Shown here: piece by piece, positions 1-44,047 of the stretch | Position numbering within the stretch: the stretch's first letter is position 1 | Layout of the letters: every line of letters begins with the position of its first letter | Origin: a virus | Direction: 5' to 3' (one strand) | Virus record (IMG/VR): IMGVR_UViG_3300025870_001435 | Span: 1 to 44,047 of that record | DNA length: 44,047 bases | Notes under the pieces: generated by a model | What the model was told of the DNA's origin: nothing | Database searches by the model: none | Seen by the model: the letters and a program-made list of their open reading frames with translations, nothing else | Position numbers and translations under genes: made by a program

Positions 1-134
1 CAACCAGAAAACATCCAATGTTAGTGATGCCATCGTTCGACAACCTGGAACAATTACTAAGTACAAAGACTGAAGACTATAAATTAATGGGTTACAATCC
101 AATGGATACTATCAAGGCTCCAATGGCGGTATGA
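1..134 (+). CDS. 3' end of an unidentified gene, cut by the window edge
   Basis: An open frame read from base 3 runs without a stop to TGA at 132-134 and gives about 43 C-terminal residues, ending in NPMDTIKAPMAV. Its stop overlaps the start of the next gene in an ATGA arrangement, as is common across this window, which supports a real gene and likely translational coupling. I do not recognise the fragment, and too little is present to assign a family. The start lies upstream of the window. Confidence 0.6.
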   Translation, partial: TRKHPMLVMPSFDNLEQLLSTKTEDYKLMGYNPMDTIKAPMAV

Positions 135-736
135 ATAGACTAGTAGCATTTGGAGATAGTATCACTTTTGGCTATGCGCTAGATGATAACATAGATACAC
201 CAACTGTTCCTAGTATATACTCGTGGCCTTCTGTGCTTGCTAAAACACTACAAGTAGACTTAAAAAACTGTGGAGTTCCAGGAGCAAGTAATAAAGAAAT
301 ATGGCACAATATCGTAAACTTTGAATATCAAGACAATGATTTTGTGATAGTCAATTGGAATACTGCACACAGATTTTGTTTTTTTAACAACGATAACACT
401 GTTAAGATAGGTATGTCAACACGTTATGCAAATAAAAAACTTACTGATATATTTTATGAAAACTTTTACAGCGATACTGATATTAAACTAGACAATCAAC
501 TTAGGATCAGTCATTGTGCTTTTTTTCTTGATTCAATTGGTATCAAAAACTATCATAGTTTTACAACTGGTAAAGACTTTAAAATGAAAGATTGGATGCA
601 AAATATTACAACTGTAGGCGGCAATATGTTTAAGTTTCGAGAAACAGATAAAGCTCTTGACGGAACACATCCTGGAAAACAAGCACAAATATTGTATGCT
701 GAAACAATACACAAAGACTTAAAAGAAACTATGTAG
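131..736 (+). CDS. SGNH/GDSL-type hydrolase
   Basis: A 201-residue protein with the SGNH-hydrolase block I motif GDSIT at residues 8-12 (candidate nucleophile Ser10) and a DxxH block V, DGTHP, at 177-181 (Asp177, His180). This family usually deacetylates or de-esterifies sugars and lipids. There is no signal peptide, so it probably acts in the cytoplasm of the infected cell. It begins in an ATGA overlap with the preceding gene and converges on the minus-strand gene at 719 with an 18-base overlap. A second, more divergent SGNH protein lies at 32378-33208. The fold is well supported; the substrate is unknown, with acyl groups on glycans a plausible guess. Confidence 0.82.
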   Translation: MNRLVAFGDSITFGYALDDNIDTPTVPSIYSWPSVLAKTLQVDLKNCGVPGASNKEIWHNIVNFEYQDNDFVIVNWNTAHRFCFFNNDNTVKIGMSTRYANKKLTDIFYENFYSDTDIKLDNQLRISHCAFFLDSIGIKNYHSFTTGKDFKMKDWMQNITTVGGNMFKFRETDKALDGTHPGKQAQILYAETIHKDLKETM

Positions 737-1705
737 ATATTTTTTCCAGTAGGCTAAATTATATTTCTTATACTGTTGATTATATAATCTATCATTGTAT
801 GTACTAGTCCACAAGTCATGAAAATCAGACTGACTTAAACTACTAAGCCTATCTAATTCATCTGCAATCATTTTAGCTCTTGTAGGCATATCGGACTCTA
901 AATCATATGAATGATCAATTACATTATCAAAAGTTTTATAACCATAATCCCTGAGACTGCGTATACAGTGTTGTTGTCCTAGTATCAAAAATAATTGTCC
1001 GCTTCTTATGGCTTTGTGTGTTTTTTCACTAAAAAATATACCATTTTGTGAATTAGTCATAGTTTCAGTTACAACATCTATAGCTCTTTGTGAACGTAGT
1101 TGATAACTGCCGTGATATGCGCCGTTTTCACCTTGTGGTATATCTACTGCTGGATTAAATTGCGAATGTATACTATTGTACAGGTCGTCATCTTGGAATA
1201 GTTCTCGAGTAGTGGGATAAGTTCTACCTGTAGGTTCTATTAAATGTGTTGGAAATATAATATCTCCTTGCTCGGGTTGCAATCTAGCAATGTGTTTAAT
1301 CAGTTCTATTCTATGTGGTCTAGGTCGTCTTACCCAAAATTGCCATCTAAGATTAGGTAAACTAGGATTTGTTATAGGAGGTGTATCGGTGTCAGTTACA
1401 ATTTGCCAATGCGGCCACCAGATCCATCTTGGATTATCTACATCTAAGCAACCTGTAAAGCAAAGTAGATTAGGGTTTGTTTGGACAAAATTATCAAACA
1501 GTTTTACCCAGCCGTCTAGGCTTGTATTAAATGCATAGTGTTTATATTGGTTTGATGCTATTGCTGCATCTAGATTTTGTTGTAGTATCGATTCGATTTT
1601 ACCAATATCATGCCCCCAATTTATTTTATGACCCTGTAGTGCCGTAACATGATCTAAAACAAACACATCATCTGGAAACATTTTAATTTTTCTAATATCT
1701 AACAA
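719..1705 (-). CDS. Glycosyltransferase-like marine phage protein
   Basis: A 328-residue protein that starts at TTG 1705, preceded by AAGGA at good spacing. The C-terminal half holds FFSEKTHKAI, then QLFLILGQQ, LRDYGYKTFDNVIDHSYD and a helical tail. This xEK...F..G...L...G(Y/F)..(Y/F)D...D..Y pattern recurs in marine phage proteins and resembles the nucleotide-sugar-binding end of fucosyltransferase-like (GT10-type) enzymes. The gene at 31298-32401 shares it and is a paralog. The N-terminal half is tryptophan- and proline-rich and I do not recognise it. Glycosyl transfer is inferred from the C-terminal pattern only. It is transcribed divergently from the gene at 1779. Confidence 0.6.
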   Translation of the reverse strand: MLDIRKIKMFPDDVFVLDHVTALQGHKINWGHDIGKIESILQQNLDAAIASNQYKHYAFNTSLDGWVKLFDNFVQTNPNLLCFTGCLDVDNPRWIWWPHWQIVTDTDTPPITNPSLPNLRWQFWVRRPRPHRIELIKHIARLQPEQGDIIFPTHLIEPTGRTYPTTRELFQDDDLYNSIHSQFNPAVDIPQGENGAYHGSYQLRSQRAIDVVTETMTNSQNGIFFSEKTHKAIRSGQLFLILGQQHCIRSLRDYGYKTFDNVIDHSYDLESDMPTRAKMIADELDRLSSLSQSDFHDLWTSTYNDRLYNQQYKKYNLAYWKKYLHSFF

Positions 1706-1715
1706 CTGTTATCCT

Positions 1716-1738
1716 TATAAGTAATATTAGTACTTATT
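1716..1738. promoter_or_regulatory. Divergent late-promoter-like pair
   Basis: The short gap between the divergent genes contains TATAAGTA on the plus strand (1716-1723) and AATAAGTA on the minus strand (1738-1731). Each differs from the T4/cyanophage late consensus NATAAATA at one base. The facing arrangement matches the better copies at 9203, 25933 and 29521. The assignment rests on motif and position only. Confidence 0.4.
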
Positions 1739-1740
1739 GA

Positions 1741-1782
1741 ATGAAAATAATAAACGTAACTTTTATCGGACATCGATTATGA
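1741..1782 (+). other. Possible 13-codon leader ORF
   Basis: ATG at 1741 opens a 13-codon frame (MKIINVTFIGHRL) whose TGA at 1780-1782 overlaps the ATG at 1779 of the next gene. Its first 15 bases, ATGAAAATAATAAAC, are repeated exactly at 1779-1793, where they begin the real gene. It could be a translated leader, a duplicated start region or a decayed gene start. No Shine-Dalgarno sequence is visible before either ATG. Confidence 0.25.
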
Positions 1783-2435
1783 AAATAATAAACATTCTTG
1801 AAAGCCCAGACTATCCAAAGCACAAGGAAAATTTAAAAAATGTATGTGCATGGATAGAGCAAAACGACAATCATCGTAATGCAAAGAACTATTATAACTT
1901 AGATCAGTTTGTTGACAAGTTTGATAGTTTTGAAATCATTTATGACGACAACAACATTGTTGCGTTTAGTGGCTTGTGGAACAACGGACATTATCCCAAT
2001 AATACTGTGCGCTGTAGCACTAGAACATATTATCATCCTGACTACAGAAACCGAGGCAGTAAGCGTAATGTACGTTGGAGTGAAGATTGGTTTATTCCAT
2101 ACGAAGTAGATAAAGCAATTCAACTGGGTTATGATTATGCTTTCATTAGTATTGAGTTACTAATGCGTAGGCGAAGTATGCAGGATTTGGTCAACTATAT
2201 CAGTAAAGACAGAAACTGGATACTACACGATAACATGTGTAATACATGTAGACAACACAACGATACTGGCAAGTTTATAGGAGTAAACAAAGACTCTAAC
2301 TGCTGGCAAAATGTGTGCTACACACCGCTTAAAAGCGTTATTGACAGAGGGTTTGAGTTGCCTAATATCAGTATTGCGGAGTATAATCAAGTGTATGCTA
2401 GCACACAAAAAACACGTTTACAGCGTTTAGGATAG
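1779..2435 (+). CDS. GNAT-like acetyltransferase (tentative)
   Basis: A 218-residue protein counted from ATG 1779. A longer reading from TTG 1737 adds 14 residues but lacks a ribosome site. The segment FEIIYDDNNIVAFSGLW followed by STRTYYHPDYRNRGSKRN resembles the central strands and the pyrophosphate-binding loop of GNAT acyltransferases, though the R/Q-x-x-G-x-G/A signature is not exact. A CNTC and other cysteines occur late in the protein. It lies downstream of a promoter-like TATAAGTA and converges with the alpha/beta hydrolase at 2427 with a 9-base overlap. Substrate unknown; the family call is tentative. Confidence 0.45.
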   Translation: MKIINILESPDYPKHKENLKNVCAWIEQNDNHRNAKNYYNLDQFVDKFDSFEIIYDDNNIVAFSGLWNNGHYPNNTVRCSTRTYYHPDYRNRGSKRNVRWSEDWFIPYEVDKAIQLGYDYAFISIELLMRRRSMQDLVNYISKDRNWILHDNMCNTCRQHNDTGKFIGVNKDSNCWQNVCYTPLKSVIDRGFELPNISIAEYNQVYASTQKTRLQRLG

Positions 2436-3131
2436 CCACTCAGTGAATAAGTTTTCAGTGAGTAACCTACTTTGTTCGTTGTACTTTACAGTTACTCCTT
2501 TTTGATAATTTAATTTATCTAACGTTCCTTCAAACGGTACAGGCAATTCAATATCTCTGAGGCTTACAACATTTTCTAAAAATCTATCTTCACGTGGATT
2601 TAAGAATCCATGAAACCCATCAACTACATGTAATTCTACATCTACATGTTGCGCATATCTATGTGCTTGAGCAACTGGTGTCCAATTATCATCTTTGCCT
2701 GTTACAATAGTTACATGGCGTGCAGTTAACATTGGTGTTGTTATTCCTACAAGCGCAGGGTACGCTACAAAGGTTTTATCAAAGTCTGCGCTGCATATTA
2801 AACATGATGTTCCACCAGCACTAATACCAAACAATATTTTTTTGGTGGCATTATACTTTTTACTTACAGCATAAATGTCAGTAGCTCTGTCATCAAAAGT
2901 AGGATAGACATCATTTACATCATGCCATATTTGGCTTTTAACATCACGTTTTGTAAAATGATCAACTATAACAACTTGGTATCCGTTAGCACATGCCATG
3001 TTTGCGAAATCTATATCTATATCACTTATACCTCCAGAGCCGTGACTCATTATAAGCAACGGTAATTCCTTTGAAAATCTATCTGGAGTAAAATGAATAT
3101 GATCGTGATGTGTTGTTATTTTATCAAACAT
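2427..3131 (-). CDS. Alpha/beta hydrolase (dienelactone-hydrolase-like)
   Basis: A 234-residue protein with a complete set of alpha/beta-hydrolase landmarks: HGSGG oxyanion loop at 30-34, nucleophile elbow GISAGG at 102-107 (Ser104), acid candidates Asp147/Asp148 in GKDDNW, and His174 in DGFHGF. The layout fits the dienelactone hydrolase/acetylxylan-esterase-like branch, which cleaves esters or related bonds in the cytosol. It is the last gene of the minus-strand run that starts at 9174 and directly follows the oxygenase gene at 3132. Fold and triad are clear; the substrate is not. Confidence 0.85.
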   Translation of the reverse strand: MFDKITTHHDHIHFTPDRFSKELPLLIMSHGSGGISDIDIDFANMACANGYQVVIVDHFTKRDVKSQIWHDVNDVYPTFDDRATDIYAVSKKYNATKKILFGISAGGTSCLICSADFDKTFVAYPALVGITTPMLTARHVTIVTGKDDNWTPVAQAHRYAQHVDVELHVVDGFHGFLNPREDRFLENVVSLRDIELPVPFEGTLDKLNYQKGVTVKYNEQSRLLTENLFTEWLS

Positions 3132-3653
3132 TTAAATGCCGCTAATAACTAAGTGTACTCTATCTTCTCTACTAGCATTTACAGCAGTATGATATTCATC
3201 TGTATTCATCTCATAACATACACCATCACCGGGTATATGGAAATGCTTGTGATCTCTATACAGTATAAAACAATTTTCATTTGTATCTACCGCAAAGTGA
3301 TATCTTACCATACCTGGATCGTTATGCATCCAATAACATTTCTTAGCAGGTACTTTCATTAATCTCATTCTTCCCATGTTGTGAGGGAATGTTTTAAATA
3401 TTTCTTCAAACACTGTTCCGTTAAACTCAGGATTAAACTCAGTAAAATCAGATTCTTCTAGCCCATACATAGGACAATGATCTAGTCTACTATCACCTGT
3501 GCCTTGATACGGATCAGCTTCAACACCTACTGTATTCTGAAAACATATTTGATTATGATTATTAAATGGGTACTTGTCTAATACCAACTTGGTGTCTTTT
3601 GCTAGTTGTTTAAAATCTACACTGTAGTCTATTGCGCTAATTAATTCTGACAT
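3132..3653 (-). CDS. Aspartyl/asparaginyl beta-hydroxylase-like 2OG oxygenase
   Basis: A 173-residue single-domain protein. The Fe(II) ligand pattern is visible as His110-x-Asp112 in WMHNDPGMVRYH, then His155 in EYHTAVN, with Arg165 (EDRVHLVI) positioned to bind 2-oxoglutarate. The H..D...RYHF...N spacing is typical of the Asp/Asn hydroxylase cupin family, which hydroxylates peptides and small molecules. ATG 3653 is preferred over GTG 3656: it overlaps the upstream nitroreductase stop as TGATG and has AGGTG at good spacing. A second, unrelated-looking 2OG oxygenase lies at 18894. Substrate unknown. Confidence 0.82.
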   Translation of the reverse strand: MSELISAIDYSVDFKQLAKDTKLVLDKYPFNNHNQICFQNTVGVEADPYQGTGDSRLDHCPMYGLEESDFTEFNPEFNGTVFEEIFKTFPHNMGRMRLMKVPAKKCYWMHNDPGMVRYHFAVDTNENCFILYRDHKHFHIPGDGVCYEMNTDEYHTAVNASREDRVHLVISGI

Positions 3654-4372
3654 CACGCACCTGCCAGTGGAAGATTAAGCCACGTGTCTGGCAATGATAC
3701 ATCATCCTGTCCAAATATAATTACATAGCTATCTAATCCTGGTCTAGGTCGAGTTTCTTCTATTCCACGTCTTACCAAACTTTCAGCACTCATATTGTCT
3801 GATTGTTCTAGTGTAACTCTAGCTCTGCTCATATGGTCTGTTTCAGTAGCAGGATATCCCACACCTAAACTCAATGATACTTTTCTAAGCTCACCGTTAA
3901 CGGTTAATGCTCCGCCTCTGCTCTCATCTTGTGTGCCTGTCCATCCGTCTAACCCTTGACTTTGACAGAAACCGATGTTCAAGCCAGCATCCAAAGCAGC
4001 TAACCCAACTGCCATACTAGCCATACCTGCATAGTATCTGTGTAGTTCATTTAATGCCGCTGGTGGCACACTAGGATCTGTTACACCATTTGCGTCTACT
4101 ACATTTGCTTTAGGACAAAAACAAAATACAACTGGTGCTAATAACTGTGGATTAAATACATCTACTTCGCACTCTGTGTTAACATATAGCTCTTGTTTCA
4201 TATCTTGTGCGTTGTTTCCTAGCACAAAAACTTCTGTTGGCATTTGCTGTTCTTTAGCTGGTATACGATTAATAACCGCTAGTAAATCATTTATTATTTC
4301 TGTGCTTACAGGCTTATTGCTAAAGCATCTAGTATTTTTTCTATTATCTAGTAGTGTTGCTATCTTATTCAT
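3653..4372 (-). CDS. Nitroreductase-family FMN oxidoreductase
   Basis: A 239-residue protein beginning IATLLDNRKNTRCFSNKPVS, the usual N-terminal FMN-binding 'R(K)S.R.F..kpv' region of nitroreductases. It continues with a dimer-interface helix (YAGMASMAVGLAALDAGLNIGFCQS) and a late LSLGVGYP strand. Such enzymes reduce nitro groups, flavins, enones or iodotyrosine-like substrates with NAD(P)H. AGGA lies ahead of ATG 4372, and the gene is separated by 9 bases from the sulfotransferase. A reductase inside this modification cluster may act on a pathway intermediate. Family assignment is strong, role unknown. Confidence 0.82.
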   Translation of the reverse strand: MNKIATLLDNRKNTRCFSNKPVSTEIINDLLAVINRIPAKEQQMPTEVFVLGNNAQDMKQELYVNTECEVDVFNPQLLAPVVFCFCPKANVVDANGVTDPSVPPAALNELHRYYAGMASMAVGLAALDAGLNIGFCQSQGLDGWTGTQDESRGGALTVNGELRKVSLSLGVGYPATETDHMSRARVTLEQSDNMSAESLVRRGIEETRPRPGLDSYVIIFGQDDVSLPDTWLNLPLAGA

Positions 4373-4381
4373 AATTTCTTC

Positions 4382-5200
4382 CTAAAGTGTATATTCGTAT
4401 TCGAATATATCTGGATCTTGCATCCAGTCCATCACCTGTTCTAAGTTATTTACAAGATTACTTTTGTGTCCTAGTGTGTATTTTATCTTTTTAAATGTTT
4501 CAACACTCTGTGTAGGGTAACCTAATAACGGCAATATTTTATCTACATCATCTTGCCAGTCTTCGTAATGTATAACAGTATCTATCTGTTTACGCTGTTT
4601 AAAGTATTCAAACAACCGATTTGTTTCTTGTAGTCCTTGTACACAAAAATCAAAATGCTGACGTTGAATATCAAATGTAGGTACATCTACAGTTTGATCC
4701 TGATAGCCAATGTGCATTATTTTAGTGTGTTTAGCTATTAGGTAACTTATTATTTGTTCTCTGATGTCTCTTCTTGCGCAAAATACAAAACTATATCCGT
4801 TTAATAGTTTAGGATCTTGAAAGTTTTGTGCAAATGTTTGTGTTTGTATTTTAAAGAAACTCTTGTCTTGGTTGTGTACATTTTGTTGTAATAGTTGTTT
4901 TCTTTTGATTACTTCGTTGTAGTATCTTTCACTGCCTATATCAAACGGCTTGGGATTGTCGTATAAAAAACTACGCTGTACTGCTCCATCAATTTGATCA
5001 TATGTTTTTACATATGTTCCCACAGGTAATGGTGGATCGTATGGTACGTTTACATCTTTGCCGTTTTCATCATACCGCATCAACACTAGTGGTATATTAG
5101 TTATTTCACCTATATATTCTTTGTGATGTGCTTGTGCTAAACATTGACCAACAACTGTACTGCCAGTACGATTATAACTGAGTATAGCAAATGTTTTCAT
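4382..5200 (-). CDS. Sulfotransferase-like P-loop protein
   Basis: A 272-residue protein with an N-terminal strand followed by SYNRTGSTVVGQ (RTGST at 11-15), the 5'-phosphosulfate-binding loop of PAPS-dependent sulfotransferases. A later strand-helix with FVFCARRDIREQIISYLIAKH corresponds to the 3'-phosphate-binding region (R..R....S). VIHYEDW is a typical later strand of the family. It would transfer sulfate to a hydroxyl or amine on a sugar or small molecule. It overlaps the upstream rSAM gene by 4 bases, so the two are probably co-translated. Acceptor unknown. Confidence 0.75.
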   Translation of the reverse strand: MKTFAILSYNRTGSTVVGQCLAQAHHKEYIGEITNIPLVLMRYDENGKDVNVPYDPPLPVGTYVKTYDQIDGAVQRSFLYDNPKPFDIGSERYYNEVIKRKQLLQQNVHNQDKSFFKIQTQTFAQNFQDPKLLNGYSFVFCARRDIREQIISYLIAKHTKIMHIGYQDQTVDVPTFDIQRQHFDFCVQGLQETNRLFEYFKQRKQIDTVIHYEDWQDDVDKILPLLGYPTQSVETFKKIKYTLGHKSNLVNNLEQVMDWMQDPDIFEYEYTL

Positions 5201-6309
5201 ATTTTTCTCTTGGGTATTTTACTGTCAGCACTACTTACACAATTATCGCTAATACAAACTCTAGGCTTATCAAACAGTTTAAATCCTGTCTCAATATTAC
5301 CTAATGGTACATCAGCACAACTATAACTACGCTTGACACTGCCATCTGGTTCACGTATAATAATGCCACTGTAACCAGCATTACAACTCCAGCCTTTAAA
5401 CTCATTAAAGTTAAAAGCATTAAAGCGTTCTGCTTGATCCATGTACCATTTCTTACCAGTACTGTCCCGAAACTCTACTTGCATATGCCAAGGCACGCTC
5501 TTGTCGTTTTCGCCTAGTGTTTCTGGCGGCAGTTCGAAACTAGGCCTTGGGCGTGCTGCCCATTTACGTTTTGTTTCAGTATACGCCATTTGCGGCATTC
5601 CGTTATACAATCGCTGTAACATCTCGTCCGTATAACCTTCCACGACTCTTGACGCCGTTGGGTCACTTTGTGGCTTGAGTGTGACGTTGATTCCTTGCTC
5701 GTGGAAGAACAAGGCATTTTCCCAATCCCTTTCGAACCATTCCGGAACCATAACCATATTGATGGTGACCTGTACATCATGCTCCTGACATAATATGAGT
5801 TTGTTTGCAAACTCCTGTAGCTTGTCAAGTGTATTTAAGTGTTCTGTGTGTAAACTAGCTGTTATACTAGCTCTATGGAAAGGTTTTACTCGTTCTACAT
5901 AGTCCTCAAACCATTTCATTGGTCGACTACAGTTTGATGTCATGTGAACGCTAGTATAGTTTGTGTTGTCTATGTCATCAGCCAGATGTTGTAGAATGTC
6001 CAGGTACCCAGGATGAAAAGTAGGCTCACCACCACTAAGAGAAAAATGAAAGCTATTAAATCCGTTTTCACGTGCTTGCCTCTTTATTTCGTCAATTGTT
6101 TTGACACATAGTTCGGTAGGACGATGGTCTTTACGGTCACTACGGGCATAAGGCCAACAGTAGGAGCATTTGTAGTTACAGAATCTTCCGAGCAGCCAGC
6201 TGACAGTGAATAGATCACGGTACAACAAAGTACGCTGACCAACACTAACAATGTCGTCAAACGGTATTTTGGTAAAGTCATAATTGCTCCATTTTAAATC
6301 TTCTGTCAT
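5197..6309 (-). CDS. Radical SAM enzyme, group B (C-terminal twitch/SPASM-like)
   Basis: A 370-residue protein. The [4Fe-4S]/SAM motif is C44-x3-C48-x2-C51 in RFCNYKCSYC, and the SAM-binding GGEP is at 93-96. After the barrel, Cys309, Cys331, Cys352 and Cys357 form C-x21-C-x20-C-x4-C, which would bind one auxiliary iron-sulfur cluster. The same spacing appears in the proteins at 8050 and 20542. Such enzymes make a 5'-deoxyadenosyl radical to modify a peptide or small molecule. It overlaps by 4 bases both the SDR-like gene before it and the sulfotransferase after it. Confidence 0.92.
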   Translation of the reverse strand: MTEDLKWSNYDFTKIPFDDIVSVGQRTLLYRDLFTVSWLLGRFCNYKCSYCWPYARSDRKDHRPTELCVKTIDEIKRQARENGFNSFHFSLSGGEPTFHPGYLDILQHLADDIDNTNYTSVHMTSNCSRPMKWFEDYVERVKPFHRASITASLHTEHLNTLDKLQEFANKLILCQEHDVQVTINMVMVPEWFERDWENALFFHEQGINVTLKPQSDPTASRVVEGYTDEMLQRLYNGMPQMAYTETKRKWAARPRPSFELPPETLGENDKSVPWHMQVEFRDSTGKKWYMDQAERFNAFNFNEFKGWSCNAGYSGIIIREPDGSVKRSYSCADVPLGNIETGFKLFDKPRVCISDNCVSSADSKIPKRKI

Positions 6310-6854
6310 ACTACTCTCTTTTGCATAGGATCCATGCTTATTTCATTTATTGTAACATGCTTAGGAAGCTCTGTCAACCACTTGATATATGAAGCTGCTT
6401 CATCTATATCCATACATACTCTGTCAGGGTGTTTCTCTTGATTATTACTCAGCGTACCAAAACTAATTAAACTTACTCTAGGGCCACTGTGCCACACTCC
6501 CACCAATGCTAAACTATTACAATAATCTCTGAGTGCTTTCTTTTCAGCATTATATAGCCATGCCGTGCCTTTGCTAGTTCTGTCTGTGGTACTGCCTATA
6601 CATACAATATGTGCGTCATTGTTGGCGGTTCTACACGCCTTGTATACTAAATCCAGTAGTACAGTTTGATGAAAGCGCCATAGTGCGCTATTAATAATAA
6701 TAGTATCATGTTGTGCGGCTAACTGCGCAAATTCGTCCATACCTTTGTTACTAGTAAGTTCATGTCCACTAGATCGACTACAATATACTGCGTCAGGATA
6801 TATCTTATGTAGACTATGTGCTAAACCTTTTTGTGGGTTACCTGTTATAATCAT
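6306..6854 (-). CDS. SDR-like NAD(P)-binding oxidoreductase (short)
   Basis: A 182-residue protein with features of short-chain dehydrogenases: an N-terminal glycine turn (TGNPQKGLAHSL, 4-15), Ser88 in CIGSTT, and the YxxxK pair Tyr101/Lys105 in LYNAEKKAL. It is shorter than the usual 240-260 residues. The protein at 10370 is a paralog with Ser88, Tyr101 and Lys105 at identical positions, and both genes directly follow a group A rSAM gene. It starts in a 4-base overlap with the rSAM gene at 6851. Likely an alcohol/ketone redox step; substrate unknown. Confidence 0.7.
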   Translation of the reverse strand: MIITGNPQKGLAHSLHKIYPDAVYCSRSSGHELTSNKGMDEFAQLAAQHDTIIINSALWRFHQTVLLDLVYKACRTANNDAHIVCIGSTTDRTSKGTAWLYNAEKKALRDYCNSLALVGVWHSGPRVSLISFGTLSNNQEKHPDRVCMDIDEAASYIKWLTELPKHVTINEISMDPMQKRVV

Positions 6855-8062
6855 AATATACTATTTAATTCTGGAAATACATCAAAGTAATCGATACCTT
6901 TGAGTAGTCCTTGCTGTGTATAAAACTGTTTAGCATTTTGTAAATTTTTTTCATTTCTGTCAATACCAATATTATTAGCTAATATATCAAACCTTCGATT
7001 CAGTATTTGTTTAAATGAGTTATCGCTAAAACTTTTATTTAATATTTCTCTTGACTTTTCTATATAATCTATGTATGATTTAGGTAATATTGTAATACTC
7101 ATGCTCTTAGGATTAGTAACAGTATTGTTACCAAACAAAAAATCTTTGCCAAGTGTGCGTTGATGACGCACTGCATAATCAGTCCAGTATTGATAATGTT
7201 GGGGCATTGTACTCACACTTAATAGATTAACACTAGCATTGATACTGCACTGTATTTGACTACGACTAGCAAATATATCCATGTTGCTTACAAACAGATC
7301 AAAGTTTAAACCTGTTCTAATGTTTTCTGCTGTATCTCCTACAGTGTCTATACTGCCTTGTATCTCTGTTTGAATATTGTGTTGCTCACTAAATTTAACA
7401 AAATTTTCTACATTCTTTTGTAGTACATTTAAGTTACTGATAACGGCAATGGTCAGCCTAGTATCAGTGTGTTCAAACACTGTAGTAATACGTAACAAAA
7501 ACTTTTCTAGTTTATTCCAATTCAATAACGGTTCACCGCCTAGCATCTGTAATCTAAATTGAGGCACTTGATTTATAATATAACGATTTAAGTAATCAAC
7601 TAAACAGTCTTCTGCTGCGCTATCCCATTCTTGATTCATTGGCTGAGGGTTATTTGTTAATTTAGCCCACAGATTACTGTGATGAGCGTCACAATACATA
7701 CAGGTCATGTTGCACACATCACTGAAAATATAATCACATATGGCTGCCGGTGTTGTGTTTATTTTTAAATTTTTAAAATTATTCACACTCCATTCAGTTG
7801 TTTGCCATTCATTTTTACTGTCTCTGTAGCTTGGATGACACATTCTACATATATTAGCTGTTTGATTCAATTTCATATCTTCTAGTGCAAGTGCAAAGTG
7901 CTGATGATTAAACACGTCAGCACCGTGTGTTCTCAAGTATTCAGCACTTAATTCAACACCTTCTTGCTTGGGACATCTTGCTATTCTTCTACGTATATGA
8001 TCCACTCTAATATTGTAGCTCATTAAACTACACAGTGTGGGTGGATTGGCTATGGTTTCCAT
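6851..8062 (-). CDS. Radical SAM enzyme, group A (divergent N-terminal twitch)
   Basis: A 403-residue protein counted from ATG 8062, which has AAGGA ten bases upstream and only a 13-base overlap with the preceding gene. A longer frame to 8146 would overlap by 97 bases. The usual PxGxVxPCC text is missing, but the four twitch cysteines remain: Cys11-x18-Cys30, then Cys72-x2-Cys75. The rSAM motif is C117-x3-C121-x2-C124, and LGGEPL follows. A Cys109 just before the core is unusual. The C-terminus ends in FDVFPELNSIL, the group A tail signature. It sits between a group B rSAM and an SDR-like gene. Confidence 0.9.
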   Translation of the reverse strand: METIANPPTLCSLMSYNIRVDHIRRRIARCPKQEGVELSAEYLRTHGADVFNHQHFALALEDMKLNQTANICRMCHPSYRDSKNEWQTTEWSVNNFKNLKINTTPAAICDYIFSDVCNMTCMYCDAHHSNLWAKLTNNPQPMNQEWDSAAEDCLVDYLNRYIINQVPQFRLQMLGGEPLLNWNKLEKFLLRITTVFEHTDTRLTIAVISNLNVLQKNVENFVKFSEQHNIQTEIQGSIDTVGDTAENIRTGLNFDLFVSNMDIFASRSQIQCSINASVNLLSVSTMPQHYQYWTDYAVRHQRTLGKDFLFGNNTVTNPKSMSITILPKSYIDYIEKSREILNKSFSDNSFKQILNRRFDILANNIGIDRNEKNLQNAKQFYTQQGLLKGIDYFDVFPELNSIL

Positions 8063-9174
8063 TCTATCATGTCCTTGACTAAATGGTAATGATCCCAATC
8101 TTTGATCTTGGGTACTTTTAAATCTGTATTGTCTGTACAACGCCATTTGCTACAACGTATAGGCTCAGTTGGCAAATCAATACTATCTTTTTCATATACG
8201 TTACCACGCTTACCACCAACATGACAACTGCCAATGTATATGTCGCCAGTGGGTGTAACTTTTAAATGTTTCATACCTGCCCAGCATATCCAGCCTTCGT
8301 AATTATTCTTTTTATCGTAGTTTAGTTCATTGTAGTGATAATCTTCTTCGTGGTATTCGCCGTTGCTGTCCTGAAACCAAAACTTTAATTTACGTTTGTC
8401 AGGGTCTGCTGTACTACGATATATTTCTTTAATAGCACCTTGTTCGTTATGTCCATAATAACTTGCTTCTTTAGATTCTATTTTTTCTACTTTTGCTTTA
8501 TCAGTAATTTGGTTAGGGTCTTTTTTATCTTTAAATTTATACTTCTCTTCTGGTTGCATACCTTTGCCTTTGTCTTTACCAGGCGGTCTGATATATCTAT
8601 GTTCTATATTAGTAATACCAGCAGCTCTGTATGCTCGATCCATACGATCTACGTTATCTAACTGTCCAGTTTCGACCATAAATCTAAGTATAAGTGTTTT
8701 CTTAGGTTCACCTTTAGCTAACTTGCTGTTTAATTCTAATCTATATTTTTCTAATTCAATAAACTTTTCTATATATTCATCTATACGATCTTCCATAAAC
8801 TCAAAGTGAAAACTTTGTGTAATACCATCTACTAGATCAAACATGTCTTTGTGATACTGTAGTGTGCGTGAACCATTTGTTGTAACACTGATATAACGTC
8901 TGCCTCTACTGCGTATATACGCACATAGATCCAAGAACTTTGGATTAATTGTTGGCTCACCACCGGTTAAACTCCACAGTACATTCGAGCCTTCTTTTTC
9001 ATAAATTACATCTACTAACTGTTTCATATTTTCCAATGGCACGTGTGGACTTGTATAATCATGTAGATAATCCACACAGTAACTACAACTAAAGTTACAA
9101 CGTTTACCTATATACCAGTCAACGCTAAATGCGCCAGTTGGGTTCCATTTAAAATAACTTGCTACGGGTTCCAA
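8050..9174 (-). CDS. Radical SAM enzyme, group B (C-terminal twitch/SPASM-like)
   Basis: A 374-residue protein. It starts at TTG 9174 with a strong AAGGAG five bases upstream; the next Met lies beyond the cluster motif, so TTG must be the start. Motif C26-x3-C30-x2-C33 (RCNFSCSYC), then GGEP at 71-74. The auxiliary-cluster cysteines are 297, 317, 341 and 346 (C-x19-C-x23-C-x4-C), with the typical G.iy.gsC strand between them. A lysine-rich linker (about 200-230) separates core and cluster domain. First gene of the minus-strand run down to 2427, probably driven by CATAAATA at 9218-9211. Confidence 0.92.
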   Translation of the reverse strand: MEPVASYFKWNPTGAFSVDWYIGKRCNFSCSYCVDYLHDYTSPHVPLENMKQLVDVIYEKEGSNVLWSLTGGEPTINPKFLDLCAYIRSRGRRYISVTTNGSRTLQYHKDMFDLVDGITQSFHFEFMEDRIDEYIEKFIELEKYRLELNSKLAKGEPKKTLILRFMVETGQLDNVDRMDRAYRAAGITNIEHRYIRPPGKDKGKGMQPEEKYKFKDKKDPNQITDKAKVEKIESKEASYYGHNEQGAIKEIYRSTADPDKRKLKFWFQDSNGEYHEEDYHYNELNYDKKNNYEGWICWAGMKHLKVTPTGDIYIGSCHVGGKRGNVYEKDSIDLPTEPIRCSKWRCTDNTDLKVPKIKDWDHYHLVKDMIEWKP

Positions 9175-9202
9175 GATTGCTCCTTTTGTAATTATATATG
9201 TA

Positions 9203-9218
9203 TATAAATATATTTATG
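9203..9218. promoter_or_regulatory. Head-to-head late promoters (NATAAATA)
   Basis: TATAAATA on the plus strand (9203-9210) directly abuts TATTTATG (9211-9218), which reads CATAAATA on the minus strand. Both match NATAAATA, the late promoter form of T4-like cyanophages. The plus-strand copy would start RNA at or beside ATG 9216; the minus-strand copy gives an RNA leader of about 30 bases with AAGGAG before TTG 9174. Confidence 0.65.
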
Positions 9219-10382
9219 GAAAATAAAACCTTTTGTTCAGTATTATGGAATCACCAGATGGTAGACGGTACCGGTAGAGTAAAGCCCTGTTGTAGATTCT
9301 TAGAAGACTATCGTCCCAAAGATCATACACTGGATAATTATAGTATCCAGGAAATATTCGACAGTGACTTTCAAAACGATCTTCGCAAGCGTATACTTGC
9401 TGGAGAAAGATTGGAAGGATGTACACGTTGCTATGAAGAAGAAGACAACAATAAAAAAAGTTTACGTATGCGTCTCAACGAACATCCAAAAGTTGGCGCT
9501 AAAACTGTTGATACTGAAAATTATAAGTTAGAATACTTGGAACTTAGCCTAAGTAACGACTGTAATCTTATGTGTAGAATGTGCGACAGTCGATATAGTT
9601 TTAAACTGTTTGATGAAGAACAAGAATATCATGGCAAAACGTTTGTTGGAAAGGCTATTGGCAGTGAACCTGGCTCTAAGATAAAACATACAAAAGCAAA
9701 TTTAGATAGTATATACCCTCATCTAAAGGATATGAAATATATTAAATTTACAGGCGGCGAGCCCCTTATTATTCCTGATCATTGGAAACTAATAGAACAT
9801 GCTGTGGAAAAGGGCTATGCTAAAAACATAAGATTAAACTATAGTACCAATTGTACAGTGTGGCCCAAGAAGAAAATTGTAGATATATGGAAAGAGTTTG
9901 ACCATATTGAACTTGCTGTTAGTTTAGATAGTATTATTAAAGAAGAAAATGAATATCAACGACACTTGACCAATCACGAAAGCGCACTGAAAAATATTGA
10001 CAAATATGTAGAAATAGCAGACACTGTTGGAATGACTGTGGTAGCAAGACCCACGGTTACAATCTATAATGCTTATCATTTGCCTGAAACACTTGAATGG
10101 TTGGATGATAGAAATATTATGTTAAACCCTACACACCTAACGTTTCCATTGTATTTGGGGTTAACAGTGTTACCACAGAGTCAAAAAGATATTATAAAAC
10201 AAAAATATCACAACTACAACTACAAAAATGAAACTATTAAAAATCTATGTGACTATATTTTAACATACATGTACAGTGAAGATAAATCCAATATCTTAGA
10301 TAAGTTTAAATCACACACTGCTTTTTGGGATAAGTCTAGATCGCAGGATTTTAAAACAGTTTATCCCTATTACACTTTTTGA
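9216..10382 (+). CDS. Radical SAM enzyme, group A (N-terminal twitch)
   Basis: A 388-residue protein counted from ATG 9216. An in-frame ATG at 9198 lies ahead of the TATAAATA and is unlikely to be used. The twitch domain shows Cys7, Cys25-Cys26 (in GRVKPCC), Cys69 and Cys72; the rSAM motif is C116-x3-C120-x2-C123, followed by FTGGEPLI. The tail reads FWDKSRSQDFKTVYPYYTF. It is the only group A gene on the plus strand and stands alone, converging on the SDR-like gene at 10370 with a 13-base overlap. The promoter is so close that the RNA may have no leader. Confidence 0.93.
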   Translation: MENKTFCSVLWNHQMVDGTGRVKPCCRFLEDYRPKDHTLDNYSIQEIFDSDFQNDLRKRILAGERLEGCTRCYEEEDNNKKSLRMRLNEHPKVGAKTVDTENYKLEYLELSLSNDCNLMCRMCDSRYSFKLFDEEQEYHGKTFVGKAIGSEPGSKIKHTKANLDSIYPHLKDMKYIKFTGGEPLIIPDHWKLIEHAVEKGYAKNIRLNYSTNCTVWPKKKIVDIWKEFDHIELAVSLDSIIKEENEYQRHLTNHESALKNIDKYVEIADTVGMTVVARPTVTIYNAYHLPETLEWLDDRNIMLNPTHLTFPLYLGLTVLPQSQKDIIKQKYHNYNYKNETIKNLCDYILTYMYSEDKSNILDKFKSHTAFWDKSRSQDFKTVYPYYTF

Positions 10383-10924
10383 ATACGATCCAAACATAGC
10401 TCACTGATATTAACATTGTGAGGTTGATCTATTAACCATTTAATTACACCAGCAACATAGTCTGTGTCTAACTTCAGAGTGTCGGGCATTTTTTCATCTT
10501 GTCTAGGAGTATGCATATTGCCCGGAGCAATGTAAGTTGTTTTGCAAGCGGGTGGAGTATCACTACTGCATGCTTGACTGAGTTGTCTCATATATGCTCG
10601 CAATGCACGTTTTTCAACAGGGTAAATCCATTGGGATCCTTTAACAGGTGTGTCTGCACTACTTCCAACGGCTATTAGATAACCTTGGTGATTATTTTTA
10701 ACCCATTCTTTTGCTATAGCTTCAGCAAGTAACACTTGACTAAAGTCACCTAATGCGCTACATAGTATTACCACGTCGTGGTCTAGTGATTTTCCACTCG
10801 CTTGCTGTCTAACATCACGCTTTCCCATGTTGTATCCACTGGATCTACTGTAGTATTCTGCATGTGGATAAAGTTTAGCAATACTTTCTGCTAATCCATA
10901 TTCTTTATTTCCTATTACAAGCAT
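10370..10924 (-). CDS. SDR-like NAD(P)-binding oxidoreductase (short, paralog of the one at 6306)
   Basis: A 184-residue protein beginning MLVIGNKEYGLAESIAKLYP, a dinucleotide-fold start. It has Ser88 in AVGSSAD and Tyr101-x3-Lys105 in IYPVEKRAL, matching the short-chain dehydrogenase catalytic set. Identity to the 6306 protein is obvious over the first 30 residues (both have G..LAxS...YP.A.Y.SRSSG). Its start overlaps the end of the group A rSAM gene at 10915 by 10 bases, repeating the rSAM-SDR order seen at 6851/6306. Function inferred as a redox step paired with that rSAM enzyme. Confidence 0.7.
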   Translation of the reverse strand: MLVIGNKEYGLAESIAKLYPHAEYYSRSSGYNMGKRDVRQQASGKSLDHDVVILCSALGDFSQVLLAEAIAKEWVKNNHQGYLIAVGSSADTPVKGSQWIYPVEKRALRAYMRQLSQACSSDTPPACKTTYIAPGNMHTPRQDEKMPDTLKLDTDYVAGVIKWLIDQPHNVNISELCLDRIQKV

Positions 10925-12093
10925 TCGTCGAACATCTCCTTTAGTATTGGCAGGCTATCATGATAGCTGTTTTTTCTTATTTTGTCAAGTCTATTTAAAT
11001 TGCTTCTAGCATTTGATAACAGTTCTAGATCTGTATCTGCACTGTAAAGATAAGTTTCTATATTTTTTAAGCCTCTTACTTTCATATGCTTTTCCATATT
11101 ACTTAATTTATTCATCGCTATCTCTTTGTATTTTTCTGGTATGTTGCTGATATTTAAATACGTCGGACCCCATAACATATTAGTAAAAGTTAAAAAATAA
11201 TTATTTCTATAGCAATATTCTAACAGTTCGTCTAGATAAAACAAACTTAGTATACTCACAGTAGGCGCTACATGAAAACGCCAACCCGGACATCGTTCAG
11301 TGAAGTACTTCATATTTTTATGAACTATATCCCAATTACTAGGGTAGCGTATATATTCTGCTCTCACTCCAACACCGTCAATGCTGGGCATCATAAGTCC
11401 ACTAGGAAAATGACTCAACAGCTCTATAAACTTGGGATTGGTTGTTTGAAAGTTACTGTTAAATTCTATTTCTACATCTTCATTGAGACCTTCGTCAATC
11501 AATCTCTGTAGTATTTTAAGTACACCTTTAACAACACTGGGTTCGCCGCCTGTAAAATATAATCTACTGGTTTTGTTCATGCAACTTAGTAGATCTTCTA
11601 TATTTTTATCACTGTAAGGATTGGTTAAGTCCCTGTGTTTGGTTAAATCATATATGTTCTTGTAGTGAAACATTGTATCATCGTAGTGCTTTTTTGTTTC
11701 ATCAAATATCATACTACTGCTTTTGGGGTTACAGGTAATACAACTTAGATTACATTTGTTACTGAGCCTCAGATCAATTAAATCATATCCAATACTTTTT
11801 AAATGTTCTAAATCAACTGTGTCACGTTTGTATTTTTCTAGATAGTTTCGAACCTCTCTGGTACGCTTACTACTACTTCCGGCAGAATCTTGTCTTTCAC
11901 AGTGATGACATCCAACATGGTACTTTCCATTTAGAAAGTCTTGTTCTATTTCTTTCCATAATTTACTGTCTTTGTATTCTGCTACGCTGCCTCTGTAGTT
12001 GTATTTCTGATCAAACACACAGCAAGGTCTTACTCCTCCACTGGGATCTGTAGCAATACCGTTGTATACCAATGGACATATTATATCATTCAT
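10915..12093 (-). CDS. Radical SAM enzyme, group A (N-terminal twitch)
   Basis: A 392-residue protein counted from ATG 12093; TTG 12102 is an alternative, and GGGGG upstream could serve either. The twitch region has Cys6 and Cys24-Cys25 in GGVRPCC, then HHC-type C-x2-C. The core motif is KCNLSCITC, followed by FTGGEPSVV, and SIDGVGVRAEYIRYPSNWD is the conserved barrel segment of the group. The tail reads RLDKIRKNSYHDSLPILKEM. It overlaps the PP-loop gene upstream by 8 bases and the SDR-like gene downstream by 10. Confidence 0.93.
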   Translation of the reverse strand: MNDIICPLVYNGIATDPSGGVRPCCVFDQKYNYRGSVAEYKDSKLWKEIEQDFLNGKYHVGCHHCERQDSAGSSSKRTREVRNYLEKYKRDTVDLEHLKSIGYDLIDLRLSNKCNLSCITCNPKSSSMIFDETKKHYDDTMFHYKNIYDLTKHRDLTNPYSDKNIEDLLSCMNKTSRLYFTGGEPSVVKGVLKILQRLIDEGLNEDVEIEFNSNFQTTNPKFIELLSHFPSGLMMPSIDGVGVRAEYIRYPSNWDIVHKNMKYFTERCPGWRFHVAPTVSILSLFYLDELLEYCYRNNYFLTFTNMLWGPTYLNISNIPEKYKEIAMNKLSNMEKHMKVRGLKNIETYLYSADTDLELLSNARSNLNRLDKIRKNSYHDSLPILKEMFDECL

Positions 12094-12742
12094 ATCTACC
12101 AAACCCCCAATATCGTTCTAAACAAAACCAACAGTCTGTTTCACAATGCTTGCTAAAGTCGTCGGTGAATACTTCGCAACTTCTTGTTAGTGGAAACAGT
12201 GTGTCCATAAGATTAAATTTTTCATACAGTTCTCTTACACCCTGTTTGTCTATGTTAATTAAAGGTAAAAACACATGCCCGCCTCGTACAGTTGGCTTAA
12301 CAGTGTCAGAATTTCTATCATCAACAGGACCATTTTGATCAAATGCTATCATTACATCACTGGGAGGATTTTTAGTAATTCCCACATAATGACAGTTTAT
12401 TTGGTTGTTGCGATATGCGCTGTCTACTACTTTTTGCTGTACCAAATCATAACTTTCACCATGATAATTTACACCAGTTGGATGTATACCAAATTTAATA
12501 CCAGGAAATGTTTCTTCCATAAAGAAAATCACTTTGGTTGCAAACTGTAGCTGATACGCCTTGCCCGCATGACAAACTGTCATTGGAATAATTTCACATT
12601 CTTTATTAGTTTCTGTGATATACTTACACAACATATAAAGTACTATTGCGCTGTCTGCTCCACCACTCAGTTTAATGCCTATTTTATTAAAGTCATCTGG
12701 CAAATTAAATTCAATTATATCCTGACTATTTTCTATTATCAT
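12086..12742 (-). CDS. PP-loop ATPase, QueC-like
   Basis: A 218-residue protein with the PP-loop SGGADS at 26-31, which binds ATP and adenylates a carboxylate or amide. The C-terminal end carries SCE...HCETDCWFCLER, a four-cysteine zinc-type site close to that of 7-cyano-7-deazaguanine synthase (QueC), where the pattern is SC...HCGxCxxCxER; here the spacing is C-x3-C-x2-C. QueC makes preQ0, and some phages use that pathway to modify DNA. No QueD or GCH gene is visible and none of the rSAM proteins has the QueE-type spacing, so a new adenylating role is equally possible. Confidence 0.75.
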   Translation of the reverse strand: MIIENSQDIIEFNLPDDFNKIGIKLSGGADSAIVLYMLCKYITETNKECEIIPMTVCHAGKAYQLQFATKVIFFMEETFPGIKFGIHPTGVNYHGESYDLVQQKVVDSAYRNNQINCHYVGITKNPPSDVMIAFDQNGPVDDRNSDTVKPTVRGGHVFLPLINIDKQGVRELYEKFNLMDTLFPLTRSCEVFTDDFSKHCETDCWFCLERYWGFGRYE

Positions 12743-13797
12743 AGATTTACTCTCTTTGTATTTTTACCATACCCACTGCTAAATTCAAATTTGTCGCCGC
12801 ATGTTCTACCACAGGTATATATTCTTTTATATTTTTCGTCTGCGTTATGCCAACTTCTATCTAAATACTTAGCAAAGAAGTCGTGTTGTAGTACGTCCCA
12901 GCCGTGTGTTCTCATATCGTTAAAATCTTGTCCGTATAAGTTATAGATATTATCAAAACTCTGACGTTGAGGATTGTGTGGTCCAAAATATGCTGGTGCT
13001 CCCATCCAAGTACATGGCCATAAACGCATATTCATATCAATAAACACACTGTTTTCTTGTTTGTATTTACACGTAATAGGAGTTTGCTCTATATACTGGT
13101 CAAAACTATCGTAAGTTTTTTTAATAGTGTTCATATCGCTTTGATTGTGATTGTCTTTTTTATCTTTTACAACACTTCCTTTACGAGTTTCGATTTGTTT
13201 TTGTTGTTGTTCTGCAAATCTTCCTGTATACTTGGCATTAAACTGTTTGAATCCCATATCTGTTGCCATTTGTTTTGCAGTTTCTATCTGATGATAGTTG
13301 TGTTCAAACTCAATAAAGTACCAACGGGCGTTGCCGCCAGCATCTATAAATGCTTGTGCGTTGGTCATTATTTTATCAAAGTTACTGTTTACTCTATATA
13401 AATGATTGGTATCAGCTAGTCCGTCTATACTAAAGTTTACAGTAATACGATCACTTTTTTGTGCCAAGTCACGCCACCAAGCAGAAGTTCTGGCACTACC
13501 ATTTACTGCCATTTTAAATTCTTTAACGCCTTGACTTATACTATAGTCAATACAATCATCTAGTGTAGGGCTACTAAGACTGTCGCCAAAGTTACCACAG
13601 TGAAATAGTTTTACACTATCACGATCAAATGGTTCCAGTATAATTTTATAGTCGTCTACAGTTGTATCAGCAATAGGCATGTGTGGATTAAGTTCAGTCT
13701 GACTGCCGTGGAATCTAGCACACTGCGGACATGCTAGATGGCACCTACTGGTGTGATCCATTTGGATTATTTTAATCTCATTCAGATTCAGAAACAA
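12739..13797 (-). CDS. Radical SAM enzyme, group C (CGNxGD motif)
   Basis: A 352-residue protein started at TTG 13797, preceded by AAAGGA at good spacing. Motif C19-x3-C23-x2-C26 (RCHLACPQC). Where the other groups have GGEP it reads CGNFGD at 67-72. The block FSIDGLADTNHLYR and the stretch AGGNARWYFIEFEHNYHQIE are shared with the three other group C proteins. The C-terminal SPASM-like region includes TCKYKQENSVFI, WPCTWMG (PCT where the paralogs have PCC) and CGRTCGD. It lies between the PP-loop gene (4-base overlap) and a group A gene. Confidence 0.92.
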   Translation of the reverse strand: MFLNLNEIKIIQMDHTSRCHLACPQCARFHGSQTELNPHMPIADTTVDDYKIILEPFDRDSVKLFHCGNFGDSLSSPTLDDCIDYSISQGVKEFKMAVNGSARTSAWWRDLAQKSDRITVNFSIDGLADTNHLYRVNSNFDKIMTNAQAFIDAGGNARWYFIEFEHNYHQIETAKQMATDMGFKQFNAKYTGRFAEQQQKQIETRKGSVVKDKKDNHNQSDMNTIKKTYDSFDQYIEQTPITCKYKQENSVFIDMNMRLWPCTWMGAPAYFGPHNPQRQSFDNIYNLYGQDFNDMRTHGWDVLQHDFFAKYLDRSWHNADEKYKRIYTCGRTCGDKFEFSSGYGKNTKRVNL

Positions 13798-15154
13798 CTT
13801 CAGTGTCCTTTAACAATTCGTACAGCTCTGGAATATATGTTTCAATACTATGATTACGTATCTTGTCTAATCTACGTGTCGCATACCAAAACTGTGGCAA
13901 GTGTTCACTGAAGTCTTTGGCGTACATATACTTTACATATTGATCCAGAAGTGCAACTGCTTCTTTTCTACTACTGGCTTTACGTTCTTCTGTAAAGTCG
14001 CTTTCATCAATTATTTTTAACAGTCGTGGTTTGTAGTCTTCATACTTTTGTTTGATATGGTCTTTTGCCCAACCTGGTAACATTCTAATATTGTAAAACT
14101 TAGGACCATGCAGTGGATGTGGTGTAATAATAGGACGCCAGTCATCGTCATTTACACGTGGTATCTTGTTTAACAATATCCATTCCATAAACTCTGGAAA
14201 GTGTAGTACATTAAACACATTGATAGTTGCCGCGATCCATACTTTGAAGTTGCCTTCAGCTTGACTTACTTTAATTAGATTTTCATATATTTTATCAAAC
14301 CTACTAGGAGGACGCATATAGTAGTTTATATCACCTACTCCGTCAATACTAGCACCAATGTTTACTTGTTTAAAATGTTTCCAGACATCCCAAGCACGTT
14401 GTGGTATATTGGTAAGGTTTGTGTTGTACTCTACAATAATGTTTTTAGCATGACCTTGATCCACACACTTTTGTAAAAATTCATAGTGTCTGTCAATCAT
14501 CAATGGCTCGCCGCCAACAATATACAGTTTACGTATCTGTTCAATGTTGTCGTCCATTTGTACCCAATAGTGATCACTGGTGTGCCAATTGTACAAGTCC
14601 TCTTCAGGCTCATACTTGCCTTTATCATTTTTAATTAATTTTACTTTACCATGACTGTCTTTGTAACTGTCTTGCCATAGTTTAACTTGATCTTCATACC
14701 ACATGCTGCTGTCAGTGGGACCGCACATACGACATTTTAAATTACACAAGTTACCAAAGCGTACATCGTAGAAGCTACAGTTGATTTCATCTGCACGTAT
14801 AGTACCATCTTGTTCAGTTTTACTCAACAAGTCTTCCCAACTAAATTCGCCACGCTCTATCCATATTTTATTTTCATATTCTATACGAGCATTCATTCCG
14901 CTTTCAACTTCAGTCTGACAACGTACACATTCTGGATGCCAACGTCCTTCCATCATATACTTGCGTATTTCTTTGCTGAGGTCGCTGTTTCGAACCATTT
15001 GTAGGTCTGCATTTCTGGCATTATATTCTTTGCCATTTTCATCTCGAAGTATACCGCCAGTAGGTCCATGCTGTGCTTGACAGCAGACTCTAATATCGCC
15101 ATTTGCTCTAAGGCTTGTACTCATCCATGGAACAGGACATAGTGTGTTATTCAT
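13778..15154 (-). CDS. Radical SAM enzyme, group A (N-terminal twitch)
   Basis: A 458-residue protein. Twitch cysteines are Cys6, Cys24-Cys25 (GDIRVCC), Cys76 and Cys79; the core motif is C137-x3-C141-x2-C144 (LCNLKCRMC), then VGGEPLM and SIDGVGDINYYMRPPSRFD. An insert of about 60 residues between the core motif and GGEP makes it longer than the 9216 protein. The tail RLDKIRNHSIETYIPELYEL is the cleanest copy of the group A C-terminal signature. First of three consecutive overlapping group A genes reaching to 17872. Confidence 0.93.
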   Translation of the reverse strand: MNNTLCPVPWMSTSLRANGDIRVCCQAQHGPTGGILRDENGKEYNARNADLQMVRNSDLSKEIRKYMMEGRWHPECVRCQTEVESGMNARIEYENKIWIERGEFSWEDLLSKTEQDGTIRADEINCSFYDVRFGNLCNLKCRMCGPTDSSMWYEDQVKLWQDSYKDSHGKVKLIKNDKGKYEPEEDLYNWHTSDHYWVQMDDNIEQIRKLYIVGGEPLMIDRHYEFLQKCVDQGHAKNIIVEYNTNLTNIPQRAWDVWKHFKQVNIGASIDGVGDINYYMRPPSRFDKIYENLIKVSQAEGNFKVWIAATINVFNVLHFPEFMEWILLNKIPRVNDDDWRPIITPHPLHGPKFYNIRMLPGWAKDHIKQKYEDYKPRLLKIIDESDFTEERKASSRKEAVALLDQYVKYMYAKDFSEHLPQFWYATRRLDKIRNHSIETYIPELYELLKDTEVVSESE

Positions 15155-16466
15155 TTAAATACTCCAAGTGAGGGAATGTAGTCCAATAGTCTACATTTCT
15201 TAATTTGTTTAATCTTAAATAATATTCTCGAGCTTTATTATTTAAATTATCGTCTTCTCTAGTGGGCGCACTTAGTGCTTTTATTAACCCTTGTACAGTT
15301 TTAGTTTCTCTGTTTTTACTCTTACTGCGATTACACATCCAACTATTATCAATAAAGTTTTCTAAATCTTCAATCTCTTGTTGTCTATATTCCAACGGTA
15401 CTAGTTCATGCCGCATCCATTCTTTACCACGTACACTAGTAAATCCTAAATGAAAGCGTTGGTTACTTGTACGTTCACACATATTATCAAAGTATTCCAA
15501 CATAGGCACCAAGCCTACACAATTAAGTGCTTGTAAACAAGTTTGTGTAACCATTTCCCATTCATCATGTAAACTATTTGAGTTTTCAATACTGCTTATT
15601 ACACTATTCCAGTCTGTGTGATAACGTATTAATTCGTCTTTTTCTTGCCCAGCATCAATACTAAAACGTAGTAGCCCACCTTTAAAATGATTTAGTAAAT
15701 CAACTATCTCAGGTGTTATTAGTGTTGCATTAGTACTGATGTCAAGGCTGATGTTTTTAGCATATTCTGTGTTTGCTATTTCCCACATAAAGTTTATACT
15801 GTGTCTATCAGCAAATACTTCGCCACCTCTGAACTCCATAAACAATACGTGTTGTAAGTTAGTCATAATTTGTTCTCTAAAGAACTCACTTTGGCTGAGA
15901 TACTCTTGTCCACTACGCTTGGCAATATCTAAACTACCTTGCATTTGATTGGTCATAGTATCGCCCCACTTACTGTATTCTTTGTACATCATACTGCTAA
16001 GATTTGGACTACACATCACACAACTTAGATTACACTTTGTACTAAGTCTTACTTCCCACCACTGTGGCATTATATCTACATGACCGTTTGCTTCCCAATA
16101 CTTGAGTAAATGTGGTTTTGCTTTTTCCAAGAAGCGTTTGTTTTTACCAGTACGCTTACTCCCAAAGCCGCTGTTTTCCATTCTGAAACAAAACTCACAG
16201 TTACTAATACGTTCACCACTGAGCATTCTCATACGGAAATTTTTCATAAATTTTCCGTTCCATAAATCTTCTATTTTGTCTTTGCTGAGATTATAAACAT
16301 CTGTGTCACTACTATAAGTGTCGTCATTTATTTCCTCTAGAGCAAGCTCTTTGGGTATGCCATAATCAATACCTTCAATACTACAACAAACTCTAGCATC
16401 GCCTTTACCTCTAGTATTGAGCTGTACAAACGGTACAACACAGAAATTGTCTTCGTTTATATTCAT
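15147..16466 (-). CDS. Radical SAM enzyme, group A, with GGEV instead of GGEP
   Basis: A 439-residue protein. Twitch cysteines are Cys9, Cys27-Cys28 (GDARVCC), Cys90 and Cys93; the core is C145-x3-C149-x2-C152 (KCNLSCVMC). The SAM-binding turn reads RGGEVF at 213-218, with Val where Pro is normal, though the GGE itself is kept. FSIDAGQEKDELIRYHTDW replaces the usual DG(V/L)G..xxYIR segment. Tail: RLNKLRNVDYWTTFPHLEYL. It overlaps the neighbours by 8 and 4 bases. Confidence 0.92.
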   Translation of the reverse strand: MNINEDNFCVVPFVQLNTRGKGDARVCCSIEGIDYGIPKELALEEINDDTYSSDTDVYNLSKDKIEDLWNGKFMKNFRMRMLSGERISNCEFCFRMENSGFGSKRTGKNKRFLEKAKPHLLKYWEANGHVDIMPQWWEVRLSTKCNLSCVMCSPNLSSMMYKEYSKWGDTMTNQMQGSLDIAKRSGQEYLSQSEFFREQIMTNLQHVLFMEFRGGEVFADRHSINFMWEIANTEYAKNISLDISTNATLITPEIVDLLNHFKGGLLRFSIDAGQEKDELIRYHTDWNSVISSIENSNSLHDEWEMVTQTCLQALNCVGLVPMLEYFDNMCERTSNQRFHLGFTSVRGKEWMRHELVPLEYRQQEIEDLENFIDNSWMCNRSKSKNRETKTVQGLIKALSAPTREDDNLNNKAREYYLRLNKLRNVDYWTTFPHLEYLNE

Positions 16467-17872
16467 ACTATATCTTTCAGTATAGGAAATACTTCAGGGA
16501 ATCTATTGTGCCAGCCTCGATGTTTATTAAGTAAGTTTAAATACTCTTTTGTTTCAGGCAGTCTAGCACTCCAGTCTTCACTGTTCATAAATTTAATAAT
16601 ACCTTTAAAGCGTTTTAATCCATATGGCGCATTTAACCATTCTTCTTTTGTTATACCCATTTGCTCTACACCTGTAAAACTCTGCCAGTTTTCTTCCATC
16701 CATGGATAAAATTCATTCTCATACTTCTCGGTAATTTCTTGTTTAATATGTTCGGGCAATACTTTTACATTTAGTTGAGGTGGCCAATAAGCAAAGTGCA
16801 TATTAATACCGCCCGCTCCAAAAGGCCAACTGTTGATCTTTTTAAATCCCTGTTCAACTTTCCACTTGACAAACTCTGGTATGTACGCTACATTGAGTGC
16901 CATTATAGTAGTAGCTGTAGTAACTTCAACCTGTGGTGCCGTGTTATCTAGCATGTGGAATACACGTTCTTGATGTTCCCAATTACTCGGATAACGTATA
17001 TAATCGTTTTGTTCACCCAGAGCATCTATACTGTAATGAAAACGTACACGCTTAAAGTGACTCCATAACTCAGGTAAATCTTTACGCCATTCAACACCGT
17101 TACTGTTATAACGTAGTTCCATATTTTTGGCATGCCCACGCTTTATACATTCTTCTAAGAGTTCGTAGTGTTCATCAATGATAAGACTCTCACCGCCTGC
17201 AAAATATAGCTGATACATATGAGGGATTTGATCCATAAGGTCATTCCAAAAACGTGGATTATTTTTATGCCAATTATAACTTGCTCCATTGTTACGACCT
17301 TTATTTTCCCACTGACTAGTATTAGCAAGTTTTTTGTTTTTTATTTTAGGACTAATTGCTTGCCAATCTTTGATCCATCCTGTACTATCATGTGGTGAAC
17401 ACATTACACAGGCAAGTTGACACTTACTACCTAAACGTAAATCAATATATCTAATTTTAGGAGGTATGCTTCCATCTTCTTTTGTTTCAGCAACTAGTTC
17501 ATCAATATTAAATCTATTACCCCAATATTGTGTTTCCCAGTTACGTTTACTAAGATGCCCCTGCTCTTCTTCTTTGTAGCATTTTAAGCAACTAGCAGGC
17601 TTTTCACCACGTAACATCATATTACGAACATTACGCATATAGCTGCTATTCCATGCTTCTTCTAAACTTGTGTGATTAAAATTTGCTGGTGTGCCGTCAT
17701 CTGTTTTAACAACGCCCACTTCGCCGCCGCCAATTTTTATATCACTATTGGGGTCTTGTACGCTACTAGCATTGCTGGTACAACAAGTACGCATTTTACC
17801 ATCTGGTCTACTGCTAAGATGCATCCAGGGTAAAGCACAAAATGTTTCTGAGGGTAAAGTTTTATTTTTCAT
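16463..17872 (-). CDS. Radical SAM enzyme, group A, with GGES instead of GGEP
   Basis: A 469-residue protein. Twitch cysteines are Cys12, Cys30-Cys31 (GKMRTCC), Cys95 and Cys98; the core is C151-x3-C155-x2-C158 (KCQLACVMC). The SAM-binding turn is AGGESL at 225-230, with Ser in place of Pro. YSIDALGEQNDYIRYPSNWE matches the group barrel segment. Tail: LLNKHRGWHNRFPEVFPIL. It is the first gene after a 23-base gap holding a promoter-like AATAAATA, five bases ahead of its ATG, and no Shine-Dalgarno sequence is visible. Confidence 0.92.
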   Translation of the reverse strand: MKNKTLPSETFCALPWMHLSSRPDGKMRTCCTSNASSVQDPNSDIKIGGGEVGVVKTDDGTPANFNHTSLEEAWNSSYMRNVRNMMLRGEKPASCLKCYKEEEQGHLSKRNWETQYWGNRFNIDELVAETKEDGSIPPKIRYIDLRLGSKCQLACVMCSPHDSTGWIKDWQAISPKIKNKKLANTSQWENKGRNNGASYNWHKNNPRFWNDLMDQIPHMYQLYFAGGESLIIDEHYELLEECIKRGHAKNMELRYNSNGVEWRKDLPELWSHFKRVRFHYSIDALGEQNDYIRYPSNWEHQERVFHMLDNTAPQVEVTTATTIMALNVAYIPEFVKWKVEQGFKKINSWPFGAGGINMHFAYWPPQLNVKVLPEHIKQEITEKYENEFYPWMEENWQSFTGVEQMGITKEEWLNAPYGLKRFKGIIKFMNSEDWSARLPETKEYLNLLNKHRGWHNRFPEVFPILKDIV

Positions 17873-17877
17873 ATATG

Positions 17878-17885
17878 TATTTATT
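17878..17885 (-). promoter_or_regulatory. Late-promoter-like AATAAATA inside the minus-strand run
   Basis: On the minus strand AATAAATA is followed by five bases and then ATG 17872. It matches NATAAATA and sits in the only clear gap between 16463 and 18906. The spacing to the start codon is the same as at 9203. It may restart transcription for the three group A genes downstream. Confidence 0.5.
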
Positions 17886-17895
17886 AAGTGTTTAG

Positions 17896-18906
17896 TTAAC
17901 TAAAAGTTTCAACAGCATGTAGATTATCTCTAAGTACACCACATGTTTTTTTACATTTCTTTAGTGGAGTATCTTCCCATTTGTTTTGTATTGTTTCAAA
18001 AAACTTGCTATCAACAATCTTGCTTAACTGTTGCGTTTTTAAATTAGGCGCACCAATTTGCTGTTGTAATTCAATAATTTCTTTGTTCAATGACCTATCA
18101 TCGTTGTAATGATATCCTGTGTTACAACAAGGATACACTCTGCCATCAGCAGCAATATACACACTGCTTTCTTTCTTGGCATAACAATCAATATCACCAG
18201 TCCATACTTTTGTAGTTTGTATTCTGTTAGGGTTTTTAGCAGTAAATCCAGTATTGTCTATTTTTGCTTCATACAGTCTATAAAGTTCATTTGCGTCTTT
18301 ATCAAAAACAGGAAGAAAGTCCTGCTCAAATCTATTTGTTTTAATTTTTTCAAACTTACGAAACCCCATTTGTTTTGCCAGAGCATTTGCGCTTTCAACT
18401 TGATGTTTGTTGTGATCAAATATAATATACTTCCATGTAGCATTGCCACCTGCGTTTATATATGCTTGAGTATTAAGCATAAGTTTATCCCACTGTACAT
18501 GGCGTCTGTACAAATGATTAGTATCAGCTAATCCATCAATACCAAACACAACATGTAAACGATCTCCAGCAAGCTGTGCTAAACTTGCCCAGTACTCAGG
18601 CTTTCTAGCACCGCCGTTGGTCATCATTAATATAGGCTTGTTGTGTTTGGTTAACCAACGATCAATTATAGTATGTAACTGTGGATGTACACACGGGTCG
18701 CCGTAATTGCCACACAGTGTTAGTTTGTTTGCTGGTAGGTCTAAATTATCTAACCAGTCAATATCAAAGTCTTGTTTAACAAGGCTAGGATGATCTCTAT
18801 CACCATTTAAGTTACGCATACACATAGGACACGCAGCATTACACTTTGTAGTAAGCTCTATGTGTATGTAACTCAGTGGCAGGTTATAAAACACTACTCG
18901 AACCAT
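17896..18906 (-). CDS. Radical SAM enzyme, group C (CGNxGD motif)
   Basis: A 336-residue protein. Motif C22-x3-C26-x2-C29 (KCNAACPMC) and CGNYGD at 65-70 in the GGEP position, followed by FGIDGLADTNHLYR and AGGNATWKYIIFDHNKHQVE. The SPASM-like end has DIDCYAKKESSVYI, RVYPCCNTG and CKKTCGV. It is the shortest group C protein, lacking the roughly 20-residue lysine-rich linker seen in the 19473 protein. It overlaps the 2OG oxygenase gene upstream by 13 bases, which suggests paired action. Confidence 0.92.
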   Translation of the reverse strand: MVRVVFYNLPLSYIHIELTTKCNAACPMCMRNLNGDRDHPSLVKQDFDIDWLDNLDLPANKLTLCGNYGDPCVHPQLHTIIDRWLTKHNKPILMMTNGGARKPEYWASLAQLAGDRLHVVFGIDGLADTNHLYRRHVQWDKLMLNTQAYINAGGNATWKYIIFDHNKHQVESANALAKQMGFRKFEKIKTNRFEQDFLPVFDKDANELYRLYEAKIDNTGFTAKNPNRIQTTKVWTGDIDCYAKKESSVYIAADGRVYPCCNTGYHYNDDRSLNKEIIELQQQIGAPNLKTQQLSKIVDSKFFETIQNKWEDTPLKKCKKTCGVLRDNLHAVETFS

Positions 18907-19463
18907 TCCTCTGGTAGTATATTAATCATCTGCTCAAATGTAAGATCAAATGTTACACTCAGTAATACTCTAGGCTTATCGCTTTTGTTTTCAAATCCGT
19001 GTGGAGTTTTTGTACTAAACAGCACAGGCTTCTCTAAGTTATAATAATCAAACTTATCCGCCTCTTCTCTAAAAAATCCTGTAGGGCCATTTGTGCTTTT
19101 GACCACATGTCCGTCTTTGTATTGATCTAAGTGCCGCTTTCTATCGTATCCTTTTAGCAAGTGTGTTTTGCCTGTAAAGAAATAACTATTGTCGTGGTCC
19201 ATTTCAATTGGAATGTTTAGTGCGCTCCAACGTCCTCTGTCCAAATGTGGCCCATTGCCACAGTGTGGTGGGTTACTAAAGTACTCTAGTGTGCGAGTTT
19301 CTTCTGGGAAGTTTTTAAACACAGGATGAGAGCTTCGCAGACAGTGGTGCCACATTGCTCCAGGGCTTGCTTCTAATTCCTTAACCCATTCGCCTTCGTA
19401 CCATATATCTTTTAGTTCTTGTAATAGATCTTGTGGAAAGTTTTCCAATTTAATCCAAGTCAT
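18894..19463 (-). CDS. Fe(II)/2OG-type oxygenase-like protein
   Basis: A 189-residue protein. The candidate metal triad is His73-x-Asp75 (GPHLDRGRW) and His155 (KTPHGFENK), with Arg165 ten residues on (KPRVLLSVTF) as the likely 2-oxoglutarate contact. The strand between (SALNIPIE) and the late LSVTFD strand fit the double-stranded beta-helix fold. AGGAG precedes ATG 19463. It sits between two group C rSAM genes, so it may hydroxylate the same substrate before or after the radical step. Not closely similar to the oxygenase at 3132. Confidence 0.72.
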   Translation of the reverse strand: MTWIKLENFPQDLLQELKDIWYEGEWVKELEASPGAMWHHCLRSSHPVFKNFPEETRTLEYFSNPPHCGNGPHLDRGRWSALNIPIEMDHDNSYFFTGKTHLLKGYDRKRHLDQYKDGHVVKSTNGPTGFFREEADKFDYYNLEKPVLFSTKTPHGFENKSDKPRVLLSVTFDLTFEQMINILPEEWFE

Positions 19464-19472
19464 GTTTTTCTC

Positions 19473-20549
19473 CTATTTAAATTGTGCCGTAAATGGATCA
19501 AACTCAACGCCGCACTTCATTGCGCATACGTTTAGTTTGCCTTCGCCACAACTGGGTTTGTTCCAACTGTTAGTTATATTATCGAATATGCCACTTTTAA
19601 ATACTGTGGCTAATCCTTGTTTAGCATTTAATGCTGATTTACCGCCAGCAGCATCTATAAAATCCCATATTTGTTCTACTTTAGGATCTTTATGCCACCA
19701 CTTATACATGCGTCCAGCAGTCCAACAGCAAGGTAATGCGATACCTTCTGCTGTAATAAACAAACTTTTTTCTTTTGCTACTTTACAGCTAATAGGTACA
19801 GCATCATAGTAAGCATTCATACTACCATATTTTTCTATTAAACTGTGTTGTTTACTTAGTTCTTTATTTTGATATTTTTGTTCTGGTTTCTTTAGTTTAG
19901 TTGTCTTCTCACCTTTGCGATTTACAGCTTGATGTTCTTCTTTTTTATTACTGCTGGCATTTATAAACCTACCAGTTTTTTTAGCAATAAACTTTTCAAA
20001 TCCTAGTCGCTCACTTATAGCTCTAGCTGTTTCAACTTGATGTTGATTATGTTCAAATATCAAGAAGTCCCAACGAGCTCTCCCACCAGCATCAATAAAA
20101 GCACGAGCATTACGTTCTACATTATCCCATACTACACCTTGACGATATAGGTGATTGGTATCTCTTAAACCATCAACACTAAAAATAACAGCACCCATCC
20201 TGCCAATAACACTAGCCAATTCGCTCCACCATTCAGCACTCTTGGCTCCAGCGTTTGTATTCATACTTAGCCACATGTTAGGATTATGAGATCTAAAGTA
20301 TTCAAATATTTCTAATGTATCACGAGCAACAATAGGATCTCCCAAGTTGCCACACATGTACATTGTATCAAGTTGTGAAATAAATTTAGGTGAGAATATG
20401 TGTTTACAGTCAGCTAAACTTAGTTCACTAAGATCAATATGCTTATTAACTGCTCCACCATTTTCATTACGATCACACATAGGACAACTAGCTTGGCAAT
20501 TTTGTGTGACTTCCAAGTGTATGGTTTTGATATCATCTATATTATACAT
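19473..20549 (-). CDS. Radical SAM enzyme, group C (CGNxGD motif)
   Basis: A 358-residue protein. Motif C18-x3-C22-x2-C25 (NCQASCPMC), CGNLGD at 66-71, then FSVDGLRDTNHLYR and AGGRARWDFLIFEHNQHQVE. A lysine-rich segment (about 210-240, with KKEEH and KLKKPEQKYQNK) resembles the linker in the 12739 protein. The SPASM-like end shows SCKVAKEKSLFI, LPCCWTAG, and CGEGKLNVCAMKCGV. It overlaps the group B gene at 20542 by 8 bases and is 9 bases upstream of the 2OG oxygenase gene. Confidence 0.92.
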   Translation of the reverse strand: MYNIDDIKTIHLEVTQNCQASCPMCDRNENGGAVNKHIDLSELSLADCKHIFSPKFISQLDTMYMCGNLGDPIVARDTLEIFEYFRSHNPNMWLSMNTNAGAKSAEWWSELASVIGRMGAVIFSVDGLRDTNHLYRQGVVWDNVERNARAFIDAGGRARWDFLIFEHNQHQVETARAISERLGFEKFIAKKTGRFINASSNKKEEHQAVNRKGEKTTKLKKPEQKYQNKELSKQHSLIEKYGSMNAYYDAVPISCKVAKEKSLFITAEGIALPCCWTAGRMYKWWHKDPKVEQIWDFIDAAGGKSALNAKQGLATVFKSGIFDNITNSWNKPSCGEGKLNVCAMKCGVEFDPFTAQFK

Positions 20550-21489
20550 CTATACTTTCCTTGGGTATACGTATGTCAGGAACACACGCACAGAATTCTG
20601 TATCACATATAAGAGGCTTAATCTCACCATCTAATTTGCCATGTGCTATATTGCCTAGTTTATTTCTTTTTGCTGTACTACACTGCGCTCCGTATACATT
20701 TCCATCATGCCAGACAATTAATCTGTGTGTACCAGCATGACATCTCCAGCCTCTAAACTTGTGTTGATTATTTGCTATCATATCATACATATGAAAAACA
20801 CCATGCTCTTGACCATCAATAATAATATTTACAGCAGTTGTTCGAGATCTAGTTTTAAGTATAGGAGCATCTTTATTATAATCAAACTCTCGCATCCAGT
20901 CGATTGTGTCTTGATCGTAACTTTGTGATTCGTTATCGCCTGCCTTGTGTCTGCGTGTAACTGGCTTAATTACAATTTTACAGTACAAATCAGCATCAGC
21001 AATTGTCTGCGCAAACTGTCTACCTTTTTGTACTAGGTCTTCATCTAACATGATAAGCACTGTTGCTCTACAATGTGGTCCGATTATTCTGACAACTTCT
21101 TTGATATGTTCAGCATCAGCAAATTGTAAGTGTACACTAATAGCAATCTGATCCATTTCAGTTGTATCAATAAACTTTTGCCACCAACGAAGTGTTCTAC
21201 TACCATTAGTAACAATAGCTTTTTTATAACTAGGGTCCAACTTATTAAAAAATTCACTAAGGTGTGGCCATATAGTTGGTTCACCGCCGCTAAGTGTAAG
21301 CATTTTATCGTTACTGTTTACATCTGTATGTATGTGACTCCAGAACTCAAGACTTTTTTCTAAGCTAGGCCAACCACTGCTACCGCTGTACAGTTTTGGA
21401 TCACAATAGGTACAAGTATAGTTACACACATTACTTACTACCCATTCAGCGTGCATACTGTCTGGTCTATCGTTTGTTAAATATTTCAT
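20542..21489 (-). CDS. Radical SAM enzyme, group B (C-terminal twitch/SPASM-like)
   Basis: A 315-residue protein, the most compact rSAM gene here. Motif C22-x3-C26-x2-C29 (VCNYTCTYC), GGEP at 68-71, and auxiliary-cluster cysteines 250, 270, 295 and 300 (C-x19-C-x24-C-x4-C), with an extra Cys302. This is the same pattern as the 5197 and 8050 proteins, so the three form one family. It overlaps by 4 bases the small gene upstream at 21486, and its own end overlaps the group C gene. Confidence 0.92.
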   Translation of the reverse strand: MKYLTNDRPDSMHAEWVVSNVCNYTCTYCDPKLYSGSSGWPSLEKSLEFWSHIHTDVNSNDKMLTLSGGEPTIWPHLSEFFNKLDPSYKKAIVTNGSRTLRWWQKFIDTTEMDQIAISVHLQFADAEHIKEVVRIIGPHCRATVLIMLDEDLVQKGRQFAQTIADADLYCKIVIKPVTRRHKAGDNESQSYDQDTIDWMREFDYNKDAPILKTRSRTTAVNIIIDGQEHGVFHMYDMIANNQHKFRGWRCHAGTHRLIVWHDGNVYGAQCSTAKRNKLGNIAHGKLDGEIKPLICDTEFCACVPDIRIPKESIDV

Positions 21490-21707
21490 TTAAGTATCAG
21501 TTCTACATCTTTACCTGGTCCGACTCTGCTAGGTAAATCACCATATGTATTTACATACCATTCAATGACAGCCTTATACCAGTTTTGACTATCGTGGTGC
21601 GCCAATTTATTAAACTTGTAAATGTTGTTATTGGTGGCTTGCATTGTACTCAAAGCTCTTGCGCTTTCAGTTTGCAGTTGTCGTACACTTAGATCACTTA
21701 TATCCAA
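21486..21707 (-). CDS. Small protein sharing an N-terminal module with the adjacent methyltransferase
   Basis: A 73-residue protein of unknown function. Its start, DLSVRQLQTESARAL, matches DLTLRELQTEMAVTT at the start of the upstream methyltransferase (21694), and the DNA is also similar there (CTGCAAACTGAAA against CTACAAACTGAAA), so one start region was probably duplicated. The rest, with NWYKAVIEWYVNTYGDLPSR, is unrecognised. It overlaps its neighbours by 14 and 4 bases, which supports translation. It could be an accessory subunit or a small substrate; nothing decides between these. Confidence 0.6.
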   Translation of the reverse strand: MDISDLSVRQLQTESARALSTMQATNNNIYKFNKLAHHDSQNWYKAVIEWYVNTYGDLPSRVGPGKDVELILK

Positions 21708-22653
21708 TTAACATAAACCTTTTGTATTTGGGCAAGTCTAAATCGCCTGCGTATAATGTATTTGACATAGGTGCCATATTGCTAAACTCAGTAATGTCTT
21801 TAACACAGTTAATATGCTCCTGGACATCAAAAAAGTTATTACTTTGTAGTATTACTAGTTTACCATCTGGTATCTTAGCATACCATTCTGCAAAGTTTTC
21901 AATGTGTTCACAACTTGTATTTATAATTGTATCAGGACTGTCCGTGATTGGATAGCTCATTCGATTATTGGCATTACTCCAGAACTGCCACATATGTTCG
22001 TTATAATCTATATCCATTATATCTTGTGTAATACTTTTGAATCGCCATTGTTCCATAAACCACGGCTTGTTGAATGTTTCAGCAATGTCTACACAAGTAG
22101 GATCAATGTCGAAAGATCTAACTTTATCTACTTTAATGTCGCTTTCAAATAACATTGTAGCAAGTGTAGCGTACCATCCAGCGCACAGGAATACTGTGCC
22201 TAGTTGGACATCTAGGTTTCCTAGTTCAGTTACTAACCATTGTTTGCTTTGTAGTTGTCCTCTACTAAAACAGTCAGTGTCAATAACTGTATTGTTTATA
22301 AAGAAACTTTTAAACGCACTAGTAAATTGTGTATCTACATAACTGTCTAGTATAGGCCAAAGTTTCCATGTGTTGTCTTCTAATATTAATTTACGTAAAT
22401 CTTCATCATCGACTAATCTAAATATGCTGTGTAAATTTTGTTCTAGTACTGCTTTGCGTAGTTCTTCAATATCGCCTGATACATGATTGGGCAGTAGTCT
22501 GAATATACTACTTAAATCTTGATCAATAACTGAACGTCTTAGATCAGCAAGCTCATCTATTTGTGGATACAGTATTTCGTAACGGTCTAATAGTTCATGT
22601 GTTGTAACCGCCATTTCAGTTTGTAGTTCACGCAGGGTTAAATCGTCCATCAT
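21694..22653 (-). CDS. SAM-dependent methyltransferase-like protein with helical repeats
   Basis: A 319-residue protein. The C-terminal two thirds look like a class I methyltransferase: GTVFLCAGWYATLA as the glycine loop, SFDIDPTCVDIAE with an acidic residue for the SAM ribose, and DTIINTSCEHI as the catalytic-face strand. The N-terminal third has three similar helical units at about 37-54, 64-81 and 85-102 (DLRRSVIDQDLSSIFRLL and two variants). The next gene upstream (22653) is a paralog. Related proteins occur in marine T4-like phages. Its stop is followed by the small gene that copies its N-terminus. Confidence 0.75.
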   Translation of the reverse strand: MMDDLTLRELQTEMAVTTHELLDRYEILYPQIDELADLRRSVIDQDLSSIFRLLPNHVSGDIEELRKAVLEQNLHSIFRLVDDEDLRKLILEDNTWKLWPILDSYVDTQFTSAFKSFFINNTVIDTDCFSRGQLQSKQWLVTELGNLDVQLGTVFLCAGWYATLATMLFESDIKVDKVRSFDIDPTCVDIAETFNKPWFMEQWRFKSITQDIMDIDYNEHMWQFWSNANNRMSYPITDSPDTIINTSCEHIENFAEWYAKIPDGKLVILQSNNFFDVQEHINCVKDITEFSNMAPMSNTLYAGDLDLPKYKRFMLIGYK

Positions 22654-23624
22654 TACTTTTCACCAATTATCATAAATCGTTTATACAAGTGTGTATCAAT
22701 TTCACCACTGTAATAAACTTCACTCATTGGATATTTTGCAATAGCATCAGCTAAATCTCGACAACAATTTACATGCTGTGAGTTATCAAAATAATCGTTA
22801 GTTTGTAAACACACCACCTTACCAGTGGGTATATTATTAAACCAATCTTCATTCATGTGTTCACAACTGGTATTGATAATAAGATCAGGTTTGACATTGG
22901 TAGTAATCGTGTCATTGGTAAGGTTTTTTATTTTTATATCAAAATTATTGTTGTCTTTCCACACAATGTCACTAACGTTTTGCAATGTGCTTTTAAACTT
23001 CCATCCAACAGTTTGTTCATAATTAAAGTCATCTGAGATCTCAATACAGTCAGGATCAACTTCCAGATTGTAATAATTCTTAACTCTAAACTTCTCAAAT
23101 ATGTTTTGTGCAACTGTTGCATACCATCCGCCATAATGCGCCACAGTGCCCAGATATTCATCCTGATATATTTGTGACAATTCAGATACCATCCAACATT
23201 TACTTTTCATTTGTCCGCGACTAAAGTGATCATTGAGGTTTGCTCGGTGTTGCCATTTAATACTCCAACTACTCATTTTACGTATATACTCACTGTCAAC
23301 ACAATGTGCAATATACTGTAAAACTTTACGGTGATTTACGTGCCCATAACCAGTGTAGTGTGCTAGTATGATATTAAGAAAATCGTCAGTTAAGTCAGTA
23401 TAGCCACGATGTATTTCACTTGTCAATAAATGCTTAATATGCCAGATGTTTCCATACAGTATGGCTCGTTTAATATCTTGATATATTCTAATGTCAGGAT
23501 GATTATTAAATTCTAGGTATTCTTCAAGTCCGTGCATCCAGTGTAAATTTGTACTCAGTTCATGATTGACCACATGCGATCCATCCGAACTTAGTTCTGG
23601 TTCATTATTACGCTGTTGACTCAT
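22653..23624 (-). CDS. SAM-dependent methyltransferase-like protein (paralog of the one at 21694)
   Basis: A 323-residue protein counted from ATG 23624, which has GGGAG eight bases upstream; a longer frame to 23654 lacks this. The methyltransferase landmarks are GTVAHYGGWYATVAQ, NLEVDPDCIEISDDF, PDLIINTSCEHM and YKRFMIIGEK, each with a match in the 21694 protein. The N-terminal part differs, keeping only one recognisable repeat-like helix (DIKRAILYGNIWHIKHLL). It overlaps the glycosyltransferase-like gene by 17 bases and the next methyltransferase by one base (TAATG). Confidence 0.75.
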   Translation of the reverse strand: MSQQRNNEPELSSDGSHVVNHELSTNLHWMHGLEEYLEFNNHPDIRIYQDIKRAILYGNIWHIKHLLTSEIHRGYTDLTDDFLNIILAHYTGYGHVNHRKVLQYIAHCVDSEYIRKMSSWSIKWQHRANLNDHFSRGQMKSKCWMVSELSQIYQDEYLGTVAHYGGWYATVAQNIFEKFRVKNYYNLEVDPDCIEISDDFNYEQTVGWKFKSTLQNVSDIVWKDNNNFDIKIKNLTNDTITTNVKPDLIINTSCEHMNEDWFNNIPTGKVVCLQTNDYFDNSQHVNCCRDLADAIAKYPMSEVYYSGEIDTHLYKRFMIIGEK

Positions 23625-24315
23625 CAAATTTCTCCCGTAACCATTTGTAATCATTGATTAAATGCAGAGTTTGTGGCTTGTTTCGATAGTAATTGCCGAA
23701 ATCTCTACCTTGTTGAGCACCCATAATACTATATTCACCAAAATCAGCTTTAATTCCACGCTCACACCAGATTTTAAGTCTATACTCGTTGTCAGTATTA
23801 TCGCCATTTGGAATTATACTGGACGCTAGTTTAGTTGTTTCTCTAAACGCACCCTTCCACGTACTAAAAGGATCTGTATTAAATGCTGTGATGTTACTGA
23901 TCTGAAACTTGGGAACAAATGGGCAACCAATAGTAGTGGTCATGTCTACTTTAAATTCTTCAGATTCCAGTAACTGACGCTTGGGAAATAGTTTAACTGC
24001 ACCATAACCATACACCAATTTGTTTACTGGGTTTAAACTACGCCAGGTGTATACGCATTTGTCTTCAGTCACACCAGGGTAAACTTCCTTTTGATTACTA
24101 GGATTAAACTTAAATGTAAATAATTCGTCTATAATGGCATCTGCATCAACTACATAAAAGTAATTGGTTGAACTTGCTTTTGCACATTCTTTATGTGCGT
24201 TTAAGATACCATCAACACCGTGTACACGCTTTGCATGTGGAGCAAACAGTTGTAGTAGTTCAAAGTTTTCGTCTGCTGTGGGTTCATCATAGCTTAAAAA
24301 TATAACGTCTAACAT
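23608..24315 (-). CDS. GT-A-type glycosyltransferase-like protein
   Basis: A 235-residue protein beginning with a beta strand (MLDVIFLSYDEP) and holding YVVDADAII with a DxD at 57-59, the metal/nucleotide-sugar site of GT-A glycosyltransferases. The motif position and the downstream YGAVKLFPK segment fit a small GT-A fold of a kind often carried by marine phages. It follows the 38-residue peptide gene by 7 bases and precedes the two methyltransferases, so glycosyl transfer and methylation may act on one product. Donor and acceptor are unknown. Confidence 0.68.
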   Translation of the reverse strand: MLDVIFLSYDEPTADENFELLQLFAPHAKRVHGVDGILNAHKECAKASSTNYFYVVDADAIIDELFTFKFNPSNQKEVYPGVTEDKCVYTWRSLNPVNKLVYGYGAVKLFPKRQLLESEEFKVDMTTTIGCPFVPKFQISNITAFNTDPFSTWKGAFRETTKLASSIIPNGDNTDNEYRLKIWCERGIKADFGEYSIMGAQQGRDFGNYYRNKPQTLHLINDYKWLREKFDESTA

Positions 24316-24322
24316 TTAGATC

Positions 24323-24439
24323 TCACTTGTATATAAAAGGGTCACGATCACGTAAACTTTTTAATTTACGCTTCAAGGCATAGTGGGCACGTATCTTTCG
24401 ATATGGCCATAATAGGAAATTTTTTATTTGGGTAAACAT
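24323..24439 (-). CDS. 38-residue basic peptide between carbamoyltransferase and glycosyltransferase
   Basis: A short frame from ATG 24439 to TGA 24323 encodes 38 residues: a hydrophobic start with FLLWPYRK (8-15), a basic helix (KIRAHYALKRKLKSLRDR) and the end DPFIYK. GGAG lies eight bases ahead of the ATG and the start overlaps the carbamoyltransferase stop by 16 bases. It fills an otherwise unexplained 108-base gap. I recall similar tiny basic proteins ending in DPFIYK in marine phages, but cannot check this. It may bind membrane or nucleic acid; function unknown. Confidence 0.7.
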   Translation of the reverse strand: MFTQIKNFLLWPYRKIRAHYALKRKLKSLRDRDPFIYK

Positions 24440-25935
24440 ACCTGTACTCCATAGTTTTTAGTCCAGCGTGTAGCATCCTGTCTTGTATTTACCAATGGCT
24501 CGCCCCTTATGTTAAGACTAGTGTTGAGCAACATTGGACAACCAGTTTCTGCATACCAAGTTTCTAATAGTGTTCTAAATCCGCTGGTATCGTCTTTAGA
24601 TACAGCCTGTACTCGACTAGTACCATCCAAGTGTATAATAGCAGGGAATTTATCAGGTTGTTTACACTTTGCTGTATATTGCATATAAGGACCAGTAACT
24701 CCTTGAAAGTAATCATCAGCATGTTCAGCAAGTATTGCTGGTGCGAATGGCCTGAATAGTTCTCGTTTTTTTAATTTATTGACTCTATCTTTAACATCAC
24801 TGCCTCTTGGATCAGCTAAAATACTACGATTGCCCAAACTACGTGGTCCAAACTCTGCTGGCCCAGCAGCTACTGCCGCAATTTTATGCTTCTTAAGTTG
24901 TTGAATAACATCGTTAACTGGATATTCTCCTTGTATATTATGTCCTAGATATGCTGACGCAAACTTAATATGTGTTTGTTCATGTGCCAACACACACCCT
25001 ATACTACTTCCTGCATCGCCTGGATTTGGCATAATCCACACGTCTTTAAAATATTTGTGTGCTAGACTATTTGCTACACAATTTAATGCACACCCACCCA
25101 TTATAACAATGTTTTCTTGGTTTGTCAATGCCTGAGCAGACATTAATAATATATTTAATATTTCTTCATATATAAGTTGGGTAGCGGCAGCAATGTCAGC
25201 ATAGTCTTGTTCACTATTCAAGGCAGTACGCCAGTCCAAACATCCTCTGTGACAGTTACGCTTGAATAGTGTACGTGGATCTTTTAAACTAGGCATCTTT
25301 TTAATAAAGTCATGTTTAATAAGATCATAATACTTGCTGGGATCACCTATAGCCGCCATACCCATGAGGATGTATTCGTGTTCCTGTGGCTTTAGTCCTA
25401 TACGTTGTGTCATAGCACTGTACCAGATCCCCACACTGTGTGGATAGTTTTGACTCCACTTGCGCTTTAGTTTATTATCTCGACCGGTCCAAATGCTAGT
25501 GGTATTCCATTCACCTATGCTATCAATAACAAGCACCGCAGTATTATTGAACGGCGCAGTATAATACCCAGCCGCCGCATGACTATGGTGGTGCGAAGTA
25601 TACTGACTGCGTGGTGCATCTGTATAAAAGTTTCTCATATGTTTAGTTGGTGACATGCTTGTTAACTGGTCATATTGTCCAGCATATAGTTGTCTAGTTT
25701 TTTTCCACAGTGGATTTTCATAATAGTATACACGCTGTGGATCGCCCCACTGTAATGCCTCTTGTAACATATCAGTATTAAGCTCAGCATCATTTTTAAC
25801 TCTAGTGTAACGCTCGCTGTGAGCACTCCACAATAGTTTTAAATTATCTGATTTACTGAATACTGATAGGCTAGCATCATGGCTCAAGCCTGTCCATCCC
25901 CATATAATCATATGGTCGCTTTCTACTGGTGTCAT
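24424..25935 (-). CDS. NodU/TobZ-family carbamoyltransferase
   Basis: A 503-residue protein from ATG 25935; ATG 25911 (MIIWGWTGLSHDAS) resembles the normal family start and is a good alternative. Domain 1 has GLSHDAS (17-22) and the metal site HHHSH at 115-119, and VLVIDSIGEW follows. Domain 2 (YrdC-like) contains AAGPAEFGPRSLGNRSILADPR and the family end motif LNTSLNIRGEPLV. Such enzymes transfer a carbamoyl group from carbamoyl phosphate via carbamoyl-AMP to a sugar hydroxyl. First gene of the minus-strand run to 10370, with TATAAATA directly upstream. Confidence 0.95.
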   Translation of the reverse strand: MTPVESDHMIIWGWTGLSHDASLSVFSKSDNLKLLWSAHSERYTRVKNDAELNTDMLQEALQWGDPQRVYYYENPLWKKTRQLYAGQYDQLTSMSPTKHMRNFYTDAPRSQYTSHHHSHAAAGYYTAPFNNTAVLVIDSIGEWNTTSIWTGRDNKLKRKWSQNYPHSVGIWYSAMTQRIGLKPQEHEYILMGMAAIGDPSKYYDLIKHDFIKKMPSLKDPRTLFKRNCHRGCLDWRTALNSEQDYADIAAATQLIYEEILNILLMSAQALTNQENIVIMGGCALNCVANSLAHKYFKDVWIMPNPGDAGSSIGCVLAHEQTHIKFASAYLGHNIQGEYPVNDVIQQLKKHKIAAVAAGPAEFGPRSLGNRSILADPRGSDVKDRVNKLKKRELFRPFAPAILAEHADDYFQGVTGPYMQYTAKCKQPDKFPAIIHLDGTSRVQAVSKDDTSGFRTLLETWYAETGCPMLLNTSLNIRGEPLVNTRQDATRWTKNYGVQVCLPK

Positions 25936-25949
25936 AAATAGTATTTATA
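25933..25949. promoter_or_regulatory. Head-to-head late promoters (NATAAATA)
   Basis: CATAAATA on the plus strand (25933-25940) faces TATAAATA on the minus strand (25949-25942), one base apart. This is the mirror image of the 9203-9218 pair. The plus-strand copy would give the B12-type rSAM gene an RNA leader of about 30 bases with TTAGGA before ATG 25977. The minus-strand copy would start RNA at or next to ATG 25935. Confidence 0.65.
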
Positions 25950-25976
25950 ATAACATATTATTAGGAAAATTACAAC

Positions 25977-27848
25977 ATGAAAAACGTTTACCTGAGTCAG
26001 ATGAGTCTAGAATTGCCAGGATCAAAATATTACTATTTCCCTTATAGTGTAGGTGTAGTGTGGAGTTATGCTGATGCTATCCCAATATTACATGAAAACT
26101 ATCAACTTAAAGGACTATATTTTGTTAAAGAAGATATTGATAATATAGTGGACAATATGGAAGAACCTGCAGTACTGGGACTCAGTAGTTACATATGGAA
26201 TACCAACTACAATGAGGAGTTTGCTCGTAAGGTTAAAGCACGTTGGCCTGAATGTAAAATTATTGTAGGCGGTGCCAACGCACCCGACAGTGATATAATG
26301 TATTTTGAAGACAAACCGTATATTGACTACCTTATACACCAGGAGGGAGAGATTAGTTTTAGTGGACTACTCAAGAGCTTTATAGGCGAACGGGATGAAA
26401 CCCAAGTGCCTGGTATCAGTATAAATCAAAATGGTAAACGTATTACAACAGGTCCCAGTGTAAGAGTTAGTGACTTAACAGACGTTCCCAGTCCTTACTT
26501 AACTGGATTGTTTGACGACATTGTTAAAAAATACAATGGACGCAGTGATATGACACTCAATGGCATTATTGAAACTAACAGAGGGTGTCCATTCATGTGT
26601 ACATTCTGTGATTGGGGAGGTACTACATTTAGTAAAGTTAAGAAGTTCGATATAACAAGAATTGAAGCAGAAGTTAAATGGTTCGCTGATAATAAGATTG
26701 AATATATAAACAATACAGATGCTAACTTTGGTATATTTAAAGAACGTGATATGGCTATTACTGATATGCTTATTGCCACAAAGAAAAAATATGGGTTCCC
26801 AGAAATATTTGATACAAACTGGAATAAAAATAACAATCAAGCAACAGTAGAGATGGCAAGTAAATTATTAAATGCTGGTATGATGCGTAGATTTACTGCC
26901 AGTTTACAAAGTATGAACCCTGATGTGCTTAAAGCCATTAAACGCACAAACTTAAATGGTGCGCAATTGGACAACATTGTAGATGATGCACGTAAAATAG
27001 GCATCAATGTTAATACAGAAATGATTGTTGGATTGCCAGAAGAAACATATGAGAGTTGGAAAACTGGTATTTGCGAACTGCTTAAAGACGATTTTATTGT
27101 CGAGAGTTATCCACTAGCACTGTTGCAAAATAGTGAAATGAATAACCCCAAGTATAAAGAACAGTATGGTATAAAAACAAAAACTGTAAAGAGTTATTTT
27201 AGTAATTATGTAACAGAATGGCAGGACATGGTTGTTGCTACTCGTACCATGGATGAAGAAACAATGAGCCGTGTATGGTTGTGGACCTGGCTCACAAACA
27301 AACTTGAAGCAAATGGGTTTACACATCTAGTAAGTAGATACATGGAACAATATCATAATATTCCACAACAAGATTTTTACGAGGCAATGCTAGAAACATT
27401 TTTAAATGACGAAGATAGTGTCTATTATCCACATTTACAAAAATGGAGTAAGCATGCACAAGATTTAGAATTTCAATACTTTATAGCAGGATTTGTATAT
27501 GGTGAAGTATTAGTAGATATTGGCCAGTACCGCAGAGCTAAGTTTTTTAAAGAGGTGTATGAAGTTGCTAATAGTATGTTAAATGAGTTTGATCCACAAT
27601 TAAGTCAAGTTTTGGACTTGCAAGAAAAAATACAACGACAACCAGAAAACGGAATGCACACCTTAACATGTAATAATAATTTATACGAGTATATTGTCAA
27701 CAATGCGCCGTTGACATCCCAAAAAGTGCAGTATACAATAACTAATAATGCAATAGAAGATAGATTTGATAAAGACTGGGTTGCATTTATGAACTTTGCA
27801 CGAAAGAATAAAGGATGGATAAATGACATTGTGGCAACAGCCGTCTAA
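25977..27848 (+). CDS. Cobalamin-type radical SAM enzyme (group D)
   Basis: A 623-residue protein. Residues 1-170 look like the B12-binding Rossmann domain that precedes the core in class B rSAM enzymes (VLGLSSYIWNTNYNEEFARK, KIIVGGANAPD, YLIHQEGE), though no DxHxxG is present, which is normal for this class. The core motif C204-x3-C208-x2-C211 follows NRG (ETNRGCPFMCTFC), and MIVGLPEETYESW is a typical later strand. A helical C-terminal region of about 250 residues is not recognised. Such enzymes usually methylate unreactive carbons. The 26-base overlap with the methyltransferase at 27823 suggests joint action. Confidence 0.9.
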   Translation: MKNVYLSQMSLELPGSKYYYFPYSVGVVWSYADAIPILHENYQLKGLYFVKEDIDNIVDNMEEPAVLGLSSYIWNTNYNEEFARKVKARWPECKIIVGGANAPDSDIMYFEDKPYIDYLIHQEGEISFSGLLKSFIGERDETQVPGISINQNGKRITTGPSVRVSDLTDVPSPYLTGLFDDIVKKYNGRSDMTLNGIIETNRGCPFMCTFCDWGGTTFSKVKKFDITRIEAEVKWFADNKIEYINNTDANFGIFKERDMAITDMLIATKKKYGFPEIFDTNWNKNNNQATVEMASKLLNAGMMRRFTASLQSMNPDVLKAIKRTNLNGAQLDNIVDDARKIGINVNTEMIVGLPEETYESWKTGICELLKDDFIVESYPLALLQNSEMNNPKYKEQYGIKTKTVKSYFSNYVTEWQDMVVATRTMDEETMSRVWLWTWLTNKLEANGFTHLVSRYMEQYHNIPQQDFYEAMLETFLNDEDSVYYPHLQKWSKHAQDLEFQYFIAGFVYGEVLVDIGQYRRAKFFKEVYEVANSMLNEFDPQLSQVLDLQEKIQRQPENGMHTLTCNNNLYEYIVNNAPLTSQKVQYTITNNAIEDRFDKDWVAFMNFARKNKGWINDIVATAV

Positions 27849-28479
27849 TAGACTTGAGTTTTTAGAAAAAAATTTAAAACCAATAGTGTCAGGTGCAAAG
27901 GTTCTGGACTTTTGCTGTGGTACTGGTATGAATGGACTGTACGCACTTGAACATGGTGCAAAACATGTTACATTTACAGATGTTAGACCGGAGACATTCA
28001 ATGACTGGATAGATACGCAGGGGGTTAACGTTGATTATATTAAATCCAACAACCATGTGTGGAAGTTTTTTGACGCTAATGAATTGCAAAAAAGCCAACA
28101 GCTGATAGATATGCAAAATTTTGATATAATAATTTATCACGGACATTTTTATCATGCAAGGAATCATTTTGACATTGTCAAAATGCTTAGTAATTCAAGT
28201 GCTAAACATATTATATTTGAAACCAAAACCACACACCATGAAGATTTAATAATGGAATGGCAACTTGAACCAATTGACAGTAAATGGGCAACATGGTCAG
28301 ATGGCCAGCAATCACAAATGCCAACAGGGCAACCAAGTTGGGGGATCTGTCGTATGCTATTTGAATATCATGGATGGAAGACGTCTGCTAAAAAACGGCA
28401 AACTTGGAAATTTTCTGGGTTACCAGCAGACGCTTCTGATCCAAATATGATTCAAGTTAGAGCGCACTTTAGTCGTTAG
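27823..28479 (+). CDS. Class I SAM-dependent methyltransferase
   Basis: A 218-residue protein with motif I VLDFCCGTGMNG at 27-38, VTFTDVRPE as the ribose-binding acidic strand and FDIIIYHGHFYHARN as the motif IV region. The start ATG 27823 has AAGGAT upstream and lies inside the end of the B12-type rSAM gene. It is unrelated in sequence to the two methyltransferase-like proteins at 21694 and 22653. The histidine-rich motif IV (YHGHFYHARNH) is unusual and might bind metal or take part in catalysis. Acceptor unknown. It converges on the gene at 28469 with an 11-base overlap. Confidence 0.85.
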   Translation: MTLWQQPSNRLEFLEKNLKPIVSGAKVLDFCCGTGMNGLYALEHGAKHVTFTDVRPETFNDWIDTQGVNVDYIKSNNHVWKFFDANELQKSQQLIDMQNFDIIIYHGHFYHARNHFDIVKMLSNSSAKHIIFETKTTHHEDLIMEWQLEPIDSKWATWSDGQQSQMPTGQPSWGICRMLFEYHGWKTSAKKRQTWKFSGLPADASDPNMIQVRAHFSR

Positions 28480-29488
28480 ACCAACTATAAGTTTCTGTAT
28501 CTTCGTCATAAACAACCGATGCATTTAAAATTTCTGTATCAAAATCTATCTTAACAATCTTACATGTATGTGCTCTTTCTATAAACCAATCAAAGTCGTC
28601 TGCATTGCCTGATTCATTGATAGCCAATATGTGGCGACCAGGTGTGTGAATCCAGTCATTAATGTCTACGCTATAAGTACCCACTAAATCATGTTCTTGA
28701 GATTTCTCTTTATACCATTCCAAACGACTATGTGTTAATTCTGATTCACGTTCTGCTGTTACTCCTTCAGCTGGAATATTAAATGTAAACCATGGACTTA
28801 CTGATCTTTTTGGCTCTACATTGTTTGCAGTTATTAGATCTAAATGATTGTCTTGTAAAATCATTTCAATGTCCTTGCCCAAGGTTGCATATGCTAAAAA
28901 CAAACAGTGCCTGTGTGAGAAGCCACTTGATTTTGCATCTTGGTCTTGTTGAGTTAAAAGCGCTGCTGATTTAGGCCAATCTTCTGCAGATTGATCACTA
29001 TGTACAACATGCCATGGCTCTAATAATACACTTCTCGCATAATTTTGTAGTGTGCCGTTGTTGTTTATTGCACCTTCTAATGTGTGTATATTATGATTTA
29101 GCTCTCTTAATAGTGCGAGTAACTCAGGATCATAATCGCCCTCAGATAGTTCTCCCAGCTCTATACATTCAGCAGCAAATTTGTCATGTATTACATTAAG
29201 CAAAGTTTGTTCATATGGAACACTATCCCAACCTTCGGGCAGTGTTTTATTGTAGTCTGTTACTAATTTTTGACAATTTTCCAATACTATATCATGATAG
29301 TCTGCTATCGGTAATACTGTAGATGGGCATTCACTATTAATAATAAAAGTAGGTTGGTGCTCTCTGCGCTCATAATATTCTTTCCATATTGCTAACCATT
29401 TGTGTACAACGGTGTATCCTGTTTGCAAAGTATAGTCTAAAGAAATACTTTCATTGCCAGAAGCGTATGTTAATTTTACTGTATTCAT
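28469..29488 (-). CDS. Unidentified phage protein
   Basis: A 339-residue acidic protein that I cannot place in a family. It is rich in Asp/Glu and His, lacks cysteine clusters and membrane segments, and has two visible parts: a mostly helical N-terminal two thirds (ECIELGELSEGDYDPELLALLRE) and a C-terminal segment with strand-like VGTYSVDINDW and CKIVKIDFDTEI. Start ATG 29488 has AGGAG at good spacing, and GATAAATA lies about 33 bases upstream. As the sole gene of its transcription unit, its relation to the modification genes is unclear. Confidence 0.75.
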   Translation of the reverse strand: MNTVKLTYASGNESISLDYTLQTGYTVVHKWLAIWKEYYERREHQPTFIINSECPSTVLPIADYHDIVLENCQKLVTDYNKTLPEGWDSVPYEQTLLNVIHDKFAAECIELGELSEGDYDPELLALLRELNHNIHTLEGAINNNGTLQNYARSVLLEPWHVVHSDQSAEDWPKSAALLTQQDQDAKSSGFSHRHCLFLAYATLGKDIEMILQDNHLDLITANNVEPKRSVSPWFTFNIPAEGVTAERESELTHSRLEWYKEKSQEHDLVGTYSVDINDWIHTPGRHILAINESGNADDFDWFIERAHTCKIVKIDFDTEILNASVVYDEDTETYSWSND

Positions 29489-29520
29489 AATATGAATCTC
29501 CTATGTTGATTTGTTAACTA

Positions 29521-29528
29521 TATTTATC
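29521..29528 (-). promoter_or_regulatory. Late-promoter-like GATAAATA for the gene at 28469
   Basis: GATAAATA on the minus strand, about 33 bases ahead of ATG 29488, which also has an AGGAG ribosome site. It pairs with the plus-strand TATAAATA at 29543 within the same divergent gap. Confidence 0.55.
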
Positions 29529-29542
29529 TACATTTGTAATTA

Positions 29543-29550
29543 TATAAATA
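29543..29550 (+). promoter_or_regulatory. Late promoter TATAAATA for the sugar dehydrogenase unit
   Basis: A perfect TATAAATA, 26 bases ahead of ATG 29577, with ATAGGA as ribosome site in between. This spacing gives a normal short leader, unlike the copies at 9203 and 17878 that nearly touch the start codon. It also shows why the frame should start at 29577 and not at the upstream TTG 29511. Confidence 0.62.
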
Positions 29551-29576
29551 AGTATGTAGTTAATATAGGATTAAAC

Positions 29577-30803
29577 ATGAACAAAATAGGATTTATTGGT
29601 ACCGGTAAATTAGGAATGCCGTGCGCAGAAGCAATTGCACAAAAAGGCCATGATGTTAGTGGATATGATGTTGTTAATCAGCACAGCAAACATGTTACTA
29701 TGTATCATGACATTGCTAGCTGTGTTAAAGATAGAGATATAGTATTTGTGGCAGTGCCTACTCCACACGACCCAAATTATGATGGAAGAGCGCCAACAGC
29801 TCACTTAGACCCACGGGACTTTAATTATGACATAGTTAAGGAAGTATTGGCTGAGGCAAACAAGCACATGAACGACAGCCAATTACTAGTGCTTATCAGT
29901 ACTGTACTGCCTGGTACTACTAGAAATCAATTTGTAGATTTAGTTACCAACACACGCTTTGTATACAATCCTTATTTGATTGCAATGGGAAGTGTTGCAT
30001 GGGATATGGTCAATCCTGAAATGGTTATGATAGGCACAGCAGATGGAAGTGAAACTGGTGATGCTAAAGAGCTGGTTGACTTTTATAAAACTATTATGGA
30101 AAACCAACCTCGATATGTTATCGGTACATGGGACGAGTGTGAATGTATCAAAGTATTCTACAACACATTTATTAGTGCTAAGATTGGGCTTGTTAATATG
30201 ATCCAAGACGTAGCAGAAAAGCAAGGTAACATCAATGTTGATGTTGTGACTGATGCACTTGCAAACAGTACAATGCGTATTATGGGGCCACAATATATGA
30301 AAGCAGGCATGGGCGATGGAGGCGGATGTCATCCACGTGATAACATTGCACTTCGTTATATGGCACAAGAGCTAGATTTGGGTTACGATTTATTTGATAG
30401 TATAATGAATGCAAGAGAAATTCAAGCAAAAAATATGGCAGTTAAATTAGCTGATTTAGCTAAAGAAAATAATTATAGTATTTGTATACATGGCAAATCA
30501 TATAAGCCAGATGTTTCTTATTTAGATGGCAGCTACAGTTTACTAGTGGGGCATTACTTGCAGGATCTGGGAGTTATCCCGAATTATATAGATCCGTTAA
30601 CTGGTGATAACTTTGTGCCCACTGACCCAGTTATTATGATGCTTGCTCACAGTGCAAGTACAACATACAACTATGCCAATAAACATACACAAGATAAACT
30701 ATATTGCAAAATTCCGGATAACAGTGTGGTTGTAGACCCATGGAGGAATTTTACCACAAATAATAGCACAATTAGGATTGTACAATATGGCAACACCAGA
30801 TAA
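29577..30803 (+). CDS. UDP-glucose/GDP-mannose dehydrogenase family protein
   Basis: A 408-residue protein from ATG 29577. N-terminal NAD-binding GTGKLG is at 8-13 and VFVAVPTP is the usual third strand. Catalytic residues are visible: Lys192 and Asn196 in CIKVFYNTF, and Cys251 in GDGGGCHPRD (family consensus GxGGxCxPKD). HGKSYKPDVSYLDGS matches the G.a.K...D.R.S segment of the C-terminal domain. It would oxidise a nucleotide sugar C6 alcohol to a carboxylate. Replacement of the PKD lysine by Arg and the DGS variant suggest an unusual substrate. It overlaps the next gene by 17 bases. Confidence 0.88.
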   Translation: MNKIGFIGTGKLGMPCAEAIAQKGHDVSGYDVVNQHSKHVTMYHDIASCVKDRDIVFVAVPTPHDPNYDGRAPTAHLDPRDFNYDIVKEVLAEANKHMNDSQLLVLISTVLPGTTRNQFVDLVTNTRFVYNPYLIAMGSVAWDMVNPEMVMIGTADGSETGDAKELVDFYKTIMENQPRYVIGTWDECECIKVFYNTFISAKIGLVNMIQDVAEKQGNINVDVVTDALANSTMRIMGPQYMKAGMGDGGGCHPRDNIALRYMAQELDLGYDLFDSIMNAREIQAKNMAVKLADLAKENNYSICIHGKSYKPDVSYLDGSYSLLVGHYLQDLGVIPNYIDPLTGDNFVPTDPVIMMLAHSASTTYNYANKHTQDKLYCKIPDNSVVVDPWRNFTTNNSTIRIVQYGNTR

Positions 30804-31311
30804 CGCATTGATAATAATTGATATGTGGGACACATATCATCCTGGTCACAATAGATTTCAAAATGTATATGAACAAACTGTCAATCGTGTAGTTAATGTT
30901 GTAAAAAAATGGACCGGCCCAGTGGTGCTATCTTGCTATAACACTTATTGGAATGCTGAATATAACGATTGGGAGAAGCCCACACATAATCCATGGAGCC
31001 GACCGCATATACTATTGGAAATGGCTGTCAACTCTAAACCACTTGGATTAATCAGTTGGGATAAGCCGGAAGTCATAACACACTTAGTGAATAATCAAGT
31101 AAATGAACTATATTATGCTGGAGTAAGTTTTCCTGGATGTGTACAAGATAGAGATTTAGGCATTAATAATATGAAATATAACAGCAATGTGATAATTGAT
31201 TGTGTTATTGATTTAACCAGTACTGGTTATAACGAACACGAAATAATACACGATACATACCGATATGCATTATCACACAAACAAAGGATTGTAACCAGTG
31301 ATACCTTGTGA
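30787..31311 (+). CDS. Isochorismatase-like cysteine hydrolase
   Basis: A 174-residue protein from ATG 30787 (AGGA nine bases upstream; a TTG three codons earlier is less likely). ALIIIDMWDTYH carries the family Asp12, and GVSFPGCVQDRDLGINNM holds the candidate nucleophile Cys118 in the usual C-V/C-x context near the end of the sheet. Lys84 or Lys93 could complete the triad. Members hydrolyse amides, vinyl ethers or related bonds. The position between a sugar dehydrogenase and a glycosyltransferase-like gene suggests a role in the same unit. Substrate unknown. Confidence 0.72.
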   Translation: MATPDNALIIIDMWDTYHPGHNRFQNVYEQTVNRVVNVVKKWTGPVVLSCYNTYWNAEYNDWEKPTHNPWSRPHILLEMAVNSKPLGLISWDKPEVITHLVNNQVNELYYAGVSFPGCVQDRDLGINNMKYNSNVIIDCVIDLTSTGYNEHEIIHDTYRYALSHKQRIVTSDTL

Positions 31312-32401
31312 ACTGCACAATCAAATTGGCAATCATGTGCCGTATATACACACAAAATTTACTCGTCCACGACAGGCAGATGATGACAAGTTTATATATC
31401 TGATCAGTGACACTCATGATGGTAGTGTAAGTGGGAGATATCGTGACCCAAATTATCAATTTTGGGAATGGCTGACAGACGTCACAATTCCGGCTCGGGT
31501 AGTACGAGCAGTTAAAGATAAAAAATGTATAATATTAATTGACGACACCCAAGAGGGTCATGAACGATCAATTATTGATATTCGCATTAAACTTTGGTGT
31601 CGGGCAAACGGATTTGATCAACAGGATCATGATCACATTGTATACATGACAGGTAATTTAAATTATCACCCAACTAATACATACACTGTGATAAGTAAGC
31701 CGTTTATCGTAGATGTATGTCGTTATGTTTGGTTTGATAACTGGGGTAGTGGTGTAGATCGAATAGCTGATAAAAAAAGATTTACTCGTATTTGTAAAGA
31801 AAGGCAACTGGCTGATTGGCATTATAAATTTATTAGTTTACAGCAACGCCCTAGAAGATTTAGAATTGAGCTTAGAGATAAATTAAGAAGCCGTTATTCA
31901 CAATCTGAAAGTATATGTACAATAAAACAAGGCTCGGCTAGTGACGATCTCAGCAATGCAAGTGGTATTGAAGTTAGTCCATATGACACTAATATTGATT
32001 CTGAATATGGTTGGCCACAAGTAACAACTGAACACTTCATACACATACCATATGCTGTAGTAAGCGAAACAAATTTCTATGGCACGGAAAAAAAGTTAGT
32101 GACAGAAAAAGCAATTAAAAATTTAATATACCCGCAACCGTTTGTTTTGTGCGGATATCAAAATCAAATTGAAGACCTTAGGCAAATGGGCTTCCAGTTA
32201 TATGATGACTTAGTGGACCATACTTATAACACATTACCAGACGAACAACGGATGGATGGATTAATTAATGAACTGTCTAGACTGATAGATTTAACTCCAG
32301 GTGACTATACTGCGCAAGCACTGCATAATCGCAATGTTGTCGCTACTAGCGATTGCTTTGGAGAAGTGTACAGGAATTTAGTTGAGATATTGTTGGATTG
32401 A
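31298..32401 (+). CDS. Glycosyltransferase-like marine phage protein (paralog of the one at 719)
   Basis: A 367-residue protein started at GTG 31298, with AAAGGA upstream and a 14-base overlap with the isochorismatase-like gene. The C-terminal part reads LVTEKAIKNLIYPQPFVLCG, LRQMGFQLYDDLVDHTYN and a helical tail, matching the 719 protein (SEKTHKAI...LILGQQ...LRDYGYKTFDNVIDHSYD). The N-terminal half differs between the two. The shared half resembles the donor-binding end of fucosyltransferase-like enzymes; the activity itself is an inference. It converges on the SGNH gene with a 24-base overlap. Confidence 0.6.
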   Translation: MIPCELHNQIGNHVPYIHTKFTRPRQADDDKFIYLISDTHDGSVSGRYRDPNYQFWEWLTDVTIPARVVRAVKDKKCIILIDDTQEGHERSIIDIRIKLWCRANGFDQQDHDHIVYMTGNLNYHPTNTYTVISKPFIVDVCRYVWFDNWGSGVDRIADKKRFTRICKERQLADWHYKFISLQQRPRRFRIELRDKLRSRYSQSESICTIKQGSASDDLSNASGIEVSPYDTNIDSEYGWPQVTTEHFIHIPYAVVSETNFYGTEKKLVTEKAIKNLIYPQPFVLCGYQNQIEDLRQMGFQLYDDLVDHTYNTLPDEQRMDGLINELSRLIDLTPGDYTAQALHNRNVVATSDCFGEVYRNLVEILLD

Positions 32402-33208
32402 ATCGTATATACGATCTGCAATAATTTGGTTTCCAAGTTTATTGTAGTGACGGTCAGTCTCACTTATAACATATTTGGACGAGTCATTTGGATCGGGCAA
32501 AACAACTTCTGATATATCAATTGCTTTTAATCCCAATTTATGTATATAGGCTCTGATACGTTGCATATCTGCAGAGCAAACCATACTACTTTGGACAGCA
32601 TTCTCTCCCCATAAAAAAACTTTAATGTTGTTTGCTTTACTAAAGTTGGATAGAAATACAAGATTGCGTTCAAAATTATTAAGATCTGTTACTGGATTTG
32701 ATAAATGAATATAACTTCTCCAATCTTCGTTAGCCATAGCTTTGTTAATAACACTTGGAAGTAGACGCCGAGATTCTATTTTACTTTCATATACACTCTC
32801 TTTTCTCCAATTTGGATTATCGTAATTGGCTGTTAAACTATAAAAATGTTCACGCCGATTGATAGGTGGGATATTGATTACCATAATTTTGCTATTTTTT
32901 AACTCTATTCTATTATAATATTGGGTTATGACCCGTGTTATCAGATCCATACTACCACCTGGTGATCCTATATTTAATGCTAAATGATCCGACTGTAATT
33001 TATTTTGTATCATATTGGTGAACACATCGTTGTATGTCAGACCTGGTCCATATGTAAAACTGCACCCAAAAAATGGTATGATAGTTTTATTTTTCCAATC
33101 AGTGTCCAATGGGGTACGTGTTGAATCTTCAATTTGAAGAGCTTCGTCGAAGCTGTATGAAAAATTACCGGGTATCAAATGGCTAGGGACTTCTTTTTCA
33201 TTTTCCAT
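32378..33208 (-). CDS. SGNH-hydrolase-like protein
   Basis: A 276-residue protein from ATG 33208 (GTG 33223 is an alternative). It has FFGCSFTYGPGL with GCSFTYG at 48-54, a GxS block I in which Ser50 is the candidate nucleophile, then NIGSPGGSMD as block II and TDRHYNKLGNQIIADRI near the end, where His254 may complete the site. The D-x-H spacing differs from the usual DxxH, so catalysis needs care. Proteins of this shape are common in marine phages and may remove acyl groups from glycans. It overlaps the rSAM gene at 33198 by 11 bases. Confidence 0.72.
   Translation of the reverse strand: MENEKEVPSHLIPGNFSYSFDEALQIEDSTRTPLDTDWKNKTIIPFFGCSFTYGPGLTYNDVFTNMIQNKLQSDHLALNIGSPGGSMDLITRVITQYYNRIELKNSKIMVINIPPINRREHFYSLTANYDNPNWRKESVYESKIESRRLLPSVINKAMANEDWRSYIHLSNPVTDLNNFERNLVFLSNFSKANNIKVFLWGENAVQSSMVCSADMQRIRAYIHKLGLKAIDISEVVLPDPNDSSKYVISETDRHYNKLGNQIIADRIYDSIQQYLN
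32402..32415. repeat. Perfect 14-base palindrome at a convergent gene end
   Basis: ATCGTATATACGAT is its own reverse complement and lies immediately after the stop of the plus-strand gene at 31298, inside the last codons of the minus-strand SGNH gene. Having no loop and no T-run, it is not a standard terminator, but it might bind a dimeric protein or end transcription weakly. Confidence 0.3.
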
Positions 33209-34361
33209 AATATGACCCCACACTGGATGCTACACTTTTCCAAGTTGCATTTGTTTCAACACCACAGAACATGCTGCATACTCGTAGGCGTTTATTTTTT
33301 ATATTATTATCCTGCCAGGTGTCTGGCCAACGATGTTGAAATATATCGCCATCCACAATATTTTGTAATGTAGTATGGTTTAAGTCCATATTGTTTCGAC
33401 CTATATCACTAACAAACTTTCTTAGCTGATCGCTTTCGGGATTATTGGGCGCATACAATTTCCCAGCAGTCATACAACATGGAAATACTAGTCCTTCACT
33501 GCTTACAAATACTCCACGAGTAGGTATTATTTGACATTTTATTTCAGTTTGACCAAGTTTAATTTCCCAATCAGTTAAAGTGGTATCATCATATTTTTTA
33601 TTATATGCCGGACGCTTGTATCCAGTTGTGGTATCTAAGTCAGCCTTTTCGAAACTCATGATATGTGTTCCTATGTCAAACTCATCATCAGTAGGGGCTT
33701 CAATTGAATATATCTTATTGTCTTGATCATTGTATACATTAAATTGTTTAGTAACAGTGCCACTGGATGCGTCATCGTTAAACCCAAAGGCCTGTTTAGG
33801 ATAAAATTTATCAATACCCAGCGACTTGCTTAACGCCCTAGCTTCTTCAATTTGATGCTGATTATGTTTGAATACTAAAAAATGCCATTCACTGCCACCT
33901 GGACCTTTTTTATAATTCTCCATGGCCATCATAATCTTATCCCAATGTGTTCCTCGACGATATATCCAATTGGTATTTGCAAGCCCGTCAACACTAAAGG
34001 TTATGTGTCCATTAGGTCCAATTAATTCACTAAGTTCAGTCCAAAATTCTGGTGTGCGGCCACTAGCATTTGTGTTTACAGTAAACATTATGTTTGGATT
34101 TATACTTTTAGTATAACGCATAATATCCAATAACTCTGGATTGGTCATACTATCGCCATAGTTTCCACACATACTCATACTCGACAACTGACGTAAAAAT
34201 GTTTGCGGGAACCAAGCTGTAAACTGTTTAAGCGTAACATAGGTTTCAACCATATCAGTTTTTACACCGCCATTGTGCCGTCGATTACATATAGCACAAA
34301 GTGCATTGCACAAACTACTGCTCTCAAAGTCTAAATGTAATATTTGATTATAATTATACAT
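33198..34361 (-). CDS. Radical SAM enzyme, group C (CGNxGD motif)
   Basis: A 387-residue protein from ATG 34361, preceded by AAAGGA; a 12-residue longer frame to 34397 has no such site. Motif C18-x3-C22-x2-C25 (LCNALCAIC), CGNYGD at 65-70, then FSVDGLANTNWIYR and EWHFLVFKHNQHQIEEA. It is the longest group C protein, with an insert of about 60 residues (SFEKADLDTTTGYKRPAYNK region) before the SPASM-like end (IKCQIIPTRGVFV, FPCCMTAG, CSMFCGV). It follows the run of eight group A genes by a short overlap. Confidence 0.92.
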   Translation of the reverse strand: MYNYNQILHLDFESSSLCNALCAICNRRHNGGVKTDMVETYVTLKQFTAWFPQTFLRQLSSMSMCGNYGDSMTNPELLDIMRYTKSINPNIMFTVNTNASGRTPEFWTELSELIGPNGHITFSVDGLANTNWIYRRGTHWDKIMMAMENYKKGPGGSEWHFLVFKHNQHQIEEARALSKSLGIDKFYPKQAFGFNDDASSGTVTKQFNVYNDQDNKIYSIEAPTDDEFDIGTHIMSFEKADLDTTTGYKRPAYNKKYDDTTLTDWEIKLGQTEIKCQIIPTRGVFVSSEGLVFPCCMTAGKLYAPNNPESDQLRKFVSDIGRNNMDLNHTTLQNIVDGDIFQHRWPDTWQDNNIKNKRLRVCSMFCGVETNATWKSVASSVGSYYGK

Positions 34362-35550
34362 TATATATTCCTTTAAACTCCGGCAAGTAATCAACAATTG
34401 TATGGTTTCTTATAAGATCAAGCCGCTGAGTATACTCGATTGCCTGTTGCCATTTAATTTCATTGTCAGGTCCACCAAACATATTTTTAAACTCTTGCAC
34501 TTTCCAATCTTCAAATACTCCTTCAAATGACTGATGTATTTGATCACGCATTCGTTTAGGTAGGGCAGCTGGAGATAAGATATCTGGATCGTATACATAA
34601 TTATGATGTACCCAAACACCATGCTCATGATAAAAGAAGTTGTAAAATTCTGGAATTGATGTATAGTTCATCCAGGATACTGTCTGAGTAACATCTAGTT
34701 CAAAGTCTTCTTCTTTAAGTCGCAAGAAGTTCTTCATCACGATATCCCATTTAGTTGGGTATCGGATGTAATGATTTCTGTCACCCAAATCGTCGATGCT
34801 ACAACTAATCTTCACATGATCGAACTTGCGCCATAGTGCAATGATATCTTCATTCATGTTAGTCATGTTGATGTTGTACCACAGTTTGATATCTGTTTTA
34901 CCCATCTCAACTAAACGCTCCAAGAACCTAAAGTGTTCTTTGATTAGTGTTGGCTCTCCACCATTAATGTAGAATGTTTTAACATTGTCACAGTGCTGTA
35001 ACAAGTCTTCCCAAAATCCTTCACGTTCTGGCCATCTAAATCCTTGCATTGTATCATAGTTGTTTATTTTAAATGATAAGTTTTTTTGCAGTTGGTCATA
35101 GTCATTGCGCCATTTACTACTACTGGCTGGATTGCAACTACGACACGCTACATTACAAACGTTACCTAAACGTAACTCAACAAACTCAAGTTGTACATCA
35201 TTGATATAACCAGTTTCATCTATTACATCACGTGCTACTTCCGGCGTATAATGTGGATAGGATTTAATTTCCTCCAGCCGTTTACTACTCATTCCTTTGG
35301 CTTCTTCGCTAAAACATCTCATACATGCTTTGGGTACTTGCCCATTCAATGACTGTAATCGTGCAGTTTTAAATGTATCACTATTCATCGTATCATGTAC
35401 TGTATCAACATTTAAATTAAAATACTTGTTGTCTGTGCGACTACTGCTGATAGCGCCGCGATGGTCTGCAATGCAACAATGTGTTACGCCGCCATGTGGG
35501 TGGGTAGCTAAGTGTTGAAACAGTAATGGACAAAATGTGTCTTTTACCAT
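34354..35550 (-). CDS. Radical SAM enzyme, group A (N-terminal twitch)
   Basis: A 398-residue protein. Twitch cysteines are Cys7, Cys25-Cys26 (GGVTHCC), Cys76 and Cys79; core C132-x3-C136-x2-C139 (VCNVACRSC), GGEP at 197-200, and SIDDLGDRNHYIRYPTKWD, with Asp in place of the usual Gly after SID. Tail: RLDLIRNHTIVDYLPEFKGI. Last of eight consecutive group A genes read from 43771 downwards. It overlaps the gene at 35544 by 7 bases and the group C gene by 8. Confidence 0.93.
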   Translation of the reverse strand: MVKDTFCPLLFQHLATHPHGGVTHCCIADHRGAISSSRTDNKYFNLNVDTVHDTMNSDTFKTARLQSLNGQVPKACMRCFSEEAKGMSSKRLEEIKSYPHYTPEVARDVIDETGYINDVQLEFVELRLGNVCNVACRSCNPASSSKWRNDYDQLQKNLSFKINNYDTMQGFRWPEREGFWEDLLQHCDNVKTFYINGGEPTLIKEHFRFLERLVEMGKTDIKLWYNINMTNMNEDIIALWRKFDHVKISCSIDDLGDRNHYIRYPTKWDIVMKNFLRLKEEDFELDVTQTVSWMNYTSIPEFYNFFYHEHGVWVHHNYVYDPDILSPAALPKRMRDQIHQSFEGVFEDWKVQEFKNMFGGPDNEIKWQQAIEYTQRLDLIRNHTIVDYLPEFKGIYNV

Positions 35551-36857
35551 TTAATGTCCTCCATTAAATGCCAGTAGGGCTTAAACATTTCCCATAGCTC
35601 AGGAAAAGTTTCTTGAAAATTTTCATTACGATATTGATCAGCTGAATTTGTTTCTCTTATAAAATCCCGCCAGTCCACATAACTAGTTGGTGTTAATACG
35701 TGATTTATCAATGGCTGTATTTGTTGTTGAAATTTGTCTTCGTTCCAATCGGACAGTCCATAATTTGAAGGGTACTTAATCTTGTGTAGATAATGCTCTT
35801 TAAGATCAGCTGGCATAGTATTACTGCTATAATAGCTAGGATAATGTATAATATTATTAAAGATATTGAATGTACTATAATGTGTGCCATGATCGATATC
35901 AGGATAGTTTTGTTCAAAAAACTCATGTATCTCTCGTATGTAATACATATTAATCTGACTAATAGTAATTGTGGCACCCATATTAAAATTTTCATGTTTC
36001 TGAAACATTTCATAAAATCCGTCTAGATTTTTCTTTACCTTGTCCCAGTTATTGCCATGTCTAAGGAAATCAAAGTGTTTACCAATTCCATCTATACTGA
36101 CATTCAAACCTAAAGATTTAAAGTTTTCTCGTATCTTATTGCATAACTTTTCATTAAAAATTGTACCATTTGTACTCATTGCCAGTGTTATATGTTTACT
36201 ATTGCCATTGGCGATAAGTTTATCTATTAGTATATGAAATTCTTTCATGTAAAACGGCTCGCCGCCCATAATTTCCAGACGCTTTACTGTACTACTCCAT
36301 TCGTCCAATTCTTCCCAAAATTTACTGTCAGTAATACTCTTATCAACTTCTAAATTATTGAACTCATATTTTTGTTCACCAGTACGGTGTTTAAATTCAT
36401 CAATCCATTTTGTACTACAATAAGGACTACAGGTACGGCATTTTAAGTTACACACATTGCCAACACCCAATTGAATGTCAAGATACCGTGTTGGCTCACT
36501 ATCATAATCCAATGTATTGTGTTGTTGTATACTAATTGAATCACCTTGTTGTATCGTATTCTTTAGTGTGTCCTTGAGATATGCTGTTTCATACATTCTT
36601 TTACTAATTTTACCATTTTCTTCATCTTTCCAACAAGTACTACAATTACTGTGTTTCTCACCACGGCGCATGCTATCACGTAGTTCCTGCATACTACTAC
36701 TGTTGATTGCTTCTGACAGACTAGTATGTTTAATATTGACAATATCGCCGTCATGGCGTACTAAGTCACTGGCAATACAACAACTTCGTAATGCTCCAGA
36801 CGTTTGTATACTAGTATGCATCCAAGGTAACGGGCATTTGGTATCAGTGTTGCTCAT
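35544..36857 (-). CDS. Radical SAM enzyme, group A (N-terminal twitch)
   Basis: A 437-residue protein; AAGGA precedes ATG 36857. Twitch cysteines are Cys8, Cys26-Cys27 (GALRSCC), Cys72 and Cys75; core C136-x3-C140-x2-C143 (VCNLKCRTC) with an additional Cys four residues on (SPYC), and GGEPFY at 198-203. The barrel segment is NVSIDGIGKHFDFLRHGNNWD, distinct from the YIR(Y/P)P form of its neighbours. Tail: QYRNENFQETFPELWEMF. It overlaps the gene at 36844 by 14 bases. Confidence 0.93.
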   Translation of the reverse strand: MSNTDTKCPLPWMHTSIQTSGALRSCCIASDLVRHDGDIVNIKHTSLSEAINSSSMQELRDSMRRGEKHSNCSTCWKDEENGKISKRMYETAYLKDTLKNTIQQGDSISIQQHNTLDYDSEPTRYLDIQLGVGNVCNLKCRTCSPYCSTKWIDEFKHRTGEQKYEFNNLEVDKSITDSKFWEELDEWSSTVKRLEIMGGEPFYMKEFHILIDKLIANGNSKHITLAMSTNGTIFNEKLCNKIRENFKSLGLNVSIDGIGKHFDFLRHGNNWDKVKKNLDGFYEMFQKHENFNMGATITISQINMYYIREIHEFFEQNYPDIDHGTHYSTFNIFNNIIHYPSYYSSNTMPADLKEHYLHKIKYPSNYGLSDWNEDKFQQQIQPLINHVLTPTSYVDWRDFIRETNSADQYRNENFQETFPELWEMFKPYWHLMEDIKW

Positions 36858-38079
36858 GCATAATTTCCTTTTTAAAATGTGGAATAAATTCTGGCCATAA
36901 TTTTTTCCAATTCAATCCACGACGTTCATCTAACTGTGTCATATAACGTAATAAGTCATGTTCAAAATACCATGATGTGGCTGGTTTTTCATTCATAAAA
37001 TCAATACACGGTTGCAACATTGTATTAGCCAAATCGTTACCGTGCTGTATAAATGTAGTCAATCTGTCTGTATACAATTTCTTAATACTGTCTGGTAAAT
37101 TTTGCACACATAGTCGGTTAGGCCCATAACATAAATTAAAAGTTATACCATTAATACCTTTGGATCGATCGATTTTACACTCAAGCTCAGTTGTTAAAAA
37201 ATTTAAAAACTCTGGCAGTACTCCAATACTCAGTGATGTAACTGTAATTTGTGGCCTTATTACTATGTCTGGATATGTTAGTACTTCTTTCCAATTTTTT
37301 ACAATAGTATCCCATTTGGTGCCGTAACGTTGATATTCTGCATGTTCTCCCATCATATCGACACTAGCTCTGATTTCAACTGACTTAAAGTTTTTCCATA
37401 TATCAAATACATTACGCTTTTTATACCTGAGTACACTTAAATTAGTATTGTACTCTAGTCTAATATTTTTAGCAAGGTCTTGCTCTATTAAATAGTCCAA
37501 GACAGTATAATGATATGGGGTAAGCAAAGGCTCACCGCCTGCAAAGTATACTATATCTAAATCTGAACCTACAATTTTTAAAATCTCAGCTTCTGCAGCA
37601 TTGTTTATTTCAATAAACTTTGGACTATTAGGTTCCACACCAAAATCTATTGCAAGACCGTCTTCATACCAGCTACTGCTAAGACCATGATAACACATAA
37701 CGCATGCCATGTTACATGTATTACTACTACGAACATCTAGATATTTAATATGAAAATCTGGAGTAAGGTTATCAGTAATGAATTCTCCATATCTGTTATT
37801 TAAACTAGTGCGTAGACTGCCGCCATCTTGATAATATTTTTCTTGATTATAACATACACTACATGCTGGTTGTTTTTTGCCTTCCAATAGATTTTTTCTA
37901 AATCTCTGAGCAATATCACTGTGCCATGCTTGTTGTATCGTCATTTCATGTGTATTGCCGTATGTAACTTCAGGCTCTAATGCAGTACAGCATGGATATA
38001 CTTTACCATCAGGCTGTACGTGTAAATGTGTCCAGGGTGCGGCGCAGATCGCTTTGTTATCTTTAAATCTATCGGTCAT
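36844..38079 (-). CDS. Radical SAM enzyme, group A (N-terminal twitch)
   Basis: A 411-residue protein. Twitch cysteines are Cys12, Cys30-Cys31 (GKVYPCC), Cys73 and Cys76; core C122-x3-C126-x2-C129 (TCNMACVMC), GGEPLL at 181-186, and ASVDMMGEHAEYQRYGTKWD. Its N-terminal text ICAAPWTHLHVQPDGKVYPC is close to the consensus of the family. Tail: QLDERRGLNWKKLWPEFIPH. It resembles the 38069 protein in the AEY(Q/I)R(Y/A)GT(K/D)W segment, so the two are probably a recent pair. It overlaps that gene by 11 bases. Confidence 0.93.
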   Translation of the reverse strand: MTDRFKDNKAICAAPWTHLHVQPDGKVYPCCTALEPEVTYGNTHEMTIQQAWHSDIAQRFRKNLLEGKKQPACSVCYNQEKYYQDGGSLRTSLNNRYGEFITDNLTPDFHIKYLDVRSSNTCNMACVMCYHGLSSSWYEDGLAIDFGVEPNSPKFIEINNAAEAEILKIVGSDLDIVYFAGGEPLLTPYHYTVLDYLIEQDLAKNIRLEYNTNLSVLRYKKRNVFDIWKNFKSVEIRASVDMMGEHAEYQRYGTKWDTIVKNWKEVLTYPDIVIRPQITVTSLSIGVLPEFLNFLTTELECKIDRSKGINGITFNLCYGPNRLCVQNLPDSIKKLYTDRLTTFIQHGNDLANTMLQPCIDFMNEKPATSWYFEHDLLRYMTQLDERRGLNWKKLWPEFIPHFKKEIMHEQH

Positions 38080-39298
38080 CTATTAAGTCCTTGATTTCAG
38101 GCAGGATATCGATGACATTTTCATTTCGTATCTCATCTAATTTTTTTGTCCAGCCAACAAACTCATCAAACTTATCTATATTTTGATCTAGTAAAAATTT
38201 TTGATACATTCTTAGATTATTCTTAAGCAATGATGTGTTGTATTCTGGTATATCATCTTGTATATATTTATTGACCTTTTCTACCACTTGATTTTTTAAA
38301 TGAATCGGTAATACTTGTGTGTTTAATAACTCAGGAAACTGTACCAGATTAATATTAATCATGTCACCATAATCTACAAACTTCTTGTCAATGCAATATT
38401 TAATAAAGTCAATACAATGAAATGCATTGTATATACTTACAGTGCATGATATTGACAATACAATATTAGGACAGTGTAATTTGATATGCTCTATGTTTTT
38501 CTCAATTTGGTTCCAGTCAGTGCCAGCACGTATGTATTCAGCATGCTTTCCATAACCGTCTAAACTGGCATCAATCCTTATATTTTTAAAATTCTGCCAT
38601 AGATCAATCAAGTTGTATTTTTTATAAGCAAGTGTGCTCATATTAGTATTATAACTTATATTAATATCAGTTCTATTATTAGCAATAAGGTACTCTAGAA
38701 TTTTGTAATGTTCATCCATTATTAATGGTTCGCCACCAGCAAAGTAAATATTTTCCACAGTGTCAATCCAAGTTTCGATATCTTCCCACACTTCTTCCAG
38801 AGTATTTTTAACACGTGTTATGCGTGGCCAGGTACCACCTGTATACAGTTGTTCCCATTCGTCTTTCCACTGACTACTAAACGTTGGGCCACAACTTCTA
38901 CATTTAAAGTTACATATGTTGCTAAATCTTATATCCATGTATGCCATATCAACTTTGTCCACAGTGCCATCTGGGTGTGTAGTATCCACATTTGTAAATT
39001 TATGACTGAATTGAGCGTTCATGTTTTGACGCATACTTGTTCCGCCACTGTTTTCAATATTATAACATTTGTTACATGCACTGTGTTTCTGATTGTTTAT
39101 CATTGACACACGCAACTCTTTCATACCATCACTATTCCATATATCAGTAAAGGTTTGATCTCTACTGTTTCCTAATTTGTAATTGTAATCAGCCATACAA
39201 CAAGGATACACATCGCCATTGGCAAATGCGTGTAAGTGTATCCATGGGAGTATACAAAGGTTATTATTCAAAACGTTTCCACCAATTATACAACTCAT
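38069..39298 (-). CDS. Radical SAM enzyme, group A (N-terminal twitch)
   Basis: A 409-residue protein from ATG 39298. A TTG at 39271 would give MNNNLCILPW, closer to other family starts such as MNNTLCPVPW, and has GGTGG upstream, so the true start may be 9 codons in. Counting from the ATG, twitch cysteines are Cys15, Cys33-Cys34 (GDVYPCC), Cys75 and Cys78; core C129-x3-C133-x2-C136 (ICNFKCRSC); GGEPLI at 188-193; ASLDGYGKHAEYIRAGTDWN. Tail: KLDEIRNENVIDILPEIKDL. Confidence 0.92.
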   Translation of the reverse strand: MSCIIGGNVLNNNLCILPWIHLHAFANGDVYPCCMADYNYKLGNSRDQTFTDIWNSDGMKELRVSMINNQKHSACNKCYNIENSGGTSMRQNMNAQFSHKFTNVDTTHPDGTVDKVDMAYMDIRFSNICNFKCRSCGPTFSSQWKDEWEQLYTGGTWPRITRVKNTLEEVWEDIETWIDTVENIYFAGGEPLIMDEHYKILEYLIANNRTDINISYNTNMSTLAYKKYNLIDLWQNFKNIRIDASLDGYGKHAEYIRAGTDWNQIEKNIEHIKLHCPNIVLSISCTVSIYNAFHCIDFIKYCIDKKFVDYGDMININLVQFPELLNTQVLPIHLKNQVVEKVNKYIQDDIPEYNTSLLKNNLRMYQKFLLDQNIDKFDEFVGWTKKLDEIRNENVIDILPEIKDLIDDR

Positions 39299-40652
39299 CG
39301 TCGTTGCGATATATATCTTCTAATCTAAACTGTTCCTGGCGTATTTGGTCTAAACGATCCTGATACCCTTTGCCATTCTTAAATTGTTGTTCATGTGTGT
39401 CTGGAAACTGTTCATCAAATGTTGGTCTATTTTTCATTTCACGCAGTGTATTAATTAAGGTCTGCTGTCTCCAAGTAGCACGTGGTTCCATGTATGCAAG
39501 TAGTTCATCAATATGCCTGTGTAATATATGTTTGGGCCAAGCGAATGGACTAAACACAATATCCGGATGGAATGCAAACATAATTTTAGTTTCCATACTT
39601 ACATCTAATTCTAAACTCAGATCAAATAAATCACGTAAACTAAACATACCAGGACCAGTGATAGTTAAATCAAACCGCATTTTTTCTTTGCCACCTGGCA
39701 ATTCCAATCCTTGCTTAAAGTTTGCTAACCACTCTTCCCATACGATCCCTTTGCGTATAAACTCTACAATATCTCCTGTGCCGTCAATACTTGCACACAT
39801 TAGCCAGTCTTTAAACTGTGGTAAGTAATCATACAAGTTTTTTCCCTTGAAGTCAATCCTTGAAAGATTACTATTATAACGCAAATAACAGTTTTTAGCA
39901 CTACCGTTAGTAGTCATCTCTTCTAATGCCCACCAGTGTATATCATACATAAGTGGCTCACCGCCTACCCAGTATATTTCTTCTACAATACCGTCACTAA
40001 TGGCTTGTTTAAATTCAGGCTCAGCAACATCTTTCTGAAAGGCGTTCATTTTACGTTTTACTTCAGGAATCATAAATGGCTGATGTTCTGGGCTCCACAT
40101 GTCATGCTTTTTCTTTTCAGCTTCCCATGCACTTGAGAGTTGCTCTCCACACATACGACACTTGAAGTTACACAAGTTCGAGTAACGATAGTCAAAGCTA
40201 ATAGTGGGCATTGTAGTATACCCATCATCGTCAGTTTTGTCAAATGCTTCTTGAATCTTGTCTTTAAACAATACACCAGTAAACCACTTACGGTAACTAC
40301 TAATACTTAAAATATCATCATTACAAACATCACACTGACTAATACGTTCTCCAGCCATTAGCTTCTTGCGAATATCTCGCATATAAGGAGAGTTCCAGTG
40401 TTCAGTTAATGTTTGTGGATTAAATTTGTCGGCTTCGGTTTCGCTTTCACGTATCTCCCCGTACTTTTCATCATTTGTAGCATCAATATATTGTTTTTGA
40501 AAACTATGCTCTTCTCTACTAGCACAACACATACGCCGTTCGCCTTGTGGTGATATGTAGGTGTGTGTCCAGGGTGCCATACAGAAAGTTTTGTTTTCAC
40601 TTTCTTCATTACAGCTGCCATCATCATTCCATATAGGTATATTACGCTTCAT
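39264..40652 (-). CDS. Radical SAM enzyme, group A (N-terminal twitch)
   Basis: A 462-residue protein with an extra 15 residues before the twitch domain. Twitch cysteines are Cys24, Cys42-Cys43 (GERRMCC), Cys107 and Cys110; core C161-x3-C165-x2-C168 (LCNFKCRMC), GGEPLM at 230-235, and ASIDGTGDIVEFIRKGIVWE. A charged insert at about 170-225 (EAEKKKHDMWSPEH, PEVKRKMNAFQKD) is larger than in neighbours. The tail RLDQIRQEQFRLEDIYRNDD departs from the FPE ending of the group. It overlaps the neighbours by 35 and 11 bases. Confidence 0.92.
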   Translation of the reverse strand: MKRNIPIWNDDGSCNEESENKTFCMAPWTHTYISPQGERRMCCASREEHSFQKQYIDATNDEKYGEIRESETEADKFNPQTLTEHWNSPYMRDIRKKLMAGERISQCDVCNDDILSISSYRKWFTGVLFKDKIQEAFDKTDDDGYTTMPTISFDYRYSNLCNFKCRMCGEQLSSAWEAEKKKHDMWSPEHQPFMIPEVKRKMNAFQKDVAEPEFKQAISDGIVEEIYWVGGEPLMYDIHWWALEEMTTNGSAKNCYLRYNSNLSRIDFKGKNLYDYLPQFKDWLMCASIDGTGDIVEFIRKGIVWEEWLANFKQGLELPGGKEKMRFDLTITGPGMFSLRDLFDLSLELDVSMETKIMFAFHPDIVFSPFAWPKHILHRHIDELLAYMEPRATWRQQTLINTLREMKNRPTFDEQFPDTHEQQFKNGKGYQDRLDQIRQEQFRLEDIYRNDDELYNWWKRFE

Positions 40653-42216
40653 CTACAGATATTCCACCCAGTCCGTCTGTTTCAGTATCCCAACCCCCAT
40701 GAAATTTTTGTTCACTGTAATCTTCATGTTCATGCTCATCATCACCGCCTGCATATTCTTCAGTAGTGGCTGGATCACCAGCTCTATCACTTACAAACAT
40801 AATTTCTTTGTTTTCAATTTGTTCTCGAGTTGGTACAACAGCATCAATACTTTCAAACCATTCAGCAAATGGACCGGGGAAAGTTTCCACGAAATTTTTA
40901 TTTCTACGTATGTCATACTGTGCAAAGAATGCTTTAAAATCGTTGTATAGTTTGGGCATGTCTGCTGTATTTTTATGTGGAGTTTTTACAATATCCAAAT
41001 AATTAATTAATCGCTGTATACTTTCTTTCTCAGCATCAGTTAACATATCAATTGGACGATCACTATCAAACCAATCTTGTAATTTATCTTTATAGTATGA
41101 TTTTATTTCCACTGGAATAATTGCACAACTTTGGAAGCTAGGAAAACGTAAAATGTTTAATGTCATTGTCGGCGCTCTGCGACCATATTCTTCGCGAAGA
41201 TCTAACATTTCATCCATAAACTCTGTGATTGTAGTTAAGCATAGTGCATTAATTGTCATCATCATGTGTACTTTACTAACATTAGATTCTTTTAGCACTC
41301 GATGTATATTATTCATCCATAAGTCATATCGCAATCCATCACGTATGTATTCAGCTTGATCTTTTGCTGCTTCACAACTTGTATAGATTTCAAAATTTGG
41401 AACGTGCCAACTTTTATCAATTAACTTGTCCAATACCTTGGGTGTTTCTGGACTAAGATTACTATTAATAGCAAACCTCATACTTCTGCCACGTTGAGGG
41501 TTTTGCTCAAACCAGTTAAACAACTTCCAAGTACTGGCATGCATGATTGGCTCTCCGCCTGTAATGCGTATTTCTTCCAAATTATCTGCTAGCCCAGTTT
41601 CCCACCATTTGTGAAATGCTTGAATATACGGATTATTTGCTTCTTTTTTGGCCGCTGGTGCAGCCCATGGAGCAGTGTCGATGAAATGTCCACGACCATC
41701 ACTCTGTATATTTTGATATGCACCAAATGTGTTAATGTCTTTAACCCATGCTGTACTAAAAGCAGGATTACAATAACTGCACTTTAAGTTGCATGCTCTA
41801 TCAAAACTAATCTCAAGTGTACGTAACATAACATTTTCGTCCCAATTAGCTACCGCACTGTCAGTGATGTCTTTATCTGAAAATATCTCAGTTTTAAATA
41901 CTCTATCAGAGATATTGTTTTTACCCATATCTTCTACTTTCCAGCAGTACTCACACTCACTGGGACGTTCACCCTCTTGCATCATCTTACGCATCTTTTT
42001 CTTATGTGGCGTATTATGAATTGCTGAAGGATTATCTTCTAGTTCTTCAAGAGGAATCCAATGGCCCGGCGGGTGATGACAACTTGTAGTTTGGCCGTGT
42101 CCTAACCAAATAGTAGCATTGTACCATTTTGCAGCACAATACGATTTACTAATCGGATCAATTATACGCTCTTTAAATTCATGAAGGGTTTCGCCTTCCC
42201 AATGCTTACGGCCCAT
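40642..42216 (-). CDS. Radical SAM enzyme, group A variant with acidic His-rich tail
   Basis: A 524-residue protein. The twitch domain has Cys27, Cys46 (TSCHHPP), Cys88 and Cys91, with only one Cys where most group A proteins have two. Core C142-x3-C146-x2-C149 (ACNLKCSYC), GGEPIM at 220-225. IRRNKNFVETFPGPFAEWF is the group tail, but here it is followed by about 85 more residues ending in an Asp/Glu/His-rich stretch (GGDDEHEHEDYSEQ, 490-503), possibly a metal- or protein-binding tail. Closest relative is the next gene, 42206, with which cysteine and GGEP positions match exactly. Confidence 0.92.
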   Translation of the reverse strand: MGRKHWEGETLHEFKERIIDPISKSYCAAKWYNATIWLGHGQTTSCHHPPGHWIPLEELEDNPSAIHNTPHKKKMRKMMQEGERPSECEYCWKVEDMGKNNISDRVFKTEIFSDKDITDSAVANWDENVMLRTLEISFDRACNLKCSYCNPAFSTAWVKDINTFGAYQNIQSDGRGHFIDTAPWAAPAAKKEANNPYIQAFHKWWETGLADNLEEIRITGGEPIMHASTWKLFNWFEQNPQRGRSMRFAINSNLSPETPKVLDKLIDKSWHVPNFEIYTSCEAAKDQAEYIRDGLRYDLWMNNIHRVLKESNVSKVHMMMTINALCLTTITEFMDEMLDLREEYGRRAPTMTLNILRFPSFQSCAIIPVEIKSYYKDKLQDWFDSDRPIDMLTDAEKESIQRLINYLDIVKTPHKNTADMPKLYNDFKAFFAQYDIRRNKNFVETFPGPFAEWFESIDAVVPTREQIENKEIMFVSDRAGDPATTEEYAGGDDEHEHEDYSEQKFHGGWDTETDGLGGISVDEA

Positions 42217-43771
42217 ATTTTTTTTCCTTTAATTTTTTACAGCGATTCCAAAACTCAGCCATTTCTGGAAATGTATCCAGAAAGTTTAAATTTCTTCGCT
42301 TGTCGTATTGAGTAAAATATTCATAAAATCGAATAAAGTTATCGTTTCTTTTCTCTTCATCAATATTTAGTCCCTCTTTGGCCCATGCTAAGTCACGTTC
42401 CATTTTAGCAACTTCATAATTTTTAAATCCAGTATACTTGCGTCCGTACTCGTCATCAGGCAAGACGTTGTCGTGCATAAAGTCGATATTTTCTTGTATA
42501 AGACTACGCATTGATTGATCAGCTAGTTGAATAGTCATCCAGTCTGGGTATCTTAAGTATGGTGTATCAAACCATATGCGCTGACGGCGCTTACGAATAA
42601 ATTTTGGATGTACAAATCCGTTTCTATCTGGCGGCTGTATCTCAATATCAGTCTGATTTTCATAACCAAATTCTTCACGCAGTTTTAATATCATATTCAA
42701 AAATCCACGTAGGTTTGGAATACTTAATAAATTAAACGTATTGATGAAAGATATTTCAGTGCCGTTAGTTTCACTTAGTACCCGTCTGCAATTGTTATAC
42801 ATTGTGTCAAAATCTAAACCATCACGCATATACTCTGCCTGATCACCAACTCCATCTACACTAACATATAAACTAAAGTGCTTGCAAGCTGGTGCTACAT
42901 ACCATTCATTACCACTGTCTGGATTAAGATTTATATGGTCTTCCCATACTCTTACTTCTTCTAGTTTACGAATTTTGTCAATGAACTTATCCATCAAACT
43001 GTTTGATGGGGGACACATATTACTAGTGATACTTAAATCTAATTGTGGATTAGGGTTATCAATGACATAATCTAATACTTTAAAAGTATTGTTGTCCATA
43101 AGAGGCTCGCCACCGGTCATGCGAAATACCTTTAGTCCACGGTATATATCTGGGAACCATTTCCAAAATGCCTCAACATATGGATTATCCTTACGTGCGA
43201 CTTCCAATGGCATTAGCCCACTACGTTTTAGATAGCTTATGTCATTGTGTCCTGTGCCATTGCTAAACCAAAATCCACCGTTCTTTTTAACATCTTCTTC
43301 CCACGCACTACTTAGGTGTGGACTGCAATAGCTACATTTTAAATTACATGCTTGGTTAAAATTTACTTCTACATAACGTGGTTTGATGTCATGATCCCAG
43401 GGATTATTAACAACTTCATCCCATGCATCTTTAACCCACCATTCGCTTGAACGGTAGTGCCGGTCACTAAGTCTACCATCTTGTGGTGGGTTTGGTGCAT
43501 CTTCTACATTCCAACAGTACTCACATCCTTTGGGCCGCTCACCATTTAGCATTTGCTTTCGCTCTTGCATTTTAAATTTTGTATTATGCAATGCATTGGG
43601 ATTAGCTTTAAGTTCATCCAATGGAATCGCATGTGTGGGAGGATGGTAACAACTATGTGTTCTTCCTTGTGGTAAGTGCAAACTTACCTGTAACCACTTT
43701 GCCATACACATTGATGGAGAAATTGCGTTTAGTTTTTCTCGTGCTTCTTTTGCACTGTTAAAGTAGTCCAA
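42206..43771 (-). CDS. Radical SAM enzyme, group A variant (SCYHPP type)
   Basis: A 521-residue protein, paralog of 40642. Twitch cysteines are Cys22, Cys41 (HSCYHPPTHAIPLDEL), Cys83 and Cys86; core C142-x3-C146-x2-C149, GGEPLM at 220-225, and SVDGVGDQAEYMRDGLDFD. An insert at about 395-420 (PPDRNGFVHPKFIRKRRQR) is very basic. Tail: YDKRRNLNFLDTFPEMAEFW, with no acidic extension. First complete gene of the minus-strand run at the right end; the gap to the partial gene upstream is only 4 bases. Confidence 0.93.
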   Translation of the reverse strand: MDYFNSAKEAREKLNAISPSMCMAKWLQVSLHLPQGRTHSCYHPPTHAIPLDELKANPNALHNTKFKMQERKQMLNGERPKGCEYCWNVEDAPNPPQDGRLSDRHYRSSEWWVKDAWDEVVNNPWDHDIKPRYVEVNFNQACNLKCSYCSPHLSSAWEEDVKKNGGFWFSNGTGHNDISYLKRSGLMPLEVARKDNPYVEAFWKWFPDIYRGLKVFRMTGGEPLMDNNTFKVLDYVIDNPNPQLDLSITSNMCPPSNSLMDKFIDKIRKLEEVRVWEDHINLNPDSGNEWYVAPACKHFSLYVSVDGVGDQAEYMRDGLDFDTMYNNCRRVLSETNGTEISFINTFNLLSIPNLRGFLNMILKLREEFGYENQTDIEIQPPDRNGFVHPKFIRKRRQRIWFDTPYLRYPDWMTIQLADQSMRSLIQENIDFMHDNVLPDDEYGRKYTGFKNYEVAKMERDLAWAKEGLNIDEEKRNDNFIRFYEYFTQYDKRRNLNFLDTFPEMAEFWNRCKKLKEKKYGP

Positions 43772-43775
43772 TACT

Positions 43776-44047
43776 TTATCCTTCTAGTGAATCAATAACA
43801 TCGTCTTCACGCACCATTGCGGCCATGCGACTGGGATTGACATATACCTCTTTAAAAAACTTACTGGCTTTGTCATCCATGTCCGCTATCTCTAATTCTA
43901 ACTCGTCCTGCAAAATTCGACCCAAGCGTACAGTTTCAGCTTTTAGCTTGTCTATATTGTATCTATATCCAGTTGCTGGACACAGTTCTCCTTCAGGATC
44001 TGCAAATTGTGGCATCACTGTCTCAGTCCAAAACTTAGTATGCCATT
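43776..44047 (-). CDS. 3' part of an unidentified gene, cut by the window edge
   Basis: The frame stays open to the window end, giving at least 90 residues: WHTKFWTETVMPQFADPEG, then CPATGYRYNIDKLKAETVRL and an acidic C-terminus with YVNPSRMAAMVREDDVIDS. GTG at 44018 with ATG directly after it could be a start, but the open frame above and the sensible residues there argue for a longer protein. I do not recognise it. It is the nearest upstream neighbour of the eight group A genes and might be co-transcribed with them. Confidence 0.6.
   Translation of the reverse strand, partial: WHTKFWTETVMPQFADPEGELCPATGYRYNIDKLKAETVRLGRILQDELELEIADMDDKASKFFKEVYVNPSRMAAMVREDDVIDSLEG

Follow-up and report, generated by a model that had tools for sequence, protein, structure and literature searches.

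Why would a virus of bacteria devote about half of the genes in one stretch to radical SAM (rSAM) enzymes, and on what might these enzymes act? The question is raised by a window of 44,047 bases, by which we mean the whole stretch of DNA analysed. It encodes 43 proteins, 35 of them on the minus strand; of 33 same-strand neighbours, 29 overlap or touch.

Radical SAM genes of the window

An earlier, sequence-only reading had counted 21 rSAM genes between 5197 and 43771 and sorted them into groups A (13), B (3), C (4) and D (1). Count and grouping both stand. The CX3CX2C motif is present in 21/21 of these proteins (motif scan), which make up 21/43 of the total. The profile search proposed at the time places most of them in the superfamily, with Pfam's PF04055 matching 20/21 (14 above its curated cut-off), and the four kinds are upheld. 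The protein missed by PF04055 (33198-34397) matches NF033640 at 4.1e-9 and TIGR04317 at 5.9e-9, both under cut-offs. Judged by their sequences, the 21 proteins are radical SAM enzymes. Among all window proteins the motif occurs in 22/43, against an average of 0.13 and at most 2 in 1,000 residue shuffles; the 22nd match (CETDCWFC, 12086-12742) lies in a QueC-like protein that is not an rSAM and was rightly left out of the count. The rSAM genes, of which the first is 5197-6309 and the last 42206-43771, take up 26,688 of the 44,047 bases, or ~61% of the window (overlaps counted twice). Those outside the fixed core described below are:

5197-6309, minus: B5, group B; PF04055 9.9e-18; 90% viral relative, 65% bacterial island
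6851-8146, minus: group A, divergent N-twitch; NF033640 137.7 bits (cut-off 170), PF04055 28.9 bits
8050-9174, minus: B8, group B; PF04055 8.7e-15; 92% viral relative
9198-10382, plus: A9, N-twitch; NF033640 312.5 bits; relatives 85% viral, 46% bacterial
10915-12102, minus: group A; NF033640 299 bits
12739-13797, minus: C12, group C; PF04055 19.5 bits, TIGR04317 3.7e-8; bacterial relative 50%
13778-15154, minus: A13, N-twitch; NF033640 370 bits
15147-16466, minus: A15, N-twitch; NF033640 274 bits
17896-18906, minus: C17, group C; PF04055 31.5 bits, TIGR04317 6.7e-16
20542-21489, minus: B20, group B; PF04055 3.1e-11
25977-27848, plus: group D, B12-binding type, C-methyltransferase-like; PF04055 2.3e-16, PF02310 1.2e-5 (under cut-off)
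33198-34397, minus: group C; profile matches as above
34354-35550, minus: group A; NF033640 350 bits
35544-36857, minus: group A; NF033640 326 bits
36844-38079, minus: group A; NF033640 339 bits
38069-39298, minus: group A; NF033640 421 bits
39264-40652, minus: group A; NF033640 331 bits
40642-42216, minus: group A; NF033640 316 bits
42206-43771, minus: group A; NF033640 316.5 bits

Group A is of the N-terminal-twitch type: 12/13 members pass the NF033640 cut-off of 170 bits, and twitch positions C12, C30, C95 and C98 are invariant in 13/13, as is the rSAM triad. The thirteenth protein (6851-8146) is matched along its length, under the cut-off, and is not filed as a member of that family. The description of this N_Twi_rSAM model gives no reaction, and the model leaves groups B, C and D and the core unexplained. 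Group C (genes starting at 12739, 17896, 19473 and 33198) has 6-8 cysteines beyond the triad. The nearest model to the single group D protein is the B12-dependent KedN5 C-methyltransferase (NF033712), an assignment that we rejected at 249.5 bits against a cut-off of 700. The variable rSAMs are old separate lineages and not recent duplicates. Among all 21 rSAMs, dN/dS is 0.021-0.100 for the 11 with an orthologue of at least 70%, with dS near saturation; among the other ten, five give 0.24-0.59 on distant homologues and five have saturated dS.

Could group B (5197, 8050 and 20542) serve a nucleotide-based defence or counter-defence in the manner of viperin? PADLOC's viperin models find B5, B8 and B20 (1e-7 to 1e-13, ~70-150 residues), as do those of NCBIfam; the matched stretches, however, are the rSAM core common to the superfamily, and the best NCBIfam score (NF038283) is 45 bits against a cut-off of 180. 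We consider such a role very unlikely indeed. B5 is variable among phages and adjoins the core gene A16 in four bacterial islands.

A fixed core among variable genes

Which of these genes belong together? We collected loci with A16 as bait, and a core emerged that comprises the following features:

16463-17872, minus: A16, N-twitch rSAM; NF033640 424 bits
19473-20549, minus: C19, group C rSAM; PF04055 28 bits, TIGR04317 1.8e-11
21486-21707, minus: s21, 73-aa helical protein; AF2 pLDDT 91
21694-22653, minus: MT21, methyltransferase-like by eye; no Pfam, PHROG or PDB match
23608-24315, minus: GTb, GT-A-fold glycosyltransferase-like; AF2 pLDDT 91.9, Foldseek, VIA
43776-44047, minus: GTa, C-terminal part, cut by the window end; whole in a related stretch (G001:14202-15188, 328 aa)

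Relatives of A16 are 62-100% identical in viruses and 55-59% in bacteria; the viral range, and the A16-locus counts that follow, refer to the best 80 of 175 relatives. Among 51 non-redundant loci, C19 is present in 51/51, MT21 in 46/51 and s21 in 39/51, and those members of GTb-MT21-s21-C19-A16 that are present hold one order in 45/46. When s21 served as the sole bait, MT21 lay upstream in 72/72 and C19 downstream in 55/58 new contigs with enough flank. At least 527 confirmed IMG/VR stretches encode s21 (near copies counted). At the glycosyltransferase-like end, GTa-like, GTb and MT21 sequences are fused in 5/16 long ORFs examined (L040, L042, L045, L064 and L083), MT21 sitting behind GTa-GTb, and GTa and GTb are homologues (30% identity, 8e-26). 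In structure searches of the PDB, GTb matches glycosyltransferases (Foldseek, 8.8e-5, TM about 0.4), including the peptide S-glycosyltransferases SunS/ThuS; VIA aligns 136 of 235 residues at Z 11.2 and an rmsd of 2.7 A, which places GTb in the GT-A fold, with nucleotidyltransferases of related fold scoring nearly as high. MT21 and two further proteins named as transferases, GT295 and GT283, gave no telling profile or structure match.

The position of s21, whose gene overlaps MT21 and precedes C19, would suit a precursor peptide of a virus-borne RiPP-like system modified by the rSAMs, as would its constant neighbours. The protein itself fits this role poorly. It is conserved end to end (61% mean column identity) with no leader/core split, is predicted to be compact and helical, with no structural match in PDB or BFVD at E<=0.001, and is not found in 12/51 of the non-redundant loci or in the bacterial islands fetched; its invariance, moreover, is ill-suited to variable enzymes. 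We therefore regard a precursor role as improbable, the check having covered s21 and the survey ORFs of 50 aa or more.

Around the core, gene content varies between relatives, with other rSAMs and tailoring genes. Mixing of the array with carbamoyl-, methyl- and glycosyltransferase-like genes, as originally read, is borne out; the sulfotransferase label at 4382 rests on appearance and has no family match. Further genes of the window are:

131-736, plus: GDSL/SGNH hydrolase-like, accessory; PF00657 9.7e-6, above cut-off
719-1705, minus: no matched family; GT-B-like by eye only
1737-2435, plus: no matched family; acetyltransferase-like by eye only
2427-3131, minus: alpha/beta hydrolase-like; phrog_789 1.1e-8, PF00561 under cut-off
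3132-3656, minus: Asp/Asn beta-hydroxylase-like, accessory; PF05118 5.2e-7, above cut-off
3653-4372, minus: no matched family; nitroreductase-like by eye only
4382-5200, minus: no matched family; sulfotransferase-like by eye only
6306-6854, minus: homologue of 10370-10924 (34% identity, 6e-38), no family match of its own; short-chain-dehydrogenase-like at best
10370-10924, minus: short-chain-dehydrogenase-like; PF00106 0.0039, under cut-off
12086-12742, minus: QueC-like, ATP-pyrophosphatase type; PF06508 7.2e-4 (19.6 bits, cut-off 22) and TIGR02432 (TilS) 7.4e-4, both under cut-off
18894-19463, minus: no matched family; 2OG-oxygenase-like by eye only
22653-23654, minus: MT22, paralogue of MT21 (34%; 48-53% in some relatives)
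24424-25935, minus: NodU-type carbamoyltransferase; PF16861 4.1e-51, PF02543 3.5e-38, phrog_1601
27823-28479, plus: methyltransferase-like; PF03602 4.5e-6, above cut-off
29511-30803, plus: nucleotide-sugar dehydrogenase; PF03721 1.5e-17, PF00984 6.5e-17, TIGR03026 156.9 bits (cut-off 189.8)
30778-31311, plus: isochorismatase-like; PF00857 2.9e-4, under cut-off
32378-33223, minus: no matched family; SGNH-hydrolase-like by eye only

Tail genes and viral origin

What lies beyond the window? A second record of 58,963 bp contains the whole window at 99.97% and runs on into virion and tail genes. Past the window end it encodes a 2,658-aa protein, homologues of which are annotated as virion structural proteins in several jumbo phages, and a protein of 354 aa that matches tail-fibre and virion families of PHROG, followed by two genes that are GT-A-like by eye and then GTa. 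A homologue of the giant protein is present in 12/12 large records tested, of which one is the query's own and another a MAG; several pairs among them clearly represent a single virus. Wherever a stretch extends to T404 or S115, the order T404-S115-GT295-GT283-GTa is the same (21 stretches: 20 from viruses, with near copies counted, and one bacterial); this conserved glycosyltransferase-like block joins the core to the tail genes. Relatives of up to 330 kb combine rSAM arrays with genes for a T4-type capsid and portal. The region opens with the giant virion protein and tail-fibre-like genes, and the window makes up its biosynthetic part. The window comes from an uncultured virus of bacteria, as its description as phage-like had implied; the source is probably a jumbo T4-type marine phage. 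Bacterial chromosomes carry relatives of the core genes too, and one might suspect a misassembly or a piece of chromosome; the second record, together with relatives G026 and G043, in which gp23 and a T4-type portal accompany the array (on one record, as in G026), makes the chance of this next to negligible. On the 59-kb record that contains the window, gp23 was not found.

An array of this size had also been read as an undescribed pathway, and here the sequence-only reading has to be revised. In the relevant sections of the reports, phages CP220 and CPt10 carry 11 and 12 rSAM proteins, with an 'interchangeable module' accounting for five of them (PMC2853527), the 183-kb T4-like marine genome TARA_ERS488813_N000010 has 12 rSAM genes (PMC5332604), and two pelagimyophage host-recognition clusters (HRCs) differ by rSAM cassettes (PMC7029224). 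With multi-rSAM phages of 11-12 genes already in print, the kind is not new. What is new here is the fixed core, its join to the tail through a glycosyltransferase-like block, the swappable old rSAMs and the part of the core in bacterial chromosomes.

The HRC of pelagimyophages and cyanomyophages is described in the sections used here as an extensive island of variable content next to VrlC, equipped with tail-fibre and glycosyltransferase genes and rSAM cassettes (PMC7029224). Our region likewise has a tail-fibre-type PHROG match and variable content around a fixed core. As to placement between VrlC and the neck gene gp14, one side of our region is occupied by the giant virion protein, matched to jumbo-phage virion proteins, and by tail genes. 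In the cultured example, Pelagibacter phage Mosig EXVC030M, MoaA-like, carbamoyltransferase, methyltransferase, nitroreductase and Asp/Arg hydroxylase genes are annotated between VrlC and the tail fibres. Counts in other phages, also proposed earlier, nonetheless give 2 PF04055 matches in Mosig and 6 in Vibrio phage K566, against 20 in the window. C19 and MT21 reach Mosig at 23-25% only, over 48-60% of the query, and a search of 50,697 phage records gave no match to s21 or GTa. Annotated rSAM genes are also clustered in Vibrio phages K566 and K567 (255 kb), which, of all phage records, match two window N-twitch proteins best, but at 22-23% identity only, and no core gene is matched in them except by A16-type rSAMs. 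A cluster of rSAM genes in CP220 is described, in the part of its report that concerns us, as accompanied by one amidinotransferase-like gene and two genes of nucleotide-diphospho-sugar-transferase type, in the neighbourhood of what may be a baseplate lysozyme gene; A16 has no match in CP220/CPt10 (tblastn), and C19 similarity is 24% over 76% of the query. For the TARA genome, compared by description only, the relevant section lists the rSAMs as Fe-S genes, with no core, tail link or pathway (PMC5332604).

Auxiliary metabolism of the infected cell, in Fe-S or low-oxygen chemistry, has been suggested for the Campylobacter phages CP220/CPt10 (Timms 2010, PMC2853527), and rSAMs have been placed with phage Fe-S assembly genes (Nishimura 2017, PMC5332604), each in the sections consulted. 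We find it distinctly improbable for the present array: among the best 25 NCBIfam matches listed, 0/21 rSAMs reach the cut-off of a metabolic equivalog, for instance MoaA, QueE, NrdG2 or NirJ, and it would be left unexplained why glycosyltransferase-like and tail genes accompany them in a constant order.

Candidate acceptors of the modification

On what, then, might the island act? The tail context, the fixed core and the bacterial relatives, all outside the view of the earlier reading, narrow its function. By a simple hydropathy rule, membrane proteins number 0/43 in the window and 33/1,201 ORFs in viral loci; with none among the 43 and few in viral loci, the acceptor is likely soluble. We lean, tentatively, towards a tailoring island whose enzymes, acting in the infected cell's cytosol, decorate the adhesins of the tail, an acceptor that we infer. 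The tail genes close by, the constant order of the core, the fused ORFs, the fold of GTb and the dN/dS of 0.021-0.100 count in its favour. GT-A-type transferases may put a sugar on these adhesins, which would be made from neighbouring genes. C19 and A16, joined by s21 as a small partner, could make a common C-H modification, to which variable rSAMs, carbamoyl-, methyl- and other enzymes would add lineage-specific decorations. Phages would consequently vary not just the sequence but also the chemistry of the surface by which they recognise hosts. Neighbourhood, it should be said, is no proof of substrate.

The main rival, which we consider somewhat unlikely, has a host-surface glycan as acceptor: an unusual nucleotide sugar or glycan would be placed by host machinery in LPS or exopolysaccharide and block other phages (superinfection exclusion). 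Glycosyltransferases in phage regions of this type are interpreted so by Zaragoza-Solas 2020, in the section concerned (PMC7029224). The bacterial relatives speak for it as well. Part of the core is found in bacterial chromosomes, and 5/6 bacterial islands fetched have core genes with no T404 match, which implies that a tail adhesin is not required in every setting. Several bacterial stretches, flanks included, hold membrane-protein ORFs (19/74 in G057, 9/31 in G086, 9/34 in G061), others fewer (3/29 in G088, 2/13 in G087, 1/25 in G112 C21). Two enzymes commonly met in surface-glycan synthesis, a nucleotide-sugar dehydrogenase and a carbamoyltransferase, are encoded in the window itself. Against this, no flippase, polymerase, ligase or initiating transferase is among the families found in the window, which also has no predicted membrane protein, and tail genes neighbour the glycosyltransferase-like block in those phage stretches that reach it, and in one bacterial island.

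Returning to tail adhesins as the acceptor, we envision, as a rather doubtful extension, a virus-borne combinatorial system in which the fixed core sets a common handle on the adhesins and up to ~20 shuffled rSAM and other enzymes diversify it, so that the host-binding surface is varied by radical chemistry. We know of no earlier case of virion proteins matured by rSAM enzymes; if true, this would be the first, with an old counterpart in bacterial chromosomes. In the sections of the reports considered here, phage rSAM genes have been in print since 2010 as a class with no tested function. With the tail as acceptor, enzymes as well as fibre sequence would shape host range and phage competition; with a host glycan instead, the island would represent a large and so far unread collection of sugar-tailoring enzymes. 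In both cases, C19, A16, s21, GTb and MT21 are named, testable proteins.

The radical SAM array and its viral source

The sequence-only reading of 21 radical SAM (rSAM) genes is borne out: the motif occurs in 21 of the 43 proteins taken from the window (44,047 bases, 36% G+C, no tRNA gene found), PF04055 recognizes 20 of them, and the one missed by Pfam is matched by two NCBIfam models, both with scores below their cut-offs. Residue shuffling gives a chance expectation of 0.13 motif-bearing proteins on average. The proposed division into four groups likewise stands, with 13 N-twitch proteins (group A), three in group B, four in group C and one of the B12-binding type. The NF033640 cut-off is passed by 12 of the 13 N-twitch proteins, and all 13 retain the rSAM triad, together with four cysteines of the twitch domain, unchanged. 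The labels viperin, QueC, MoaA, QueE and KedN5 were dropped, because all matches fell below the family cut-offs. There is little space between genes, and 29 of 33 neighbour pairs on the same strand touch or overlap; ORFs 6851-8146 and 8050-9174 share 97 bases (8050-8146), and the real start of the former may lie further in. The B12-binding-type rSAM (25977-27848) matches the PADLOC candidate-defence model PDC-M51A (7.3e-32), possibly through shared B12-rSAM ancestry alone.

The window, an IMG/VR virus record, derives from a phage, as its phage-like appearance had suggested. The related record G001 (58,963 bp) includes its whole length at 99.97% and extends 14.9 kb past its right end, which is the final portion of GTa, a glycosyltransferase-like protein.

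Proteins encoded in the 14.9-kb extension of G001
2,658 aa
201 aa
354 aa (T354), with tail-fibre and virion matches in PHROG
404 aa (T404)
115 aa (S115)
295 aa (GT295)
283 aa (GT283)
327 aa
328 aa (GTa, whole)

The 2,658-aa protein has matches in 60 of 50,697 phage records, none covering more than 80% of the protein. The strongest matches come from jumbo phages, PA5oct among them (~27% over half), and some of these are annotated as virion structural proteins; a homologue was present in all 12 large records tested (one its own record, one a metagenome-assembled bacterial genome, MAG). rSAM matches occur in 47 of 50 related records, with a maximum of 25 (G032), and nine of the 50 carry the gp23 capsid gene. 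G026 (330 kb) combines 16 rSAM matches with gp23 and a T4-type portal; its ORF 74850-75890 (in locus L135) by eye resembles the glycine amidinotransferase annotated in the CP220 rSAM module. G003, rich in rSAM genes, has 58,278 bases in common with the gp23-carrying G002 at 99.98%.

rSAM matches in records reached first via the carbamoyltransferase, listed record by record
G005, G006, G007: 0
G009: 1
G010, G013: 2
G002: 6
G008, G012: 7
G011: 8
G004: 16
G003: 18
G001: 20

Phage regions with multiple rSAM genes are already known. Reported examples include CP220 and CPt10, with 11 and 12 rSAM proteins, respectively (PMC2853527; we recounted 11 PF04055 matches in CP220), a T4-like marine genome with 12 rSAM genes (PMC5332604) and the host recognition cluster of pelagimyophages with its rSAM cassettes (PMC7029224). 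An enrichment of rSAM and glycosyltransferase genes has been reported for phage contigs from the Tasman Sea (PMC7150976). Megablast of window positions 1-22000 found nothing in the collection of 50,697 phage records.

Origin of the array

How might such an array have arisen? Recent tandem amplification was rejected: the best in-window paralogue is 21-33% identical for all 21 rSAMs. On a tree of 87 rows, the 13 N-twitch proteins need 12 label changes, nine of them forced by starred branches, while label shuffles need 12.4 on average and 236 of 500 came out as low; the window proteins thus scatter like random labels, on a tree whose 20 open forks and long branches make single placements unsure. 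The array therefore appears, from sequence comparison, to be a collection of rSAMs and not an expansion. Eleven of the 21 have a viral orthologue of 70-92% identity and are under purifying selection (dN/dS 0.021-0.100, at dS of about 1 to 2.6). The remaining ten have no orthologue above 61% among the loci compared, with dN/dS of 0.24-0.59 in five and saturated dS in five. Scans with the right-half rSAMs at 36844 and 33198 reached only two contigs, each matching at 99-100% identity and evidently from the same virus; such single-protein scans reach close relatives only.

A fixed core and its link to tail genes

With the rSAM A16 as bait (best 80 of 175 viral loci used), 77 A16-bearing loci were obtained and reduced to 51 at 95% identity. 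The rSAM C19 is found in all 51, MT21 (methyltransferase-like by eye) in 46, the glycosyltransferase-like GTb in 43 (truncation at the ends affects many loci) and s21, a 73-aa protein predicted to be helical, by profile in 39. Members present keep the single order and strand GTb-MT21-s21-C19-A16 in 45 of the 46 loci having MT21, C19 and A16, the exception being L104. Of 37 loci, 11 have no gene intervening among s21, C19 and A16; others have up to 10 with the usual order, and L104 has 12. When s21 served as a separate bait (best 80 of at least 527 loci, eight already-seen contigs removed), MT21 lay upstream in 72/72 contigs and C19 downstream in 55 of the 58 whose flank is 1.2 kb or longer; these loci are not independent lineages, as the 64 s21 proteins read include 33 distinct ones. 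Of 16 long ORFs inspected, five encode GTa-like, GTb and MT21 domains as a single fusion, linking the three to a common pathway. GTa is a homologue of GTb (30% identity, 8e-26). Some GTb homologues reach 969-1,688 aa (L050:4374-7574, L076:3202-6111, L027:10139-15205) and by eye consist of tandem degenerate copies of a ~110-aa GT core preceding one intact domain.

The core is joined to the tail genes by a second ordered block. Twenty-one stretches reach T404 or S115 (20 viral, including near copies, and one bacterial), and in all of them the genes present keep the order T404-S115-GT295-GT283-GTa. GT295 and GT283 bear a weak likeness to each other (22%, 1e-5).

Variants of the block
L043, L044: stretch starts at S115
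L041, L042, L045, L046, L064: GT295 profile is the best match for both members of the GT pair
L083, L101: without a separate GTa
L042, L045, L064, L083: GTa-like domain inside a fused ORF

Within the 50,697 phage records, s21 (E up to 0.01), GTa and GT295 (1e-5) had no match, and C19 and A16 found relatives no closer than 23-25% identity. Pelagibacter phage Mosig EXVC030M, a cultured phage with a smaller version of the island, lacks close homologues of s21, GTa and C19. One A16 match is a single-cell-amplified marine virus from the Pacific (L272; MH319727.1, 7,955 bp; AG-345-D19), in which a carbamoyltransferase 42% identical to the window's is followed by a partial A16-like rSAM (25%). No description of the fixed core, the tail-block link or a bacterial counterpart was found in literature searches limited to open-licence papers in PubMed Central.

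Bacterial counterparts and the putative acceptor

A search with C19 in MAGs gave seven loci. Among published MAGs, G052 (L155) has a core-bearing rSAM array and gp23 together on contig C3, which looks like a phage contig binned with bacteria; G051 (L154) has a core-bearing array, with gp23 on C10, apparently another contig. Within one order, to which G056 (the source of a record titled Oligoflexia) belongs, A16 orthologues were present in 6 of 129 genomes at E <1e-220 and in 10 of 129 at 1e-60. The largest island (G057 C34) is flanked by genes that by eye are tuf and rpoB/rpoC; this chromosomal island (L182-L185) holds many rSAM genes and related core genes, and the whole genome has 50 PF04055 matches. 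Across six bacterial islands, A16 adjoins the rSAM B5 (5197-6309 in the window) in four and C19 adjoins A16 in three; in G061 and G112 the region retrieved around A16 contains no C19. A GTa, GTb or MT21 homologue is close by in 6/6, and s21 has no match in any of the six as fetched. Viral and bacterial A16 sequences fall into distinct clades, each with support, suggesting an old split. In G112 (C21), pheT-like and other housekeeping genes (identified by eye) are followed by A16, GTb and B5 and then by a T404-like gene and its block; no gp23 or T4 portal match was found in G112. This T404-like gene is the sole match among 126 genomes searched of its order, a single case near a contig end.

The GTb model (pLDDT 91.9) matches GT-A glycosyltransferases by Foldseek (8.8e-5, TM ~0.4) and by VIA structure comparison (Z 11.2, 136 residues, 2.7 A), the SunS/ThuS peptide S-glycosyltransferases among them, yet nucleotidyltransferases with a related fold score lower by no more than about 1, and the fold therefore does not settle function. 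The s21 model is compact and helical (pLDDT 91), with no Foldseek match in PDB or BFVD at E<=0.001, which in so small a helical protein is no proof of a new fold; profile matches to designed proteins and antibody chains were discounted as chance. As a precursor peptide s21 was judged unlikely on its alignment, model and fold search, which revealed no leader/core split, in a test confined to s21. Among solved structures, chains of SkfB (1.6e-12), BtrN and cytosylglucuronate decarboxylase were hit by the group A profile over part of the profile's length, A16 matched SkfB alone (0.018) and C19 NifB alone (0.0026); these matches are not decisive and fix no reaction. GTb and MT21 profiles matched no solved relative.

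What, then, might be modified? By a simple hydropathy rule, membrane proteins are predicted for 0 of 43 proteins in the window and 33 of 1,201 ORFs in the viral loci, a scarcity that points to a soluble acceptor. Most economically, this would be the tail adhesins whose genes open the same run, a reading we favour tentatively. Counting against it, a T404 match is missing from five of the six bacterial islands. Three of these (G057, G061, G086) have many more predicted membrane proteins, which fits with a surface glycan, and two (G087, G088) have few. A host glycan as the acceptor is, in our view, the main rival and somewhat less probable. If tail adhesins are indeed the acceptor, we envision that GTa, GTb and their neighbours would glycosylate them, that C19 and A16 would modify them, and that the rSAMs swapped in and out of the array may add lineage-specific modifications.
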